A stretch of DNA of 59,551 nt, taken from positions 1 to 59,551 of the forward strand of contig JAFKGE010000041.1 of the NCBI GenBank assembly GCA_017307865.1. The letters are read 5' to 3'. The notes under the pieces are model-generated. The model was not told where the DNA came from. It did not search any database and saw nothing but the letters and a program-made list of their open reading frames with translations. The translations under genes were made by a program, and so were the position numbers. This document shows, piece by piece, positions 1 to 59,551 of this stretch (position 1 is the stretch's first letter; the number at the start of each line of letters is the position of its first letter). The DNA comes from Burkholderiales bacterium (GTDB lineage Bacteria; Pseudomonadota; Gammaproteobacteria; Burkholderiales; Burkholderiaceae_C).

Positions 1-2
1 GA

Positions 3-140
3 TTCCACAACCGCGTCTTCGACAGCCTGGAGGCGCTCGAAGATCACCTTGAGCTCGCCCTGCGAGACTTCGAGAGCAACTGCGAACGGATCCGATCCAT
101 CGTCGCCTGGCCGTGGATTATTGATGCGCTATTGAATTAG
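3..140 (+). pseudogene. IS630-family transposase, 3' end only
   Basis: An open frame enters from the left edge and runs 45 codons to a TAG at 138-140. The translation contains NRVFDSLEALEDHLE and ends RSIVAWPWIIDALLN, which matches how I recall the C-terminus of IS630-type DDE transposases ending. The catalytic domain lies outside the window, so I cannot tell whether the element is intact. The adjacent DNA is a broken transporter gene, consistent with insertion at this point. The terminal inverted repeat should lie within a few tens of bases after the stop, but only one end is visible and I could not define it. Confidence 0.7.
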
Positions 141-151
141 AAATGGAATGA

Positions 152-256
152 GGCAGCGTGTTCTACGGCTTCGCGCTGTTCATGGAGCCGGTGGAGCGCA
201 GCCTGGGGCTGGAGCGGGCGCAGTCCTCGCTGGCCTTCAGCCTGGCACTGCTGTGA
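152..256 (+). pseudogene. MFS transporter remnant next to IS end
   Basis: A short frame reads VFYGFALFMEPVERSLGLER and continues for a few residues to a TGA at 254-256. This resembles the first transmembrane segment and following loop of a major facilitator superfamily carrier (small residues, then an acidic/basic loop with RAQSSLAFSLALL). No start codon or remaining helices are present, and the frame closes after about 34 residues, so this is debris. Its position directly after the IS630 transposase 3' end suggests that the insertion or a later deletion destroyed the gene. The assignment to MFS rests on one short segment. Confidence 0.4.
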
Positions 257-286
257 CGGGCGCAGGTGCAGACGCTGCAAGCCACA

Positions 287-309
287 CGCCCGGCCTTGAG
301 CGCCGGGCG
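287..309. terminator. GC-rich hairpin downstream of phaM
   Basis: Perfect 8-bp arms CGCCCGGC (287-294) and GCCGGGCG (302-309) enclose a 7-base loop. It lies just past the phaM stop codon. There is no T-run on the minus strand after it, so intrinsic termination is only a possibility. Confidence 0.3.
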
Positions 310-322
310 CCGCGACCTGCGC

Positions 323-1138
323 TCAGCTCTTTTCTGGCGGCGTGGGCAGTGGCCAGCCGAGCAGGCTGCGCGGCTTGGGCGCGGGCGCCTTGGCGGCGGC
401 CTTCGGGGCGGGCGTTTTGCGCGCGGCCTTCTTGCGCTTGGTCGCAGCGGCCTTCCTGGCCGGCGCCGCGGGTTTCGGCGCGGCGGCGGGGGCATCGGCC
501 GGTGCCAGGTCGGCCGGCTCGGCCGCCGGCATGGCGCGCGCTGCCTCGCGCAGGGTCTGGGTGGCGATCTGCTGAAACTGCTGCGTCAGGGCGCCCCACC
601 ACTGGATCGGGTCGGTCACGCCGGCGCCGGCCGGGGCGGCGGCTGCGGGGGCCTTGGCGGCGGCCGGGCGGCGCGGCGCCCTGGCGGGCGCGGCCGCCTT
701 CGGCTCATCGGGTTCGGCGGGCTCGGCTTCTGGCGCTGGCGCTGGCGCGGCGGCGCTCTTGTCCGCATAAGGCCAGCCGCTGCCGCCCTCGGAGGCCGGT
801 GCCGGCGCCGCCGTGGACGGCGCGGCGGGCGGCATGGTGAAGGCCTGCGCCACCTCGGCCATGCTCAGGTTCATGCCCCGCAGCGTGAGCAGGGTCATCT
901 TCTGCACCTCGAGCGCCTGCACGGTGGCCTTGAGCGCCAGCAGGTTCTGCTCCAGCCAGAACTGCACGGTCTTCAACTCGGAAATGCGCTGCTCCAGCTC
1001 CTCGACGTTGACCGTGGGCGCCACCCAGTGGCTCAAGCCCGTGGCCGCCGCGCCGCCCGCGTTGCCGGCGGTCAGCTGCTGCAAAAACTCGAACCCCGGA
1101 ATCAGCTTGCCGAAGGCAAACGGTGTCTGCTCGCTCAT
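323..1138 (-). CDS. phaM: PhaM-type polyhydroxyalkanoate granule regulator
   Basis: A 271-residue protein of the PhaM family, which in related betaproteobacteria activates PHA synthase and tethers storage granules to the nucleoid. The N-terminal part carries FGKLIPGFEFLQQL, then a helical block VNVEELEQRISELKTVQFWL followed by ALEVQKMTLLTLRGMN, the recognisable PhaM core. The C-terminal half is low-complexity Ala/Pro, ending in a Lys-rich tract (RKAAATKRKKAARK) like histone H1 tails, which fits DNA binding. I chose ATG 1138 (MSEQTPFAFG) rather than an upstream in-frame ATG at 1162, because a GAGGAG Shine-Dalgarno precedes it. Residues near the C-terminus (LLGWPLPTP) look ordinary. No PHA synthase gene is visible nearby. 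Confidence 0.85.
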   Translation of the reverse strand: MSEQTPFAFGKLIPGFEFLQQLTAGNAGGAAATGLSHWVAPTVNVEELEQRISELKTVQFWLEQNLLALKATVQALEVQKMTLLTLRGMNLSMAEVAQAFTMPPAAPSTAAPAPASEGGSGWPYADKSAAAPAPAPEAEPAEPDEPKAAAPARAPRRPAAAKAPAAAAPAGAGVTDPIQWWGALTQQFQQIATQTLREAARAMPAAEPADLAPADAPAAAPKPAAPARKAAATKRKKAARKTPAPKAAAKAPAPKPRSLLGWPLPTPPEKS

Positions 1139-1201
1139 GCTCTCGCTCCTCGCGCGGACCAAGCCTCGCCTGGGCGCAGCTTAGCGCAGGCGCGGCGCAA
1201 G

Positions 1202-1699
1202 TCAACGCCCGTGCATGGCGCCGTGTCCCATGCCCTGCCCCATGGCACCGCCGCCCAGCGCGCGCACGGGCACCTGCACCTCGAGCTGCGAGCTCGCGCC
1301 CTGGGCGTCGCGCAACTGCAGCGTGAGGGACAAAGTCGCGCCGGCCGTCAGCGGCGCCTTCAAGTCCAGCAGCATGACGTGCACACCGCCCGGCTTGAGC
1401 GTCACCGCCTGGCCCGGCGGCAGGGCCAGCGTGGCCAGCGGGCGCATGCGCATCACGTTGCCGTCCATCGCCATCTCGTGCAGCTCGGCCGTGGCCGCGG
1501 GCGAGGACACGCCCACCAGCGTGGCGCCCTGCGGCGCGGTCAGGGTCATGAAGGCCCCGCTGGCGCCTTGGCCGGGCACGGTGGCGCGCGCCCAGGCATC
1601 CTGCACCTGCACCACCGGCGGCTGGGCCTGGGCGGCGCCGGCCGTCAGGGTGCTCGCCAGCGCCCACAGCGCCGCGCGTCGAGAAAGCTTGCCGAACAT
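1202..1699 (-). CDS. Periplasmic copper chaperone, PCuAC family
   Basis: A 165-residue exported protein with an N-terminal signal peptide (residues 1 to about 25, cleavage near AAQAQ). The copper-site residues of the PCuAC/DUF461 family are visible: H-E-M in AELHEMAMDG, a following MRM, and the paired H-x-M in GGVHVMLLDLK. Such proteins deliver Cu(I) to the CuA site of cytochrome c oxidase. The C-terminal tail is rich in Met/His/Gly (GAMGQGMGHGAMHGR) and may add copper ligands. Start ATG 1699 follows a GAGGT ribosome-binding site; the upstream ATG at 1720 is an alternative. No SCO or oxidase gene adjoins it. Confidence 0.88.
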   Translation of the reverse strand: MFGKLSRRAALWALASTLTAGAAQAQPPVVQVQDAWARATVPGQGASGAFMTLTAPQGATLVGVSSPAATAELHEMAMDGNVMRMRPLATLALPPGQAVTLKPGGVHVMLLDLKAPLTAGATLSLTLQLRDAQGASSQLEVQVPVRALGGGAMGQGMGHGAMHGR

Positions 1700-1820
1700 G
1701 GTGACCTCGCTGCGAATCATCGGCCGATGATACGGTGCGTCCGGTCGGCGACCGGCGCGGCGACCCGCAGGCGTTAGGCTTGGCGCCCTGTCCAACCCCC
1801 ACCCGTCCGGAGGATGTCCC

Positions 1821-2471
1821 GTGCTCGAACTCGTCGGCTTCGCGGCCAGCAACTACTACAACGTCGTCAAACTCGCGCTGCTTGAAAAAGGCGTGCCGTT
1901 CGAGGAAAAACTGGCCTGGATCGGCGAAACCGACCCGGCCGCCAGCCCGCTGGGCAAGGTGCCCTACCTGCTGACCGAGCAGGGCCCGATCAGCGAGTCG
2001 ACGGTGATGCTCGAATACATCGAGGCGCGCTACCCCGGGCACCCGCTGCTGCCGGCCGACCCCTATGCAGCCGCCAAGGTGCGCGAGCTGCTGCGCCATC
2101 TGGAGCTGCACCTGGAGCTGGTGGCGCGCAACCTCTACCCCGCGGCCTTCTTCGGCGGCCAGGTCAGCGACACGCTCAAGCAAAGGATCAAGCCGCAGCT
2201 GCAAAAGAACATCGCTGCCTTCGGCCGGCTGGTGCGCTTCGCGCCCTTCGTCGGCGGCACAACCTTCACGCTGGCCGACTGCGCCGCCGCCGTGCACCTG
2301 CCGCTGGTGGCCAGCTGCAGCAAGATCGTCTACGGCGAAGACCTGCTGGCCGCGCTGCCGGTGAAGGACTACCTCCAGCGCATGGGCGAGCGCCCCAGCG
2401 TGCAACAGGTCAACGCCGACCGCAAGACCAACACCGCGGCCATGCTGGCGCGGATGAAGGCGACGGCCTGA
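1821..2471 (+). CDS. Glutathione S-transferase family protein
   Basis: A 216-residue cytosolic GST-fold protein. The N-terminal thioredoxin-like half reads MLELVGFAASNYYNVVKLAL, with the family cis-Pro region KVPYLL and the glutathione-binding E-S pair (ISESTVMLEYIEARYP). The all-helical C-terminal half contains FTLADCAAAVHLPL, the usual N-capping/hydrophobic staple region (normally T-x-A-D). The start is GTG 1821 preceded by CCGGAGGA at about 1807-1814. It stands alone, convergent with the next gene, and the substrate cannot be told from sequence. Confidence 0.88.
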   Translation: MLELVGFAASNYYNVVKLALLEKGVPFEEKLAWIGETDPAASPLGKVPYLLTEQGPISESTVMLEYIEARYPGHPLLPADPYAAAKVRELLRHLELHLELVARNLYPAAFFGGQVSDTLKQRIKPQLQKNIAAFGRLVRFAPFVGGTTFTLADCAAAVHLPLVASCSKIVYGEDLLAALPVKDYLQRMGERPSVQQVNADRKTNTAAMLARMKATA

Positions 2472-2475
2472 TTCG

Positions 2476-2540
2476 TTTTATATCAAATCGGGCTGCAGCG
2501 CCCGCCGACCAAGCGCTGACAGCTATTATTTTGATAGTTC
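2476..2540 (+). repeat. Dispersed ~60-bp repeat, copy A
   Basis: Copy A of a repeat family seen nine times in this window. Its layout is TCAAA, a GGCTCCAGCGCCCG-like block, a variable middle, AAGCGC, CAGCTATT and a final TTTGATAGT. This copy lies between the convergent GST and enoyl-CoA hydratase genes and encodes the last residues and TAA stop of the hydratase. Confidence 0.75.
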
Positions 2541-3350
2541 ACTGTAGCGCGGCGCACGGCGCTCGCGCAGGCTGGCGATGCCCTCGTGCACCTCGCTGCC
2601 GCCGAAGCCCATGAATTCGAGCGCCAGCGAGGTGTCGAACGTCGGCCCGGCCTGGCGGTACCAGTTGTTGAGCGAGTACTTGGTCCAGCGGATCGCGCTC
2701 TGGGCGCCGGCAGCCAGCTTGTCGGCCACCTCGTAGGCCTTGGCCAGCAGCTGATCGTCATCGACGGCCAGCGACACCAGGCCGATGCGCTCGGCCTCCT
2801 CGCCACTCACGGCCTCGCACAGCAGCAGGTGGTACTTGGCCTTGGCCATGCCGCACAGCAGTGGCCAGCAGATGGCGGCGTGGTCGCCCGCGGCCACGCC
2901 CAGGCGCGTGTGGCCGTCGACGATCTTGGCCGACCTGGCGGCGATCGACACGTCGGCCAGCAGGCCCGCCACCAGCCCCGCGCCCACGGCCGGGCCGTGC
3001 ATGGCGCTGACGACGGGCTTGTCGCAGTTGATGATGTTGTAGACCAGGTCGCGCGCCTCCTTCCACACGCGCGAGCGCACGGCGAAGTCGCTGGCCATGT
3101 CCTGCACCAGGGCCAGGTCGCCGCCGCCCGAAAAGCCCATGCCCTCGCCGCGCAGCACGGCCACGCGCACGCTGTCGTCGCGGTCGATGTCGCGCCAGAT
3201 TTCGGACAGCTCCCAGTGGCCTTCATGGCCGGCGGTGGGCAGCTTGCCGTTGGCGGCCTTCATCTGCAGGTCGAGCACGCAGCCGCCGTCGCCGCGGCGC
3301 GTGATGTTGAGAGTCTGGTAGCGGCTGTAGTCGATGGCGGGAGCGGTCAT
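2526..3350 (-). CDS. Enoyl-CoA hydratase/isomerase family protein
   Basis: A 274-residue crotonase-superfamily protein. The oxyanion-hole segments are present: [14 protein letters not shown] (first peptide NH) and [22 protein letters not shown] (second). The [12 protein letters not shown] region replaces the usual ExRLG-type segment, so the two catalytic glutamates of true hydratases are not obvious and the reaction may differ. ATG 3350 follows a GAAAGG site; a more upstream ATG (3425) lacks conservation. The final residues SELSK and the stop codon are encoded by dispersed repeat copy A, suggesting the original C-terminus was replaced. No other fatty-acid genes adjoin it. Confidence 0.82.
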
Positions 3351-3466
3351 GGTCGGGGCCTTTCGTTGGGCGGGGTTGATGGAATCGATCCGCCCCGATC
3401 GTAGCGGCGCCGCCCGCGCGCGCATTGCACAATGCCGGCCAGCGCCACCCTTGCCGGCGCCCCGCC

Positions 3467-4063
3467 ATGAGCTACACCTTCGTCTCGGCCACCATCCTGC
3501 TGCTGCTGCTGATCACCGATCCGCTGGGCAACATCCCCATCTTCGCCAGCGCGCTGAAGGCGGTGCCGGCGGCGCGCCGCCCACGCGTGATCCTGCGCGA
3601 GGTGCTGATCGCCTTCGGCCTGCTGCTGGCCTTCATGTTCGTGGGCGACGCCTTCCTGCGCGTGATGAACCTGTCGCAGCTGGCGCTGCAGCTGGCCGGC
3701 GCGGTGGTGCTGTTCCTGATCGCGCTGCGCATGGTGTTTCCGCCGCCGCCGGTGCCGGACGAGGAGGCCGCCGCCGAGCCCCTGATCGTGCCGCTGGCGG
3801 TGCCCGCGCTGGCCGGGCCGTCGGCGCTGGCCACCGTGCTGCTGCTGGTCAGCCAGGCGCCCGAGCGGCGCTGGGAATGGGTGGCCGCGCTCAGCGTGAC
3901 CATGGCCGTGTGCGCGCTGGTGCTGGTGCTGTCCGAGCGCATCCAGCGCTGGGTGGGCGCGCGCGTGCTGCAGGCCTTCGAGCGGCTGATGGGCCTGATC
4001 CTGGTGGCGGTGGCGGTCGAGATGCTGCTGCGCGGCCTCAAGTCGCTCGCGCCGCAACTCTGA
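3467..4063 (+). CDS. MarC-family integral membrane protein
   Basis: A 198-residue protein with about six hydrophobic segments. The N-terminal motif [10 protein letters not shown] is the hallmark of the MarC/UPF0056 family, and a second conserved segment [17 protein letters not shown] matches the internal repeat (PLAxPxxAGPxxI). It sits in the inner membrane; no molecular activity is established for the family despite the multiple-antibiotic-resistance name. It is divergent from the enoyl-CoA hydratase-like gene, with 116 bases between starts, and convergent with a Bug receptor. Confidence 0.87.
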
Positions 4064-4065
4064 CC

Positions 4066-4097
4066 GTCGGCGTCAATTCAGCTTGACGCCCGCCGAC
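4066..4097. terminator. Bidirectional hairpin between convergent genes
   Basis: GTCGGCGTCAA (4066-4076) pairs with TTGACGCCCGCCGAC (4083-4097) with a single bulge and a 6-base loop. It spans the space between the convergent marC-like and Bug-receptor genes and overlaps the 3' end of the latter. No strong T-run follows on either strand. Confidence 0.5.
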
Positions 4098-5044
4098 TTG
4101 ATGACCGGCCCCCAGCGCTTGGCCTCGGCGCGCGACATGTCGAAGAACTGCTGCGGCGTGCCAGGCTGGGCCTCCATGCCGTAGTCGTGCATGCGCTGCA
4201 CGACCACCGGCGCCTTCAGCGCGGCGTTGAGGGCGCCGTTGAGCTTGGCCACCACGTCGGCCGGCATGCCGGCCGGGCCCAGCAGGCCCTGGAAGGCGTA
4301 GACCTCGCTGTCCTTCACGCCGCTTTCGGTCAGCGTGGGCAGGTTGGGCAGTTGCGGCACCCGCTGGGCCGAGCCGATGGCGAGCGCGCGCACCTTGCCG
4401 CTTTCGATGGTGGGCAGGCCCGCGGGCAGGTCGAGGAACATGCAGTCGACCTGCCCGCTCATCACGTCCTGCATGGCCGGCGCCGCGCCGCGGTAGGGGA
4501 TGTGGGTGACGAAGGTGCCGGTGCGGTTCTTGAACAGCTCCATCGCCAGGTGGTGCGGCGAGCCATTGCCCGGCGAGGCGTAGTTGACCTTGCCCGGATG
4601 CGCGCGCACGTAGGCCAGAAATTCTTTCAGCGTCTGGGCCGGAAACTTCGGCGTGACCACCAGCGCCAGCGGAAAGCGGCCGAACGCGCCGATGTAGGTG
4701 AAGCTCTTGGCGGGGTCGAAGCGCAGCTTGGAAAACAGGTGCTCGTTGTAGGCCAGGATGGCGTTGTCGGCCGACATGACGGTGTAGCCGTCGGGCTTGG
4801 CCGTGGCCACCAGCTCGCCGGCGATGTTGGTCGAGGCGCCGGGGCGGTTGTCGACCACGATCACCTGCTGGTTCAGACCGGGCCGCATGGCCTCGGAGAT
4901 CACGCGCGCCAGCGCGTCGGTGCCGCCGCCGGCCGGATAGGGCACCACCCAGCGAATCTGCTGCGCGGGCCAGCCGCCCTGCGCGCGCGCCCAGGGCGCG
5001 GCCAGCGCGGCGGGGGCCAGTGAAATGAAGTGTCGGCGGTGCAT
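4073..5044 (-). CDS. Tripartite tricarboxylate transporter (Bug) substrate-binding protein
   Basis: A 323-residue exported receptor of the Bug/TctC family that captures small carboxylates in the periplasm. A short Tat/Sec-like leader begins MHRRHFISLAPAALAAPWARAQ. Family landmarks follow: IRWVVPYPAGGGTDALAR, VVDNRPGASTNIAGE, KPDGYT and LPTLTESG. It lies downstream of and on the same strand as a fumarylacetoacetate-hydrolase gene, 55 bases apart, so the ligand may be an aromatic-degradation acid. No tctA/tctB membrane genes are nearby, as is common for the many orphan Bug proteins of Burkholderiales. Confidence 0.9.
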   Translation of the reverse strand: MHRRHFISLAPAALAAPWARAQGGWPAQQIRWVVPYPAGGGTDALARVISEAMRPGLNQQVIVVDNRPGASTNIAGELVATAKPDGYTVMSADNAILAYNEHLFSKLRFDPAKSFTYIGAFGRFPLALVVTPKFPAQTLKEFLAYVRAHPGKVNYASPGNGSPHHLAMELFKNRTGTFVTHIPYRGAAPAMQDVMSGQVDCMFLDLPAGLPTIESGKVRALAIGSAQRVPQLPNLPTLTESGVKDSEVYAFQGLLGPAGMPADVVAKLNGALNAALKAPVVVQRMHDYGMEAQPGTPQQFFDMSRAEAKRWGPVIKSAGVKLN

Positions 5045-5099
5045 CAGCTTGTCTCCTTGCTTGTGGTTTGTGGTGGTAAACGAAAAATCGAAGGGACCG

Positions 5100-6110
5100 T
5101 CAGGGCGCCAGCGGGCTGACCTGCTGGTCGATGGCGCCGAACACCGACTGGCCGCCCTTGCCCTTCATCTCGATGCGCACGCGGTCGCCAAAGCGCATGT
5201 ACTCGGTCTTGGGCGCGCCGTCCTGCAGGGTTTCCATGGCGCGCTTTTCGGCGATGCAGCCATAGCCCCGGGGCCATTCGCGGCGGCCGTTTTGCTCCAC
5301 CCCCGGATTGCTGACGGTGCCGCTGCCGACGATGCTGCCGGCGCGCAGGCGGCGCGTGCGCGCGGCATGCTGGATCAGCTGGCCGAAGTGAAAGCGCATG
5401 TCGGGCCCGGCCTCGCACAGGCCCACCTTGCGGCCGTTCCAGCTGGTCTGCAGGGCCAGGTGCACGCGCCCGCCCTGCCAGGCTTCGCCCAGCTCGTCGG
5501 GCGTGACGGCCACCGGGCTGAAGGCGGTGGCCGGCTTGCCCTGCACCAGGCCCAGGCGGGTTTCGACCTCGCCGGCGATCAGGTGGCGCAGGCTGACGTC
5601 GTTGGCCAGCATGATGAGGCGAATGGCGTCCAGCCCCTGCTCGGGCGTGGCGGCCATGGGCACATCGGCGGTGATGACCGCCAGCTCGGCCTCGAAGTCG
5701 ATGCCCATGGCCTCGTCGGGCACCACGATGGCATCGCAAGGGCCCAGAAAGTCGTCGCTGCCGCCCTGGTACATCAGCGGCTCGGTGTAAAAGCGCTCGG
5801 GCACGTCGCTGCGGCCGGCGGCGCGCACCAGCTCGACGTGGTTCAGATAAGCCGAGCCGTCCAGCCACTGATAGGCGCGCGGCAGCGGCGCCATGCACTG
5901 GGCCGCGTCGAACGCGAAGGGGTGGCGCGCGCGGCCGTGGTTGAGCGCGTCGGACAAGTCCTGCAGCTGCGGCGCGATGAAGTTCCAGTCGTCCAGCGCC
6001 TGCTGCAGCCGGCTGGCGATGCCGGTGGCGTAATGCGCCGTGCCCAGGTCGCGCGACACCACCACCAGCTGCCCGTCGCGCGAGCCGTCCTTGTACGTTG
6101 CCAATTTCAT
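5100..6110 (-). CDS. Fumarylacetoacetate hydrolase family protein
   Basis: A 336-residue FAH-superfamily enzyme, a metal-dependent C-C hydrolase/isomerase/hydratase of keto-acid substrates. Acidic metal ligands are visible in GIDFEAELAVITADV (E-x-E pair) and the later D in NDVSLRHL. The C-terminal half has GSGTVSNPGVEQNGRREWPRGYGCIAEKR-type residues typical of the longer FAH subgroup (MKLATYKDGSRDGQ N-terminus). It is the first gene of a pair with the Bug receptor. The minus-strand -10-like TACACT (6119-6124) sits 8 bases before ATG 6110 and there is no Shine-Dalgarno, so the message may be leaderless. The exact substrate is unknown. Confidence 0.85.
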   Translation of the reverse strand: MKLATYKDGSRDGQLVVVSRDLGTAHYATGIASRLQQALDDWNFIAPQLQDLSDALNHGRARHPFAFDAAQCMAPLPRAYQWLDGSAYLNHVELVRAAGRSDVPERFYTEPLMYQGGSDDFLGPCDAIVVPDEAMGIDFEAELAVITADVPMAATPEQGLDAIRLIMLANDVSLRHLIAGEVETRLGLVQGKPATAFSPVAVTPDELGEAWQGGRVHLALQTSWNGRKVGLCEAGPDMRFHFGQLIQHAARTRRLRAGSIVGSGTVSNPGVEQNGRREWPRGYGCIAEKRAMETLQDGAPKTEYMRFGDRVRIEMKGKGGQSVFGAIDQQVSPLAP

Positions 6111-6244
6111 GGGCTGCGAGTGTAGGCTCTGGTGAACGGGGATAAACCCTGCCAAACCCTGTCGGCCTTGAAAACCGCTGGTTCGTTCTTATCTGCATGG
6201 GGCACACTGGTGCATCCACTTCCTGAAAGGCCCACGCAAAATCC

Positions 6245-6526
6245 ATGAACACGCTCTACGACTCCGACAGCTTCGTGGTGGTGCACCTGCTGCCCGACGA
6301 GCCTGCGCGCGCCGACGACGACGCGGGCGAGCCCACGCTGGCGCGCCACGGCTTCGAGATCGTGGACAAGCGCTCGGGCAAGGAGGTGTACCTGGACGGC
6401 TTGTGGGCCGAGCTGTTTCAGCGCCGCATCACCGAGTGGCAGCAAAACACCCCCACACAGGAAGAGGTGGAAGACACGCTGGAAGGCTACGCCGAACTGG
6501 CGCAAAACCCGGTCGTGCTGCATTGA
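6245..6526 (+). CDS. DUF3567 family protein
   Basis: A 93-residue protein of unknown function that I recognise as DUF3567, a small family restricted largely to Burkholderiales. Conserved stretches are LYDSDSFVVVHL near the start, RHGFEIVDKR with KEVYLDG in the middle, and TPTQEEVEDTLEGY near the end. It is predicted soluble, with no signal peptide or cysteine cluster. It is monocistronic, followed directly by a strong intrinsic terminator. Confidence 0.85.
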   Translation: MNTLYDSDSFVVVHLLPDEPARADDDAGEPTLARHGFEIVDKRSGKEVYLDGLWAELFQRRITEWQQNTPTQEEVEDTLEGYAELAQNPVVLH

Positions 6527-6554
6527 CGCCCGCCCGGGCTGGGCACAACCAAAG

Positions 6555-6579
6555 AAGGGGCCGCATCAGGCCCCTTTTT
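6555..6579 (+). terminator. Rho-independent terminator of the DUF3567 gene
   Basis: AAGGGGCC (6555-6562) and GGCCCCTT (6569-6576) form a perfect 8-bp stem with a 6-base loop, followed by TTTTT (6575-6579). The stop codon of the convergent AbrB-type gene lies inside the loop, so the structure is embedded in the end of that gene. Confidence 0.85.
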
Positions 6580-7684
6580 CATGCACCGGCGCCGCCCGTC
6601 GCCGCTCCAGCCAGCCGAACAGGGGCTCGGCCAGCAGCAGCACGGCCACCAGCCGGCACACCTGAAAGGCGGTGACCACCGCCACGCCCAGTTGCAGCAC
6701 CTGCGCGGTGATCGCCATCTCGGCGATGCCGCCGGGCGCGGTGGCCAGCATCAGCGTCACCGGGTGCAGGCCGGTCAGCCCCGCCAGCAGCGCGGCAAAG
6801 CCGGCGCACAGCGCGATCATGCCCAGCGTGCCGAGGGCGGCGGCCGCCAGCCAGCGCGGCGCGGTGCGCAGGAACGGGCGCGAAAAGCGCACGCCCAGGC
6901 TGACGCCGATCACCAGCTGCGCCGCATTGGTCAGCGCCTTGGGCACGGCCGAGGCATGCACGTCGGCCATGGTCAGGGCCATGGTCACCAGCAGCGGGCC
7001 GATGAACCAGGGGTTGGCGCGGCGCGTGCGGCCCATCAACCAGGCGCCGGCGCCGGTGGCCAGGCCCAGCCACAGCAGGCCCGGCCATTCGGCGGCGGCG
7101 CGGCCGGGCGGCGTGGCGTCCAGCGCCGGCAGTTGCCAGTGCTGGCGCGCCCACTGCATGGCAAAGGGCAGCACCAGCACCACCACCGTCATGCGCACGC
7201 TGTGCGCGGCGGCCACCAGGTCGGCGCGGGCGCCGGCGCGCTCGGCCAGCAGCGTCATCTCCGACGCGCCGCCGACCGAGCTGGCGAACCAGGCCGTGGC
7301 GCGCCGCTGCGCGGGCGTCAGCTCGGCGCCGGCCGCGCCCAGCGCCCGGTCCATCCAGCCGCCGAACAGCACCCCCAGCCCCAGCGCGAACAGCACCGCC
7401 AGCGCCACCGCCCACCACAGGCCCAGCACCAGCGCCGTCACCTGCGGCGTGAAGTACAGGCCCAGCGCCGCGCCGATGACCCATTGCCCGGCGTTGCGCA
7501 GCCGGGTGCTGCTGACCGCGGGCAGCCCGGCCATGCGCGCCGCCGCCGTGACCAGCAGCGGGCCGATCATCCACGGCACCGGCACGCGGGCGCGCACCGC
7601 CAGCAGAGCGGCCCCGCTGGCCAGCGCCAGCGTCAGGCCGACGCGCAGCCAGCGCCTCACCGCCTCGTGATGCATCTCCGCCAT
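6566..7684 (-). CDS. AbrB-type membrane protein (duplicated GATE-like domain)
   Basis: A 372-residue integral membrane protein with about ten hydrophobic segments arranged as two repeats. The repeats show the same landmarks: PWMIGPLLVTAAARMAG in the first and PWFIGPLLVTMALTMAD in the second, each followed by a glutamine-containing helix (NAGQWVIGAALGLYF, NAAQLVIGVSLGVRF). This is the AbrB/YdbC-like family often mis-annotated as an ammonia monooxygenase; its transport role is undefined. Start ATG 7684, with an alternative ATG at 7672. It is convergent with DUF3567 and divergent from the ChaN-like lipoprotein gene. Confidence 0.82.
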   Translation of the reverse strand: MAEMHHEAVRRWLRVGLTLALASGAALLAVRARVPVPWMIGPLLVTAAARMAGLPAVSSTRLRNAGQWVIGAALGLYFTPQVTALVLGLWWAVALAVLFALGLGVLFGGWMDRALGAAGAELTPAQRRATAWFASSVGGASEMTLLAERAGARADLVAAAHSVRMTVVVLVLPFAMQWARQHWQLPALDATPPGRAAAEWPGLLWLGLATGAGAWLMGRTRRANPWFIGPLLVTMALTMADVHASAVPKALTNAAQLVIGVSLGVRFSRPFLRTAPRWLAAAALGTLGMIALCAGFAALLAGLTGLHPVTLMLATAPGGIAEMAITAQVLQLGVAVVTAFQVCRLVAVLLLAEPLFGWLERRRAAPVHEKGA

Positions 7685-7701
7685 CGGCTTAGTATGGCGT
7701 G

Positions 7702-8568
7702 ATGCGCCGCTTCACCCTGCTCGCCACCGCTGCCCTGGCCGCCCTGCTGCTGGCCGCCTGCGCCACGCCGGCACGGCTGAGCCCGGCCGACCAGGCCCGG
7801 CTGGACGCCCGCCTGAACGCCCTGCTGCCCACCGACGTGCTGCTGCTGGGCGAGCAGCACGACGCGCCCGAGCACCACCGGCTGGAGCGCGCCACGGTGC
7901 AATGGCTGGCCGCGCGCGGGCGGCTGGCGGCGCTGGTGCTGGAGATGGCCGAGCAGGGCCACGACACGGCCGGCCTGCCGCGCAGCGCCAGCCAGGCCCA
8001 GGTGCGCCGCGCGCTGGCCTGGGACGAGGCCGGCTGGCCCTGGGACACCTACGGCCCGGTGGTGATGGCGGCGGTGCGCGCCGGCGTGCCGGTGTGGGGC
8101 GCCAACCTGCCGCGCGCCGACATGCGCCAGGCAATGCAGGACGCCAGCCTGGACACGCGCCTGCCGCCCGCCGCCTGGGCCGAGCAGCAGCGCCGCATCC
8201 GCGAAGGCCACTGCGACCTGCTGCCCGAAGGCCAGATCGTGCCCATGACGCGCATCCAGATCGCGCGCGACCGAGCCATGGCCGAGACCGCGGTGCGCGC
8301 GCTGCAGCCGGGCCGCACCGTGCTGCTGGTGGCCGGCAACGGCCATGTGCAACGCGGCCTCGGCATTCCGGAATATCTGCCCCAGAATATCCAGTCAAAA
8401 GTGGTTTCGGCCCAGGCAGAGCAAGCGCAAGCAGCTATCAATTCAGGAGATTCGGCGATCCAGGTCGAGGCCGGTGCCGACCAGGTCTGGCCCACGCCCC
8501 CGCTGCCGCCACGCGACCCCTGCGCCGAATTGCGCCAGCACTTCAAGCCCGCCGACGCGGCCCGATAG
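7702..8568 (+). CDS. ChaN-family lipoprotein
   Basis: A 288-residue predicted lipoprotein with a signal peptide and lipobox LLLAAC at residues 15-20, then the ChaN/DUF399 landmarks LLLGEQHDAPEHHRL and VLEMAEQGHD. Family members bind haem and are linked to iron uptake. ATG 7702 lies 6 bases after a -10-like TAGTAT (7690-7695) with no Shine-Dalgarno; GTG 7699 is an in-frame alternative. Near the C-terminus, about residues 231-250 (reading QAEQAQAAIN), the frame passes through dispersed repeat copy B, so this segment is probably an insertion that left the frame open. Confidence 0.82.
   Translation: MRRFTLLATAALAALLLAACATPARLSPADQARLDARLNALLPTDVLLLGEQHDAPEHHRLERATVQWLAARGRLAALVLEMAEQGHDTAGLPRSASQAQVRRALAWDEAGWPWDTYGPVVMAAVRAGVPVWGANLPRADMRQAMQDASLDTRLPPAAWAEQQRRIREGHCDLLPEGQIVPMTRIQIARDRAMAETAVRALQPGRTVLLVAGNGHVQRGLGIPEYLPQNIQSKVVSAQAEQAQAAINSGDSAIQVEAGADQVWPTPPLPPRDPCAELRQHFKPADAAR
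8394..8450 (+). repeat. Dispersed ~60-bp repeat, copy B, inside ChaN-like gene
   Basis: Shows TCAAAA, a GGCCCAGGC block, AAGCGCAAGCAGCTAT and ATTCAGGAG, matching copy D closely. It is in the same orientation as the gene and read in frame as AQAEQAQAAIN. Confidence 0.75.
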
Positions 8569-8583
8569 GCGCGGCGCCGAGGG

Positions 8584-9300
8584 CTATTGCACCAGCGGCG
8601 AGGCCGCGGCGTCCAGCGCCACGCCGTCCAGCTCGGCCTGGCCCGCCAGCACGCGCACGTACTGGCCGAGCGCGCGGCGCTCGGCGGCGTTGCGCAGCTC
8701 GGCCGCCACCCGTTCGTGCACGGCTTCGAAAGGCAGCTGCTCGCCCGGCACGCGCTGGTCGACCGCGACGATGTGAAAGCCGTAGCGCGTGTTGACCAGT
8801 CCCGGCAGCACGCCCAATTGAGTGCCACTGAACAAGGCCTGCTCGAACTCGGGCACGGTGGCGCCGCGTTGCAACTGGCCCAGCTGGCCGCCCTGCGCGC
8901 CCGAGGGGCAGTTGGACTGGGTGCGCGCGCGCTCGCCAAACAAGGCGGGCTGCGCCATCAGCTCCTTGAGCGTGCGCTCGGCCTGCGCGCGCACGGCCGG
9001 CACCGGCGTGCCCGGCGTGACCTGAAACAGGATATGGCGCGCGTGCACCAGCTCGCCGCTGCGGTAGCGCGCCAGGTGGGCGTCATACCAGCGCCGGCAT
9101 TCGGCGGGTGTGGGCTCGGGCACGGCCACTTCGCGCAGCAGCAGCTGCTCGATCGCCTGCGCGACGGCCTGGGCGTCAGCGCCCTCGGCCAGCAACTGCA
9201 AAGCCTGCGCCCGCTGGCGCAGCAACTCGTGCACGGCCGCCAGCTGCGGGCTGGGCCAGCTGGCCGGGTCGACCGGGACGCCGTTGACGGCGAGGTCCAT
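8584..9300 (-). CDS. Parvulin-type peptidyl-prolyl isomerase of the nar operon
   Basis: A 238-residue protein with a helical N-terminal region and a C-terminal rotamase (PpiC/parvulin, NifM-like) domain at about residues 105-215. Domain landmarks include VHARHILFQV, the G-G-LG stretch in GAQGGQLGQLQRGA, FEQALFSG and TRYGFHIVAVD. There is no signal peptide, so it is probably cytoplasmic. Its ATG overlaps the narI stop by one base (TGATG), indicating translational coupling. By position it is inferred to help fold or assemble the nitrate reductase; similar genes end narGHJI operons in related bacteria. Confidence 0.85.
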   Translation of the reverse strand: MDLAVNGVPVDPASWPSPQLAAVHELLRQRAQALQLLAEGADAQAVAQAIEQLLLREVAVPEPTPAECRRWYDAHLARYRSGELVHARHILFQVTPGTPVPAVRAQAERTLKELMAQPALFGERARTQSNCPSGAQGGQLGQLQRGATVPEFEQALFSGTQLGVLPGLVNTRYGFHIVAVDQRVPGEQLPFEAVHERVAAELRNAAERRALGQYVRVLAGQAELDGVALDAAASPLVQ

Positions 9301-10004
9301 CAGTTCAGGCTCCCGCCGCGCCGGCGCACGATCTGGTGCGGGCGCACCAGATAGGCCAGCGTTCCCACCCCGCTCCAGATGTGAACCATGCGCGTGAACG
9401 GCGACACCAGGAAGATGGTGAAGCCCAGCAGGATGTGCAGCTGGTACACCCAGGGCACGCCCTGCATCAGCAGCGCGTTGTCGCCACGCAGCAGCACGAC
9501 GCCCTTCACGTAGGCCACCAGGCGCTCGAACAGCACGCCGTCCATGTGCCGGGCCGACAGCGCAACGGTGGCCACGCCCAGGGCAAGCTGCAGCCAGAGC
9601 ATGGCGATGACGGCAATGTCCCACCTGCGGCTGTTGCCCCGGATGCGCTCGTCCGACAGGCGCCGGTGCACCAGCAGGGTGGCGCCGATGAGGGCGACAA
9701 GCCCCGAAATGCCGCCCACCACCATGGCCAGCAGCTGGTGTTGCGCGGGGCTCATCATCCACATCACCAGCGGCTCGGGCATCAGGAAGCCGACGAAGTG
9801 TCCCAGGATCACCATCAGCACGCCGTAGTGAAACAGGTTGCTGCCCAGCTTGAGCTGGCCGTTGCGCAGGATTTGCGAGGAGTCGCTCTTCCACGAGTAA
9901 GGCTCGCGGTCAAAGCGCACCAGGCTGCCGACGAGCAGCACGACCAGGCAGATGTAGGGGTAAAGGCCGAACAGGAAGGCGTTGAGCGAGGCAGGCAAGG
10001 TCAT
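9300..10004 (-). CDS. narI: Respiratory nitrate reductase gamma subunit (cytochrome b)
   Basis: A 234-residue membrane subunit with five transmembrane helices that oxidises quinol and passes electrons through two b haems to NarH. The four haem-ligand histidines are visible: H59 and H69 in FHYGVLMVILGHFVGF, and a pair about 18 residues apart in VYQLHILLGF and RMVHIWSG. The start ATG 10004 was chosen over upstream in-frame codons because it aligns with the family start (FGLYPYICL). It follows narJ after 13 bases and overlaps the isomerase gene downstream by one base. Confidence 0.95.
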   Translation of the reverse strand: MTLPASLNAFLFGLYPYICLVVLLVGSLVRFDREPYSWKSDSSQILRNGQLKLGSNLFHYGVLMVILGHFVGFLMPEPLVMWMMSPAQHQLLAMVVGGISGLVALIGATLLVHRRLSDERIRGNSRRWDIAVIAMLWLQLALGVATVALSARHMDGVLFERLVAYVKGVVLLRGDNALLMQGVPWVYQLHILLGFTIFLVSPFTRMVHIWSGVGTLAYLVRPHQIVRRRGGSLN

Positions 10005-10017
10005 GGGCGGCTCCAGT

Positions 10018-10680
10018 TCATTGAGCGGCTTGTTTGACGCGGTGCACCGACACGCCCGGCGGCCGGCTGGCGGGCGGCTCGAAGGCGGGGCGCTCTTCCC
10101 AGTCGCGGTCCGGATCCTCGGGCAGCGGCGCCGGTGTGAGCGCAACGGCCAGCGCCGGCTGGCCCGCCAGCGCCAGCAGCGCGGCCGGCACGGCCGCGTA
10201 GCGGCTGCCGCGTTGCGCCAGCGCCTCGCCCAGCGCGCGCAGAACGTGGGCGCATTCGCCCAGCAGACGCGGCGCTTCGGCGGGCTCGCAGCAACTCAGG
10301 TATTCCAGCACCACGGGCAGATGGTCGGGCAGCTCGGCGCTGCGCAACTGCAGGCCCACGCGCTGGTAGCGCTGCATCAGCTCGAGCATGGCGGGCCCGC
10401 GCTGGCCGCCGTCGCCGTGCACGTGCTCGAACAGGTTGAGCGACGTGGCGCGGCCACGGTCGAACAACTCGACGTAGTGCGCCTGCGTGTCCAGCAGATC
10501 GCCGCGCGCGAGCTCATCGACCAGCGCCAGCAGCTCGCTGCGTCGCCGCGCGTCGAGGCGGCGCTCGGCGTCCAGGGCCTGGGCCACTTCGGGCAGCGCC
10601 TCGCGCTGCTCCTCGTCGGGGTAGGCCAGCAGCGCGGCGAGTGCGCGCAGGGTAGTGGCGTGGGTGCGGGCGCGGGCCAT
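10018..10680 (-). CDS. narJ: Nitrate reductase assembly chaperone (delta)
   Basis: A 220-residue cytoplasmic chaperone of the NarJ/TorD family that delivers the molybdenum cofactor to NarG and holds NarGH until membrane docking. Landmarks are LRALAALLAYPDEEQREALP at the N-terminus, THAHYVELFDRG-like QAHYVELFDRGRATSLNLFEH in the middle and LPDHLPVVLEYLSCC. The C-terminal Pro-rich tail is typical of low conservation in NarJ. Its ATG overlaps the narH stop by one base (TGATG). Confidence 0.94.
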   Translation of the reverse strand: MARARTHATTLRALAALLAYPDEEQREALPEVAQALDAERRLDARRRSELLALVDELARGDLLDTQAHYVELFDRGRATSLNLFEHVHGDGGQRGPAMLELMQRYQRVGLQLRSAELPDHLPVVLEYLSCCEPAEAPRLLGECAHVLRALGEALAQRGSRYAAVPAALLALAGQPALAVALTPAPLPEDPDRDWEERPAFEPPASRPPGVSVHRVKQAAQ

Positions 10681-12221
10681 CAGCTGTCCTCGTCGACCAG
10701 GCGGATCGGAATCATCTTGCGCCGGCCCATCTTGCCGCCAAACAGGCCCGCCTTGGCGTCGATGCCGTCGCAGCCGTTGCCAAAGGTGAAACCGCAGCCG
10801 CCGCGCAGCTGGTACGCGTTTTCGACCTCCTCGCGGTGCGAGGTGGGGATCACGAAGCGGTCCTCGTAATTGGCGATGGCCAGGTAGCGGTGCATGTCCT
10901 CGACCGTGGCCGCATCCAGGCCCACGCGGGCCAGCAGGGCCGGGTCCTGCGGCTCGCCCAACTGGCGCGCGCGAAACCAGGCGCGCATGGCCAGCATGCG
11001 CTTGAGCGCGCCGGCCACCGGCGCTTCGTTGCCGGCAGTCAGCAGGTTGGCCAGGTAGCGCACCGGAATGCGCAGCGAATCGACGTCGGGCAGGCCGATG
11101 TCGTCGCTGCCCACGGTGCCGGCGTTGGCATGCGCGCTGATGGGCGAAAGCGGTGGCACGTACCACACCATGGGCAGGGTGCGGTACTCGGGGTGCAGCG
11201 GAAAGGCGATCCTCCAGTCGACCGCCATCTTGTAGGTGGGCGAGTTCTGCGCCGCCTCGATCCAGGCCGCGGGCACGCCATCGAGCAGGGCCTGGCGCTG
11301 CACGTCGGGATCGTGCGGGTCGAGAAACAGATCGAGCTGCGCCTGGTACAGCTCGTGCTCGTCCTCGGTGGCCGCTGCCGCGCCGATGCGGTCGGCGTCG
11401 TACAGCAGCACGCCCAGGTAGCGGATGCGCCCGACGCAGGTCTCCGAGCACACGGTGGGCTGGCCGGCCTCGATGCGCGGGTAGCAGAAGGTGCATTTCT
11501 CGGCCTTGCCGCTGACCCAGTTGTAGTAGATCTTCTTGTACGGGCAGCCCGACACGCACATGCGCCAGCCGCGGCACTTGTCCTGGTCGATCAGCACGAT
11601 GCCGTCTTCCTCGCGTTTGTAGATCGAGCCCGAGGGGCACGAAGCGACGCAGGCCGGGTTCAGGCAGTGCTCGCACAGGCGCGGCAAGTACATCATGAAG
11701 GTGTTTTCAAACTGCCCGTAGATGTCCTTTTGCACCGCCTCGAAGTTGTAGTCCTGGCTGCGCTTGGCAAATTCGCCGCCCAGGATTTCTTCCCAGTTGG
11801 GTCCCCATTCGATCTTGTCCATGGTGCGGCCCGATACCAGCGAGATCGGGCGCGCCACCGGCGCCGTCGGCAGCTCGGGCGCGGTCTGCAGGTTTTCGTA
11901 GTCGAAGGTGAAGGGCTCGTAGTAGTCGTCCACCTCGGGCAGGTTGGGGTTGGCGAAGATGCGCGCCAGCACGCCCAGGCGCCCGCCCTGCTTGAGCATC
12001 AGCTTGCCCTTGGCGGTGCGCGTCCAGCCACCGTTCCACTTGTCCTGGTTTTCCCAGTCCTTGGGGTAGCCGATGCCGGGCTTGGTCTCGACGTTGTTGA
12101 ACCAGGCGTACTCCATGCCCTTGCGCGAGGTCCATACGTTCTTGCAGGTGACCGAGCAGGTGTGGCAGCCGATGCACTTGTCCAGGTTCAGCACCATGGC
12201 GACTTGCGCGCGTATCTTCAT
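10680..12221 (-). CDS. narH: Respiratory nitrate reductase beta subunit (iron-sulfur)
   Basis: A 513-residue electron-transfer subunit, close to the usual ~512. Cysteine clusters for three [4Fe-4S] and one [3Fe-4S] centres are visible: CIGCHTCSVTCKNVW near residue 16, CEHCLNPACVASCP near 180, and CRGWRMCVSGCP, where Trp replaces a cysteine as in the known [3Fe-4S] centre. It passes electrons from NarI to NarG on the cytoplasmic face. Its start overlaps the narG stop by four bases, and its own stop overlaps narJ. Confidence 0.96.
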   Translation of the reverse strand: MKIRAQVAMVLNLDKCIGCHTCSVTCKNVWTSRKGMEYAWFNNVETKPGIGYPKDWENQDKWNGGWTRTAKGKLMLKQGGRLGVLARIFANPNLPEVDDYYEPFTFDYENLQTAPELPTAPVARPISLVSGRTMDKIEWGPNWEEILGGEFAKRSQDYNFEAVQKDIYGQFENTFMMYLPRLCEHCLNPACVASCPSGSIYKREEDGIVLIDQDKCRGWRMCVSGCPYKKIYYNWVSGKAEKCTFCYPRIEAGQPTVCSETCVGRIRYLGVLLYDADRIGAAAATEDEHELYQAQLDLFLDPHDPDVQRQALLDGVPAAWIEAAQNSPTYKMAVDWRIAFPLHPEYRTLPMVWYVPPLSPISAHANAGTVGSDDIGLPDVDSLRIPVRYLANLLTAGNEAPVAGALKRMLAMRAWFRARQLGEPQDPALLARVGLDAATVEDMHRYLAIANYEDRFVIPTSHREEVENAYQLRGGCGFTFGNGCDGIDAKAGLFGGKMGRRKMIPIRLVDEDS

Positions 12222-15200
12222 GCCCGTGCTCCTTGGGGTGCGGCGCCCAGTTCCCGCTCGCGTGCGGCGCGCTGCACGTGGTCCATCCAGTCGATGCGGG
12301 CCATCTTGCGCACCACCACGAAGCCGTCGCGGTCGTTGCCGACCGGGCCGTAGTAGTTGAACTTCCAGGACAGTTGGGCGCAGCCACCGATCATCTGCGT
12401 GGGCTTGACCAGGATGCGCGTGACCGAGTTGTGGATGCCGCCGCGCATGCCGGTGATCTCCGAGCCCGGCACGTTCACGATTTTTTCTTGCGCGTGGTAC
12501 ATCATGCACATGCCTTCCTGCACGCGCTGGCTGACCACCGCGCGCGCGGTGAGCGCCCCGTTGGCGTTGAAGCACTCGATCCAGTCGTTGTCCGCGATGC
12601 CGACCTTTTGGGCGTCGACCTCGGACAGCCACACGATGGGGCCGCCGCGCGACAGCGTCAGCATGATGAGGTTGTCGGTGTAGGTGCTGTGAATGCCCCA
12701 CTTCTGGTGCGGGGTGAGAAAGTTGAGCGCGATCTCGGGGTTGCCATTGGACTTGAGCCCCAGCACCGCCTTGACCGAGCGCGTGTCCAGCGGCGGGCGG
12801 TACAGCGCGAAGGCCTCGCCGTAGTCGCGAATCCAGGGGTGGTCGAGGTAGAAGTGCTGGCGCCCCGTCAGGGTGTGCCAGGGCACGCTTTCGTGCACGT
12901 GGATGTAGTGGCCGCTGTAGCTGACCTCCTCGCTCATCAGGCCCGACCAGGTGGGCGCGGTGATGGCCTTCTTGGGCTGCGCCTGCAGGTCGCGAAAGCG
13001 GAACTTCTCGCGCGCGCGATCGGCGGCCAGGTGCGCGTGCGCGCGCCCGGTGTGGGTCGACAGCGCCTCGAAGCCACGCACCGACAGCTCGCCGTTGCTG
13101 ATCGGATCGAGCATGAGGATGGTCTCGCAGGCGTCGATGTCGCTGTCGATGCGCGGGCGCCCCTGGGCCGGGCCGGCGGCCACCGTCTGGTTGAGCGCGG
13201 CCAGCGCCGCCACCTCGGGCGCGTTGTCCCACTGCAGGCCGTGGCTGCCGGAGCCGAGTCTGTCCAGCAGCGGGCCGAGCGCGGTGAAGCGGTCGTAGGT
13301 GGCGGGGTAGTCGCGCTCCACCACCACCACGTCGGGGCCCGTCACGCCGGGCACCAGCGCGCATTGGCCCTTCTTCCAGTCGGCCACCTCGAAGGGCTGC
13401 GCCATCTCGCCCGCGCTGTCGTGCAGGATGGGGCGCAGCACCACGTCCTGCTCGCGGCCCAGCCGGCCCACGGCCAGTTCGGAAAATTTCTTGGCGATGG
13501 CCTTGTAGATCTCCCAGTCGCTGCGCGACTCGTACACCGGATCGACGGCGGCGGTGAACGGGTTGATGAAGGGATGCATGTCGGTGGACGAGAGGTCCTG
13601 CTTCTCGTACCACGAGGCGGTGGGCAGCACCACGTCGGAATACAGCGCGGTGGTGGACATGCGAAAGTCCAGCGTCACCACCAGGTCCAGCTTGCCCTCG
13701 GGCGCCGGGTCGCGCCAGCGCACTTCCAGCGGCTTTTGGCCACCCTGCGCGCCGAGGTCCTGCCCCTGCAGGCCGTCGCGCGTGCCCAGGAAGTGCTTGA
13801 GGAAATACTCGTGGCCCTTGCCGGATGAACCCAGCAGGTTGGAGCGCCACACGAACAGGTTGCGCGGAAAGTTGGCCGGGTGGTCGGGGTCCTCGCAGGC
13901 CAGTGCCAGGCGGCCCGACTGCAGGGCCTCGACCACGTAGGCCTTGGCGTCGACACCGGCGGCCGCGGCATCGCGCGCCACCTGCAGCGGGTTCTTGCCC
14001 AGCTGCGGCGCCGAGGGCAGCCAGCCCATGCGCTGCGCGCGCACGCTGCAGTCGACCAGCGAGCCGGTCTGCCGGCTGCGGTCGGCCAGCGGCGAGAGCA
14101 GGTCGGCCATGCCCACGGTTTCATAGCGCCACTGGTCGGAGTGCAGGTAGAAAAAATCGGTGCCCGCCATCTGGCGCGGCGGACGCACCCAGTCCAGCGC
14201 GAAGGCCAGCGTGGACCAGCCGACCTCCGGGCGCACCGCCTCCTGTCCCGTGTAGTGCGCCCAGCCGCCGCCGCTTTGCCCCACGGTGCCGCACAGCATC
14301 AGCATGTTGATGATGGCGCGATAGGCCACGTCCTGGTGGAACCAGTGGTTCATGCCCGAGCCGATGATGACCATCGAACGGCCCCGGGTCTTCTCGGCGT
14401 TGTCGGCAAAGCCGCGCGCCACCTCGATCACCTGCGCGGCCGGCGTGCCGGTGATGCGCTCCTGCCACGCGGGCGTGTAGGGCACGTTGTCTGCGTAGTC
14501 TTTGGCGCAGGCGCCGCCCAAGCCGCGGTCGACCCCGTGGTGCGCGCACAGCAGGTCGAACACGGTGGCGACCATCACGTCGCCGGCCCGGGTCGCCAGC
14601 TTGCGCGCGGGCAGCTTGCGCAGCAGCACCTCGTCCTGCGCGTTGGCGGGGTAGTGCTCGTTGGCCACGCCGCCGAAGTAGGGAAAGGCGACGTCCAGCA
14701 CCGCGTCGCTGCGCTCGATCTCGGTCAGCGACAGCGTGATGTCGCGCCCATCGGCGGCCTTTTCGTCGAGGTTCCACTTGCCGTGGTCGGCGCCGTGAGG
14801 GTCGGCCCAATGAAAGCCCATCGAGCCGCGCGGCGCCACCGGCCGGCCGTCGGCATCCAGCGCCACCGTCTTCCAGTCGGCATGCTCGGGCGTGCCCAGC
14901 GCGCCCTCGAAGTCGCTGGCGCGCAGATAGCGGTCGGGCACCCAGCGCGCGCCGTCGCGGCGCAGGGTGACCAGCATCGGCAGGTCGGTGAAGCGGCGGC
15001 CATAGTCCTGGAAATACGGCACCCGGCGGTCGATGAAGAACTCGCGCAGGATCACGTGCACCATGGCCATGGCCATCGCGCCGTCGGTGCCCTGCTTGGG
15101 GTGCAGCCAGATGTCGGACAGCTTGGCGACCTCGGAGTAATCGGGGCTGACGCCGACGATGCGCGTGCCGTTGTAGCGCGCCTCGACGAAGAAATGCGCG

Positions 15201-15985
15201 TCGGGCGTGCGCGTCTGCGGCACGTTGGAGCCCCAGGCCATGATGAAGCCCGAGTTGAACCAGTCGGCCGACTCGGGCACGTCGGTCTGGTCGCCCCAGA
15301 CCTGCGGGCTGGCCGCCGGCAGGTCGCAGTACCAGTCGTAAAACGAGAGCATGCTGCCGCCGATCAGGCTGATGTAGCGCGCGCCCGCGGCGTAGGACAC
15401 CATGGACATGGCCGGAATCGGCGTGAAGCCGGCAATGCGGTCGGGCCCGTACTGCTCGATGGTGTGGATGTTGGCCGCCGCCACCAGCTCCAGCGCCTCG
15501 TCCCACCGGGCGCGCACGAAGCCGCCCAGCCCGCGCATGGCCTTGTATTCGGGGCCCTCGGCCTGGTTCATCAGCGCGGCCCAGGCCTCGACCGGCGCCA
15601 GCGTCTGGCGCAGCTCGCGCCAGCGCTTGATCAGGCGGCCGCGCACCATCGGGTATTTCAGGCGGTTGGCGCTGTAGAGGTACCACGAGTACGAGGCGCC
15701 GCGCGCGCAGCCGCGCGGCTCGTGGTTGGGCACACCCTCGCGCGTGCGCGGGTAGTCGGTCTGCTGGATCTCCCAGGTGACCACGCCCTGCTTGACGTGG
15801 ATCTTCCAGCCGCAGGAGCCGGTGCAGTTGACGCCGTGGGTGGAACGCACCACCTTGTCGTGCGACCAGCGGTTGCGATAGCCGTCTTCCCACTGGCGGG
15901 CCTCGGTGCGCAACTCGCCCCAGCCGGCGGCGAACGGCTCGCGCTCACGCGTGAAGTAACGCAGACGCTCCAGAAACTGTCCCAT
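12218..15985 (-). CDS. narG: Respiratory nitrate reductase alpha subunit (molybdopterin)
   Basis: A 1255-residue catalytic subunit that reduces nitrate to nitrite at a Mo-bisMGD centre. The N-terminal H-x3-C-x3-C segment (HGVNCTGSCGWKIHVKQG, about residue 49) supplies the FS0 cluster ligands. YDWYCDLPAASPQVWGDQTD (about residue 215) contains the Asp that coordinates Mo in the E. coli enzyme. Further conserved stretches are WGSNVPQTRTPDAHF and LHPKQGTDGAMAMAM. There is no Tat leader, as expected for the cytoplasm-facing enzyme. It is the first gene of narGHJI; no narK, narXL or NarR gene is in the window. I found no convincing FNR site in the 263 bases upstream. Confidence 0.97.
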   Translation of the reverse strand: MGQFLERLRYFTREREPFAAGWGELRTEARQWEDGYRNRWSHDKVVRSTHGVNCTGSCGWKIHVKQGVVTWEIQQTDYPRTREGVPNHEPRGCARGASYSWYLYSANRLKYPMVRGRLIKRWRELRQTLAPVEAWAALMNQAEGPEYKAMRGLGGFVRARWDEALELVAAANIHTIEQYGPDRIAGFTPIPAMSMVSYAAGARYISLIGGSMLSFYDWYCDLPAASPQVWGDQTDVPESADWFNSGFIMAWGSNVPQTRTPDAHFFVEARYNGTRIVGVSPDYSEVAKLSDIWLHPKQGTDGAMAMAMVHVILREFFIDRRVPYFQDYGRRFTDLPMLVTLRRDGARWVPDRYLRASDFEGALGTPEHADWKTVALDADGRPVAPRGSMGFHWADPHGADHGKWNLDEKAADGRDITLSLTEIERSDAVLDVAFPYFGGVANEHYPANAQDEVLLRKLPARKLATRAGDVMVATVFDLLCAHHGVDRGLGGACAKDYADNVPYTPAWQERITGTPAAQVIEVARGFADNAEKTRGRSMVIIGSGMNHWFHQDVAYRAIINMLMLCGTVGQSGGGWAHYTGQEAVRPEVGWSTLAFALDWVRPPRQMAGTDFFYLHSDQWRYETVGMADLLSPLADRSRQTGSLVDCSVRAQRMGWLPSAPQLGKNPLQVARDAAAAGVDAKAYVVEALQSGRLALACEDPDHPANFPRNLFVWRSNLLGSSGKGHEYFLKHFLGTRDGLQGQDLGAQGGQKPLEVRWRDPAPEGKLDLVVTLDFRMSTTALYSDVVLPTASWYEKQDLSSTDMHPFINPFTAAVDPVYESRSDWEIYKAIAKKFSELAVGRLGREQDVVLRPILHDSAGEMAQPFEVADWKKGQCALVPGVTGPDVVVVERDYPATYDRFTALGPLLDRLGSGSHGLQWDNAPEVAALAALNQTVAAGPAQGRPRIDSDIDACETILMLDPISNGELSVRGFEALSTHTGRAHAHLAADRAREKFRFRDLQAQPKKAITAPTWSGLMSEEVSYSGHYIHVHESVPWHTLTGRQHFYLDHPWIRDYGEAFALYRPPLDTRSVKAVLGLKSNGNPEIALNFLTPHQKWGIHSTYTDNLIMLTLSRGGPIVWLSEVDAQKVGIADNDWIECFNANGALTARAVVSQRVQEGMCMMYHAQEKIVNVPGSEITGMRGGIHNSVTRILVKPTQMIGGCAQLSWKFNYYGPVGNDRDGFVVVRKMARIDWMDHVQRAARERELGAAPQGARA

Positions 15986-16248
15986 GGCCCGATCCTCGGC
16001 GGATGTTGGTATCGGTGGTCACCGAGCCCATCCAGCCGCGTGCGGTCATGGCCACCGCCCTGCTGTCAGCCCGCCCAGTCGGCCATCGCTGCGATCATGG
16101 TGCTGCCGGGAAACAGTATGGCCAGTTCTGCGCTTGGCATCAAACCCATGGACGTGGTCAGGGCATTTGGCGACAGCACCTCGTGCGAGTGCCGCCTGCG
16201 CATCGGAGTTCCATCGGGCGCGACAAATTCGTCGGCGCCGGCCTTCGC

Positions 16249-16737
16249 TCAGTGACGATACGGGTTGTTGGGCCGCCGGTCGTAGCGGTCGGGCACGCCG
16301 TCCCGATCGCGGTCGCGGCGATGGCGCGCGCGATCGTGGCCGCGCCCGCGGTCGTGGTCGCGGTCGCGCCATTCGCGCTCGCGCCAGTGGGGCGGGCCGG
16401 CATGCACCGGGCGCCGCTCCCAGCGCTGCGGCCGGTACACCCAGCGCGGGCCCTCGGCCACCCACGCCGGCGCCACGTAGGCGTAGCCCGGCCGCGCCGC
16501 CAGCCAGTAGCCCCGGCGCCAGACGTAGTTGCCATGCGCCCATTCATAATGCCCCGGTGCCCAGACGTAGCCGGGGCGCGCCATCGGCATCGCCTCGGGG
16601 CGTGGCGGCGGGGGCGGGCCGATCTGCACCGAGATGTAGGCCTGGGCCTGCGCCGCGGTGGGCAGCGCCAGGGCGCCGATCGAGGCCGCCAGCACGGCGG
16701 TGGACAGCAGGGCGGGTTTGACCAGGGTGCGCAACAT
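16249..16737 (-). CDS. WXXGXW-repeat (YXWXPGXY) periplasmic protein
   Basis: A 162-residue exported protein with a signal peptide (residues 1 to about 32, LPTAAQAQA). The centre carries aromatic repeats PGYVWAPGHYEWAHGNYVW then RRGYWLAARPGYAYV, characteristic of WXXGXW/BcpO-type repeats of unknown function. The C-terminal 50 residues are strongly charged (HWREREWRDRDHDRGRGHDR), alternating Arg and Asp, with DRDGVPDRYD resembling a calcium-binding thrombospondin-3-like Asp repeat. A clear AGGAGAT Shine-Dalgarno precedes ATG 16737. It is divergent from purU. Confidence 0.8.
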   Translation of the reverse strand: MLRTLVKPALLSTAVLAASIGALALPTAAQAQAYISVQIGPPPPPRPEAMPMARPGYVWAPGHYEWAHGNYVWRRGYWLAARPGYAYVAPAWVAEGPRWVYRPQRWERRPVHAGPPHWREREWRDRDHDRGRGHDRARHRRDRDRDGVPDRYDRRPNNPYRH

Positions 16738-16869
16738 GGTGGGATCTCCTCTTGAACGAATCGGCCCCCATTTCAACGCATGAAGCGCATCGCGGCCGTA
16801 AACCGCAGGCAAAGCCGTGCAAAAGAATGAGCCGGCAGGCCCGCGAGGCCCCTGCGACAATCGGCGCCG

Positions 16870-17718
16870 ATGCAAGACACCTACATTCTCACCCTGTCCT
16901 GCCCGGACCGACCGGGCATCGTGCATGCCGTCTCGGGCTTTTTGCTGGAGCACGGCGGCAACATCGAGGAAGCGGCGCAGTTCAACGACGCCGGCAACGG
17001 CCTGTTCTTCATGCGCGTGCAGTTCTCGTGCGCGCCCGGCAGCCCCGACGCCCTGCGCGAGGGCCTGGGCGGGCTGGCCGAGCGCTTCGGCATGCGCTGG
17101 CAACTGCACCCGGCCAGCCAGCCCATGCGCACCGTGATCTTCGTCAGCCGCGAGGGCCACTGCCTCAACGACCTGCTGTTTCGCTGGAAGTCGGGCCTGC
17201 TGCCACTCGACATCCGCGCCATCGTCAGCAACCACCGCGATTTCTACCAGCTGGCGGCCGGCTACAACGTGCCCTTTCATCACATCGCCGTCGGCAAGGC
17301 CAACAAGGCGCAGGCCGAAGCAAGGCAACTGGAGATCATCGAGAGCGAGGGCGCCGAGCTGGTGGTGCTGGCGCGCTACATGCAGATCCTGTCCGACGAG
17401 CTGTGCCAACGCTTGGCCGGGCGCGCCATCAACATCCATCACAGCTTTCTGCCCAGTTTCAAGGGTGCCAAGCCGTATTACCAGGCGCATGCGCGCGGCG
17501 TCAAGCTGATCGGCGCCACCGCCCACTACGTGACGGCCGACCTGGACGAAGGCCCGATCATCGAGCAGGACGTGGCGCGGGTGGACCACAGCAAGACGGT
17601 GGAAGACCTGACCGCCATCGGCCGCGACACCGAAAGCCAGGTGCTGGCGCGCGCCGTGAAGTGGCACAGCGAGCATCGGGTGCTGCTGTCGGGGCAGCGC
17701 ACGGTGGTGTTTCGCTGA
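16870..17718 (+). CDS. purU: Formyltetrahydrofolate deformylase
   Basis: A 282-residue enzyme that hydrolyses 10-formyl-THF to THF and formate, balancing one-carbon pools. The N-terminal ACT domain (residues 1 to about 80) begins YILTLSCPDRPGIVHAVSGF. The C-terminal formyltransferase-fold domain holds the catalytic Asn/His in INIHHSFLPSFKGAKPY and Asp in ATAHYVTADLDEGPIIEQD. ATG 16870 lies 8 bases after a -10-like GACAAT (16856-16861) with no Shine-Dalgarno, so the message may be leaderless. Confidence 0.95.
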   Translation: MQDTYILTLSCPDRPGIVHAVSGFLLEHGGNIEEAAQFNDAGNGLFFMRVQFSCAPGSPDALREGLGGLAERFGMRWQLHPASQPMRTVIFVSREGHCLNDLLFRWKSGLLPLDIRAIVSNHRDFYQLAAGYNVPFHHIAVGKANKAQAEARQLEIIESEGAELVVLARYMQILSDELCQRLAGRAINIHHSFLPSFKGAKPYYQAHARGVKLIGATAHYVTADLDEGPIIEQDVARVDHSKTVEDLTAIGRDTESQVLARAVKWHSEHRVLLSGQRTVVFR

Positions 17719-17739
17719 GGCGGCGCCGACTCATCAGGG

Positions 17740-17796
17740 GTCAAAAGCGGTTTCAGGCCGCATGCAGATTGCGCTGACAGCTCCCGAATCAAGAGC
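17740..17796 (+). repeat. Dispersed ~60-bp repeat, copy C
   Basis: A diverged copy between purU and pilT: GTCAAAAGCGG, then GCGCTGACAGCT and an AATCAAGAGC end. It is the weakest of the intergenic copies. Confidence 0.5.
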
Positions 17797-17876
17797 GCTT
17801 GCAGCGGGCGGCGCGTGACATCCTGCACGCTGGGCGCCGCAGCCGGGCCGGCCGTTGCGATTCGGGTACGCGCCGG

Positions 17877-17906
17877 TTGGAGATTGGCGTCGATCCTCGT
17901 CATAAT
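17877..17906 (+). promoter_or_regulatory. Candidate sigma-70 promoter of pilT
   Basis: TTGGAG (17877-17882) and CATAAT (17901-17906) are separated by 18 bases and lie 56 bases before the pilT GTG. Confidence 0.4.
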
Positions 17907-17961
17907 CCGTCAACGTATCAAACTGCAACCACCCGCTACCCCCAACCGAGCGAGAGGCCCC

Positions 17962-19005
17962 GTGGACATCACCCAACTGCTGGCTTTCAGCGTCAAGAAC
18001 AACGCCTCCGACCTGCACCTGTCGGCCGGCCTGCCGCCCATGATCCGCGTGCACGGCGACGTGCGGCGCCTGAACGTGGAGCCGCTGGACCACAAGAAGG
18101 TGTTCGCGATGCTCTACGACATCATGAACGACACCCAGCGCAAGGTGTACGAGGAAAACCTGGAGGTGGACTTTTCGTTCGAGATCGAGGGCCTGGCGCG
18201 CTTTCGCGTCAACGCCTTCAACCAGAACCGCGGCGCCGCCGGCGTGCTGCGCACCATTCCCAGCAAGATCCTGACGCTGGAGCAGCTGGGCGCGCCCAAG
18301 ATCTTCGGCGAGCTGGCCCTGAAGCCGCGCGGCCTGGTGCTGGTGACCGGCCCCACGGGCTCGGGCAAATCGACCACCCTGGCGGCCATGGTCAACCACC
18401 TGAACGAGATGGAATACGGCCACGTGCTGACGGTGGAAGACCCGATCGAGTTCGTGCACGAGTCCAAGAAATGCCTGATCAACCAGCGCGAGGTGGGGCC
18501 GATGACCCACAGCTTCGCCAACGCGCTGCGCTCGGCCCTGCGCGAGGACCCCGACGCCATCCTGGTGGGCGAAATGCGCGACCTGGAGACCATCCGCCTG
18601 GCCATGACTGCGGCCGAGACCGGACACCTGGTGTTCGGCACGCTGCACACCTCCAGCGCGGCCAAGACCATCGACCGCATCATCGACGTCTTTCCGGCCG
18701 AAGAGAAGGAAATGGTGCGCGCCATGCTGTCCGAGTCGCTGCAGGCCGTCGTCTCGCAGACGCTGTGCAAGCTGAAGGACGGCTCGGGCCGCGTGGCGGC
18801 GCACGAGATCATGATCGGCACGCCCGCCATCCGCAACCTGATCCGCGAGGCCAAGGTGGCGCAGATGTACTCGGCCATCCAGACCGGCCAGGGCATGGGC
18901 ATGCAGACGCTGGACCAGACGCTGACCGACCTGGTGCGCCGCAACGTCATCAGCTCGGCCGAGGCGCGCGGCAAGGCCAAGATCCCCGAGAACTTCCCCA
19001 ACTGA
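17962..19005 (+). CDS. pilT: Type IV pilus retraction ATPase
   Basis: A 347-residue hexameric ATPase that powers pilus retraction at the inner membrane. Motifs: Walker A GPTGSGKSTT, Asp box DPIEFVH, Walker B ILVGEMRDLETI, His box GTLHTSSAAKTIDR, and the PilT-specific C-terminal AIRNLIRE element. The start is GTG 17962 (VDITQLLAFSVKNNASDLHL), which aligns with PilT N-termini, after a GAGAGG site; upstream in-frame codons would add an unconserved leader. It is followed by pilU after 69 bases containing dispersed repeat copy D. Confidence 0.96.
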   Translation: MDITQLLAFSVKNNASDLHLSAGLPPMIRVHGDVRRLNVEPLDHKKVFAMLYDIMNDTQRKVYEENLEVDFSFEIEGLARFRVNAFNQNRGAAGVLRTIPSKILTLEQLGAPKIFGELALKPRGLVLVTGPTGSGKSTTLAAMVNHLNEMEYGHVLTVEDPIEFVHESKKCLINQREVGPMTHSFANALRSALREDPDAILVGEMRDLETIRLAMTAAETGHLVFGTLHTSSAAKTIDRIIDVFPAEEKEMVRAMLSESLQAVVSQTLCKLKDGSGRVAAHEIMIGTPAIRNLIREAKVAQMYSAIQTGQGMGMQTLDQTLTDLVRRNVISSAEARGKAKIPENFPN

Positions 19006-19072
19006 TTTTTTGAGCTGAATCGACCTCCAGCCCATACCAATCAAGCGCAAACAGCTATTGATTCAGGAGTTC
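19005..19072 (+). repeat. Dispersed ~60-bp repeat, copy D, carrying the pilU Shine-Dalgarno
   Basis: Fills the whole pilT-pilU gap: CTCCAGCCCATA, then AATCAAGCGCAAACAGCTAT and TGATTCAGGAGTTC. Its terminal CAGGAG sits 5 bases before the pilU ATG and is the only Shine-Dalgarno candidate there. Confidence 0.75.
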
Positions 19073-19074
19073 AC

Positions 19075-20211
19075 ATGGAACGCGACCAGGCCAGCAAATT
19101 CATCAACGACCTGCTCAAGCTGATGCTCACGCGCCAGGGCAGCGACCTGTTCATCACGGCCGACTTTCCGCCCGCCATCAAGGTGGACGGCAAGATCGCC
19201 AAGGTGTCGCCGCAAAACCTGACGCCGGCGCACACGCTGGCGCTGGTGCGCGCGGTGATGAACGACAAGCAGGCGGCCGAGTTCGAGCGCACCAAGGAAT
19301 GCAACTTCGCCATCGCGCCGGCCGGCATCGGGCGCTTTCGCGTCAACGCCTTCGTGCAGCAGGGCAACGTGGGCATGGTGCTGCGCGTGATCCCGGCCGA
19401 GCTGCCCACCATCGACGGCCTGGGCCTGCCCAAGATCCTGAAGGACGTGGCCATGAGCAAGCGCGGCCTGGCCATCATGGTGGGCGCCACGGGCTCGGGC
19501 AAGTCGACCTCGCTGGCGGCCATGGTCGACTGGCGCAACATCCACAGCTACGGCCACATCATCACGGTGGAAGACCCGGTCGAGTTCGTGCACCCGCACA
19601 AGAACTGCATCGTCACGCAGCGCGAGGTCGGCCTGGACACCGACGACTGGGAAGCGGCGCTGAAAAACAGCCTGCGCCAGGCGCCCGACGTCATCCTGAT
19701 GGGCGAGATCCGCGACCGCGAGACCATGGAGCACGCCGTGGCCTTTGCCGAGACCGGCCACCTGTGCCTGGCCACGCTGCACGCCAACTCGGCCAACCAG
19801 GCGCTCGACCGCATCATCAACTTCTTCCCCGAAGAGCGGCGCGCCCAGCTGCTGATGGACCTGTCGCTCAACCTGCGCGCCCTGATCTCGCAGCGCCTGA
19901 TCGGCAAGCAGGACGGCAAGGGCCGCACGGCGGTGATCGAGATCATGATCAACTCGCCGTTCATCTCCGACCTGATCTTCAAGGGCGAGGTCGGCGAGAT
20001 CAAGGAGGCGATGAAGAAAAGCCGCGAGCTGGGCATGCAGACCTTCGACCAGGCGCTGTTCGACGCCTTCGAGGCCAACCTCATCACCTACGAAGACGCG
20101 CTGCGCAACGCCGACTCGGCCAACGACCTGCGCCTGCAGATCAAGCTGACCAGCAAGCGCGCCAAGACGCTGGACCTGGCCGCCGGCACCGAGCACCTTC
20201 AAATCGTCTGA
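19075..20211 (+). CDS. pilU: PilT-dependent retraction ATPase PilU
   Basis: A 378-residue paralogue of PilT that supports pilus retraction and twitching. Motifs: Walker A GATGSGKSTS, Asp box DPVEFVH, Walker B VILMGEIRDRETM, and His box ATLHANSANQALDR. In place of the PilT AIRNLIRE element it has FISDLIFKGEVGEIKEAMKK, as expected for PilU. The ribosome-binding site (CAGGAG) is supplied by dispersed repeat copy D. Confidence 0.95.
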   Translation: MERDQASKFINDLLKLMLTRQGSDLFITADFPPAIKVDGKIAKVSPQNLTPAHTLALVRAVMNDKQAAEFERTKECNFAIAPAGIGRFRVNAFVQQGNVGMVLRVIPAELPTIDGLGLPKILKDVAMSKRGLAIMVGATGSGKSTSLAAMVDWRNIHSYGHIITVEDPVEFVHPHKNCIVTQREVGLDTDDWEAALKNSLRQAPDVILMGEIRDRETMEHAVAFAETGHLCLATLHANSANQALDRIINFFPEERRAQLLMDLSLNLRALISQRLIGKQDGKGRTAVIEIMINSPFISDLIFKGEVGEIKEAMKKSRELGMQTFDQALFDAFEANLITYEDALRNADSANDLRLQIKLTSKRAKTLDLAAGTEHLQIV

Positions 20212-20250
20212 CCCCGGCCACGGCGCCATCCGGCTTCCTACAATCGCCGG

Positions 20251-21159
20251 ATGAGCATCACTGTCGCCACCAAAACCTACGAACCCTGCCCGCCGCGCAC
20301 CGTGGCCTTCCTGGGCCTGGGCGTGATGGGCGCCCCGATGGCCGGCCACCTGGCCCGCGTGGGGCACACGGTCACGGTCTACAACCGCACCGCCGCCAAG
20401 GCGACGGCGTTTTGCGCCCAGTTCGCGGGCACGCGCCACGCCGCCACACCCGCCGCCGCGGCGGCGGGCGCCGACTTCGTGTTCAGCTGCGTCGGCAACG
20501 ACGACGACCTGCGGCAGGTGGTGCTGGGCGACAGCGGCGCGCTGGCCGGCATGAAGCCGGGCGCCGTTTTGGTCGACCACACCACCGCCTCGGCCGACGT
20601 CGCGCGCGAGCTGGCCGCAGCGGCGCGGGCGCGCGGCCTGCACTTCGTCGACGCGCCGGTGTCGGGCGGCGAGGCCGGTGCGCAAAACGGCGTGCTGACG
20701 GTGATGTGCGGCGGCGAGGCGGCCGCCTTCGAGCAGGCCCGGCCGGTGGCCATGGCCTTTGCCCGCGCCGTCACGCTGCTGGGGCCCAGCGGCGCCGGCC
20801 AGCTGAGCAAGATGGTCAACCAGATCTGCGTGGCCAGCGTGGTTCAGGGCCTGGCCGAGGCCATTGCGTTCGGCCAGCGCGCCGGGCTGGACATGAACCA
20901 GGTGCTGGCCGTGATCGGCAAGGGCGCCGCGCAAAGCTGGCAGATGGACAACCGCGGCCCGACCATGGTGCAGGACCGGTTCGACTTCGGCTTTGCCGTC
21001 GACTGGATGCGCAAGGACCTGGGCCTGGTGCTGGGCGAGGCCCAGCGCAACGGCGCGCGCCTGCCGGTGACGGCCCTGATCGACCAGTTCTACGCCGACG
21101 TGCAGGCCATGGGCGGCGGGCGCTGGGACACCTCCGCCCTCATCAAGCGGCTGAAGTAA
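20251..21159 (+). CDS. NAD(P)-dependent beta-hydroxyacid dehydrogenase
   Basis: A 302-residue member of the 3-hydroxyisobutyrate dehydrogenase / tartronate semialdehyde reductase family. The Rossmann N-terminus FLGLGVMGAPMAGHLARVGH binds the nucleotide; the substrate motif DAPVSGGEAGAQNGVLTVM and the catalytic Lys in GAGQLSKMVNQI follow. The C-terminal helical domain is complete. TACAAT (20239-20244) lies 6 bases before ATG 20251 without a Shine-Dalgarno, which looks like a leaderless transcript. The substrate cannot be set from sequence. Confidence 0.87.
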   Translation: MSITVATKTYEPCPPRTVAFLGLGVMGAPMAGHLARVGHTVTVYNRTAAKATAFCAQFAGTRHAATPAAAAAGADFVFSCVGNDDDLRQVVLGDSGALAGMKPGAVLVDHTTASADVARELAAAARARGLHFVDAPVSGGEAGAQNGVLTVMCGGEAAAFEQARPVAMAFARAVTLLGPSGAGQLSKMVNQICVASVVQGLAEAIAFGQRAGLDMNQVLAVIGKGAAQSWQMDNRGPTMVQDRFDFGFAVDWMRKDLGLVLGEAQRNGARLPVTALIDQFYADVQAMGGGRWDTSALIKRLK

Positions 21160-21169
21160 AGACCGAAAC

Positions 21170-21943
21170 CTACTTTGCTGGCGGCAGCGGCCGTACCTCG
21201 ACCGGCGGCTGCTGGATCACCGTCGGCTGGCTCACCGGATGCACCTCGACCGCCGGCGCGGCAGCGGGCGCCGCACCGGCGCCGCTGGACGGCACCGTGG
21301 TGACGGGCGCCGGCGGCGGTGTCGTGCCGGTCGAGTCGGCCGGGTGCAGCGCCGCCTGTTCGCTGATGTTGTCGATGATGCGCACCACCCGCTGCACGCC
21401 GGGCACGGTGCGCGCCACCTCGGTGGCCAGCGCCTCCTCGCGCTGGGTCAGGCGGCCCATCAGGTAGACCGTGCCGCGCTCGGTCAGCACCTTGATGCTG
21501 TTGGCCGGCACGCCGTTGGCGTCGATCAGCTTGGCCTTGACCTTGCCGGTCAGCACCGTGTCCTCCGAGCGCTGCGCGATGCTGGTGTCGGGCATCACCG
21601 CCAGCTCGTTGATGACGCCCACCACGTCCGGCGTGCCGCGCACCGCCTCGGCCGCCAGCTGACGGTCTTGCGCGGTGGCCACCTCGCCGGTGATCAGCAC
21701 CTTGCGAAAGTAGCTGGTGATGCTGACGTGGCCACGGCGTTCGCCCAGCGCGTCGTTGACGCGGCTGGAGGCGCGCAGCTCGATGCTCTGGTCGGCCAGC
21801 TGGGTGGCGGTGCTGCGCCGGTCGGTGGCCACCAGGCCGCCCGCGGCAGCGGCGCCGCCCACCACGGCCACGGCGCAGCCGCCCAGCGCCAGCGTGCCCA
21901 GCACCAGGCCCAGGGCCATCCATCGTTGCATTCGGTTCGTCAT
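21170..21943 (-). CDS. BON-domain lipoprotein (DolP/YraP-like)
   Basis: A 257-residue outer-membrane-type lipoprotein. The signal peptide ends in a lipobox LALGGC (about residues 18-23). Two BON domains follow: one around VNDALGERRGHVSITSYFRKVLITGEV, the second around TGKVKAKLIDANGVPANSIKVLTERGTVYLMG. The last 55 residues are Pro/Ala/Val-rich and extend past the E. coli protein. Such proteins maintain outer-membrane integrity. Its ATG overlaps the stop of the SIS-domain gene by four bases, matching the diaA-yraP arrangement. Confidence 0.87.
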   Translation of the reverse strand: MTNRMQRWMALGLVLGTLALGGCAVAVVGGAAAAGGLVATDRRSTATQLADQSIELRASSRVNDALGERRGHVSITSYFRKVLITGEVATAQDRQLAAEAVRGTPDVVGVINELAVMPDTSIAQRSEDTVLTGKVKAKLIDANGVPANSIKVLTERGTVYLMGRLTQREEALATEVARTVPGVQRVVRIIDNISEQAALHPADSTGTTPPPAPVTTVPSSGAGAAPAAAPAVEVHPVSQPTVIQQPPVEVRPLPPAK

Positions 21944-22542
21944 GCGGCACTCTCCTCGTCGCCAAGCAGTTGTTGATCCAGGCCGTCGCACAGGCAGTGC
22001 AGCACCAGCAGGTGGGCCTCGTGAATGCGCGCCGCGTGCTCGCCGGGCACGCAGACCTGCACGTCGGTGTCGCGCAGCAGGCGGCCCAGCTCGCCGCCGC
22101 CGGCGCCGGTCAGCGCCACCACGCTCATGTCGCGCTCGTGCGCGGCCTCGGTGGCGCGCAGCAGGTTGGCGGCCTGGCCGTTGGTGGACAGCACCAGCAG
22201 CAGATCGCCCGCGCTGCCCAGCGCGCGCACCTGCGCGGCCAGGGCGTCGTCGTAGCCACCCGCGCGCGCCGCCGCGGCGCTCAGCGTGGCGGCGTCGGCG
22301 CCCAGGGCGAGCGCCGGCAGCTCGGGCCGCGGGCGGCCGAAGCCGCCCACCAGCAACGCCACCAGCACCTGCGCCAGCGCGCCCGAGGCACCGTTGCCGC
22401 AGGCCAGCACCTTGCCGCCGCCGGTGACGCAGGCCAGCACCGCCTGCGAGGCCTCGGCAATCGGCCGCGCCAGCGCCTCGGCCCACTGGTAGTGCAGGTC
22501 GGCGCCGTCGATGAAGCGCTGATGGATGCGTTGCTCGTGCAT
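21940..22542 (-). CDS. SIS-domain protein, GmhA/DiaA type
   Basis: A 200-residue cytosolic SIS-fold protein. Landmarks: GGGKVLACGNGASGALAQVL (ligand-binding loop, normally GNGGSA), LLLVLSTNGQAANLLRA and RIHEAHLLVLHCLCDGLD. It could be the phosphoheptose isomerase GmhA or the DnaA-binding initiator-associating factor DiaA; the neighbourhood (yraN, rsmI, BON lipoprotein) favours the DiaA lineage. A -10-like TATCAT on the minus strand (22551-22556) lies 8 bases before ATG 22542, with no Shine-Dalgarno. Confidence 0.83.
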   Translation of the reverse strand: MHEQRIHQRFIDGADLHYQWAEALARPIAEASQAVLACVTGGGKVLACGNGASGALAQVLVALLVGGFGRPRPELPALALGADAATLSAAAARAGGYDDALAAQVRALGSAGDLLLVLSTNGQAANLLRATEAAHERDMSVVALTGAGGGELGRLLRDTDVQVCVPGEHAARIHEAHLLVLHCLCDGLDQQLLGDEESAA

Positions 22543-22622
22543 TGATAGAAATGATAGCAGCGCCGCGTGAAGCGACGCGGGACGATTGTCAGCAAGTGCG
22601 ACCGCGCGCCGAAGCCGCGCCG

Positions 22623-25600
22623 TCACGCCATGGTCATCAACTGCGCGTTGCCGCCGGCCGCCGCGGTGTTGGTGCTGATCGACTGCTCGTGCACCAGCGC
22701 CGCCAGCTCGTAGCCCTGGCCCGCCAGCAGCTCGTCGCTGCTGCGGCTTTCGATGCGCACGATGGCGCCCTCGCGCGCCGCCACGCGGGCGGTGAGCGCC
22801 AGCAGCGCGTCGCCGTCGCCCTCGAACAGCACGGCCGCCATGGCGCACGCGCCGTCGTCCAGGCCGGCATCGGGCGCCTCGTGCAGCCAGACCTTGGCCT
22901 CGTCGCCGGCCGCCGCGCGCAGCGCCTGCCACAGGGTGGCGCAGCCCGTATCGACCGCCGGCAGCACCACATGGCAGGGGTTGCCGCTGGCCAGGCTGGC
23001 GACCACCTGCTGCAGCAGGCCCAGCGGCGTGCGTGGCAGCGCCCACACCGGGCCGCGCGGCAGCAGGCGGTAGCGGTTGGCTTCGCCCGTGGGGCCGGGC
23101 ATCGACCAGCTGGCGCCGACGCGCGCGGCGGCCAGCGCGGCGTCGATGGCGGCGCGCGCAGGTGCCCGCTCGGCCTCGGGCAGCGGCAGGCAGGCCTGGC
23201 GCAGGCGCTGCAGCAGGGCCTGCGCGGGCGCCGCTTCGGCGGCGGGCGGCAACGGCGCCAGCGCGGCCTGCGGCGGGCCCTGCACCAGCCGGTGCAGGTA
23301 CAGCGGGCCGCCGGCCTTGGGCCCGGTGCCCGACAGGCCCATGCCGCCGAAGGGCTGCACGCCCACCACGGCGCCGATGACGTTGCGGTTGACGTAGACG
23401 TTGCCGGCCTGCACGCGCTCGCTCAGGTGGGCGATGGTCTCGTCGATGCGGCTGTGCACGCCAAAAGTCAGGCCGTAGCCGGTGGCGTTGATGTCCTCGA
23501 TCAGGCGGTCGAGCTGCTCGCGCTGAAAGCGAACCACATGCAAAACCGGGCCGAACACCTCGCGGGTCAAGCGCGAGACGCTATCGATTTCAATGATCGT
23601 CGGGGCGACGAAGTGGCCGTTCAGCGCGCCGCCCCGACCCGACGCTTCGCGTTCGACGCGCGTCACCTTCTGGCCCGCCGCCTGCATGCGCTCGATATGC
23701 GCCTCGATCTGCGCGCGCGCGGCCTCGTCGATGACGGGGCCGACGTCGGTGTCGAGCTGGTCGGGGTTGCCCATCTGCCATTCCTGCAGTGCGTCGCGCA
23801 GCATGGTCAGCTGGCGCTCGGCCACGTCCTCCTGCAGGCACAGCAGGCGCAGCGCCGAGCAGCGCTGGCCGGCCGAGTCGAAGGCCGAGGCCAGCACGTC
23901 GCCCACCACCTGCTCGGCCAGCGCCGACGAATCGACCACCATGGCGTTCTGCCCGCCGGTCTCGGCGATCAGCGGGATGGGGTGGCCGCTGGCCGACAGG
24001 CGCCGCGCCAACTGGCGCGCGATGCCGCGTGCCACCTCGGTCGAGCCGGTGAACATCACGCCCGCCACCTGCGGCTGCACCACCAGCGTGGCGCCCACGC
24101 TTTCGCCTTGGCCGGGCATCAGTTGCAGCGCGCCCGGCGGCACGCCGGCCTCGTGCAGGATGGCCACCATGGCGGCGGCCGTGAGCGGCGTCTGCTCGGC
24201 CGGCTTGGCCAGCACGGCGTTGCCGGCGGCCAGCGCGGCGGCGACCTGGCCGCAAAAAATCGACAGCGGAAAATTCCACGGGCTGATGGCCAGCACCACC
24301 CCCAGCGGGCGCTGGCGCGCGTTGTCGAACTGCGCCGCCACCTGCGCCCCGTAGTAGCGCATGAAGTCCACCGCCTCGCGGATTTCGCCCACGGCATTGG
24401 CCAGGGTCTTGCCGGCCTCGCGCACGATCAGGCCCATCAGCGGCTGGCTGCGCTGCTCCAGCAGGTCGGCCGCGCGCGCCAGCACGTCGGCGCGCGCCGC
24501 CGGCGGCGTGCCGGCCCAGATCGGCGCGGCCTGCGCGGCGCGCGTGGCGGCGGCCTGCGCTTCTTCGGTGCTGGCTTCGCGCACCCAGCCCACCACGTCG
24601 GCCCGCTCGGCCGGGTTGCGCAGCGGCTGCCAGCCTTCGGCCTGGGCCGGGTCGGCCGGCGGCTCGACGCCGGTGGGGGCGGCGGCGTGCGGCTGGCGCG
24701 TGCTGTGCAGCAGGGCGGCGGCCAGCGAGGCCAGTTGCTGCTCGTGGGCCAGGTTCAGGCCCTGCGAATTGACGCGCGCCTGAGCGCCGAGCTGGGCGAA
24801 CAAGTCGGCCGGCAGGGCGATGCATGGGTGCGGGGCGCCCAGGCGGCCTTCCTGGCGGCCCAGCTCCAGCACCTGGGCCACGGGGTCTTGCACCAGTTCG
24901 GCCACCGGCACCTTGGCGTCGCCGATGCGGTTGACGAAGGAGGTGTTGGCGCCGTTTTCCAGCAGGCGGCGCACCAGGTAGGCCAGCAGGGTCTCGTGGC
25001 TGCCCACGGGCGCGTAGATGCGGCAGGGCCGCGCCAGCTTGCCTTCGGCCGTGGCGCCGGTGACCTGCGCGTACAGCGGCTCGCCCATGCCGTGCAGGCA
25101 CTGAAACTCGTACTGCCCGCTGTAGTAGCTGCCGCCCACACCCTGCGCCAGGTGATAGAGGGCCGACAGCGTTTGCGCGTTGTGGGTGGCGAACTGCGGA
25201 TACACCGCATCGGGCGCCTCCAGCAGCTTGCGCGCGCAGGCCAGGTAGCTCACGTCGGTGTAGACCTTGCGCGTGTAGACCGGGTAGCCGGCCAGGCCAT
25301 CGAGCTGCGCGCGCTTGATCTCGCTGTCCCAGTAGGCGCCCTTGACCAGGCGCACCATCAGGCGGCGGCGGCTGCGCCGCGCCAGATCCACCAGGTAGTC
25401 GATCACCTGCGGGCAGCGCTTTTGATAGGCCTGCACGACGAAGCCGATGCCGTTCCAGCCGCGCAGGCTGGGCGCGGCGCACAGGGCTTCCAGCAGATCG
25501 AGCGACAGCTCCAGCCGGTCGGCCTCCTCGGCGTCGATGTTCATGCCGATGTCGTAGTGCTTGGCCAGCTCGGCCAGGTGCAGCACGCGCGGCAGCAACT

Positions 25601-26633
25601 CCTGCATCACGCGCTCGTACTGCGCGCGGCAGTAGCGCGGGTGCAGGGCCGACAGCTTGATGGAAATGCCCGGCCCCTCGAAGATGCCGCGCCCCGCCGA
25701 GGCGGCGCCGATGGCGTGGATGGCCTGCTCGTAGGCCTGGAGGTAGCGCTGCGCGTCCTGCTCGGTGGTGGCGGCCTCGCCCAGCATGTCGTAGCTGTAG
25801 CGAAAGCCCTGGGCCTCGTACTTGCGGCTGTTGGCCAGCGCCTCGGCAATGTGCTGGCCGGTGACGAACTGCTCGCCCATCAGCTTCATGGCGCGGTGCA
25901 CGCCCTGGCGGATCAGCGGCTCGCCGCCCTTGCCGATCACGCGCGTCAGCGCCGAGGACAGGTTTTTCTCGCTGCTGGTACTGGTCAGCTTGCCCGTCAG
26001 CACCAGGCCCCAGGCGGCGGCGTTGACAAAGAGCGACGGCGAGCGCCCCACGTGCGCGCGCCAGTCGCCGTGGCTGATCTTGTCGCGGATCAGCGCGTCG
26101 CGCGTGGCCTTGTCCGGGATGCGCAGCAGGGCCTCGGCCAGGCACATCAGCGCCACGCCTTCCTGGCTGGACAGCGAGAACTCCTGCACCAGTGCCGCCA
26201 CGCCGCTGGTCACGGGCGCATCGCGCAGGCCCTGCACCAGGCGCGTGGCCAGCGCCTCGACCTGGGCGGCCTGGGCCTCGTCGGGCGTGCGCGCCAGCGG
26301 CAGCAGCGCCGGCAGGCATTCCGTCTCGGGCCGATGCCAGGCGGCGGTGATGGCGGCGCGCAGCGGGGTCTGCGGCAGCACCGACTGGGCAAAGGCCAGG
26401 AAAGGTTGCACCTCGTGCCCGGCCGTGGGTTGCACCACGTCCAGCGCCGAATCGTCCGCCGCCGCGCCGGCCGGCGTCAGCGGGATGTGGCTGGCGCCGC
26501 GCTCCAGGGCGTCGACGTACTGCACCACCGCCTGCTTGAGCAGCCAGTGCGGCGTGCGGCCCAGCTGCTGGGCGCTGGCGCGGATGCGCTCGCGCAGGGC
26601 GTCGTCGACCTTGATGCCGATGGTGGTGGACAT
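22623..26633 (-). CDS. putA: Trifunctional proline utilisation protein PutA
   Basis: A 1336-residue protein that oxidises proline to glutamate in two steps and represses its own gene. Order of domains: ribbon-helix-helix DNA-binding (residues 1 to about 47, TTIGIKVDDALRERIRASAQ), a helical arm, the FAD proline dehydrogenase barrel (about 160-560; ISIKLSALHPRY, VRLVKGAYWDSEIKRAQ), and the NAD aldehyde dehydrogenase (about 600-1140; catalytic Glu in IAETGGQNAMVV, catalytic Cys in SAGQRCSALR), then a C-terminal domain. It sits between yraN and the SIS-domain gene, splitting a cluster that is normally contiguous. A GTTGCA motif upstream may be its operator. Confidence 0.96.
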   Translation of the reverse strand: MSTTIGIKVDDALRERIRASAQQLGRTPHWLLKQAVVQYVDALERGASHIPLTPAGAAADDSALDVVQPTAGHEVQPFLAFAQSVLPQTPLRAAITAAWHRPETECLPALLPLARTPDEAQAAQVEALATRLVQGLRDAPVTSGVAALVQEFSLSSQEGVALMCLAEALLRIPDKATRDALIRDKISHGDWRAHVGRSPSLFVNAAAWGLVLTGKLTSTSSEKNLSSALTRVIGKGGEPLIRQGVHRAMKLMGEQFVTGQHIAEALANSRKYEAQGFRYSYDMLGEAATTEQDAQRYLQAYEQAIHAIGAASAGRGIFEGPGISIKLSALHPRYCRAQYERVMQELLPRVLHLAELAKHYDIGMNIDAEEADRLELSLDLLEALCAAPSLRGWNGIGFVVQAYQKRCPQVIDYLVDLARRSRRRLMVRLVKGAYWDSEIKRAQLDGLAGYPVYTRKVYTDVSYLACARKLLEAPDAVYPQFATHNAQTLSALYHLAQGVGGSYYSGQYEFQCLHGMGEPLYAQVTGATAEGKLARPCRIYAPVGSHETLLAYLVRRLLENGANTSFVNRIGDAKVPVAELVQDPVAQVLELGRQEGRLGAPHPCIALPADLFAQLGAQARVNSQGLNLAHEQQLASLAAALLHSTRQPHAAAPTGVEPPADPAQAEGWQPLRNPAERADVVGWVREASTEEAQAAATRAAQAAPIWAGTPPAARADVLARAADLLEQRSQPLMGLIVREAGKTLANAVGEIREAVDFMRYYGAQVAAQFDNARQRPLGVVLAISPWNFPLSIFCGQVAAALAAGNAVLAKPAEQTPLTAAAMVAILHEAGVPPGALQLMPGQGESVGATLVVQPQVAGVMFTGSTEVARGIARQLARRLSASGHPIPLIAETGGQNAMVVDSSALAEQVVGDVLASAFDSAGQRCSALRLLCLQEDVAERQLTMLRDALQEWQMGNPDQLDTDVGPVIDEAARAQIEAHIERMQAAGQKVTRVEREASGRGGALNGHFVAPTIIEIDSVSRLTREVFGPVLHVVRFQREQLDRLIEDINATGYGLTFGVHSRIDETIAHLSERVQAGNVYVNRNVIGAVVGVQPFGGMGLSGTGPKAGGPLYLHRLVQGPPQAALAPLPPAAEAAPAQALLQRLRQACLPLPEAERAPARAAIDAALAAARVGASWSMPGPTGEANRYRLLPRGPVWALPRTPLGLLQQVVASLASGNPCHVVLPAVDTGCATLWQALRAAAGDEAKVWLHEAPDAGLDDGACAMAAVLFEGDGDALLALTARVAAREGAIVRIESRSSDELLAGQGYELAALVHEQSISTNTAAAGGNAQLMTMA

Positions 26634-26675
26634 GAGCGAACCTCGGGATGGGGAATGGCCCGGATTCTGACCAAG

Positions 26676-26681
26676 GTTGCA
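26676..26681 (+). promoter_or_regulatory. Candidate PutA operator half-site GTTGCA
   Basis: GTTGCA matches the short sequence known to be bound by the E. coli PutA ribbon-helix-helix domain. It lies 43-48 bases upstream of the putA start. A second element, AGGGT-GA-ACCCT (26695-26706), is an adjacent inverted repeat. A six-base match is weak alone; location and the intact DNA-binding domain support it. Confidence 0.4.
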
Positions 26682-26717
26682 CTTTTTCTGATCTAGGGTG
26701 AACCCTGATCGATGACT

Positions 26718-27110
26718 TCACCCACCGGCGTCGAAGGCTGCGCGCAGCCATTCGATGTGATCGCCCTCGATCGCCACCACGTCGAAGCGGCAGGGCGGCG
26801 GCGCCGGCCAGCGCAGCAGGTAGTGCCGCGCGGCAAAAACAAGGCGCCGCTGCTTGACGGCGCCCACGCTGGCCGCCGCCCCGCCCTGGCTGCGGCTGGC
26901 GCGGGCGCGCACCTCGACGAAGACCAGGGTGCCGTCCGGCTCGCGCACGATCAGGTCGATCTCGCCGCCGCCGCGGCCGGGGGTTCGATAATTGCGCTCG
27001 ACCAGGCGCAGGCCGGCGCGCTGCAGGTGGGCCAGCGCCAGGTCCTCGGCGGCGGCGCCGCGCACGCGCGTGGTGCCGCCCGCCGCCGCGCCCCGATTCA
27101 TCCAGCCCAT
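26718..27110 (-). CDS. yraN: UPF0102/YraN family endonuclease-fold protein
   Basis: A 130-residue protein of the YraN family with a restriction-endonuclease-like core: GAAAEDLALAHLQRAGLRLVERNYR, then GEIDLIVREPDGTLVFVEVRAR (D-x(n)-E-V-K-like catalytic pattern, with R in place of K here) and QRRLVFAARHYL. Cellular role is unsettled. It starts 18 bases from the divergent rsmI, the conserved arrangement. ATG 27110 or the internal ATG 27101 are both possible. Confidence 0.87.
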   Translation of the reverse strand: MGWMNRGAAAGGTTRVRGAAAEDLALAHLQRAGLRLVERNYRTPGRGGGEIDLIVREPDGTLVFVEVRARASRSQGGAAASVGAVKQRRLVFAARHYLLRWPAPPPCRFDVVAIEGDHIEWLRAAFDAGG

Positions 27111-27128
27111 GACCACGTGACCGCCCCC

Positions 27129-28052
27129 ATGTCCGACTCCGCCCCCGTCGGCAAGGCCGACTTTCGCCCCGCGCGGGCCGCCGCCACGGCCGCCGCCGGT
27201 GCGCAGCATTATCCGGTCGGGGCGCTGTACGTGGTGGCCACCCCGATCGGCAACCTGGCCGACATCACGCTGCGCGCGCTGCACGTGCTGGGCCTGGCAG
27301 ACGCCATTGCCTGCGAGGACACGCGCCACACCCAGCAGCTGCTGCGCGCCTACGACATCGACGGCCGGCCGCTGATCGCCCTGCACCAGCACAACGAGGC
27401 CGCGGCCGCGCAGGGCGTGATCGAACGCCTGCAGGCCGGCCAGCGCGTGGCCTACGTGAGCGACGCCGGCACGCCGGCCATCAGCGACCCCGGCGCGCGC
27501 CTGGCCGCCGCCTGCGCCCAGGCCGGCCTGCGCGTGGTGCCGCTGCCCGGCGCCAGCAGCGTGACCACCGCGCTCAGCGCCGCCGGGCTGGCGGGCGACG
27601 GCGCCTTCGTGTTCCAGGGCTTTCTGCCCGCCAAGGCCGGCGAGCGCGACGCCGCCGTGCAGGCGCTGGCGCAGGAGCCGCGCGCCGTGGTGCTGCTGGA
27701 GGCGCCGCACCGCATCGGCGCGCTGGCGCCCGCGCTGGCGGCGCTGGGTGGGCGCCCCCTCACCGTGGCGCGCGAGCTGAGCAAGCAGTTCGAGCAGATC
27801 GCCACCGTGGCCTGCGCCCAGCTGCCCACCTGGCTGGCGCAGGATGCGCAGCGCCAGCGCGGCGAATTCGTGCTGGTGTTGCACCCGGCGCCCACCGGTG
27901 CTCAAGACGGCGACGCCGAGCGCGTGCTGCGCCTGCTGCTGGCCGAATTGCCCCTAAAAACCGCCGTCAAGCTGGCCGCCGAGATCACCGGCGCGCCGCG
28001 CAATGCGCTGTACCAGCAGGCACTGGCGCAGCGCGATGGCGGAGAAATTTAA
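27129..28052 (+). CDS. rsmI: 16S rRNA (cytidine-2'-O)-methyltransferase
   Basis: A 307-residue SAM-dependent enzyme that methylates the 2'-O of C1402 in 16S rRNA. Landmarks of the tetrapyrrole-methylase fold: LYVVATPIGNLADITLRAL, ACEDTRHTQQLL, VSDAGTPAISDPG, PLPGASSVTTALSAAGL and FLPAKAGERD. The N-terminal ~25 residues are unconserved. The end of the gene runs into dispersed repeat copy E, which overlaps its stop codon. Confidence 0.95.
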   Translation: MSDSAPVGKADFRPARAAATAAAGAQHYPVGALYVVATPIGNLADITLRALHVLGLADAIACEDTRHTQQLLRAYDIDGRPLIALHQHNEAAAAQGVIERLQAGQRVAYVSDAGTPAISDPGARLAAACAQAGLRVVPLPGASSVTTALSAAGLAGDGAFVFQGFLPAKAGERDAAVQALAQEPRAVVLLEAPHRIGALAPALAALGGRPLTVARELSKQFEQIATVACAQLPTWLAQDAQRQRGEFVLVLHPAPTGAQDGDAERVLRLLLAELPLKTAVKLAAEITGAPRNALYQQALAQRDGGEI

Positions 28053-28115
28053 ATCAAAACCGGCTCTAGCCGGCATGGGACAAGCGCGATCAGCTATGCA
28101 TTCGATAGTCGATCA
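28045..28115 (+). repeat. Dispersed ~60-bp repeat, copy E, between convergent genes
   Basis: Reads ATCAAAACCGGCTCTAGCCG, then ACAAGCGCGATCAGCTAT and TTCGATAGTCG. It spans the rsmI/spmAB convergence and contains the stop codons of both. Confidence 0.75.
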
Positions 28116-29360
28116 GTGGAAGAAGGCGTAGCCCACCAACACCGCCACCACCAGCCCCACCCCGTCGGCCAGCAGCGCGCAGGGCAGCGCGTGGCGCGTG
28201 TGCTTGACGCCCACGCTGCCGAAGTACACCGCCAGCACGTAGAAGGTGGTCTCGGTCGAGCCCTGGATGATGGCGGCCAGCTGGCCGGGGAAGGACGCCA
28301 CGCCGTAGGTCTGCATCACGTCCACCATCAGCCCGCGCGCGCCCGAGCCCGACAGCACCTTCATCAGGCCCACCGGCACGGCAGGCAGAAAGTCGGTGGG
28401 CCAGCCCAAGGCCGCCACGGCCCAGGCAATGCCGCCCATCAGCCAGTCGAGCAAGCCGGCGGCGCGAAACACGGCAATGGCCGCCAGCATGGCCACCAGG
28501 TAGGGAATGATCTGCACGGCAACGACGAAGCCGTCCTTGGCGCCGTCGACAAAGGCCGAATAGACGTCCACGCGCTTGACCAGGCCCGCGCCCATGAACA
28601 GCGCCACGATGGCGAGGATGGCGCCGGCGCCGATCACGCCCATCCACTGCGCGGCCTGCTCGGGCGGCAGGCGCGAGAGCCACCACACCAGCGCGCCGGT
28701 GACGGCGGCAAAGCCCGCCAGCGGCGCCAGCAGGCTGGCGCGCCACAGCGCGATGCGCTGCACCCAGGCGACGGCCAGCAGCGCCACCAGCAAGGTGATG
28801 GCGGTGACCACCAGCGTGGGCAGGAAGATGTCGGCGGCGTTGAAGTGCGCCACGCCCTGTTTGACCGCCAAGGTCTGGCGGATGGCGATGACCGAGGTGG
28901 GAATCAGCGTCAGCCCGGCGGTGTTGAGCACCAGGAACATGATCTGCGCGTTGGTGGCGGTGTCGGGCTGCGGGTTGAGCGACTGCAGCTCCTGCATCGC
29001 CTTCAGGCCCAGCGGCGTGGCGGCGTTGTCCAGGCCCAGCAGGTTGGCGCTGATGTTGAGCGTCATCGCGCCGTGCGCCGGGTGGCCGGCCGGCACGCCG
29101 GGAAAGATCTGGCGCATCACCGGCCGCACCGCGCGCGCGAAGTGATCGATCATGCCGGCCTGCTCGCCGATGCGCATCAGGCCCAGCCACAGCGCCATCA
29201 TGCCCGTCAGGCCCAGCGAGATCTCGAAACCCGTCTTGGCGGCGCCGAACAGCGCCTCCAGCTGGCGCGGAAAGGCGCCCAGGTCGCCCCCCAAAGTCTG
29301 CACCAGCGCCGCGACAAAGGCGCTGAGGAAGAAGCCGAGCCAGACGTAGTTGAGAACCAA
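28113..29360 (-). CDS. Nucleoside-recognition (Gate) domain protein, SpmA-SpmB fusion
   Basis: A 415-residue integral membrane protein with two Gate/nucleoside-recognition domains, equivalent to SpmA and SpmB of spore formers fused head to tail. First half: KTGFEISLGLTGMMALWLGL and MTLNISANLLGLDNAATPLG; second half: GAKDGFVVAVQIIPYLVAML and SGSGARGLMVDVMQ-TYG. Function in non-sporulating bacteria is unknown. I placed the start at TTG 29360, giving MVLNYVWLGFF, the family N-terminus; the longer frame upstream reads through a palindrome and is unlikely to be coding. Confidence 0.83.
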   Translation of the reverse strand: MVLNYVWLGFFLSAFVAALVQTLGGDLGAFPRQLEALFGAAKTGFEISLGLTGMMALWLGLMRIGEQAGMIDHFARAVRPVMRQIFPGVPAGHPAHGAMTLNISANLLGLDNAATPLGLKAMQELQSLNPQPDTATNAQIMFLVLNTAGLTLIPTSVIAIRQTLAVKQGVAHFNAADIFLPTLVVTAITLLVALLAVAWVQRIALWRASLLAPLAGFAAVTGALVWWLSRLPPEQAAQWMGVIGAGAILAIVALFMGAGLVKRVDVYSAFVDGAKDGFVVAVQIIPYLVAMLAAIAVFRAAGLLDWLMGGIAWAVAALGWPTDFLPAVPVGLMKVLSGSGARGLMVDVMQTYGVASFPGQLAAIIQGSTETTFYVLAVYFGSVGVKHTRHALPCALLADGVGLVVAVLVGYAFFH

Positions 29361-29379
29361 CGCGGGCTCCGGTCTTACG

Positions 29380-29403
29380 CCCTCTCCCGCGCGCGGGAGA
29401 GGG
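29380..29403. repeat. 24-bp perfect palindrome between SEC-C gene and spmAB
   Basis: CCCTCTCCCGCG (29380-29391) and its exact reverse complement (29392-29403) abut with no spacer. It lies between the stop of the upstream SEC-C gene and the TTG start of spmAB. It shares the CCCTCTCCC core of the larger inverted repeat at 35788-35879. It may act as a terminator or attenuator. Confidence 0.7.
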
Positions 29404-29416
29404 GGCAGCCATCCCG

Positions 29417-30217
29417 TCACGCCCCGTGGCATTTTTTGTATTTTTTGCCGCTGCCGCAAGGACAGGGGTCGTTGCGGCCCACCTTGTCGCTGTGGGCGGG
29501 CGCCACGCGCGGGCCCAGGCTGCGCGCGATGGCGTACAGGTCGTAGACGGCCCAGATGGCCTCGCCGAAGGCGTCGAAGCGCGCCTGGCTGACGCTGGGC
29601 GGGCCGGCCTCCTCGAACAGGTTGACGGCGGGCGGCTCACGCTCGTCTTCCAGCAGGTCGACAAAGCAGTCCAGCGCGTCGGCCATGGCCTCGGCGACTT
29701 CCTTGTCGCGCGGCGGTGCCCAGTCGTCGGCCCAGTATTCGGTGGCGTCCAGAAAGCCGGCCGCCCACACCTGGGCGAAGGGCGGGGGCTCGCCGCCCTT
29801 GGCGGCCTCGCTGCGCTCGGGCTCGGGCAGGCTGGCCAGCAGGCCGCGCCAGTCCAGCACGCCGGGGTCCAGCGCGCGCTCGTCGTTCAGGTCGTCGACG
29901 GCCGACTGCAGACCGGCGCGCAGCTGCGCCTCGCGCGCCAGCCAGTGCATCATGAAGTGCGTGCGCTCGCCCTCGCTGGCGAACACCGCCTCTTCATCGC
30001 GGCCGAACAGCATGGGCAGCCACTCGTCGGGCGGCACGGCGCGGCGCGTGCACAGCAGCGCCGTCAGCACGCCCTCGCAGTATTCCCACTGCGGCGTGTC
30101 CTCGGGGTGGCGCTCGCGCACGGTGTCGAGCGCGCCTTCCAGCGCGCCCAGCGTGGCGCCGACGGGGTCTTCGTCGTCAGGGTCGAGCGTTTCGGGCGGC
30201 GTGTCGGCTGGGGTCAT
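29417..30217 (-). CDS. YecA/UPF0149 family protein with C-terminal SEC-C zinc motif
   Basis: A 266-residue cytosolic acidic protein. The body matches the UPF0149/YgfB-YecA fold ([44 protein letters not shown]). The end carries a SEC-C zinc-binding motif, [17 protein letters not shown], as in the SecA tail. Such proteins are thought to accompany SecA or the ribosome. ATG 30217 follows the family start better than the upstream in-frame ATG. Confidence 0.85.
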
Positions 30218-30262
30218 GGGAAGGCCTGCAATCAAATCCGGCCATCGTAACCGCGCCGGCGT

Positions 30263-31168
30263 TCACACCCGGCGCCGGCGCAGCCCCAGGCCCATCACCG
30301 CACCCACCACGATCAGCGCGCCCAGCACCTGCAGCGGCGCCACGGACTGGCCCAGGATCAGCCAGCCCAGCACCAGGGCGAACACCGGCTCGACGTTGAG
30401 CACCGGCGAATTGCCCACCACGCCCAGGCGCGGCAGCACGGTGAACAGCAGCGTGATGCCGGTGCCGTACAGCAGCATCAGCAGGACGAGGCCCAGCCAG
30501 CCCACCGGCGCCGTGGGCAGGGCAAAGCCGCCCTGCGCCAGCGCGGCGGCCACGGCCACCAGCGCGGCGACGGCGATCGAGCCGAAGGTGCGCACGCGGC
30601 CGTCCAGCCGCCCGGCTTCGTGCTGGGTGAGCACCAGGGCCAGGCCGAACAGCGCGGCGGCCACCAGCGCAAAGCCCACGCCGGCACCGATGGCGCGCCA
30701 CTGCCCGGCCGCGCCCAGGCCCGAGGCGGCGCCCAGCACGTCGAGCGCCAGCACCAGGCCGAGCAGAATGATCGGCATGGCCAGCAGCACCGTGCGCTCG
30801 GGCCGGTGGCCGTACAGCAGGCGCGCCCACAGCGCCGTCATCAGCGGAAAGGCGTTGAACACCAAGAGCGCCAGCACCACCGGCAGGCGCGCCACGGCCG
30901 CGTACAGGCACAGGCTTTGCACGCCGATCAGCACGCCGATGGCGGGCAGTGCGCGGCGCTCGCGCGCCGTCAGGGCCACCGGCACGCGCTGCAAGATCAG
31001 CAGCGCACCGACGGCCAGTGCCGTGCCCGTGCTGCGAAACGCCACCGCCGTGGCCACCGTCACGCCGTGATCGAACGCCAGCCGCGCGGCCACGTGGTTG
31101 CTGGCCATCAGCAGGGCGATCAGCAGCAGCGCGAGAAACCCGGCCCAACCGGGGCCGCGCGGCGCCAT
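30263..31168 (-). CDS. EamA/DMT-family transporter
   Basis: A 301-residue membrane protein with about ten hydrophobic segments in two EamA repeats of the drug/metabolite transporter superfamily. The first repeat includes SNHVAARLAFDHG and AFRSTGTALAVGALL; the second ends SPVLNVEPVFALVLGWLILGQ, the usual proline-rich landmark (P-x4-L). The cargo is unknown. It overlaps the panE stop by one base (TGATG), so the two are cotranscribed. Confidence 0.85.
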   Translation of the reverse strand: MAPRGPGWAGFLALLLIALLMASNHVAARLAFDHGVTVATAVAFRSTGTALAVGALLILQRVPVALTARERRALPAIGVLIGVQSLCLYAAVARLPVVLALLVFNAFPLMTALWARLLYGHRPERTVLLAMPIILLGLVLALDVLGAASGLGAAGQWRAIGAGVGFALVAAALFGLALVLTQHEAGRLDGRVRTFGSIAVAALVAVAAALAQGGFALPTAPVGWLGLVLLMLLYGTGITLLFTVLPRLGVVGNSPVLNVEPVFALVLGWLILGQSVAPLQVLGALIVVGAVMGLGLRRRRV

Positions 31169-32163
31169 CAATACAGGCCCAGCTGGCGCGCGTGCAAGCG
31201 CGCCAGGCCCAGCAGCGCGTCGGTGAAGGGCGTGGCCACGCCGGTGAGTTGGCCCAACTCGCGCACCGAGCCGACCAGGGCGTCGATCTCGACCGGTTTG
31301 CCGGCGCGCACGTCCTGCAGCATCGAGGGCGTGAACACGCCCAGCTTGCGCGTGACGCGATGGCGGTCCTCGGGCGTCTCGGCGATCGGCACGCCGATGC
31401 GCGCGCCGATTTCGCGCGCTTCCAGCATCACGGCGCTGACAAAGCCGCGCGCCAGCTCGTCGTCCATGATGCGGTCGGCGGTGGCGCCGGTGAAGGCGCT
31501 GATGGGGTTGATCGTCATGTTGCCCCACAGCTTGTACCAGACGTCCTTCTGGATCTGCGGCGACACCGTGACATCGAAGCCGGCCGCGCGCAGCAGCGCC
31601 GCCAGCGCCGTCAGGCGCGGCGAATCGCCCCCCGCCGGCTCGCCCACGATCAGGCCGTTGCCGAAGTGGCGGCGCACCACACCCGGCGCATCGAGCGAGC
31701 AGCTGGCGTGCACCACGCAGCCGATCACCTGGCGCGCCGGGATGGCGCGCTCGATCGCGCCGTCGGCGTCGACCGAAGCCAGGCGCGTGCCGGCCAGCGC
31801 GCCGCCAAAGCCCTGCAAAAACCACCAGGGCACGCCGTTCATCGCCGTCAGCACGACGGTATCGGGCCCCAGCAGCGGACCGATGTGACGCGCCACCTCG
31901 GCCATGGCCGGCGCCTTGACGGCGACGATGACCACGTCCTGCACGCCCAGCTCGGCCGGGTCGGCAGCGGCCTGCACGGCAAAGGCGCGTTCCGTCGGTT
32001 GCCCATCGGCACCCGCCTCGATCAGGCGCAGGCCGTGCTCGCGCAGCGCCGCCAGCGTGGCGCCGCGTGCCACGCAGCCGACCTGCGCGCCCTGCGCCGC
32101 CAGGCGCGCGCCCAGCCAGCCGCCGATGGCGCCGACGCCGTAGATGCAGATTTTTTGAGTCAT
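31168..32163 (-). CDS. panE: 2-dehydropantoate 2-reductase family protein
   Basis: A 331-residue NADPH-dependent reductase of the ketopantoate reductase family (pantothenate synthesis). The N-terminal dinucleotide motif ICIYGVGAIGGWLGARLA and the catalytic Lys region (KDVWYKLWGNMTINPISAF) are clear, as is the later EIGARIGVPI helix. Many bacteria carry several paralogues, so a different 2-keto acid is possible. Dispersed repeat copy I lies immediately upstream, and its GGAG may be the ribosome-binding site. Confidence 0.85.
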   Translation of the reverse strand: MTQKICIYGVGAIGGWLGARLAAQGAQVGCVARGATLAALREHGLRLIEAGADGQPTERAFAVQAAADPAELGVQDVVIVAVKAPAMAEVARHIGPLLGPDTVVLTAMNGVPWWFLQGFGGALAGTRLASVDADGAIERAIPARQVIGCVVHASCSLDAPGVVRRHFGNGLIVGEPAGGDSPRLTALAALLRAAGFDVTVSPQIQKDVWYKLWGNMTINPISAFTGATADRIMDDELARGFVSAVMLEAREIGARIGVPIAETPEDRHRVTRKLGVFTPSMLQDVRAGKPVEIDALVGSVRELGQLTGVATPFTDALLGLARLHARQLGLY

Positions 32164-32165
32164 AT

Positions 32166-32218
32166 TCGGCTCCGACGCCCGCCCCTAAAGCGCGGGCAGC
32201 TTCTGAATTGATAGTGAC
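32166..32218 (-). repeat. Dispersed ~60-bp repeat, copy I, upstream of panE
   Basis: On the plus strand it reads GGCTCCGACGCCCGCCCCTA, then AAGCGCGGGCAGCTTCTGAA and TTGATAGTGAC. It begins 3 bases from the panE ATG, and on the minus strand its GGAGCC lies at Shine-Dalgarno distance. Confidence 0.65.
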
Positions 32219-32251
32219 ATGGATGCTTGGGCACGGGTCCGGCGCGTCGGG

Positions 32252-32692
32252 TCAGCCCAATCCCGCCAGATGCGCGCGAGCCGCCTGCGCCAGCGTTTCA
32301 TCGAAGGTGGCCAGCGGGCATTTGAGCTCGGCGGCCAGCCACAGGTAGGCCGCGTCGTAGACGGTGAGTTGGTAGCGCTGGGCCAGCGCGAAAGTCTGCG
32401 TTGGATCGACATCGCCCAGGTCGATATCCATGTCTTGCCACTGAATCAGCCCCTCGGTAGCGGCCAGGCTGGCGCCCTTGCGCGCCTTCTTCAGGGCCAC
32501 GTTGCAGATTTCATAGGCCAGCAGCCGGGGCGCAAACAGTGTGCGGTTGGCTATGTGCGCCTGGGCTTGGTCATTCCAGGGCTCTTGAAACAGCACCCCG
32601 GCCAGAACGCTGCAATCCACCACCAGCGCGGGTTTGAGGTGATAGCTGGCAGCCGGCTCTGCCACATGCAGGACGGGCTGCGCGGCACTCAT
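32252..32692 (-). CDS. PIN-domain toxin, VapC/FitB type
   Basis: A 146-residue PIN-fold ribonuclease. Acidic catalytic residues are visible: D in PALVVDCSVLAGVLF, E in LAYEICNVALKKA, D in TVYDAAYLWLA and D in LATFDETLAQAA. Toxins of this kind cleave tRNA or rRNA. Its ATG overlaps the antitoxin stop by four bases, the usual toxin-antitoxin coupling. Only a short gap with repeat copy I separates it from panE. Confidence 0.87.
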   Translation of the reverse strand: MSAAQPVLHVAEPAASYHLKPALVVDCSVLAGVLFQEPWNDQAQAHIANRTLFAPRLLAYEICNVALKKARKGASLAATEGLIQWQDMDIDLGDVDPTQTFALAQRYQLTVYDAAYLWLAAELKCPLATFDETLAQAARAHLAGLG

Positions 32693-33045
32693 CGCGAATC
32701 CCGGTCGGCGCGGATCAGCTCGATGCTGGAAGGGCCGCTGTCGATGGGTTCGGGATACTTGGCCTTGAGTTCGGCGTGAATTTGCTCGATGGTTTTCCAG
32801 CCTTGGCGCGTGATGGGCTGGCCGCGCCGGTCGTAGCCGACCACGGTGGCGCCACCGGCGGTGCGGCTGCCGATGGCGGAGGTGACATGCGCGGGGGTTG
32901 TGGGGACGCCCCCTGCGTCGGCCTGCGCCGCCTGCTCGATGATGCTCATCAGTTCGCCCTGCAGCGAGCGGTGGTTTCGCGCGGCGCGCTGGCGCAGGTG
33001 CTCGGCCAGGGGCTCGGGAACGTCCTTGATGGTCAGCGTGGTCAT
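32689..33045 (-). CDS. Ribbon-helix-helix antitoxin, FitA/VapB type
   Basis: A 118-residue antitoxin. The N-terminal ribbon-helix-helix DNA-binding domain is TTLTIKDVPEPLAEHLRQRAARNHRSLQGELMSIIEQA (shown in part; residues 2-39), with the Arc/FitA-like R-S-L-Q-x-E. The C-terminal half (WKTIEQIHAELKAKYPEP) would occupy the toxin active site. It is the first gene of the pair. A perfect inverted repeat overlaps the predicted -10 element upstream, so autorepression is expected. Confidence 0.85.
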   Translation of the reverse strand: MTTLTIKDVPEPLAEHLRQRAARNHRSLQGELMSIIEQAAQADAGGVPTTPAHVTSAIGSRTAGGATVVGYDRRGQPITRQGWKTIEQIHAELKAKYPEPIDSGPSSIELIRADRDSR

Positions 33046-33070
33046 GGGCTTGCCGGGTGTGAATGGATCG

Positions 33071-33108
33071 ACGGATTCATTATGAATCCGTTTTGAATGC
33101 AAAATCAA
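33071..33108 (-). promoter_or_regulatory. Promoter and palindromic operator of the toxin-antitoxin pair
   Basis: ACGGATTCA (33071-33079) and TGAATCCGT (33083-33091) form a perfect 9-bp inverted repeat with a 3-base spacer. On the minus strand, TTGATT (33103-33108) and CATAAT (33079-33084), 18 bases apart, form a good sigma-70 promoter. The -10 lies inside the palindrome, so antitoxin binding would block polymerase. Confidence 0.75.
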
Positions 33109-33128
33109 TCCATTGCCGCCCGGCTTGC

Positions 33129-33914
33129 TCAGTTCTTGTAGCTCGGGTCGATGCGATCGACCTGCCGCACCAGCGCGTCGAACACGTCCTGCCCGGCGCC
33201 CTTGCTCGGGTCGAACTGGAAGGAGTCGCGCGTGCACTGCGCGGCGATCGCCTCGGGCACGGGCAGCGGCGCGCCCATGCTTTGCGTGGCCAGCTGCACC
33301 TCGCAGGCGCGTTGCAAGGTCCACAGCACGGCAAAGGCCAGCGGCAGGGTCTCGCCCCAGCTCAGCAGGCCGTGGTTGCGCAGGATGACGGCTTTTCGAT
33401 CACCAATGCTGGCCACCACGCGCGGGCCTTCGTTGGCGCGAATGGTGATGCCCTCGAAGTCGTGATAGGCCACCATGCCGTGCAGCTGCGCGCTGTAGAA
33501 GTTGCTTTGCGACAGGCCCGAGGCCAGCGAGGCCACGGCCACGCCGGCGGTGGTGTGCGTGTGCATCACGCAATGCGCGCCTTGCACCCCGTCATGGATG
33601 CAGCTGTGCAGCACGTAGCCGGCGGGATTGATGGGGTGTTTCGACCCGTCGAGGATGTTGCCCGCCAGGTCGATCTTGACCAGGTTGCTGGCCGTGACCT
33701 CGCTGTAGTGCAGGCCGAAGGGGTTGATGAGAAAGTGCTTGTCGCCCCCGCTGGCGCTTGCGGGCACGCGCAGGGTGATGTGGTTGTAGATCATCTCGGT
33801 CCAGCCGAGCAGCGCAAACACGCGGTAGCAGGCGGCCAGCTGCACGCGCGCGGCCCATTCGTCGGCGTGCACGCGGCCCAGCAGGTTGCGCAGAGGGACG
33901 TCGGCGGCGCTCAT
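33129..33914 (-). CDS. Class II aldolase/adducin family protein
   Basis: A 261-residue zinc-dependent aldolase-fold protein. The zinc-ligand histidines are visible in VMHTHTTAGVAVAS (H-x-H) and in ILRNHGLLSWG; an acidic residue near FGLHYSEVTASNLV is the family general acid/base region. It is the last gene of the hpa operon, overlapping hpaI by four bases. The standard homoprotocatechuate route does not need a second aldolase, so its job here is unclear; it might handle a side product or another aromatic pathway. Confidence 0.82.
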   Translation of the reverse strand: MSAADVPLRNLLGRVHADEWAARVQLAACYRVFALLGWTEMIYNHITLRVPASASGGDKHFLINPFGLHYSEVTASNLVKIDLAGNILDGSKHPINPAGYVLHSCIHDGVQGAHCVMHTHTTAGVAVASLASGLSQSNFYSAQLHGMVAYHDFEGITIRANEGPRVVASIGDRKAVILRNHGLLSWGETLPLAFAVLWTLQRACEVQLATQSMGAPLPVPEAIAAQCTRDSFQFDPSKGAGQDVFDALVRQVDRIDPSYKN

Positions 33915-34705
33915 GCCTGGCCCTTGAAGACCTTGGCCAGGCGCGTGGTTTCGCGCGCCAGGCTGACGGTGTCCAGGCCCACGGCGACGAAGGTGGCGCC
34001 CCACTCCAGGTAGCGGTGCGCCACGGCCTCGTCCACCGCCAGCGTGCCGGCGGCCTTGCCGGTGGCGACGATGCGGCGCGTGGCGCTTTCGAACAGCGCC
34101 AGCATCTCGGGGTGGCCGGGCTCGCCGCGGTGGCCCATCGAGGCCGACAGGTCGGCCGGACCGATGAAGATGCCGTCCACGCCGTCCACCGCGGCAATGG
34201 CCTCCAGGTTGTCGATGGCCGTGCGCGTCTCGGCCTGCACCAGCACGCACAGGCGGTCGTTGGCCTCGTGCACGTAGCGCGGGCGGCGCCCCCAGCGCGC
34301 GGCGCGCCCGCCGGCCACGCCACGAATGCCGCCGCTGCCGTCCGCCTCGGGATAGCGCGCGGCACGCACGATGGCCGCCGCCTGCTCGGCCGTGTCGACC
34401 ATGGGCACCAGCAGGGTCTGCACGCCCAGGTCCAGGTACTGCTTGATCAGCATCTCGCCCACGTGGCCCAGGCCCATGGGCAGGCGCGTGATGGGGTGCA
34501 CCGCCGGATAGGCGGCCAGCGCCTGCAGCTGGTAGAGGATGCTTTGCAGGCTGTGCGAGGTGTGCTCGCCATCGATCAGCAGCCAGTCGAAGCCCGCACC
34601 GGCGGCGATCTCGCCCGTCAGCGTGTTGGGCAGGTTGAGCCAGTAGCCGATCTGGGGGCGCTTCTCGAGCAGCGCCTGCTTGAACAGGTTGGGAGGGGTT
34701 TGCAT
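33911..34705 (-). CDS. hpaI: 4-hydroxy-2-oxoheptanedioate aldolase
   Basis: A 264-residue class II (Mg/Mn-dependent) aldolase of the HpcH/HpaI family, cleaving 2,4-dihydroxyhept-2-ene-1,7-dioate to pyruvate and succinic semialdehyde. Landmarks: IGYWLNLPNTLTGEIAAGAGFDWLLIDGEH (in part), the metal-ligand Glu in LVQAETRTAIDNLEAI, IFIGPADLSASMGHRG and the ARYPEADGSGGIRG loop. Start ATG 34705 follows GGGAGGGG. The gene is in the hpa operon after hpaH, but a 225-base gap with two kinds of repeat separates them. Confidence 0.93.
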   Translation of the reverse strand: MQTPPNLFKQALLEKRPQIGYWLNLPNTLTGEIAAGAGFDWLLIDGEHTSHSLQSILYQLQALAAYPAVHPITRLPMGLGHVGEMLIKQYLDLGVQTLLVPMVDTAEQAAAIVRAARYPEADGSGGIRGVAGGRAARWGRRPRYVHEANDRLCVLVQAETRTAIDNLEAIAAVDGVDGIFIGPADLSASMGHRGEPGHPEMLALFESATRRIVATGKAAGTLAVDEAVAHRYLEWGATFVAVGLDTVSLARETTRLAKVFKGQA

Positions 34706-34733
34706 GGTGAGCCTTGGTGGATCGAGGAAAACC

Positions 34734-34916
34734 TTTGAACGCAGAAGACGCAAAGTAGTCACAAAGGGCGCAGAAGGATTCAAAATTTTTATTGAATTCC
34801 TTTCAATGCCTTGTGCAAAAAGCGCCAACAGCTATTGTTTTAGAAGCATTTTTTGTTTGTCTTTTTTGCGCCCTTTGCGAATCCTTTGCGCCCTCTGCGT
34901 TCGGCTGTTCGGCTGT
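34734..34916. repeat. Large imperfect inverted repeat (GCAGARGRCGCAAAG arms) with nested dispersed repeat
   Basis: The left arm (34734-34781) and right arm (34862-34904) are about 40-base complements built of ~17-base modules such as CGCAGAGGGCGCAAAGG. Between them lies dispersed repeat copy F (34781-34850). Three tandem copies of TTCGGCTG follow (34900-34923). The same arm sequence recurs at 39810-39910. It fills the hpaH-hpaI gap. Confidence 0.75.
34781..34850 (+). repeat. Dispersed ~60-bp repeat, copy F
   Basis: Recognised by AAAAGCGCCAACAGCTATTG followed by TTTTAGAAGC, with an AT-rich left end. It sits in the loop of the larger inverted repeat. Confidence 0.6.
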
Positions 34917-34930
34917 TCGGCTGTTCTGCC

Positions 34931-35746
34931 TCAGACAAACGCAAACGCCAGCTTGCCCAGCGGCCCGTAGTCGGCCTCGAACACGTCGCCCGCGCGCGCC
35001 GCCACCGGCCGCGTGAACGAGCCGGCCAGCACGATCTGGCCGGCTTTGAGCGTCTCGCCCCAGCGCGCCAGCTTGCCCGCCAGCCAGGCGATGCCGATGG
35101 CCGGGTCGCCCTGCACGCCGGCGGCCAGGCCGGTTTCTTCGACCGCCCCGTTTTGCCGCAGGATGGCGCCGACCCAGGCGCGGTCGATGGCGCGCGCGTC
35201 GGCCCGGCCGGCGCCGATGACGATGCCGGCGTTGGCCGCGTTGTCGCTGATGGTGTCGAACACCTTGCGCATGACGCGCGTGTGGCGGTCGAACTGCTCG
35301 ATGCGCGCGTCGATGATCTCGATTGCCGGCGTGACATATTCGGTAGCAGCCAGCACTTGCTCCACGCCGATCTCAGGCCCTTTCAGGTCGGACTTGAGGA
35401 CGAAGGCCAGTTCCACCTCGACGCGCGGCGCGATGAAGCGCGAGACCGGAATCTCGAGCACCTGGCCCGGCGTGCAGGTGTAGCGCATCGAGTCGAGCAG
35501 GGTGCCGTAGTCGGGCTCGTCGATCTGGCTGCTGATCTGCATGGCGCGCGAGGTCAGGCCGATCTTGTGGCCGATCACCTGGCGCCCCTCGGCCAGCTGC
35601 AGCGCCACCCAGGCGCGGCCGATGCGGTAGCCGTCCTCCACCGTCATGGCGGAAAAGCGCTTGGAAAAGTGCTCGACGGGCACGCGGGATTTTTCGCTGG
35701 CCTGCAGTTCGGCGGCGAGGGTCTGGATCTGGTCTTCGGTCAGCAT
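34931..35746 (-). CDS. hpaH: 2-oxo-hept-4-ene-1,7-dioate hydratase
   Basis: A 271-residue member of the 2-keto-4-pentenoate hydratase family (same fold as FAH), adding water to 2-oxohept-3/4-ene-dioate before HpaI cleavage. Landmarks: GHKIGLTSRAMQ, EPDYGTLLDSM, PRVEVELAFVLKSDL (metal-ligand E-x-E) and EIIDARIEQF. The C-terminus GPLGKLAFAFV is standard. It lies between two inverted-repeat regions in the hpa operon. Confidence 0.92.
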   Translation of the reverse strand: MLTEDQIQTLAAELQASEKSRVPVEHFSKRFSAMTVEDGYRIGRAWVALQLAEGRQVIGHKIGLTSRAMQISSQIDEPDYGTLLDSMRYTCTPGQVLEIPVSRFIAPRVEVELAFVLKSDLKGPEIGVEQVLAATEYVTPAIEIIDARIEQFDRHTRVMRKVFDTISDNAANAGIVIGAGRADARAIDRAWVGAILRQNGAVEETGLAAGVQGDPAIGIAWLAGKLARWGETLKAGQIVLAGSFTRPVAARAGDVFEADYGPLGKLAFAFV

Positions 35747-35787
35747 GCTATTTCTTCAATCTGCGGTGCAGGGTGATGCGCCGTTGC

Positions 35788-35879
35788 CCTCACCCCTGCC
35801 CTCTCCCAGAGGGGGAGGGAGTAAAAACCGGCGCGGCCCGACCCCCTCGCCCCTCTGGGGAGAGGGCTGGGGTGAGGGG
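35788..35879. repeat. 92-bp inverted repeat of CCCTCACCCC-GCCCTCTCCC type
   Basis: The left arm (35788-35815) begins CCTCACCCCTGCCCTCTCCC and the right arm (35850-35879) is its near-exact reverse complement, with about 34 bases between. It lies between hpaF and hpaH. I recall this CCCTCTCCC/GGGAGAGGG motif in many bacterial intergenic regions. A stable hairpin in the transcript is expected. Confidence 0.75.
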
Positions 35880-35893
35880 CTGCGGCGCATCCT

Positions 35894-36358
35894 TCACGAT
35901 GGAATCTTCTTGAACAGCGGATGCAGCGTGCTGTGCTTGGCGTCGAACACCTCGGCGCCCTCGTCCACCTGCACCGTCAGGCCGATGTGGCGCGTGGCCA
36001 TCACGGGGTCGAGCCGCCCGCGCAGGGCGGCCGTCACGGCCTCGCCGGCGCGCTGCTGCGTGGCCGCGCTGCGCCCGCGCGCCATGCGCAGGTTGGCGTA
36101 CATGAAGGCGTATTCGCCCGGGTCGGGGCCGCTGATGCCGGTCTTGCCGGCGCCCGCGGCGCGCCCGGCGGCGCCGCCGTCGGCCAGCGCGAAGTGCGGC
36201 GCCGGGTAGGCCAGCACGCGCGTGCCGCCGTGGGGAAAGACCTGGGCGCCGGCCTCGTCGCGCACGGCCAGCATGGCGTCGGCGGCGTCGCGGCACAAAA
36301 GGGGCATGTCGACGATGGCGTCGAGGTTGCCGGAATAAAGAATCACCAGATGGGGCAT
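35894..36358 (-). CDS. hpaF: 5-carboxymethyl-2-hydroxymuconate delta-isomerase
   Basis: A 154-residue protein of the CHMI/HpaF family (tautomerase-like fold). It begins MPHLVILYSGNLD, giving the N-terminal proline after Met removal that is catalytic in this fold. Further landmarks: GTRVLAYPAPHFALADG and MYANLRMARGRS, then LTVQVDEGAEVFDAKHSTLH. It is slightly longer than the ~126-residue E. coli enzyme. Only 7 bases separate it from hpaD upstream. Confidence 0.9.
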   Translation of the reverse strand: MPHLVILYSGNLDAIVDMPLLCRDAADAMLAVRDEAGAQVFPHGGTRVLAYPAPHFALADGGAAGRAAGAGKTGISGPDPGEYAFMYANLRMARGRSAATQQRAGEAVTAALRGRLDPVMATRHIGLTVQVDEGAEVFDAKHSTLHPLFKKIPS

Positions 36359-36365
36359 GTTTTTC

Positions 36366-37289
36366 TCACAATCTCGCGCTGGACCTGAAGCTCGTCGCAC
36401 GCGAGGCCTCGGGCGGCGGCACCGCCGCCCCATCCTGGGGCGTGACGGGAAACACCGCGTTGATCTGGCCCGTGCCCGAGGCGGCGAAATAGGGCGTGAT
36501 GACCTCGGCCCGGCCGTCGTAGGCCGACCAGCCCAAGGCGCCCAGCAGCATCGCCGTGTCGTGCATGAAGCCCTCGCCGTGGCCCTTGCTCGCGTACTCC
36601 GGCAGCATGGCACAAAAATCGGCCCATTCGCCGGCCTGCCACATGTCGATCACGTGGTGGTCCAGCCGCCCCAGAAAGGGACTCCAGATCTTGAAGGCGA
36701 ACTCGGGCGCCAGCCCGTTTTGCGCAAAGCGGTGCGACAGCGAGCCGCTGGCCAGGAAAGCTACCGTGCCGTCGTAGTGCTTTTCGACCGCCTCGCGCAT
36801 GGCCCAGCCCAGGCGCGCGCTGTCGTTGAGGTAGTGGCTGGTGCACAGCGCCGACACCGACACCACCTTGAAGTGCTCGTCCTCGTTCATGTAGCGCATG
36901 GGCACCAGGGTGCCGTACTCGGGCTGCAGCGTGGTGGCGTCGTGCGCCAGCGTTTCCACGCCCTGCTCGTTGCACACCCGCGCCAGCAGCCGCCCGAGCT
37001 CAGGGTTGCCGTTGAAGGCGTAGGCCATGTTGCTGATGAAGTGCGGCAGCTCGTTGCTGGTGTAGGTGCCGGCCCAGCGCGGCGCGCAGTTGAGGTGATA
37101 GTTGGCGTTGACCAGCCAGTGGGTGTCGAACACCACCAGCGTGTCCACCCCCAGCGCGCGGCAGCGCCGGCCGATTTCGCGGTGGCCCTCGATGGCGTCG
37201 GCGCGCGTGCCGTGGCGCTCGCCCGGCAACTCGCTCAGGTACATGCTGGGCACGTGGGTGATCTTGGCGGCCAAGGCGAGCTTGCCCAT
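36366..37289 (-). CDS. hpaD: 3,4-dihydroxyphenylacetate 2,3-dioxygenase
   Basis: A 307-residue ring-cleavage dioxygenase of the LigB-type (class III) extradiol family, opening homoprotocatechuate between C2 and C3. Candidate Fe(II)/active-site residues: H12 in AAKITHVPSMYL, the H in FDTHWLVNANYHLNC, and E in the NEDEHFKVV region. Also conserved are GSLSHRFAQNG and GEGFMHDTAMLLGALGW. It heads the meta-cleavage steps and is followed by hpaF. No hydroxylase genes (hpaB, hpaC) are in the window. Confidence 0.92.
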   Translation of the reverse strand: MGKLALAAKITHVPSMYLSELPGERHGTRADAIEGHREIGRRCRALGVDTLVVFDTHWLVNANYHLNCAPRWAGTYTSNELPHFISNMAYAFNGNPELGRLLARVCNEQGVETLAHDATTLQPEYGTLVPMRYMNEDEHFKVVSVSALCTSHYLNDSARLGWAMREAVEKHYDGTVAFLASGSLSHRFAQNGLAPEFAFKIWSPFLGRLDHHVIDMWQAGEWADFCAMLPEYASKGHGEGFMHDTAMLLGALGWSAYDGRAEVITPYFAASGTGQINAVFPVTPQDGAAVPPPEASRATSFRSSARL

Positions 37290-37332
37290 GGTTTGTCTCC
37301 TCGCGCGGTGGCGTCGGTGGTGTGGACGGAGG

Positions 37333-38298
37333 TCAGCCTTCCTGCGTGATGCCGGCCTTGCGGATCACCTCGGCGTAGCGCGCGATCTCGCTCTGGATGA
37401 AGGCGCCGAACTGCGCCGGCGTGCCCGACTTGTCGGCGATGCCGCCCTTGTTCAGCGCCTCGGCCACGGCCGGCGCCTTGAGCGCCTGGTTCACCGCCGC
37501 GTTCACGCGCTGCACGATGTCGTCGGGCACGCCGGCGGGCGCCAGCATGCCGTTCCAGGAGTTGGACTCGACCTTGGCGCCCTGCTCGGCCAGCGTGGGG
37601 ATGTCGGGCGCGTACTGCGAGCGTTGGGCCGTGGCCATGCCGATGGCCACCAGCTTGCCCGAGCCCACGTGGCCGCGAAACTCGGGCCAGTTGCCGAACA
37701 TCATCGACACCTGCCCGCCCAGCAGATCGGCCAGCGCGGGGGCCTGACCCTTGTAGGGCACGTGCACGATGTTCGGCGCATTCAAGGCGGCCTTGAGCAT
37801 CTCGCCGGCCAGGTGCGCCGAGGTGCCATTGCCGAACGAGGCGTAGCTGAGCGGTTGGCCCGCCTTGACCTGCGCGGCGATGTCCGCCACCGTCTTCAGC
37901 CCGCTGCCGGGGTGCGTGGCCAACACGTGCTCGGACAGGCCCATCAGCGCCACCGGGCGCAGGTCGCGCGCGCCATCGTAGGGCAGCTTCTTGATGAGCG
38001 TCTGGTTGACGCAAAAGCTGTTGGCCACGGTGACGAAGCTGTATCCGTCGGGCGCCGACTTGGCCACGTTGTCCACGCCGATCACGGTGCCGGCGCCGGG
38101 GCGGTTTTCGACCACCACGGTCTGCCCCAGCGACTTGCCGAGCTCGGCCGCGACCAGGCGCGTGACGTAGTCGGTGGTGCCGCCGGGCGGAAAGGGCACC
38201 ACCCAGCGCAGCGGTTTGGTCGGCCAGGCCTGGGCGCGTGCGGCCAGCGGAAGGACGGCGGCCGCGGCGGCGGCCTGGATGAGATGACGACGTTGCAT
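37333..38298 (-). CDS. Bug-type solute receptor inside the hpa operon
   Basis: A 321-residue exported receptor of the tripartite tricarboxylate family. Leader MQRRHLIQAAAAAAVLPLAARAQ, then LRWVVPFPPGGTTDYVTR, VVENRPGAGTVIGVDNVAK, APDGYSF and IPTLAEQG. It begins 4 bases after hpaE ends and precedes hpaD by 43, so it is cotranscribed with the pathway. I infer that it captures (hydroxy)phenylacetate or a related acid; no tctAB membrane partner is nearby. Confidence 0.9.
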   Translation of the reverse strand: MQRRHLIQAAAAAAVLPLAARAQAWPTKPLRWVVPFPPGGTTDYVTRLVAAELGKSLGQTVVVENRPGAGTVIGVDNVAKSAPDGYSFVTVANSFCVNQTLIKKLPYDGARDLRPVALMGLSEHVLATHPGSGLKTVADIAAQVKAGQPLSYASFGNGTSAHLAGEMLKAALNAPNIVHVPYKGQAPALADLLGGQVSMMFGNWPEFRGHVGSGKLVAIGMATAQRSQYAPDIPTLAEQGAKVESNSWNGMLAPAGVPDDIVQRVNAAVNQALKAPAVAEALNKGGIADKSGTPAQFGAFIQSEIARYAEVIRKAGITQEG

Positions 38299-38302
38299 GA
38301 TT

Positions 38303-39772
38303 TCAAGTTCCCCAGTGTGGAATGTGATGACTGCCCATCGACACCGCGATGTTCTTGGGCTCCAGAAAAACCTCATAGCTCCAGGTGCCGCCCTCGCGTC
38401 CCGTGCCGCTGGCCTTGGTGCCGCCGAAGGGCTGGCGCAGATCGCGCACGTTCTGGCTGTTGACGAAGCACATGCCGGCCTCGATGGCGGCGGCCACGCG
38501 GTGCGCGCGGCCGATGTTCTCGCTCCACACGTAGCTCGACAGGCCGTACTGGATGTCGTTGGCCAGTTCGATGGCGTGCGCCTCGTCCTTGAACGGAATC
38601 AGGCAGGCCACCGGGCCGAAGATTTCTTCCTGCGCGATCTTCATGCGGTTGTCGACGTCGGCGAACACCGTCGGCCAGACGTAGTTGCCCTGGGCCACGC
38701 GCGCCGGCAGCTCGGGCGCGTAGCTGGGGCGGCCGGTGCCGCCGCACAGCAGGGTGGCGCCCTCGCGCGGGCCCAGCTCGATGTAGTGGCGCACCTTGGC
38801 CAGGTGGTTCTGGCTGATCATCGGGCCGACGATGGTGTTCTCGTCCTGCGGGTCGCCCACGGTGATTTTCTTGGCACGCTCGGCAAACCGCAGCGCGAAG
38901 TCGGCGTAGATGCTGGCCTGCACCAGGATGCGGCTGCCGGCGGTGCAGCGCTCGCCGTTGTTGCTGAAGATCATGAACACGGCGGCGTCCAGCGCGCGGT
39001 CCAGGTCGGCGTCTTCAAACACCACGAAGGGGCTCTTGCCGCCCAGCTCCATGCTGAACTTCTTCAGGCCCGCGCTGCGCACGATGCGGTTGCCGGTGGC
39101 GGTCGAGCCGGTGAAGCTGATCGCCCGCACGTCGGGGTGCGCGCACAGCGGCTCGCCGGCCTCCTTGCCGAAGCCGTGCACCACGTTCAGCACGCCGGCC
39201 GGAATGCCGGCTTCCAGCGCCAGCTCGCCCAGGCGCGCGGCCGTGAGGGGCGACAGCTCGCTCATCTTCAGCACCGCCGTGTTGCCGAAGGCCAGGCAGG
39301 GCGCGACCTTCCACGTCGCCGTCATGAAGGGCACGTTCCAGGGGCTGATCAGCGCGCACACGCCGACCGGGTGGAACAGCGTGTAGTTCAGGTGCGTGGG
39401 CGTGGGGTAGGTGTGGCCGTCGACGCGCACGCACATCTCGGCGAAGTAGCTGAAATTGTCGGCCGCGCGCGGCACCAGCTGCTTGCCGGTCTGGCCGATG
39501 GTCTGGCCGGTGTCGTCGGTCTCGGTCGTCGACAGCTCGGGCACGTGCTTGGCGATCAGCGCGCCCAGGGCGCGGATCTTCTTGGCGCGCTCGGGTGCGG
39601 GCAGGCCGGCCCACTTGGGGAAGGCCGCCTTGGCGGCGGCCACGGCGGCGTGCACCTCGGCTTCACCGCCCGAGGCGACTTCGGCCAGCACGGCTTGGGT
39701 GGCAGGGTTGACGGTCTCGAAATAGTCGTGGCCGGCCACCGCCTTGCCGTCGATGAGGTGATCAATTTTCAT
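38303..39772 (-). CDS. hpaE: 5-carboxymethyl-2-hydroxymuconate semialdehyde dehydrogenase
   Basis: A 489-residue NAD-dependent aldehyde dehydrogenase oxidising the ring-cleavage product. Catalytic Glu is in KKFSMELGGKSPFVV and catalytic Cys in NNGERCTAGSRILVQ; the cofactor motif FTGSTATGNRI and the EEIFGPVACLIPF loop are normal. Position with hpaD, F, G, H and I assigns it as HpaE. It follows hpaG2 after an 86-base gap that contains most of the large inverted repeat at 39810-39910. Confidence 0.93.
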   Translation of the reverse strand: MKIDHLIDGKAVAGHDYFETVNPATQAVLAEVASGGEAEVHAAVAAAKAAFPKWAGLPAPERAKKIRALGALIAKHVPELSTTETDDTGQTIGQTGKQLVPRAADNFSYFAEMCVRVDGHTYPTPTHLNYTLFHPVGVCALISPWNVPFMTATWKVAPCLAFGNTAVLKMSELSPLTAARLGELALEAGIPAGVLNVVHGFGKEAGEPLCAHPDVRAISFTGSTATGNRIVRSAGLKKFSMELGGKSPFVVFEDADLDRALDAAVFMIFSNNGERCTAGSRILVQASIYADFALRFAERAKKITVGDPQDENTIVGPMISQNHLAKVRHYIELGPREGATLLCGGTGRPSYAPELPARVAQGNYVWPTVFADVDNRMKIAQEEIFGPVACLIPFKDEAHAIELANDIQYGLSSYVWSENIGRAHRVAAAIEAGMCFVNSQNVRDLRQPFGGTKASGTGREGGTWSYEVFLEPKNIAVSMGSHHIPHWGT

Positions 39773-39809
39773 GGGAGGCCTTGTTCAAGTTCAACGTGAA
39801 CGAATACCG

Positions 39810-39910
39810 GACGCAGAGGACGCAAAGGTTTCGCAAAGGACGCAAAAAAGACAGAATCTCACGAGGTCTTTTCTGCGCCCTCTGCGAGTTTCTGCGCCCT
39901 CTGCGTTCGG
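39810..39910. repeat. Large imperfect inverted repeat between hpaG2 and hpaE
   Basis: Left arm 39810-39852 (GACGCAGAGGACGCAAAGG...) and right arm 39868-39910 are ~43-base near-complements with about 15 bases between. Arms consist of two ~17-base modules and match those at 34734-34904. The hpaG2 stop (39859-39861) falls in the loop, and the right arm encodes the last ~16 residues of HpaG2. Confidence 0.8.
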
Positions 39911-40680
39911 CTGCTCGGGCTTTCGACGATGGTGTTTTCCAGCGCGCCGATGCCCTCGATCTCGCACACCACCACGCTGCCCACCGGGCAGTCCACCACG
40001 CCGTCGGGCGTGCCGGTCAGGATCACGTCGCCCGGGTTCAGCGTCATGAAGCTGCTGAAGTACTCGATCAGCGTCGGCACGTCGAACACCATGTCGGCGG
40101 TCGTGCCCTGCTGCGTGACGCTGCCGTTCACCGTGGTGCGCAGCTTCAGATTCATCGGATCGGCGATGTCGGACGCATCGACCAGCCAGGGGCCGATGGG
40201 CGTGCCGGTGTCGCGGTTTTTCACGCGCAGGTTGGGGCGGTACCAGTTTTCCAGGTAGTCGCGCACGGCGTAGTCGTTGGCCACGGTGTAGCCGCGCACG
40301 AAGTCGTAGGCGTCGGCCTTGCGTACATGTTTGGCTTCGCGGCCGATCACCACCGCCAGCTCGCATTCGTAGTGCATGTTCTGCACATCGTCGGGGCGCA
40401 CGGTGTGCCCGCGGTGGCCGATGAACGACGCCTCGCCCTTGGCAAAGGCCAGCGGCTCCTCGGGCGGCTTGAAGGCCAGCTCGCGCGCGTGGTCGGCATA
40501 GTTCAGGCCGAGGGCCAGCACGCTGCGCGCGCGCGGCACGGGTGCCAGCGGCGGCAGCCAGACGACCTCGTCGAAGGACAGCCGACGGCCCTGGAACGCC
40601 GGCGTCAGCAGTTCGAGCTGGCCGCCCTGCTCGATGGCGTCATGGATCGCGCCGGCCCAGGCGATGCGGGCATGCTTCAT
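39859..40680 (-). CDS. hpaG2: HpaG2: 2-oxo-heptenedioate isomerase/decarboxylase half
   Basis: A 273-residue FAH-family protein corresponding to one half of the fused HpaG/HpcE (5-oxopent-3-ene-1,2,5-tricarboxylate decarboxylase / isomerase). Landmarks: LALGLNYADHARELAF, metal ligands in NMHYECELAVVIGREA (E-x-E), VANDYAVRDYLENW, KNRDTGTPIGPWLV and LNPGDVILTGTPDGV. The final SSRTQRAQKLAEGAEKTS is encoded by the inverted-repeat arm and is foreign to the family. It overlaps hpaG1 by four bases. Confidence 0.9.
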   Translation of the reverse strand: MKHARIAWAGAIHDAIEQGGQLELLTPAFQGRRLSFDEVVWLPPLAPVPRARSVLALGLNYADHARELAFKPPEEPLAFAKGEASFIGHRGHTVRPDDVQNMHYECELAVVIGREAKHVRKADAYDFVRGYTVANDYAVRDYLENWYRPNLRVKNRDTGTPIGPWLVDASDIADPMNLKLRTTVNGSVTQQGTTADMVFDVPTLIEYFSSFMTLNPGDVILTGTPDGVVDCPVGSVVVCEIEGIGALENTIVESPSSRTQRAQKLAEGAEKTS

Positions 40681-41381
40681 GCGGCCTCCTGAGCCAAGGT
40701 GTGCACCAGCGGCGCCAGTCCGGGCGCGCTGATCTCGACCCGGTCACCCGCCCGCACGCGCGGCCGCGTGCCGTCTGCGAGGCAGTCCGTGCCCAGCAGC
40801 AGCACGTCGCCCGGTTGCAGGGTCATGAAGGCGCCGACGTCGGCCAGCAGGGTGGCGGCGTCGCGCACCAGGGTGGACAAATCCACCGTCTGCACCAGCG
40901 CGCCGTTGACGCGCGCCTCGATCCGCAAGGCCTTCAGGTCCACCTCGCGCAGCGGCGTGACGGCCGGTGCGCAGACCAGAAAGCCGTCGCGGTTGCGATA
41001 GCGGATGGCCGGCCGGTAGTAGCTGGCGTGCGGCAGGCTCAGGTCGTCCAGCAGCACGCAGCCGGCCACGCGGGCCAGTCCATCCAGTTCAAACTTGATA
41101 GCTGCTTGCGCTTTACTGGAGCGGGCTGCAGCCGCATTTGTCTCAAAATCACCGATCACCAGCCCCAGCGTGGCGCCCAGCTCGACCGCGCCCGTCACGG
41201 GCACCGCCGCGCCCGTGGGCGCGAAGCTGTTGGCGGTCTTGACGTAGAGCACGGGCGCGCGCGGTGCGGCCTTGTAGGGCGCCTGGCTCATCTTGGGCGC
41301 CCACCGATCCCACTCGCGGCGGAAGTTCAGCAAGGTGCCGTAGACGGTGCCGCGCGGCAGCCAGGGTGCATGCAGGCTCAT
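40677..41381 (-). CDS. hpaG1: HpaG1: FAH-family half of HpaG
   Basis: A 234-residue FAH-family protein equivalent to the other half of fused HpaG. Landmarks: GTVYGTLLNFRREWD, LYVKTANSFAPTGAAVPV, ELGATLGLVIGDFE (metal-ligand E), RYRNRDGFLVCAP and LQPGDVLLLGTDC. Residues about 77-98 (reading RSSKAQAAIKFEL) are encoded by dispersed repeat copy G, which inserted without breaking the frame. It overlaps hpaR by four bases, so regulator and enzyme are cotranscribed. Confidence 0.87.
   Translation of the reverse strand: MSLHAPWLPRGTVYGTLLNFRREWDRWAPKMSQAPYKAAPRAPVLYVKTANSFAPTGAAVPVTGAVELGATLGLVIGDFETNAAAARSSKAQAAIKFELDGLARVAGCVLLDDLSLPHASYYRPAIRYRNRDGFLVCAPAVTPLREVDLKALRIEARVNGALVQTVDLSTLVRDAATLLADVGAFMTLQPGDVLLLGTDCLADGTRPRVRAGDRVEISAPGLAPLVHTLAQEAA
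41086..41151 (-). repeat. Dispersed ~60-bp repeat, copy G, inside hpaG1
   Basis: On the minus strand it reads TGATTTTGAGAC, GGCTGCAGCC, then AAAGCGCAAGCAGCTATCAA. It is in the sense orientation of hpaG1 and is read in the same frame (AQAAI) as copy B in the ChaN-like gene. Confidence 0.75.
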
Positions 41382-41860
41382 CGCACGCTCTCCTCTTCTT
41401 CGGCCGCCTCGGCCAGCGCGTGCGGCGGCAGCGCAATCAGCTCGTCCAGCAGCGCGTAGAGCTGCGTCAGGCGCGCGGGGCCCAGGTGCGCCGCCAGGTC
41501 CTCGTACTGCGACTCGATCGAGTTCGACAGCCCATCGGCCACCGTCAGCCCCTCGTCCGTGGCCCAGACCAGGCTGCGCCGCGCGTCCTCGGCGCTGCGC
41601 TGGCGCGTGACCAGGCCGTCGCGCTCCATGCGCGCCAGCATGCCCGTCAGGCTGGGGCCCAGGATGTAGGCGCGCTCGGCCAGCTGGCCCGTCTCCAGCC
41701 CGTCCTCGGCGTGCTCGCGCAGCACGCGCAACACGCGCCACTGCTGGTCCGACAGCCCATGCGCGCGCAGGGCCGGCCGGCGGTGCTGCATCAGCGCCTC
41801 GCGCGCCTGCAGCAGCAGCAGGGGCAGGTTGCGGTGGGCGAACGCGGCGGTGCGGGGCAT
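41378..41860 (-). CDS. hpaR: MarR-family regulator of the homoprotocatechuate operon
   Basis: A 160-residue winged-helix regulator. The domain runs over residues 36-105: LSDQQWRVLRVLREHAEDGL, LAERAYILGPSLTGMLARME (recognition helix) and DGLVTRQRSAEDARRSL (wing). This matches HpaR, which represses hpa genes until HPA or homoprotocatechuate binds. Here it is the first gene of the operon, not divergent. A 16-bp palindrome touches its start, and the -10-like TATATT inside it lies 6 bases before ATG 41860, so it may be leaderless and autorepressed. Confidence 0.88.
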   Translation of the reverse strand: MPRTAAFAHRNLPLLLLQAREALMQHRRPALRAHGLSDQQWRVLRVLREHAEDGLETGQLAERAYILGPSLTGMLARMERDGLVTRQRSAEDARRSLVWATDEGLTVADGLSNSIESQYEDLAAHLGPARLTQLYALLDELIALPPHALAEAAEEEESVR

Positions 41861-41862
41861 TT

Positions 41863-41878
41863 ATTTAATATATTAAAT
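41863..41878. promoter_or_regulatory. 16-bp palindrome at the hpaR start, candidate HpaR operator
   Basis: ATTTAATATATTAAAT is a perfect palindrome 2 bases from the hpaR ATG, in otherwise GC-rich DNA. It lies in the hpaR / nitronate-monooxygenase divergent region and contains the likely hpaR -10 element. Confidence 0.65.
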
Positions 41879-41913
41879 TTCTGCCGGCAACGCAAGCCGC
41901 TCACAATCAGGGT

Positions 41914-42960
41914 ATGTCCTCATCCTCGCTTCAAGACCGCCTGGGCCTGCGCTGGCCCCTGTTGCAGGCGCCCATGGCCGGTGCGCAGGCCAGTGCCCTG
42001 GCGCTGGCCGTCGGCGGCGCCGGCGCGCTGGGCGCCCTGCCCTGCGCCCTGCTGGCGCCCGATGCGCTGCGGCGCGAGCTGGCCGTCATGGCCGCCAGCG
42101 GCCGGCCCTACAACGTCAACTGGTTCTGCCACACGCCGCCGGTGCCCGACGCCGCGCGCGAGGCGGCCTGGCGCGCGGCGCTGAAGCCTTACTTCGACGA
42201 GCTGGGCCTGGACGTCGACGCCGTGCCGGCCGGCCCGGGCCGCGCGCCCTTCAGCGCCGAGGCGGCCGAGACCATGGCCGAGTTCAAGCCGCCGGTGCTC
42301 AGCTTTCACTATGGCCTGCCCGCGCCGGCGCTGCTGGCGCGCGTCAAGTCCTGGGGCGCTTTCGTGCTGTCGTCGGCCACCACCGTGCGCGAGGCGCTAT
42401 GGCTTGAGGAGCACGGCGCGGACGCCATCATCGCCCAGGGGCTGGAGGCCGGCGGGCATCGCGGGCACTTCCTCAGTGACGACTTGAGCGAGCAAATGGG
42501 CACCTTCGCGCTGCTGCCGCAGGTGGTGCAGGCGGTGAAGCTGCCGGTGATCGCCGCCGGCGGCATCGCCAGCGCCGACGGCGTGCGCGCGGCGCGGGCG
42601 CTGGGTGCCGCGGGCGTGCAGGTGGGCACCGCCTTTCTGTGCGCCGACGAGGCGCTGACCACACCGGCGCACCGCGCCGCGCTGCAAAGCGAAGCCGCAC
42701 GCCACACCGTCATCACCAACCTGGTCACGGGCCGGCCGGCGCGCGGCATCGTCAACCGCGTGATGCGCGAACTGGGGCCGATGAGCGATGCGCCCTCGGC
42801 CTTTCCGCTGGCCACGGCCGCCATGGCCTACCTGCGCGCGCAGGCCGAAAAACAGGGCCGGCTGGACTTCACCCACTTCTGGAGCGGGCAGAACGCCAGC
42901 GGCTGCCGTGCCGCGCCGGCAGCGGACATCACGCGCGCACTGGCGGCGGGCTGGGACTGA
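41914..42960 (+). CDS. Nitronate monooxygenase family flavoprotein
   Basis: A 348-residue FMN-binding TIM-barrel protein of the 2-nitropropane dioxygenase family. Landmarks: PLLQAPMAGAQASALALAV at the N-terminus, the FMN/catalytic-His motif GLEAGGHRGHF, LPVIAAGGIASADGVRAA and GVQVGTAFLCADEA. It probably detoxifies alkyl nitronates. A -10-like CACAAT (41902-41907) lies 6 bases before ATG 41914 with no Shine-Dalgarno. It is divergent from hpaR and convergent with the peroxiredoxin gene. Confidence 0.88.
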   Translation: MSSSSLQDRLGLRWPLLQAPMAGAQASALALAVGGAGALGALPCALLAPDALRRELAVMAASGRPYNVNWFCHTPPVPDAAREAAWRAALKPYFDELGLDVDAVPAGPGRAPFSAEAAETMAEFKPPVLSFHYGLPAPALLARVKSWGAFVLSSATTVREALWLEEHGADAIIAQGLEAGGHRGHFLSDDLSEQMGTFALLPQVVQAVKLPVIAAGGIASADGVRAARALGAAGVQVGTAFLCADEALTTPAHRAALQSEAARHTVITNLVTGRPARGIVNRVMRELGPMSDAPSAFPLATAAMAYLRAQAEKQGRLDFTHFWSGQNASGCRAAPAADITRALAAGWD

Positions 42961-42963
42961 GGA

Positions 42964-43596
42964 TCAGGCCTTGGGCGCCTTGGTGAAGCGCAGGTAGGGC
43001 TTGACCTTGCGGAAGCTGCCGAACTGCTTTTCGGCGTCGGCGTCGGACAGCTTGGGCGACACCACGACCTCGTCACCGGGCTTCCACTCCACCGGCGTGG
43101 CCACCGGGTTCTTGTCGGTCACCTGCAGGGCGTCCAGCGTGCGCAGGATTTCGTCCACGCTGCGGCCCACGCTGGGCGGGTAGGTCAGCACGGTGCGCAC
43201 CACGCGCTTGGGGTCGATGAAGAACACCGAGCGCACGGTCACCAAGGCGTCGGCCTTGGGGTGGAACATGCCGTATTCCTTGGCCACCTTGAGGTCGGGG
43301 TCGGCCAGGATCGGGTAGCCGACCGGCGCACCGCCGACCTCGGCCACGTCCTTGGCCCACTTGACGTGCTCGGCCACCGGGTCGACCGACAGGCCCAGCA
43401 GCTTGGTGCCGCGCTGGTCGAACTCGGCCTTGCGGCGCGCGAAGGCGCCCAGCTCGGTGGTGCAGATCGGCGTGAAGTCCTTGGGGTGCGAGAAGAACAC
43501 GACCCAGTGGCCGGCCGCGTAGTCGCTGAAGTGGATCGACCCCTGGGTGGAGTCGAGGGTGAAGTCGGGGGCGGTCTCGCCCAGTTGCAAGCTCAT
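42964..43596 (-). CDS. 1-Cys peroxiredoxin (Prx6 type)
   Basis: A 210-residue peroxiredoxin reducing hydroperoxides. The peroxidatic Cys is C45 in HPKDFTPICTTELGAF. It is the only cysteine in the protein, so this is a 1-Cys enzyme; the long C-terminal extension (VEWKPGDEVVVSP) is typical of Prx6. Its stop lies 3 bases from that of the convergent nitronate monooxygenase gene. No OxyR site was recognised upstream. Confidence 0.93.
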   Translation of the reverse strand: MSLQLGETAPDFTLDSTQGSIHFSDYAAGHWVVFFSHPKDFTPICTTELGAFARRKAEFDQRGTKLLGLSVDPVAEHVKWAKDVAEVGGAPVGYPILADPDLKVAKEYGMFHPKADALVTVRSVFFIDPKRVVRTVLTYPPSVGRSVDEILRTLDALQVTDKNPVATPVEWKPGDEVVVSPKLSDADAEKQFGSFRKVKPYLRFTKAPKA

Positions 43597-43807
43597 GGTG
43601 ATGGCCTTGTTGCAGTGCTATGCCCGTGCGTATCGCGCCTGCACGCCGCCGCAAAGGGCGCCAGCCAGCCGGCATCAACACCGGCCGGCGCCCCGCATCG
43701 CGCGGGGCGGCCGCAGACGCGAATCAGCATACGCCGATGCGGCGCGCGATGGAAATGGTCAATGGTTGTGAGCACATGACCACAGGCGATATGCGCGCGC
43801 CGGGCCG

Positions 43808-44674
43808 CTACGCGCCGGGCACATCGACCGCCCGAGCGGGCCGCGCCGGCGGCGCCAGCCAGCGCGCCGCCGCGGCCTGCAGGGCTTGCGGATCGCCCGT
43901 GCTGAACAGTTGCAAGTCGGTGGCGCCACTGCCCGGCGCCAGGCCACCGGCGCGCTGCAGCAGCTGGCGCGTGTGGCGTGCCACGGGGGCGCCGGTTTCG
44001 ACCAGTTGCACATCCGGCCCCACCAGGGCGCGCAGCACGTCCCGCGCAAACACGTAGTGCGTGCAGCCCAGCACCAGCGTGTCGATCTGCCCGGATTCGG
44101 TGCCAAATGGGCCTGCAGCGCCCGTGTAGTGTTCGCACAGTGCTTTCATTTTGATAGTCCACGCGCCGCCCGGCGCCGGCTCGGCGGCGGCGCGCTCGAT
44201 GGCGTCGGCCAGGCCGTCGCAGGGCTGCAGCGCAAAGCGCGTCGGCCCCTGCAGCGACTGCAGCAGGCGCGCGAACTTGCCGCTGGCCAGCGTGCCGCGC
44301 GTGGCGAAGACGCCGACGTACCCCGTGCGCGTGACCGCCACGGCGGGCTTGAGCGCGGGCTCCACCCCCACCACGATCAGGCCCGGGTGCTGCCGGCGCA
44401 GCCGGCCGATGGCTGCCGCCGTCGCGGTGTTGCAGGCCACCACCAGCGCCTTGATGCCGTGCGCGCGCCGCAGCCAGTCGGTGATGGCCAGCGCACGCTC
44501 GACCACGAAGGCCTCGCCGCGCTCGCCATAGGGCGCGTGGCCGGCATCGGCCAGGTAGACGAAGCGCTCATGCGGCAATTCGGCCTGCAGCGCGCGCAGC
44601 ACGCTCAGGCCGCCGACGCCGCTGTCGAACACGCCGATGGGGGCCAAGGGGGAAGACGCAGTCAGGGAGGTCAC
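43808..44674 (-). CDS. murI: Glutamate racemase
   Basis: A 288-residue cytosolic enzyme making D-glutamate for peptidoglycan. Catalytic cysteines are in LVVACNTATAAA and DTLVLGCTHYVFA; the N-terminal substrate loop IGVFDSGVGGLSVLRAL is intact. I placed the start at GTG 44674 because a minus-strand GACAAT (44683-44688) lies 8 bases upstream and ATG 44716 or 44728 would overlap radA. About residues 172-190 (IKMKALCEHYTGAAGPFG) are encoded by dispersed repeat copy H in antisense orientation. Confidence 0.9.
   Translation of the reverse strand: MTSLTASSPLAPIGVFDSGVGGLSVLRALQAELPHERFVYLADAGHAPYGERGEAFVVERALAITDWLRRAHGIKALVVACNTATAAAIGRLRRQHPGLIVVGVEPALKPAVAVTRTGYVGVFATRGTLASGKFARLLQSLQGPTRFALQPCDGLADAIERAAAEPAPGGAWTIKMKALCEHYTGAAGPFGTESGQIDTLVLGCTHYVFARDVLRALVGPDVQLVETGAPVARHTRQLLQRAGGLAPGSGATDLQLFSTGDPQALQAAAARWLAPPARPARAVDVPGA
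44104..44159 (+). repeat. Dispersed ~60-bp repeat, copy H, inside murI
   Basis: Reads CAAATGGGCCTGCAGCGCCC, then a middle block and TTTCATTTTGATAGTC. It aligns along its whole length with copy A at 2476-2540. It is antisense to murI and keeps the frame open. Confidence 0.7.
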
Positions 44675-44714
44675 GGCCGGGCATTGTCCGCCTGCCTCGC
44701 TACCATGCTCGCCC

Positions 44715-46103
44715 ATGGCCCAACCCAAGACCGTCTACACCTGCAACGAATGCGGCGCGACCAGCCCGCGCTGGCTGGGCAAGTGCCCCGCCTGCGGCGC
44801 CTGGAACGCGCTGGTGGAGAGCGTGGCCGAGGCGCCGGCCGCCGGCAAGAACCGCCTGGGCGGCGCCTTCAGCGCGCTGGCGCCGAGCGCCGCCGTGCAG
44901 CCGCTGGCGGCCATCGAGGCGGTGGACGTGGCGCGCACGCCCACCGGCCAGGCCGAGCTGGACCGCGTGCTGGGCGGCGGCATCGTCGAAGGCGGCGTGG
45001 TGCTGATCGGCGGCGATCCGGGCATCGGCAAGTCGACGCTGCTGCTGCAGGCGCTGGATGCGCTGCAGCGCGCCAGCCTGCCGACGCTCTACGTCACGGG
45101 CGAGGAAAGCGGTGCGCAGGTGGCGCTGCGCGCCAGGCGTCTGGGCATCACCGGCTCACAGGTGGCGGTGCTGGCCGAGATCCAGCTGGAAAAAATCCTC
45201 GCCACGCTGGGCGCGCAGCAGCCGGCCGTGGCCGTCATCGACTCGATCCAGACCGTCTACAGCGACCAGCTCACCAGCGCGCCCGGCAGCGTGGCGCAGG
45301 TGCGCGAGTGCGCGGCGCACCTGACGCGCTGGGCCAAGGCCAGCGGCTGCGCCATCGTGCTGGTGGGCCACGTGACCAAGGACGGCCAGCTGGCCGGCCC
45401 GCGCGTGCTGGAGCACATGGTGGACACGGTGCTGTACTTCGAGGGCGACACGCACAGCAGCTTTCGCCTGATCCGCGCCATCAAGAACCGCTTCGGCGCC
45501 GTCAACGAGATCGGCGTGTTCGCCATGACCGAGCAGGGCCTCAAGGGCGTCAGCAACCCGAGCGCGATTTTCTTGAGCCAGCACGCCGAGCCGGTGCCGG
45601 GCAGCTGCGTACTGGTCACGCTGGAGGGCACGCGACCGATGCTGGTGGAGATCCAGGCGCTGGTCGATGCGGGTGGCATCAGCCCGCGGCGCCTGTCGGT
45701 GGGGCTGGAGCGCGACCGCCTGGCCATGCTGCTGGCGGTGCTGCATCGCCACGGCGGCGTGGCCACGGGCGACCAGGACGTGTTCGTCAACGCGGTGGGC
45801 GGCGTGCGCATCAGCGAGCCCGCCGCCGACCTGGCGGTGCTGCTGGCCATCACCGGCAGCCTGCGCGCCCGGCCGCTGCCCAAGGGCTTCATCGCCTTTG
45901 GCGAGGTCGGCCTGGCGGGCGAGGTGCGGCCCGCCCCGCGCGGCCAGGAGCGCCTGCGCGAGGCGGCCAAGCTGGGCTTTTCGGTGGCCGTGGTGCCCAA
46001 GGCCAACGCGCCGCGCAAGGCCGACCGCGCGCTGGAGGGCCTCACCATTCACGCCGTCGAGCGCGTGGACGAGGCGATCGCACTGGTGCGCGGATTGGAT
46101 TGA
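44715..46103 (+). CDS. radA: DNA repair protein RadA (Sms)
   Basis: A 462-residue RecA-like helicase promoting branch migration in recombination. N-terminal zinc finger C-x2-C...C-x2-C (TCNECGATSPRWLGKCPACG), Walker A GGDPGIGKSTLLLQ, the RadA-specific KNRFG in AIKNRFGAVNEIGVF, and a C-terminal Lon-like domain (GEVGLAGEVRPAPRG). A -10-like TACCAT (44701-44706) lies 8 bases before ATG 44715, so it may be leaderless. It is divergent from murI, with overlapping promoter space. Confidence 0.95.
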   Translation: MAQPKTVYTCNECGATSPRWLGKCPACGAWNALVESVAEAPAAGKNRLGGAFSALAPSAAVQPLAAIEAVDVARTPTGQAELDRVLGGGIVEGGVVLIGGDPGIGKSTLLLQALDALQRASLPTLYVTGEESGAQVALRARRLGITGSQVAVLAEIQLEKILATLGAQQPAVAVIDSIQTVYSDQLTSAPGSVAQVRECAAHLTRWAKASGCAIVLVGHVTKDGQLAGPRVLEHMVDTVLYFEGDTHSSFRLIRAIKNRFGAVNEIGVFAMTEQGLKGVSNPSAIFLSQHAEPVPGSCVLVTLEGTRPMLVEIQALVDAGGISPRRLSVGLERDRLAMLLAVLHRHGGVATGDQDVFVNAVGGVRISEPAADLAVLLAITGSLRARPLPKGFIAFGEVGLAGEVRPAPRGQERLREAAKLGFSVAVVPKANAPRKADRALEGLTIHAVERVDEAIALVRGLD

Positions 46104-46331
46104 ACCTGCCGCCCCGTTTGCCGTCGAATGCCTGCCAGCGCCCGGGCGGCGCGCACGGCTGAGCAGCACCCGCGCCATGGACTTGGCGCGATCCGACCAG
46201 CAGCGCGTGGCCACCCGACGTATGCTGTGCAAAGCGCAAGCTTGGTGCTGCCACCGCATGACGCGGCAGCCCAGGCACCGCAACTTCGCGGCGCGGTTCG
46301 CTCGCGGGCCGGCCGCAATGGGAGAGTTCGC

Positions 46332-48254
46332 ATGGATGTCATCAGCAACTCCGCCGCGCGTCACGCGCGCCTGCGCGAAGAGGAACTGTCGATCGACGAG
46401 TACCTCGCGCTGTGCCAGAGCGACCCCATGGCCTACGCCAGCGCCGCGCAGCGCATGCTGGTGGCCATCGGCGAGCCCGAGATGGTGGACACGCGCAAGG
46501 ACCCGCACCTGTCGCGCCTGTTCGCCAACAAGGTGATCCGCCGCTATCCGGCCTTTGCCGAGTTCTACGGCATGGACGACTCGATCGACCAGGTGGTGAG
46601 CTTTTTTCGCCACGCGGCGCAGGCGCTGGAAGAGCGCAAGCAGATCCTGTACCTGCTGGGCCCGGTGGGCGGCGGCAAAAGCTCGATCGCCGAGCGCCTG
46701 AAGTACCTGATGCAGAAGGTGCCCTTCTATGCGCTCAAGGGCTCGCCGGTCAACGAGTCGCCGCTGGGCCTGTTCGACCCGGCCGAGGACGGCCCGATGC
46801 TGGAGGAGCAGTTCGGCATCCCCCGGCGCTGCCTGCAGCACGTGCTGTCGCCCTGGGCCGTCAAGCGCCTGGAGGAGTACGGCGGCGACATCCGCCAGTT
46901 TCGCGTCGTCAAGCGCTATCCCAGCATCCTGCGCCAGATCGCGATCTCGAAAACCGAGCCGGGCGACGAGAACAACCAGGACATCTCCAGCCTGGTGGGC
47001 AAGGTCGACATCCGCAAGCTGGAGAACTTTGCCCAGGACGACACCGACGCCTACAGCTATTCGGGCGGCCTGTGCCTGGCCAACCAGGGGTTGCTCGAAT
47101 TTGTCGAGATGTTCAAGGCGCCGATCAAGGTGCTGCACCCGCTGCTGACGGCCACGCAGGAGGGCAACTACAAGGGCACCGAGGGTTTCGGCGCCATTCC
47201 GTTCGACGGCCTGGTGCTGGCGCACAGCAACGAGAGCGAATGGAAGGCGTTTCGCAACAACCGCAACAACGAGGCCTTCCTGGACCGCATCTACATCGTC
47301 AAAGTGCCGTACTGCCTGCGCGTGTCCGAGGAGGTCAAGATCTACGAGAAGCTGATCCGCGAGTCCTCGCTGGCCGACGCCGTGTGCGCGCCCGGCACGC
47401 TCAAGATGATGGCGCAGTTTGCCGTGCTGACGCGCCTGAAAGAGCCCGAGAACTCCAGCATCTTCAGCAAGATGCAGGTGTACGACGGCGAGAGCCTGAA
47501 GGACACCGACCCGCACGCCAAGAGCTACCCCGAGTACCGCGACTACGCCGGCGTGGACGAGGGCATGAGCGGCATCTCCACCCGCTTTGCCTTCAAGATC
47601 TTGTCCAAGGTGTTCAACTACGACAGCACCGAGGTGGCGGCCAACCCGGTGCACCTGATGTACGTGCTGGAGCAGCAGATCGAGCGCGAGCAGTTTCCGG
47701 CCGACCTGGAGACGCGCTACACCGGCTTCATCAAGGAATACCTGTCGCCGCGCTACGCCGAGTTCATCGGCAAGGAAATCCAGACCGCCTACCTGGAAAG
47801 CTACAGCGAGTACGGCCAGAACATCTTCGACCGCTACGTCACCTACGCCGACTACTGGATCCAGGACAGCGAGTACCGCGACACCGACACCGGCGAGGTG
47901 TTCGACCGCAACGCGCTGAACGCCGAGCTGGAAAAGATCGAGAAGCCCGCCGGCATCGCCAACCCCAAGGACTTCCGCAACGAGATCGTCAACTTCGTGC
48001 TGCGCGCGCGCGCCAACAACCAGGGCAAGAACCCGAGCTGGACCAGCTACGAGAAGCTGCGCGTGGTGATCGAGAAAAAGATGTTCTCCAACACCGAGGA
48101 GCTGCTGCCCGTCATCAGCTTCAACGCCAAGGCCAGCGCCGACGAGGCCAAGAAGCACGAGGACTTCGTCACCCGCATGGAATCCAAGGGCTACACGCCC
48201 AAGCAGGTGCGCCTGCTGTGCGAGTGGTACCTGCGCGTGCACAAGAGTTCGTAG
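46332..48254 (+). CDS. prkA: PrkA-type serine protein kinase (YeaG)
   Basis: A 640-residue AAA+ / kinase protein. Walker A is LLGPVGGGKSSIAERLKYL (about residue 112), preceded by FFRHAAQALEERKQ; conserved PrkA segments LLTATQEGNYKGTEGFGAIPFDG and HSNESEWKAFRNNRNNEAFLDR follow. In enterics the yeaGH operon responds to nitrogen limitation and stress. ATG 46332 follows GGAGAG. It is first in a three-gene operon with yeaH and spoVR. Confidence 0.93.
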   Translation: MDVISNSAARHARLREEELSIDEYLALCQSDPMAYASAAQRMLVAIGEPEMVDTRKDPHLSRLFANKVIRRYPAFAEFYGMDDSIDQVVSFFRHAAQALEERKQILYLLGPVGGGKSSIAERLKYLMQKVPFYALKGSPVNESPLGLFDPAEDGPMLEEQFGIPRRCLQHVLSPWAVKRLEEYGGDIRQFRVVKRYPSILRQIAISKTEPGDENNQDISSLVGKVDIRKLENFAQDDTDAYSYSGGLCLANQGLLEFVEMFKAPIKVLHPLLTATQEGNYKGTEGFGAIPFDGLVLAHSNESEWKAFRNNRNNEAFLDRIYIVKVPYCLRVSEEVKIYEKLIRESSLADAVCAPGTLKMMAQFAVLTRLKEPENSSIFSKMQVYDGESLKDTDPHAKSYPEYRDYAGVDEGMSGISTRFAFKILSKVFNYDSTEVAANPVHLMYVLEQQIEREQFPADLETRYTGFIKEYLSPRYAEFIGKEIQTAYLESYSEYGQNIFDRYVTYADYWIQDSEYRDTDTGEVFDRNALNAELEKIEKPAGIANPKDFRNEIVNFVLRARANNQGKNPSWTSYEKLRVVIEKKMFSNTEELLPVISFNAKASADEAKKHEDFVTRMESKGYTPKQVRLLCEWYLRVHKSS

Positions 48255-48277
48255 AAAGCGCCCGAGGACCGCTTGCG

Positions 48278-49549
48278 ATGGCCTTGCACATCATCGACCG
48301 CCGCCTGGCCGGCAAGAACAAGTCGGTGGGCAACCGCGAGCGCTTTCTGCGCCGCTACAAGCAGCAGATCGCCGACGCGGTGCGGCGTGCCGTGGCGCAG
48401 CGCGACATCCGCCACATCGAGCAGGCCGAGAACATCACCATCCCCAAGAAGGACATTCACGAGCCGATCTTCCGCCACGGCGCGGGCGGCGTGCGCGACA
48501 CGGTACACCCCGGCAACGTCGACCATGTGCGCGGCGACCGCATCGCACGGCCCGAGGGTGGCGCCGGCCAAGGCGGCGGCGGGCGCCCCAGCGACAGCGG
48601 CGAAGGCGAGGACGACTTCACCTTCACCCTGAGCAAGGAAGAGTTCATGCAGCTCTTCTTCGAGGACCTGGCGCTGCCGCGCCTGCTGCGCACCCACATC
48701 GGCGAGACGCCGCAGTACAAGACGCGCCGCGCCGGCTTCAGTCACGACGGCACGCCGCACAACCTGGCGGTGCTGCGCACCATGCGCGGCGCCCTGGGCC
48801 GGCGCATCGCCCTGGGCAAGCCGGCCAGCCGCGAGCTGCAGGCGCTGCAGCGCGAGCTGGACGAACTGCTGGCGCAGGACGACGGCACCAGCGAGGCGGT
48901 GGCCGAGCTGCAGCAGCACATCGAGGCGCTGCGCGCGCGCGTCGGCAAGGTGGCGTTTCTCGATCCGATCGACCTGCGCTTTCGCAACCTCACGCGCGTG
49001 CCGGTGCCCAGCAGCCAGGCCGTGATGTTCTGCCTGATGGACGTGTCGGGCTCGATGGACGAGCAGCGCAAGGACCTGGCCAAACGCTTTTTCATCCTGC
49101 TGTACCTGTTTCTCACGCGCCACTACGAGAAGATCGAGCTGGTCTTCATCCGCCACCACGCGCAGGCCGACGAGGTGGACGAGGACACCTTCTTCCACTC
49201 GCAGGAGAGCGGCGGCACGGTGGTCTCCAGCGCGCTGCTGCTGCTCGAGCAGATCATGCGCGCGCGCTACCCGGCGCAGGACTGGAACATCTACGTCGCC
49301 CAGGCCAGCGACGGCGACGACTACGGCGACGACAGCGCCACCTGCCGCAAGCTGCTGACCGACAAGATCCTGCCGCTGGTGCGCTACTTCGCCTACGTGC
49401 AAGTGGCGCCCGAGGAGCAGAACCTGTGGCAGGAATACGCCCAGCTGCCGCCGCTGTTTCCCTGGTTCGCGATGCGCAAGGTGGACGATGCGAGCGAGAT
49501 CTACCCGGTGTTTCGCGAGCTGTTCAAGAAAGAGGGGGCCACTTCATGA
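48278..49549 (+). CDS. yeaH: YeaH/YhbH family VWA-domain protein
   Basis: A 423-residue protein of the UPF0229 family. The N-terminus IIDRRLAGKNKSVGNRERFL is diagnostic, and a VWA-like MIDAS motif D-x-S-x-S is in FCLMDVSGSMDEQRKDLAKR (about residue 255). It is thought to work with PrkA and SpoVR. It starts 23 bases after prkA and overlaps spoVR by four bases (ATGA). Confidence 0.93.
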   Translation: MALHIIDRRLAGKNKSVGNRERFLRRYKQQIADAVRRAVAQRDIRHIEQAENITIPKKDIHEPIFRHGAGGVRDTVHPGNVDHVRGDRIARPEGGAGQGGGGRPSDSGEGEDDFTFTLSKEEFMQLFFEDLALPRLLRTHIGETPQYKTRRAGFSHDGTPHNLAVLRTMRGALGRRIALGKPASRELQALQRELDELLAQDDGTSEAVAELQQHIEALRARVGKVAFLDPIDLRFRNLTRVPVPSSQAVMFCLMDVSGSMDEQRKDLAKRFFILLYLFLTRHYEKIELVFIRHHAQADEVDEDTFFHSQESGGTVVSSALLLLEQIMRARYPAQDWNIYVAQASDGDDYGDDSATCRKLLTDKILPLVRYFAYVQVAPEEQNLWQEYAQLPPLFPWFAMRKVDDASEIYPVFRELFKKEGATS

Positions 49550-51177
49550 TCCTCTCGATGTACCCCGTGCTGGAGCGGCGCAGCGGCCACCACCACCGCA
49601 AGCCGGGCGGCGCCGGCGAGCGCGGCCCGCGCGGCGTGCCGACCGACCCGCTGCCGGCCGGCAAGCGCCCGTCGCACCCGCTGCCCGACCCGAGCGACTG
49701 GAGCTTCGAGTTGATCGAGCGCTACCACGGCGCCATTGCCGCCACCGCCGAGCGTTTCGGCCTGGACACCTACCCCAATCAGCTCGAGGTCATCAGCGCC
49801 GAGCAGATGATGGACGCCTACGCCAGCCTAGGCATGCCGGTGGGCTACCGCCATTGGAGCTACGGCAAGGCTTTTCTGGCTGTCGAGCGGCGCTACCGGC
49901 GCGGGCAGATGGGCCTGGCCTACGAGATGGTGATCAACGCCAACCCCTGCATCAGCTACCTGATGGAGGAAAACTCCACCGCCATGCAGGCGCTGGTGAT
50001 CGCGCATGCCGCCTACGGGCACAACAGCTTCTTCAAGGGCAACTACCTGTTCGGCATGTGGACGGATGCCGGCAGCATCATCGACTACCTGATCTACGCG
50101 CGCGACTACGTGGCGCAGTGCGAGGAGCGCCACGGCCTGGACGCGGTGGAGCAGCTGCTGGACTCGTGCCACGCGCTGGCCAGCTTCGGCGTCGACCGCT
50201 ACCGCCGCCCGTCCAAGAAAAGCCTGGCGCGCGAGCTCGCCGAGCACGAGCAGCGCGAGGCCTACGCCCAGCAGCAGGTCAACGTGCTGTGGAGCACCCT
50301 GCCCACGCGCCCCGGCAAGGACAGCGCCGCGGCGCCCGAGAACGAGCGCTTTCCCAAGGAGCCGGAGGAAAACATCCTCTACTTCATCGAAAAGAACGCC
50401 CCGCTGCTGGAGCCCTGGCAGAGAGAAATCGTGCGCATCGTGCGCAAGATCGCCCAGTACTTCTATCCGCAGCGCCAGACCCAGGTGATGAACGAGGGCT
50501 GGGCCACCTTCTGGCACCACACCCTGCTCAACACGATGTACGACGAGGGCTGGCTGACCGACGGCGTGATGATCGAGTGGCTGGCCTCGCACACCAACGT
50601 CATCTACCAGCCGCCGGTGGAGCACCCGGCCTACAGCGGCATCAACCCCTACGCGCTGGGCTTTGCCATGTACCGCGACATCCGGCGCATCTGCGAAAGC
50701 CCCACCGAGGAGGACCGGCGCTGGTTTCCAGACCTGGCCGGCACGCCCTGGCTGCCGGCGCTGCACCACGCCATGCGCAACTACAAGGACGAGAGCTTCG
50801 TCGGCCAGTACCTGAGCCCCGCGCTGATCCGCCACCTGCGCCTGTTCGCCATCCACGACGACGCGCGCGAGCGCGAGCTGCTGGTGAGCGCCATCCACGA
50901 CGAGGACGGCTACCGCGAGCTGCGCCAGCTGCTGTCGCGCCAGTACGACCTGGGCGTGCGCGAGCCCAACATCGAGGTCTGGAACGTGAACCTGCGCGGC
51001 GACCGCTGCCTCACGCTGCGCCACACCCAAGTGCAGGGCCGCCCGCTGGCCGACGACGCCAAGGAGGTGCTCAAGCACGTGGCGCGCCTGTGGGGCTTCG
51101 GCGTGCAGATCGAAAGCGTGGGCGAAGGCGGCGAGCTGCCGGTGCTGCTGCACAGCGTGCCGGCGCCGGCATCCTGA
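49546..51177 (+). CDS. SpoVR family protein (YcgB-like)
   Basis: A 543-residue cytosolic SpoVR protein. Landmarks: PNQLEVISAEQMMDAYAS, YRHWSYGKAF, INANPCISYLMEENSTAMQ, HAAYGHNSFFKGNYLF and QVMNEGWATFWHHTLLN, with H/E residues that look metal-binding. The prkA-yeaH-spoVR trio is conserved in many proteobacteria; molecular function is unknown. ATG 49546 is inferred from the overlap; ATG 49558 is an alternative. It ends the high-GC part of the window and is convergent with livF. Confidence 0.92.
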   Translation: MILSMYPVLERRSGHHHRKPGGAGERGPRGVPTDPLPAGKRPSHPLPDPSDWSFELIERYHGAIAATAERFGLDTYPNQLEVISAEQMMDAYASLGMPVGYRHWSYGKAFLAVERRYRRGQMGLAYEMVINANPCISYLMEENSTAMQALVIAHAAYGHNSFFKGNYLFGMWTDAGSIIDYLIYARDYVAQCEERHGLDAVEQLLDSCHALASFGVDRYRRPSKKSLARELAEHEQREAYAQQQVNVLWSTLPTRPGKDSAAAPENERFPKEPEENILYFIEKNAPLLEPWQREIVRIVRKIAQYFYPQRQTQVMNEGWATFWHHTLLNTMYDEGWLTDGVMIEWLASHTNVIYQPPVEHPAYSGINPYALGFAMYRDIRRICESPTEEDRRWFPDLAGTPWLPALHHAMRNYKDESFVGQYLSPALIRHLRLFAIHDDARERELLVSAIHDEDGYRELRQLLSRQYDLGVREPNIEVWNVNLRGDRCLTLRHTQVQGRPLADDAKEVLKHVARLWGFGVQIESVGEGGELPVLLHSVPAPAS

Positions 51178-51201
51178 GGACGCACGGCGCGAGTCTTCCC
51201 G

Positions 51202-51906
51202 TCAAACGGAGCAGTAGCGCTCTTGGATGGCTTGGTCAGCGAGCATTTCCTCCGCCGTTCCGTGATAGACGACCTCGCCTTGATCGAGGATGTATGCCCT
51301 GTCCGCGATGCGCAATGCCAAATCGACGTTCTGCTCGATCAGCAGAATCGTCACACCGTTTTCCTTGAGCTGGGTAAAGTAGCGAAACATCTCTTCCACC
51401 AAGAGCGGCATGATGCCCTCCGATGGTTCATCCAGCATCACCAGCTTGGGTTTCGACGCGACAGCCCGCGCGATCGCCAGCATTTGCTGTTCGCCGCCTG
51501 ACATGGTGATCGCCTGCTGATCGAGCCGCTCTCGGATGCGGGGGAATGTCTCCGCGATCTCCTCGATCACCTGCGCCTCTTTGTGGCGCAGCGGCGACGC
51601 CAGCAAACCCAGGCGAATGTTTTCACGCACCGTCAGCCCAGGCACGATACGCCGTTCTTCCGGAACATAGGCCAGTCCCCGTTCATAGCGCGCATGCGCC
51701 GGCAGACCCAAGATGGATTCGCCCTCGAACTCAACAAGGCCCTGCACCTTGGGGATCAGGCCCGCAACGCTCTTCACGGTCGTCGTCTTGCCTGCACCAT
51801 TGCGGCCCACCAGGCAAACCAGTTCGCCACGCTGCACTTCGAGGTTGATGCCCTGCAAGACGTGGCTTGCGCCATACCAAGCATGGAGATTTTCGATCTT
51901 TAGCAC
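51202..51906 (-). CDS. livF: Branched-chain-type ABC transporter ATPase, LivF
   Basis: A 234-residue nucleotide-binding subunit. Walker A GRNGAGKTTTVKSV, signature MSGGEQQMLAIARAV, Walker B LVMLDEPSEGI and the H-loop region replaced by LIEQNVDLALRIADRAY as usual for LivF. It powers the importer with LivG. It is the last gene of livKHMGF. Codon use and GC are lower than in the flanking genes upstream, supporting acquisition. Confidence 0.93.
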   Translation of the reverse strand: MLKIENLHAWYGASHVLQGINLEVQRGELVCLVGRNGAGKTTTVKSVAGLIPKVQGLVEFEGESILGLPAHARYERGLAYVPEERRIVPGLTVRENIRLGLLASPLRHKEAQVIEEIAETFPRIRERLDQQAITMSGGEQQMLAIARAVASKPKLVMLDEPSEGIMPLLVEEMFRYFTQLKENGVTILLIEQNVDLALRIADRAYILDQGEVVYHGTAEEMLADQAIQERYCSV

Positions 51907-51935
51907 GATCTCATACCCTTCTTTCGACAGCGCGA

Positions 51936-52685
51936 TCAGTGCCCTTGACCGAGGTAGACGGCTTTCACGGTTTCGTTGTCGCGAATCTCGTCGGGCGATC
52001 CTTCAGCGAGCAACTGGCCATGGTGCAACACCACCACGTGATCGGAGATGCCCATCACCATCTTCATCTTGTGTTCTACAAGGACCACCGTTCGGTCTTT
52101 CACCAAATCCAGAATCAGCCCCATCATGGTCTTGGTCTCCTCGGGACTCATGCCGGCGGTTGGCTCATCCATCAGCAACAATTTGGGCTTGGCGGCCAGG
52201 GCGACCGCGATCTCGAGTGCCCGCTGTTGGCCATGTGCGAGTTCTCGCGCAAGACCTCCGGAACGGTCGGCCAACCCGACCAGCGAGAGCAATTCGAGTG
52301 CTTGTTCGCGCAGTCCCTGCAGGCTCTCGCGCTTGCGCCACAACGAGTAGCGGGACACATGCGCTTGCAACGCGATGCGCACGTTCTCCAAGACCGTGAA
52401 GTTGGGGAACAGGTTGGTGATCTGGAACGACTTGGCAATGCCCAGGTGCGCGTACTCGTGGGGCTTGAGGCCAGTGATGTCCTTGCCCTCAAACAGGACC
52501 GTCCCCCGGGTCGGTGGAAACGCACCCGAGAGCACGTTGAAGTAGGTGCTCTTGCCCGCTCCGTTGGGACCAATGATGGATGTCAGCTTTCCTTTGGGAA
52601 TCTTGACGCTGACATCCTTCAGCGCAACGAAGTCGCCGAACTGCTTGTCCACATGGCGCGTTTCGATGATTGCGTCAACGCTCAC
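51936..52685 (-). CDS. livG: Branched-chain-type ABC transporter ATPase, LivG
   Basis: A 249-residue nucleotide-binding subunit. Walker A GPNGAGKSTYFNVLSG, LivG-type signature LAHGQQRALEIAVAL (LSGGQ-equivalent AHGQQ), Walker B LLLMDEPTAGMSPEE and switch His in VVLVEHKMKMVMG. It overlaps livM by 11 bases. Confidence 0.93.
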   Translation of the reverse strand: MSVDAIIETRHVDKQFGDFVALKDVSVKIPKGKLTSIIGPNGAGKSTYFNVLSGAFPPTRGTVLFEGKDITGLKPHEYAHLGIAKSFQITNLFPNFTVLENVRIALQAHVSRYSLWRKRESLQGLREQALELLSLVGLADRSGGLARELAHGQQRALEIAVALAAKPKLLLMDEPTAGMSPEETKTMMGLILDLVKDRTVVLVEHKMKMVMGISDHVVVLHHGQLLAEGSPDEIRDNETVKAVYLGQGH

Positions 52686-53667
52686 GACGAATCCTCTCTA
52701 ACAGGGTGCCCCACACGCCCTTCGGAAAGAACAGCACGAAGAACACAAAGATGGCGCCCACATAGAACTGCCAGTTCTCCGTGTACAGCGAGAGCACATC
52801 CTGAACGAGCAAGAAGAGCGCCGTTCCGACGAACGGGCCGAAATACGTACCCATACCGCCCAGCAAGCAAAGCATCACGACCATGCCGGACATCGAATAG
52901 TGCAAGGTTTCAATCGGCACGGTCGAAAGATGTATCGCGTTCAGCGCCCCAGCAAGTCCACAGAAGATCGCTGAAAGAACGAACGACAACAGCTTCGACC
53001 TCTCGATGTTGAAGCCACACGCACGCGCTCGAGCTTCGTTTTCGCGAATCGCTTCGATGACACCACCAAATGGCGACGCCAGGATTCGGGAAAGCAAGGC
53101 CATCGAGATCCCGACAAACACGAGAATGAAGTAGTACTTCTGCATCGGGTCCAGCAGATTCAACTTCAATCCCAGCAGCGACACCTCGGTGACGTTCACC
53201 CCACGCAGGCCGTTTTCCCCGCCAGATGCCGGCATCTGGTAGACGATGAAGTAGACGCACTGGGCCAGTGCGAGCGTCACCATGGCAAAGTAGATGCCGC
53301 GCGTACGAATGGCCAACATGCCAATGACCAACGCCACCAGGGCGGTGATGCCGATTGCCATCAGGATGGCCAGCCACCACGGCACGCCATGTTGCGCGAT
53401 CAGTATGCCTGCGGCATACGCACCGACGCCCAGAAACGCGGCGTGCCCGAACGACAGCATCCCGGTGTATCCGAACAGCAGATTGAAACCCACCGCGTAC
53501 AGGCCGAAGATGAGAATGTTGATGGCCAGCGAGTGGTAAGGCAGTATCCACGGCACAGCCGCGAAAAACAGCAGGGTGGCGAGCACACGATGGCGTGCCA
53601 GTTGCTCAAGCCAGGGGACAGCAGCGGTCGTGCCCGGTCGCGCCGCCAGTTCCGGAGTTGCGTTCAT
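52675..53667 (-). CDS. livM: Branched-chain-type ABC transporter permease, LivM
   Basis: A 330-residue inner-membrane permease with about nine hydrophobic segments. Landmarks: YAVGFNLLFGYTGMLSFGHAAFLGVGAYAAG, the AIRTRGIYFAMVTLALAQ segment, AIRENEARARACGFN (coupling helix) and GMGTYFGPFVGTALF. It pairs with LivH. A Met-rich unconserved leader of ~25 residues precedes the first helix. Confidence 0.92.
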   Translation of the reverse strand: MNATPELAARPGTTAAVPWLEQLARHRVLATLLFFAAVPWILPYHSLAINILIFGLYAVGFNLLFGYTGMLSFGHAAFLGVGAYAAGILIAQHGVPWWLAILMAIGITALVALVIGMLAIRTRGIYFAMVTLALAQCVYFIVYQMPASGGENGLRGVNVTEVSLLGLKLNLLDPMQKYYFILVFVGISMALLSRILASPFGGVIEAIRENEARARACGFNIERSKLLSFVLSAIFCGLAGALNAIHLSTVPIETLHYSMSGMVVMLCLLGGMGTYFGPFVGTALFLLVQDVLSLYTENWQFYVGAIFVFFVLFFPKGVWGTLLERIRRER

Positions 53668-53678
53668 CAGTCTCTCCC

Positions 53679-54560
53679 TCAGGCCATCAGTCCTGGGCGG
53701 CCGAACAGCCCCTGCGGCCGGACAAGCAGCACGGCGGCCATGATCACGAACATCGAGACCTGCGCCGCTTCGGGAAAGAACAGCACGGCCATGCTTTCGA
53801 CCACGCCGATGATCAACCCAGCGACGATGGCGCCTGTCAGCGATCCCATGCCGCCGACGACGGTAACGACGAAGGCAACGATCAGCACTGCGGTCCCCAT
53901 TTCCGGGGCGACACCCTGCAACGGCGCGGAAAGCACGCCTGCCAGCGCCGCCAGACCCGTGCCGACTCCAAACACGATCAGCCAGACGCGCGAGACATCG
54001 ATGCCCAGCACGCGCACGATTACCGGATCGCGCGCACCGGCTCGCACGATCAGTCCGAACGATGTCTTCTCAATCAGCAGCCAAAGAGCAAGCAGTATCA
54101 CGGCGACGACGCCAATCACGAACAACCGGTAGGTCGGAAAATCTGCGAAGCCCAGATTGGTCGCCCCTTGGAGCAATTCCGGCGTGTCAAAGGGAATTCC
54201 CGACTTGCCGAACACCATGCGCACGCCTTCAACCATCATGTACGCCAATCCGAAGGTCAGCAACAACGGATAGTCGATACCACGCCCATAGAGCGGCCGG
54301 ATCAGCCAGCGCTCGCAAATCATGCCGAACAAGCCGGTCATCACCGGCGCAAGCAGCATCGAGAGCCAGAAGCTTCCTGTGTACCGATACACGAGCAGGC
54401 CCACGTACGCACCCAGCATGTAGAACGCCCCGTGAGCAAAGTTCACGACGGTCAACATGCCGAAGATGAGCGAGAGCCCGACCGCCAGCAGTATGTATAT
54501 GGCACCAAGGGCCAACCCCGTAAACAGCTGGAGTGCCAACAGATCGAAAGACAAGTTCAT
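53679..54560 (-). CDS. livH: Branched-chain-type ABC transporter permease, LivH
   Basis: A 293-residue inner-membrane permease with about eight hydrophobic segments. Landmarks: FTGLALGAIYILLAVGLSLIFGML, VNFAHGAFYMLGAY, VRAGARDPVIVRVLGIDVSRV (coupling region) and VVGGMGSLTGAIVAGLIIG. It lies 76 bases downstream of livK. Confidence 0.92.
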   Translation of the reverse strand: MNLSFDLLALQLFTGLALGAIYILLAVGLSLIFGMLTVVNFAHGAFYMLGAYVGLLVYRYTGSFWLSMLLAPVMTGLFGMICERWLIRPLYGRGIDYPLLLTFGLAYMMVEGVRMVFGKSGIPFDTPELLQGATNLGFADFPTYRLFVIGVVAVILLALWLLIEKTSFGLIVRAGARDPVIVRVLGIDVSRVWLIVFGVGTGLAALAGVLSAPLQGVAPEMGTAVLIVAFVVTVVGGMGSLTGAIVAGLIIGVVESMAVLFFPEAAQVSMFVIMAAVLLVRPQGLFGRPGLMA

Positions 54561-54636
54561 GGTCGGGCAGCAAGGAGCCGAATGAGGCCATCGGCAAACG
54601 CTGGCAACGATTCGCCAGCGTTGTCACGCGAGTCGC

Positions 54637-55863
54637 TTAGCCTTTGAATCCAAGTTCCTGGCAGGTGCGCAGAAGCTTCTCGCTGGCGGGTTCCACGTGC
54701 AGAACCTTGAACACATCATCGGGGCTCGTCGACTCCTTGCTGTTCGATTCGATCACCAGCACGGACTGAACGGACTGCTGATCGCATGCGCGGTAGTACT
54801 GCGGCCCTTTGTAGGTGTCGTACTTCAATCCCTTGAGCGTCTGCGCGACCTTGTCGGTGTCCGTGGTGCCGGCCTGCTTGATGGCCATCAGCAGCGACTT
54901 GACGGCAGAGTAGGCCATGGCCCCATAGTCCGACGGATGACGCCCTTTGTTCGCGGCGGCGAAGGCGGCGTTGAATGCCTTCGCCGAGGGAATGGTGGTC
55001 TCGAGTTCCCAGTAGTACTGCGTGCCCCCGATGACACCCTCGTACGTGCCGGCGCCGCCTGCAACACGCGCTGAGTAGGTCAGGATGGGGGTGACGAACT
55101 TGGCGCTTTTCTTCATTCCAAAGTCACCCGCCTGCTTAATCGAAATTCGGTTGTCGCTGCCAAAGTTGTTGAAAATCAGCACATCGGGGTTCATCGCCCG
55201 AATACGAGGCAGGAACGTCGAATAGTCCTGGGCTCCCAGCGGATGCTTGACTTCGCCCACGACTTCAGCGCCGAGTTCTTTAGCCACTTGCGTAAAGCCG
55301 CGTGTCATCTCGTGACCATAGGCGTAGTCGGCCGTCAGAAAGGCCACGCGGGTCCCTTTCTTGAACACATACCGACCCACTGCCTGCGTGGTCATATGCG
55401 GATTGAGCGCCTCGTGAAACGTGTAGGGACTTGCATCCGCTGCCTCGTTGATCGCGTCGGACTGGCTGATGCTGATGTACAGGACCTTGCGCTGCTTCGT
55501 CACGTTGTTGATCGACAACTGCGTGGCGGCCGACAGGCCACCCACGATGAAGTTCACCTTATCCTTCTCGATCAACTCCAAGGCCCGCGTTGCCGCCTCG
55601 CCCGGATTGAGCTTGTCGTCGCGGACCAGCAGTTCGGCCTTCTGACCGTTCAGGCCACCCGCGTTGTTGAACTCCGCTACAGCCAGTTCCGCATTGCGTG
55701 CCTGATCTTGCGCCTCGGTACCGTACGGGCCCGTGAGGGGTACCGGCAAGCCGATCTTGATGTTCTGGGCCTGCGCCAGCGACACTGACCCGACAGCCAC
55801 GAACAGCAACGGAACGCACGCCGCCTTGGCCACGGATTTTGAAAGAAGAGAGGCAAGATTCAT
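54637..55863 (-). CDS. ABC transporter substrate-binding protein, LivK-like
   Basis: A 408-residue periplasmic binding protein (Peripla_BP_6). Signal peptide residues 1 to about 32 (VGSVSLAQAQ), then IKIGLPVPLTGPYGTEAQDQARN, GLNGQKAELLVRDDKLNP, FIVGGLSAATQLSI and TADYAYGHEMTRGFTQV. The type I fold with S-A-A ligand loop is common to receptors for amino acids and also for aromatic acids or amides. ATG 55863 follows AAGGAGACTCCTC. It is divergent from tetR. Its cargo is probably the substrate of the FAD monooxygenase downstream of tetR. Confidence 0.9.
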   Translation of the reverse strand: MNLASLLSKSVAKAACVPLLFVAVGSVSLAQAQNIKIGLPVPLTGPYGTEAQDQARNAELAVAEFNNAGGLNGQKAELLVRDDKLNPGEAATRALELIEKDKVNFIVGGLSAATQLSINNVTKQRKVLYISISQSDAINEAADASPYTFHEALNPHMTTQAVGRYVFKKGTRVAFLTADYAYGHEMTRGFTQVAKELGAEVVGEVKHPLGAQDYSTFLPRIRAMNPDVLIFNNFGSDNRISIKQAGDFGMKKSAKFVTPILTYSARVAGGAGTYEGVIGGTQYYWELETTIPSAKAFNAAFAAANKGRHPSDYGAMAYSAVKSLLMAIKQAGTTDTDKVAQTLKGLKYDTYKGPQYYRACDQQSVQSVLVIESNSKESTSPDDVFKVLHVEPASEKLLRTCQELGFKG

Positions 55864-55922
55864 GAGGAGTCTCCTTGCATAAAAGGGGTGGTGGCAGCTC
55901 ACCAAGTCAGATAGCATTGATG

Positions 55923-55936
55923 ATCAATTGATAATT
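55923..55936. promoter_or_regulatory. Candidate TetR operator, livK-tetR intergenic
   Basis: ATCAATTGATAATT, containing the 10-bp palindrome ATCAATTGAT. The identical 14 bases recur at 56717-56730 before the VOC gene, and each is followed shortly by ACGAT. Confidence 0.65.
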
Positions 55937-55987
55937 TACACGATCGATAGATGTTTTGTCAAACGATCAATAACAAGGGTTATCCCG

Positions 55988-56665
55988 ATGAACAATCAAG
56001 CGTCCCCAGTGAAGACCGATGCTCCGCCTCGTCGCAGGCTGGCGCCGCAGGAGCGGGAGCACGACATCGTGCAGAAGGCCGTCACCGTCTTTGCCCGGCA
56101 AGGGTTTCAAGTCAGCACTCGTGACCTGGCCAAGGCACTTGGCATCACGCAACCGCTGCTGTACCGCTACTTTCCCAGCAAGGAGGTCCTTATCGACCGT
56201 GTCTATGACGAGGTGTTCTCGAGCCGTTGGAACCCAGAATGGGAGGAGTGGCTGGCCGATCGCACCCACCCGCTGCGCGAACGCCTGTGCCACTATCTGA
56301 AGGACTATGCGAAGTTCGTTCTCAGGAACGAGTGGGTTCGCATCTTCATTTACGCCGGCCTGACCCGTGGTGGCATCAACCAGAAGTACCTGAATCGGTT
56401 GCGCGAACGACACTTTGCCGTGATCGCGCGCGAACTACGTCATAGCTACGGGATACCTGAGCCGCGTGGTGCCGCCGACGAGGAGGATGAAATCGAGTTG
56501 GTCTGGTCCATGCACTCGGGAGTCTTTTACTTCGGGGTCCGCAAGTGGATCTATGAGGAATCGATCCCTCGCAACATCGATCACCACATCGAGTTGCGGG
56601 TCGACGCCTTCCTCGAGGGTGCACCCAACGTCCTGCGAAACCAGCGCAAGACACCTGGCACCTGA
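55988..56665 (+). CDS. TetR-family transcriptional regulator
   Basis: A 225-residue repressor-type regulator. The N-terminal helix-turn-helix domain spans residues 20-70: IVQKAVTVFARQGFQVSTRD, LAKALGITQPLLYRYFPSKE, VLIDRVYDEVF. The C-terminal ligand domain is unspecific (WVRIFIYAGLTRGGINQKYL). ATG 55988 is preceded by GGGTTATCCC and no good Shine-Dalgarno; an upstream in-frame ATG at 55928 would run through the operator region. Position between liv and the oxidative genes makes it the likely local regulator. Confidence 0.88.
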   Translation: MNNQASPVKTDAPPRRRLAPQEREHDIVQKAVTVFARQGFQVSTRDLAKALGITQPLLYRYFPSKEVLIDRVYDEVFSSRWNPEWEEWLADRTHPLRERLCHYLKDYAKFVLRNEWVRIFIYAGLTRGGINQKYLNRLRERHFAVIARELRHSYGIPEPRGAADEEDEIELVWSMHSGVFYFGVRKWIYEESIPRNIDHHIELRVDAFLEGAPNVLRNQRKTPGT

Positions 56666-56706
56666 GGCCGAGCTTGCGTGGCGCTTGCGATCAGTCGTGG
56701 AGTACG

Positions 56707-56735
56707 TTATTATTTTATCAATTGATAATTACGAT
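56707..56735 (+). promoter_or_regulatory. VOC-gene promoter with operator in the spacer
   Basis: TTATTA (56707-56712) and TACGAT (56730-56735), 17 bases apart, form a plausible promoter. The 14-bp palindrome TTATCAATTGATAA (56715-56728) fills the spacer and shares its core with the site at 55923. Confidence 0.6.
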
Positions 56736-56752
56736 ACTCAAGACCGAACATC

Positions 56753-57199
56753 ATGGCGATCAGCAAGTTGGCTCACTTTTCGATCCGAACCCCCAATCTC
56801 GAGGCGTCGCGAGGGTTTTACACCAGGGTTCTGGGCTTCAAGGAAGGCTTCCGCCCCGCATTCAAGTTTCCCGGGGCATGGCTCTACCGGGGCGGCGATG
56901 AATCGGACTACGGCGTCATCCATCTGATCGGCATCGACCTCAACGATCCGAGTGGACTGGTTGACTACCTCGGCGACAAGGACACCAAAAGCCTGCGGGG
57001 AAGTGGCGCGGTCGACCATGTGGCCTTCATGGCCACCGACCTTCGTGCGATGCGCCTGAGCCTGCAGCAAGAGGGTGTGCCGTATCGTGAACGCACGGTG
57101 CCCGATTTGGGCTTGCACCAGGTGTTCCTGGAAGACCCTTCGGGCGTGACTGTCGAACTCAACTTTCCAGCCGCCGAAGCAGCGTCACTGTCGAACTGA
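56753..57199 (+). CDS. VOC-superfamily (glyoxalase/dioxygenase-fold) protein
   Basis: A 148-residue single-domain VOC protein. Two beta-alpha-beta modules: AISKLAHFSIRTPNLEASRGFYTRVLGF (in part) and VDHVAFMATDLRAMRLSLQQ. Likely metal ligands are H8, the H in YGVIHLIGIDL or VDHVAF, and E in PSGVTVELNF. The family includes glyoxalases, extradiol dioxygenases and isomerases; here the setting suggests ring cleavage or product isomerisation, but sequence alone does not decide. It leads the operon with the monooxygenase gene, 47 bases apart. Confidence 0.82.
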   Translation: MAISKLAHFSIRTPNLEASRGFYTRVLGFKEGFRPAFKFPGAWLYRGGDESDYGVIHLIGIDLNDPSGLVDYLGDKDTKSLRGSGAVDHVAFMATDLRAMRLSLQQEGVPYRERTVPDLGLHQVFLEDPSGVTVELNFPAAEAASLSN

Positions 57200-57246
57200 T
57201 CGGGACAGGCACCCCACGCACCGGCCAATGGGCCAAGGAGACCAAT

Positions 57247-58455
57247 ATGCGCAAAGCAATCATCGTGGGCGGCTCACTGGGTGGGTTGCTCGTCGCCAAC
57301 CTGTTGCATCGCCAGGGCTGGGATGTCAACGTCTATGAACGGGTTGCCGAAGAGTTGGAAGGCCGCGGCGCCGGCATCGTGACCCATGCCGAACTGCTCG
57401 AGGTTCTCGAGGCGTGCGAGGTTTCGACCGACGCGAGCATCGGTGTTTCCGTGCAAGAGCGGGTCACGCTCGCGCGAGATGGAAGCGTGGCCGGTCGCCT
57501 CGCGTTGCCGCAGGTCCTGACCGCCTGGTCCCGCCTGTTTCACGATCTCAAGCAGGCATTCCCGGCTGAGCGGTATCACAACGGCATGAAGCTGTCTTCG
57601 TTGTCTCAAGACAACGATAGCGTGACTGCAGTCTTCGAGAACGGCACCAGCGTTCACGCGGACCTGCTGGTGGGCGCCGACGGCATTCGTTCGACCGTTC
57701 GCCATATGTTGCTGCCGGAAGCGACGCCTCAGTACGCGGGTTACATCGGTTGGCGTGGCCTGGTCGATGAGTCGGCATTGAGTGATCGCGCACGTGCCGA
57801 AGCATTCCCCTACTTCGCGTTCGGTTTGCCGCCACGCGAACAATTCATTGCCTATCCCGTCGCCGGTAGCAGCAACAGCACGGCTGTCGGCAAGCGTCGC
57901 TTCAATTTCGTCTGGTACCGCCCGGCCGACGAGGCAACCACCCTGCGTGATCTCCTGACCGACGCGTCGGGCAAGGTATGGAGTGACGGCATCCCGCCGC
58001 CTCTGATCCGGGCAGAAGTGCTCAATCAGGCGCGACAGGCTGCCCGCGAGGTCTTGGCACCCCAGTTCGCCGAGGTGGTCGAGAAGACCGAGAACCTGTT
58101 CTTTCAACCGATCTTCGATCTGGAAAGCCCGCAACTGGCGTTCGGCCGCGTGGCTCTGCTTGGTGATGCGGCCTTCGTGGCACGCCCCCACTGCGGCATG
58201 GGGGTCACCAAGGCAGGAGCGGATGCACGCGATCTTGTGCGCCACTTAAATGCACACGAAAGCATTCAGGCGGCGCTGCAAGGCTACCAAGGCGAGCGCA
58301 GCGAGTTCGGTCGCTTCATCGTCGGCCATGCCCGTGCACTGGGCGCCTATATGCAAGCCCAGCTTCGCACGGAAGAAGAGCGTGCCATGGCCGAGAAGTA
58401 CCGCACCGTGGATGCCGTCATGCGTGAAACCGCGGTGGCACCTGCTGCACACTGA
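57247..58455 (+). CDS. FAD-dependent aromatic monooxygenase, dihydroxypyridine-hydroxylase-like
   Basis: A 402-residue group A flavoprotein monooxygenase. N-terminal FAD motif IIVGGSLGGLLVANLLHRQG, the DG motif LLVGADGIRSTVRHM, a conserved YAGYIGWRGLVDE, and a GD motif VALLGDAAFVARPHCGMGVTKAGADARDL. The GDA-x5-RPH-x3-G-x-KA form is what I recall from 2,6-dihydroxypyridine 3-monooxygenase, not the usual GDAAHP of salicylate hydroxylases. It would hydroxylate an activated aromatic or N-heteroaromatic ring using NAD(P)H and O2. A strong AAGGAG site precedes ATG 57247. The substrate is inferred only by family. Confidence 0.85.
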   Translation: MRKAIIVGGSLGGLLVANLLHRQGWDVNVYERVAEELEGRGAGIVTHAELLEVLEACEVSTDASIGVSVQERVTLARDGSVAGRLALPQVLTAWSRLFHDLKQAFPAERYHNGMKLSSLSQDNDSVTAVFENGTSVHADLLVGADGIRSTVRHMLLPEATPQYAGYIGWRGLVDESALSDRARAEAFPYFAFGLPPREQFIAYPVAGSSNSTAVGKRRFNFVWYRPADEATTLRDLLTDASGKVWSDGIPPPLIRAEVLNQARQAAREVLAPQFAEVVEKTENLFFQPIFDLESPQLAFGRVALLGDAAFVARPHCGMGVTKAGADARDLVRHLNAHESIQAALQGYQGERSEFGRFIVGHARALGAYMQAQLRTEEERAMAEKYRTVDAVMRETAVAPAAH

Positions 58456-58485
58456 CGCGCGCCAGCGACCGATCTGGAGACTTCG

Positions 58486-59067
58486 ATGAGCATGCCGACA
58501 ACCTTGCGCGTCATCCGCGAAGAGCATCGCGCGCTGAAGGCCATCCTGCAGTCCCTGCATCTGCTGATTCAACAAGGGCCAGGCGAGAACGAGACGTCCT
58601 TCTTTCGGTCTCTTCGCGCCATGCTGTTCTACATCGATCGGTATCCCGAGCGCTTGCATCACCCGAAGGAGACTGAACTGCTGTTTCCGAAGGTCCGGGA
58701 GAAGGACACAGGTGTAGCCGAGGCAGTGAGCGAACTCGACCACGACCACGAGGCGAGCGAACTGGCTGTGCGTCAACTTCAGCTCCAACTGTTGGGCTGG
58801 GAGTTTCTTGGAGAGTCTGAGCGGCTCGGTTTTGTGACGGCATTCGAAAACTACAAGCGGGCTTACCTGGCCCACATGGAGCTCGAGGAAAGTGCCATCT
58901 TTCCGTCCGCGCTTCAACACTTGTCAACCGAAGACTGGGTCGAGATCGACGCGGCATTCACGTCAAACCGGGATCCGCTGACAGGACACCATCCCGCCGA
59001 GGGGGTGTTCGCTGAACTCTTCAGCCGGATTGTTCGCGAAGCCCCCCAGCCGATCGGGCTTGGATAG
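58486..59067 (+). CDS. Hemerythrin-like HHE-domain protein
   Basis: A 193-residue helical protein with HHE cation-binding motifs: IREEHRALKAIL, ERLHHPKETELLFP, LDHDHEASELAV and LAHMELEESAIFPSAL. These His/Glu residues can hold a di-iron site binding O2 or NO. It is 30 bases after the monooxygenase gene with CTGGAG before ATG 58486. A role in oxygen or redox supply to the oxidative step is possible but unproven; it is the last gene of the unit. Confidence 0.87.
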   Translation: MSMPTTLRVIREEHRALKAILQSLHLLIQQGPGENETSFFRSLRAMLFYIDRYPERLHHPKETELLFPKVREKDTGVAEAVSELDHDHEASELAVRQLQLQLLGWEFLGESERLGFVTAFENYKRAYLAHMELEESAIFPSALQHLSTEDWVEIDAAFTSNRDPLTGHHPAEGVFAELFSRIVREAPQPIGLG

Positions 59068-59240
59068 AAGCTCGGCATCGGCACCAAGATTCTTGCCCCA
59101 CCTTCCCAACCCGCATCCGGGTCCAGATTGCGGGCGATCGTGTCCGTCTGAAGGCAAGCTTCCCCGTACAAACATCGAATCTGCCAGGCGAACGACACCC
59201 TTGGACCAACGGGTTTTCATGCTTTTTTCGTCAATTTTTA

Positions 59241-59268
59241 TTGACTTTCATACGAAACAAAATATAAT
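59241..59268 (+). promoter_or_regulatory. Strong sigma-70 promoter-like sequence
   Basis: TTGACT (59241-59246) and TATAAT (59263-59268) with a 16-base spacer and an upstream T-rich tract. Transcription would start at about 59275, immediately at the foot of the hairpin. Confidence 0.6.
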
Positions 59269-59275
59269 GAAAAGG

Positions 59276-59313
59276 CTTCAGCCACGCACCGCCTTGGTGC
59301 TGCGTGGCTGAAG
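59276..59313 (+). repeat. Perfect hairpin downstream of the promoter
   Basis: CTTCAGCCACGCA (59276-59288) pairs exactly with TGCGTGGCTGAAG (59301-59313) around a 12-base loop. There is no T-run after it, so it is not a classical terminator. It may cap the 5' end of a transcript. Confidence 0.65.
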
Positions 59314-59410
59314 GTCGGGGCGCTGAGCGCGCCGACGCCAGCCTTCCACCTGCGCCGCCTCCAGGGCGGCCGCGGAAGGCGCCCAGGACTTGCTGGAGCC
59401 AGCACGTGCG

Positions 59411-59523
59411 TATTCCACGCGATGGCGGACACGATTCCACGCTGATGGCGGACAGAGTTCCACCGTCATGGCGGACACCGTTCCACGGTGATGGCGGACA
59501 GCATTCCATTTTGATGGCGGACA
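59411..59523. repeat. Five 23-bp direct repeats, IS21-like terminal array
   Basis: GATGGCGGACA or CATGGCGGACA recurs at 59421, 59444, 59467, 59490 and 59513, exactly 23 bases apart, each preceded by TTCCA except at degenerate positions. Read on the minus strand the unit begins TGTCCGCCATCA. Multiple short terminal repeats of this kind are characteristic of IS21-family ends. No istA or istB is in the window, so this is a remnant or an end whose body lies outside. Confidence 0.6.
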
Positions 59524-59551
59524 CCTGAGGGTGTTCTGAGTGACCCAAACG

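Follow-up and report, generated by a model that had tools for sequence, protein, structure and literature searches.

A dispersed 66-bp sequence motif in Comamonadaceae genomes and its possible role as a DNA-uptake signal

Copies of the repeat in the window

This study focused on a short repeat in the genome of a Burkholderiales bacterium (GCA_017307865.1), in a 59,551-nt stretch of DNA (contig JAFKGE010000041.1, positions 1 to 59,551) that is referred to here as the window. Ten copies were scored within it, and the neighbouring genes with '-like' names, together with the membrane-protein gene, were named by eye. From the left, a copy at 2475–2540 (+ strand, 55.6 bits) lies in the convergent gap between a GST-like gene (1821–2471, +) and an enoyl-CoA-hydratase-like gene (2526–3350, −), and has an orthologous copy in a relative, G018. 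The copy at 8387–8452 (+, 42.3 bits) is in frame within a ChaN-like lipoprotein gene (7702–8568, +); a match at the corresponding position is present in 11 of 19 genus loci, this one included (E of 0.1 or lower, with two scoring below 20 bits), and among the genus loci compared no clear change in gene length accompanies the motif. A degenerate copy (17733–17798, +, 18.6 bits) lies 3' of a purU-like gene (16870–17718, +), and the next (19007–19072, +, 51.4 bits) fills the gap between pilT (17962–19005, +) and pilU (19075–20211, +), a gap that is occupied by a copy at 5 of 27 genus loci (the present one among them) and that measures 69 nt with the copy against 12–13 nt in two other loci. Another convergent gap, between an rsmI-like gene (26823–28052, +) and a membrane-protein gene (28113–29360, −), contains a copy at 28046–28111 (+, 43.7 bits), while that at 32152–32217 (+, 44.3 bits) is at the start of a ketopantoate-reductase-like gene (31168–32163, −). 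The copy at 41084–41149 (−, 45.0 bits) is in frame within a fumarylacetoacetate-hydrolase-family gene (40677–41381, −), the protein of which is 13 residues longer than PDB 1gtt. A partial copy (34784–34849, +, 25.6 bits, motif positions 27–67 only) is nested in a different inverted repeat (34737–34904), a degenerate left half (44095–44160, +, 17.3 bits, positions 2–35 only) is antisense within a murI-like gene (43808–44674, −), and a further partial copy (23533–23598, +, 23.0 bits, positions 27–60 only) is antisense within a putA-like gene (22623–26633, −).

An earlier note on this DNA had described nine of these sites as a dispersed repeat family with a density far above chance, and both statements were confirmed. 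All nine were recovered by a profile of 51 copies lying outside the window, the rows of which had been chosen with an initial profile that had window copies among its 30 seeds, and the coordinates first given were correct to within about 15 bases. The same profile added a tenth copy, at 23558, which like those at 17740, 34781 and 44104 is degenerate or partial. Shuffling the window 50 times with its dinucleotides preserved (2.98 Mb) gave a top score of 13.4 bits, against 17.3–55.6 bits for the ten copies.

The element is 66 bp long and occurs in a single register, from −36 to +30 around AAGCGCnnnCAGCTAT, with a relative entropy of at most 0.12 bits per position outside −36 to +31. Its GC content is 49%, compared to 68% for the window. 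The layout comprises two cores, GCGC and AGCTAT, flanked on either side by A/T tracts at set distances, and many copies also have, close to the right end, a purine-rich AG word. A pattern with nine instead of eight bases before TAG gave one match in the window's own genome and 0 to 7 elsewhere, which indicates that spacing matters and nothing more. Where a fixed place has alternative words, these frequently amount to one and the same base-pair step (AAA or TTT; CA or TG), and at the AAA/TTT position the 237 copies include 159 AAA, 21 TTT, 19 GAA and 11 ATT, i.e., intermediates exist. Coupling between columns is mostly between neighbours, with the distant pairs owed to a single odd copy or to very few.

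Distribution among genomes and genes

With at most one mismatch, the core AAGCGCNNNCAGCTAT matches the own genome 172 and 184 times on the two strands (356 matches in 3.9 Mb), and the reversed pattern 3 and 3 times. Strand counts in other motif-rich members of the genus are 375/403 (G014), 308/311 (G368) and 235/237 (G003), with 0–8 matches to the reversed-pattern control in motif-rich genus genomes, and the density is about 150 copies per Mb, both strands being alike. The motif turned up in all contig stretches sampled from the own genome. Copies are more evenly spaced than random in this genome and in G018, and not in G003 or G014, and only two pairs less than 200 bp apart occur in the stretches analysed for spacing. 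Three species of the same genus (G365, G367 and G372) have the motif at control level. Copy number runs from about 100 (G015) to 778 (G014) in motif-rich genomes, against 0–5 in motif-poor ones. The core had previously been associated with Comamonadaceae, and this was borne out by genome scans, in which 31 of 250 family genomes, representing 19 of 141 genera, had it at least 20 times; strands are roughly balanced in the 19 genera, with a few skewed (e.g., 58/35 and 7/16). A separate scan found the motif in Acidovorax, Comamonas, Ottowia, Polaromonas and Rhodoferax, among others, and it is rare outside the family. Small tests suggest that it may be in short supply in acquired DNA, judged from one island-like 64-kb stretch of G003 that was chosen as that genome's largest motif gap, and in viral sequences, where a strict pattern gave a single match in a set covering many unrelated hosts. 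A blastn search of plasmids and phages with one copy, a 70-base query and therefore insensitive, returned no match, and a search for the repeat sequence in the texts of published papers produced only noise.

The positions already reported for the window, in convergent gaps, between cotranscribed genes and inside genes, were likewise confirmed. Five genomes of the genus (1.48 Mb) yielded 238 copies scoring 25 bits or more; by our own gene calls, 119 are intergenic, 76 extend across a gene end and 43 are intragenic. Overlaps with gene ends are at the 3' end in 64 of 88 cases, and copies often follow stop codons or lie near start codons. The 43 copies wholly inside genes are not nearer the ends than expected, with none in the first tenth of the gene and one in the last tenth; 26 have the same orientation as the gene and 17 the opposite, and one reading frame is used by 22 of 25 same-sense gene copies.

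Coding loci, gene junctions and alternative explanations

At the informative gene loci, protein length is within two residues of homologues in 7 of 11 cases and greater in the other four, by 13–20 residues in three of them. There is no lengthening with the motif in PurK, LysR, CopA, an MFS gene and others. The PurK motif segment aligns ungapped with the solved PurK sequences 4izo and 4e4t (a protein-level comparison), and its length is identical in 25 of 26 genus sequences, the exception being a 39% identical homologue. The codon index of the own purK is 0.15 in the segment and 0.85 elsewhere. In 12 motif-rich relatives its rare codons are kept in 66 of 88 cases inside the segment against 52 of 174 outside it; the corresponding figures for 12 motif-poor relatives are 30 of 68 and 48 of 154. 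In several motif-poor genomes GC-rich codons specify almost the same peptide, so no foreign sequence need have been written in. On these alignments and codon counts the PurK motif is best read as one written into a pre-existing protein segment using rare codons, and there is good support for the motif arising and persisting largely in place, even bending codon choice within genes.

Gene junctions bear on a different reading, that of a non-autonomous mobile element (MITE- or REP-like) which inserts mostly at such junctions and whose old copies decay. The sharp ends and fixed length of the repeat would suit this, as would the near-zero residual gap around many intergenic copies, the pilT–pilU gap, and the convergent gaps of 40–90 bp, which are rich in copies (9 of 14, against 2 of 11 wider ones). 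In 20 present/absent gap comparisons, not all of them independent loci, four gaps were longer by 45–80 bp and one was shorter by 45–80 bp, on a background of 14 longer and 16 shorter of 319, and length differences of 63, 67 and 75 bp were seen; on alignment, the 75-bp case alone looks like a fairly clean insertion. Against it are the genes that are not lengthened, the retained rare codons of PurK, alternative words that change together, and an own genome without a RAYT bearing these ends. Across 237 copies there was no flank signal outside −36 to +31 (target-site duplications would show against clean empty sites), and no linked transposase was found, as had been claimed before. The MITE proposed earlier fails at most informative gene loci, where there is no fixed-length gain, and could apply to some intergenic copies and to the three gene loci that are 13–20 residues longer; as a general explanation, a mobile element is quite unlikely. 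Inserted-looking and in-place copies (net change 0 to about 20 residues) would both be covered by a selfish overwriting sequence, whose short single strands anneal at microhomologies and replace resident DNA by short-patch double illegitimate recombination, with a length change of 0 to +66 bp. However, the PurK peptide is nearly the same in motif-poor genomes and rare-codon retention would be left unexplained, making this very unlikely. A REP moved by a RAYT, also raised in the earlier note, was rejected. REP/BIME elements are likewise short, high-copy, dispersed and enriched between genes, but the present motif has no conserved palindromic stem-loop, 43 of the 238 copies are inside genes, and the own genome has one Y1_Tnp gene only, which is bounded by palindromic ends of another kind, with no copy found by the core pattern in the 3.3 kb around it. 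The name BRE (beta-proteobacterial repeat element) was also set aside. In the available text of Hot et al. 2011 (PMC3110155), BRE is a short repeat found in gaps and inside genes and listed also for Polaromonas, Delftia, Acidovorax and Rhodoferax; it is 75–91 bp long with 69% GC in Bordetella, is sometimes tandem, and has 8–22 copies in that genus, with a maximum of 29 in Polaromonas. That description sets it apart from the present motif in length, GC, host range and the near absence here of close pairs.

A chromosome-organising or nucleoid-protein site, where an architectural protein would wrap 66 bp and sites would be selected for chromosome folding or segregation, is consistent with the long footprint, the A/T tracts on both sides, the shape-like alternative words, in-place occurrence in genes, the lack of strand bias and the presence of the motif in every sampled contig stretch. 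Yet the control levels in G365, G367 and G372 are odd for a site of chromosome maintenance, and it would take selection strong enough to override codon bias across hundreds of arbitrary genes; we regard it as unlikely. An element that acts in transcripts, be it a structured RNA, a terminator or a translated sequence, could explain the frequent location after stop codons and near start codons, and the purine-rich AG word, but is highly improbable. Both orientations occur in genes, and the structured RNA envisaged in the earlier note was not supported by folding and mutual information, with two invariant pairs, zero covariation and no covarying helix (RNAalifold), or by a search of the window against Rfam at gathering scores, which gave no hit.

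A candidate DNA-uptake signal

The best explanation, and one to which we give about an even chance, is that the repeats represent a DNA-uptake-type signal. They would be sites of a genome-wide double-stranded DNA motif, evolving and kept largely in place, and the competence machinery of these Comamonadaceae (type IV pilus and ComEC) would prefer DNA that bears it. Preferred uptake followed by recombination would replace weaker alleles with stronger ones, so that the motif would build up at hundreds of tolerant places, such as gaps, gene ends, loops and codon choice. Uptake function, receptor, uptake bias and drive are what we infer, and in-place spread is the part with good support. In favour of an uptake signal are the large over-representation, near strand balance and single register of the motif, its in-place occurrence at most coding loci tested with a preferred frame, the PurK rare-codon retention and the frequent overlap of gene ends. 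Since alternative words often present the same base-pair step, a reading of DNA shape is suggested, as is discussed for the Haemophilus signal in the text available of PMC7811141, and that of PMC2346458 reports uptake sequences to be biased in orientation and towards gene ends. The available text of PMC4212676 describes sequence-specific, pilus-dependent DNA uptake in Verminephrobacter eiseniae (2014) and transformation of Acidovorax temperans by same-species DNA only, and names no signal sequence behind Comamonadaceae uptake; our literature search found no uptake sequence for this family, nor an uptake signal sequence for Burkholderiales.

Several observations count against an uptake signal. 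At 66 bp it would be unusually long, some intergenic copies look inserted, 4 of the 11 gene loci are longer, wholly intragenic copies have no gene-end bias, intermediate words occur at the AAA/TTT switch, and even spacing is seen in two of four genomes. Three motif-poor relatives likewise retain PurK rare codons at a high rate, and the PurK site of the motif-rich G003 is weak (8 bits). The record of A. defluvii DSM 12644 carries the motif, though transformation was not detected in this strain (PMC4212676). ComEC (PF03772) is present in 26 of 29 genus genomes, motif-free ones included; the three without it are motif-poor but are incomplete assemblies, and in G003 it is in fragments. ComEC was dropped as a discriminator, its presence neither separating motif-rich from motif-poor genomes nor tracking copy number.

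Known uptake signals with their tracts cover about 30 bp, and the DUS of Neisseriaceae is not known to have flanking tracts as long as those seen here. The DUS, a 10-bp motif (PMC7811141), is similar in being a genome-wide motif of beta-proteobacteria with type-IV-pilus competence. Signal cores are 9–11 bp according to the same source, the available text of which describes the USS of Pasteurellaceae as present in hundreds to thousands of copies (2,206 in H. influenzae strain Rd), with a core, spaced A/T tracts and a dependence on shape; a reading-frame orientation preference and a bias to gene termini are described in PMC2346458. The present motif resembles the USS of Haemophilus influenzae and other Pasteurellaceae in its hundreds of copies, core and tracts, preferred frame and many gene-end overlaps. 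It differs in its core, in its length and in its lower copy number (356 core matches in 3.9 Mb), as well as in the lack of end bias of its wholly intragenic copies, the inserted look of some copies, and an uptake bias that we infer.

In the literature surveyed, uptake signals are described for Pasteurellaceae and Neisseriaceae only. A bolder proposal, which we hold tentatively and at somewhat less than an even chance, is that Comamonadaceae have a third, independent uptake language, a shape-coded signal of 66 bp with two cores and A/T tracts that many genera use, that through biased uptake has rewritten hundreds of loci in their gene ends and codon choice, and that sister species have lost. 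If true, a third uptake system in a large environmental family would imply that self-recognition by DNA tags arises repeatedly, and the motif could predict which genomes exchange genes. Whatever its function, a 66-bp motif that overrides intragenic codon usage demands explanation, and it cautions that dispersed repeats are not necessarily mobile elements. If this proposal is true, the motif could also be the signal behind the sequence-specific uptake published for Verminephrobacter and Acidovorax; A. temperans DSM 7270 and A. facilis DSM 649 both have it in their records.

Extent and distribution of the motif

The nine sites listed in the earlier note share a single ungapped layout, and all were recovered, at 17.3–55.6 bits, by a profile. 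Its 51 rows are copies from elsewhere than the window, and they were chosen with an earlier, first-round profile seeded in part with copies from the window. The same profile found a tenth site at 23558 (23.0 bits). The nine copies are confirmed; when the window was dinucleotide-shuffled 50 times, the top score was 13.4 bits, below all of them. Around the core AAGCGCnnnCAGCTAT the motif spans -36 to +30, with A/T tracts at -36 to -32, -26 to -23, +17 to +20 and +28 to +30, and has a GC content of 49% against 68% for the window. Its information content relative to background is about 62 bits, 22.5 of them in the core, as measured on 237 copies that score at least 25 bits in five genomes of the genus; these figures are inflated by selecting copies on score, and the unselected flanks carry almost none. 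In a 460-kb sample of the source genome (the window plus 400 kb of other contigs), a model trained on that sample detected 71 copies (E < 0.01), where the reversed sequence gave none.

In the whole assembly the core pattern, allowing one mismatch, occurs 172 times on the forward and 184 times on the reverse strand (reversed-pattern control, 3 and 3). Counts range from 1 to 778 across 29 genomes of the genus, and the strands are near equal wherever counts are high. The suggested association with Comamonadaceae was borne out by a tally in which exact AAGCGCNNNNAGCTAT was present at least 20 times in 31 of 250 genomes of the family, representing 19 of 141 genera, with a control maximum of 3. In a set of 150 genomes sampled from across the order, those outside the family had at most two matches each, and nearly all of these matches were weak, the exception being one genome (G144) with two of 36 and 30 bits. 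Motif-bearing records, among the matches listed, include Acidovorax, Comamonas, Ottowia, Diaphorobacter, Polaromonas, Rhodoferax, Giesbergeria, Alicycliphilus and Simplicispira. A further 100 copies, not selected by pattern, were found in 116 listed loci (914 kb), with none on the reversed sequence.

Copies within genes

Copies had been described as lying both inside and between genes, and this holds: of 238 scoring at least 25 bits, 119 are intergenic, 76 overlap a gene end and 43 are intragenic, as placed by gene calls from our own script, which are poorer in the motif-rich genome G003 (called coding fraction only 0.70). Gene-end overlaps are mostly at 3' ends (64 of 88). The 43 intragenic copies are no nearer to gene ends than expected; 26 run in the sense of the gene and 17 opposite, and 22 of 25 same-sense copies use one reading frame, encoding peptides around QAxAAI.

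The proposal that the repeat is an inserted, MITE-like element fared differently among gene loci. Length changes by at most two residues at 7 of the 11 informative loci, arguing against insertion there, and the other four are longer. Seven of 21 listed in-gene copies, picked for a familiar protein family, were compared with solved structures, the DNA of which was not seen. PurK (52-bit copy), a LysR regulator (35 bits) and a CopA-like ATPase (28 bits, with six extra residues just after) have no indel in the motif segment; an LhgO-like oxidase has five additional residues there and two more after, fumarylacetoacetate hydrolase has 13 and ParB 19. The comparison for ParC was uninformative and is outside the locus count. 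When the 42 in-gene copies that reach 25 bits in the sampled stretches were considered against motif-less orthologues (score below 6; those scoring 6–20 left out), 11 comparisons at eight loci were obtained. Four loci differ by -1 to +2 residues (compensating gaps occur in one alignment) and one by +20; three were uninformative because the orthologue gene call stops short of the segment. The motif appears to lie mostly in place in coding DNA.

PurK is the clearest in-place case. The segment has the same length in 25 of 26 sequences of the genus, the exception being a 39% identical homologue. Nearly the same peptide is written with GC-rich codons in several motif-poor genomes, and most motif-rich genomes use codons such as GCT, GCA and ATA (2.3%, 3.6% and 0.7% of codons for their amino acids in the source-genome sample), the DNA scoring up to 52 bits. 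There are exceptions, as motif-rich G003 reaches only 8 bits and motif-poor G001, G007 and G364 reach 25–38 bits; scores of 0 in some orthologues, L135 at least, are due to a position filter. The codon index of the source genome's purK is 0.15 in the segment against 0.85 in the rest of the gene, and only 0.04% of 125,739 windows are as low. Twelve motif-rich relatives retain its rare codons at 66 of 88 positions within the segment and at 52 of 174 beyond it; for 12 motif-poor relatives the figures are 30 of 68 and 48 of 154, respectively. Together, these observations suggest that selection or drive is acting, or once acted, on the DNA itself.

Copies between genes and other repeats

Evidence pointing to insertion comes from intergenic copies, which may differ in origin from those in genes. 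In the source genome a copy fills the 69-nt pilT–pilU gap; the motif is present in this gap at 5 of 27 loci of the genus, and two relatives have a gap of just 12–13 nt. Among convergent gaps, copies occupy 9 of 14 of 40–90 bp, 2 of 11 longer ones and none of 26 shorter ones, in which a copy would not fit. Of 20 comparisons between gaps with and without the motif, some of them single loci set against several genomes, the gap with the motif was longer by 45–80 bp in four and shorter by as much in one (14 and 16, respectively, of 319 controls). Among the longer ones, the alignment at +75 bp reads as a fairly clean insertion; at +63 and +67 bp it is less clear-cut. Many compared gaps also contain other repeats, which obscure any empty sites and target duplications. 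Words like CTATTTTAT, CAGCTA and ATAGC persist from species to species in a divergent promoter region upstream of mnmG-like genes (G000:C14, G003, G018, G310), where the remainder changes.

Movement by a RAYT-type transposase had also been suggested, and is argued against by the RAYT-like Y1 transposase gene found in the source genome (L031:1138-1866, minus strand, G000:C43), the inverted ends of which, GGGGTCAGATCA and TGATCTGACCCC, are unrelated to the motif. In several relatives the same gene gaps hold a long GC-rich dispersed repeat, of the type GCCCCCAGGCTCCAC...CCCCC...GGCCTGCTCCGCGGCC (pilT–pilU gaps of L055, L059, L060, L062, L063 and L077), which is also seen in the C14 and G018 sequences; judged by GC content and habitat, it could be the published beta-proteobacterial element BRE. 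A second dispersed, palindromic repeat, of the type CGCAGAGG.CGCAAAGG...GCAAAGGACGCAAAA, lies at 34737-34904 and 39807-39853 of the window, and a partial motif copy (34784-34849) sits between the arms of the former. Near the window end, at 59422-59536, a 23-bp unit that begins ATGGCGGACA is repeated in tandem.

Recognition of the motif and a proposed role in DNA uptake

A structured RNA element, another of the earlier suggestions, is not favored, as the motif alignment contains no covarying helix. Column coupling is mainly local, with distant pairs traceable to a single unusual copy or a few of them, and coupled columns often exchange equivalent base-pair steps, AAA/TTT and CA/TG (58 copies); intermediates of the AAA/TTT swap exist (159 AAA, 21 TTT, 19 GAA and 11 ATT in 237 copies). 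Such swaps would suit recognition of double-stranded DNA shape. A polar motif such as Chi is argued against by the equal strands in stretches of G014 and G003. Inverted pairs of cores 64 bp apart occur in G003 (C1:3003883/3003947 and 3260310/3260374), possibly a terminator-like or duplicated arrangement.

The motif is most likely an uptake-signal-like sequence, for which we infer a function in uptake. The likeness lies in its strand symmetry, cores with spaced A/T tracts, abundance but absence in sister species, in-place occurrence in genes, preferred frame and frequent position at gene ends, and the odds given to this reading reflect mainly the in-place, codon and copy-number evidence, with less weight on gene-end position, the island-like G003 gap and the viral contigs. 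A core plus spaced A/T tracts is common to the motif and the Haemophilus signal, for which passages of PMC7811141 describe shape effects, and the build-up of such signals through uptake bias and mutation has been modelled (PMC1939737). For a pilus receptor, 66 bp would be a long unit to recognize, and a site bound by an architectural protein would account for much of what was observed. In the G003 stretch, the longest interval without the motif, chosen post hoc, spans 64 kb at GC 0.61–0.66 and holds, by eye, restriction-modification, toxin-antitoxin and polysaccharide-like genes; a motif-free 20-kb bin of G014 is not low in GC. Viral contigs gave one match, to a strict pattern met by only part of the copies and among many unrelated hosts. 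The G003 gap and the single viral match are small tests, and fit an uptake signal weakly.

According to their records, the motif is carried by Acidovorax temperans DSM 7270 and A. facilis DSM 649, which we take to be the type strains used by Davidson et al. in 2014, and also by A. defluvii DSM 12644 and A. delafieldii 2AN. According to passages of that study (PMC4212676), Verminephrobacter eiseniae takes up DNA in a pilus-dependent, sequence-specific manner and A. temperans is transformed solely by own-species DNA, the signal behind this specificity being unnamed in them; they report no detectable transformation of A. defluvii DSM 12644, nor of an A. delafieldii strain other than 2AN. An open ComEC frame in the source genome spans 841 codons, and pilT and pilU are located in the window, where genes were named by eye except where structure search supports them. 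ComEC is found in 26 of 29 genomes of the genus and does not track the motif; the three without it are motif-poor but incomplete. In G003, ComEC is in three fragments (C1:3619011-3619842), which may reflect an assembly error or a recent loss of competence.
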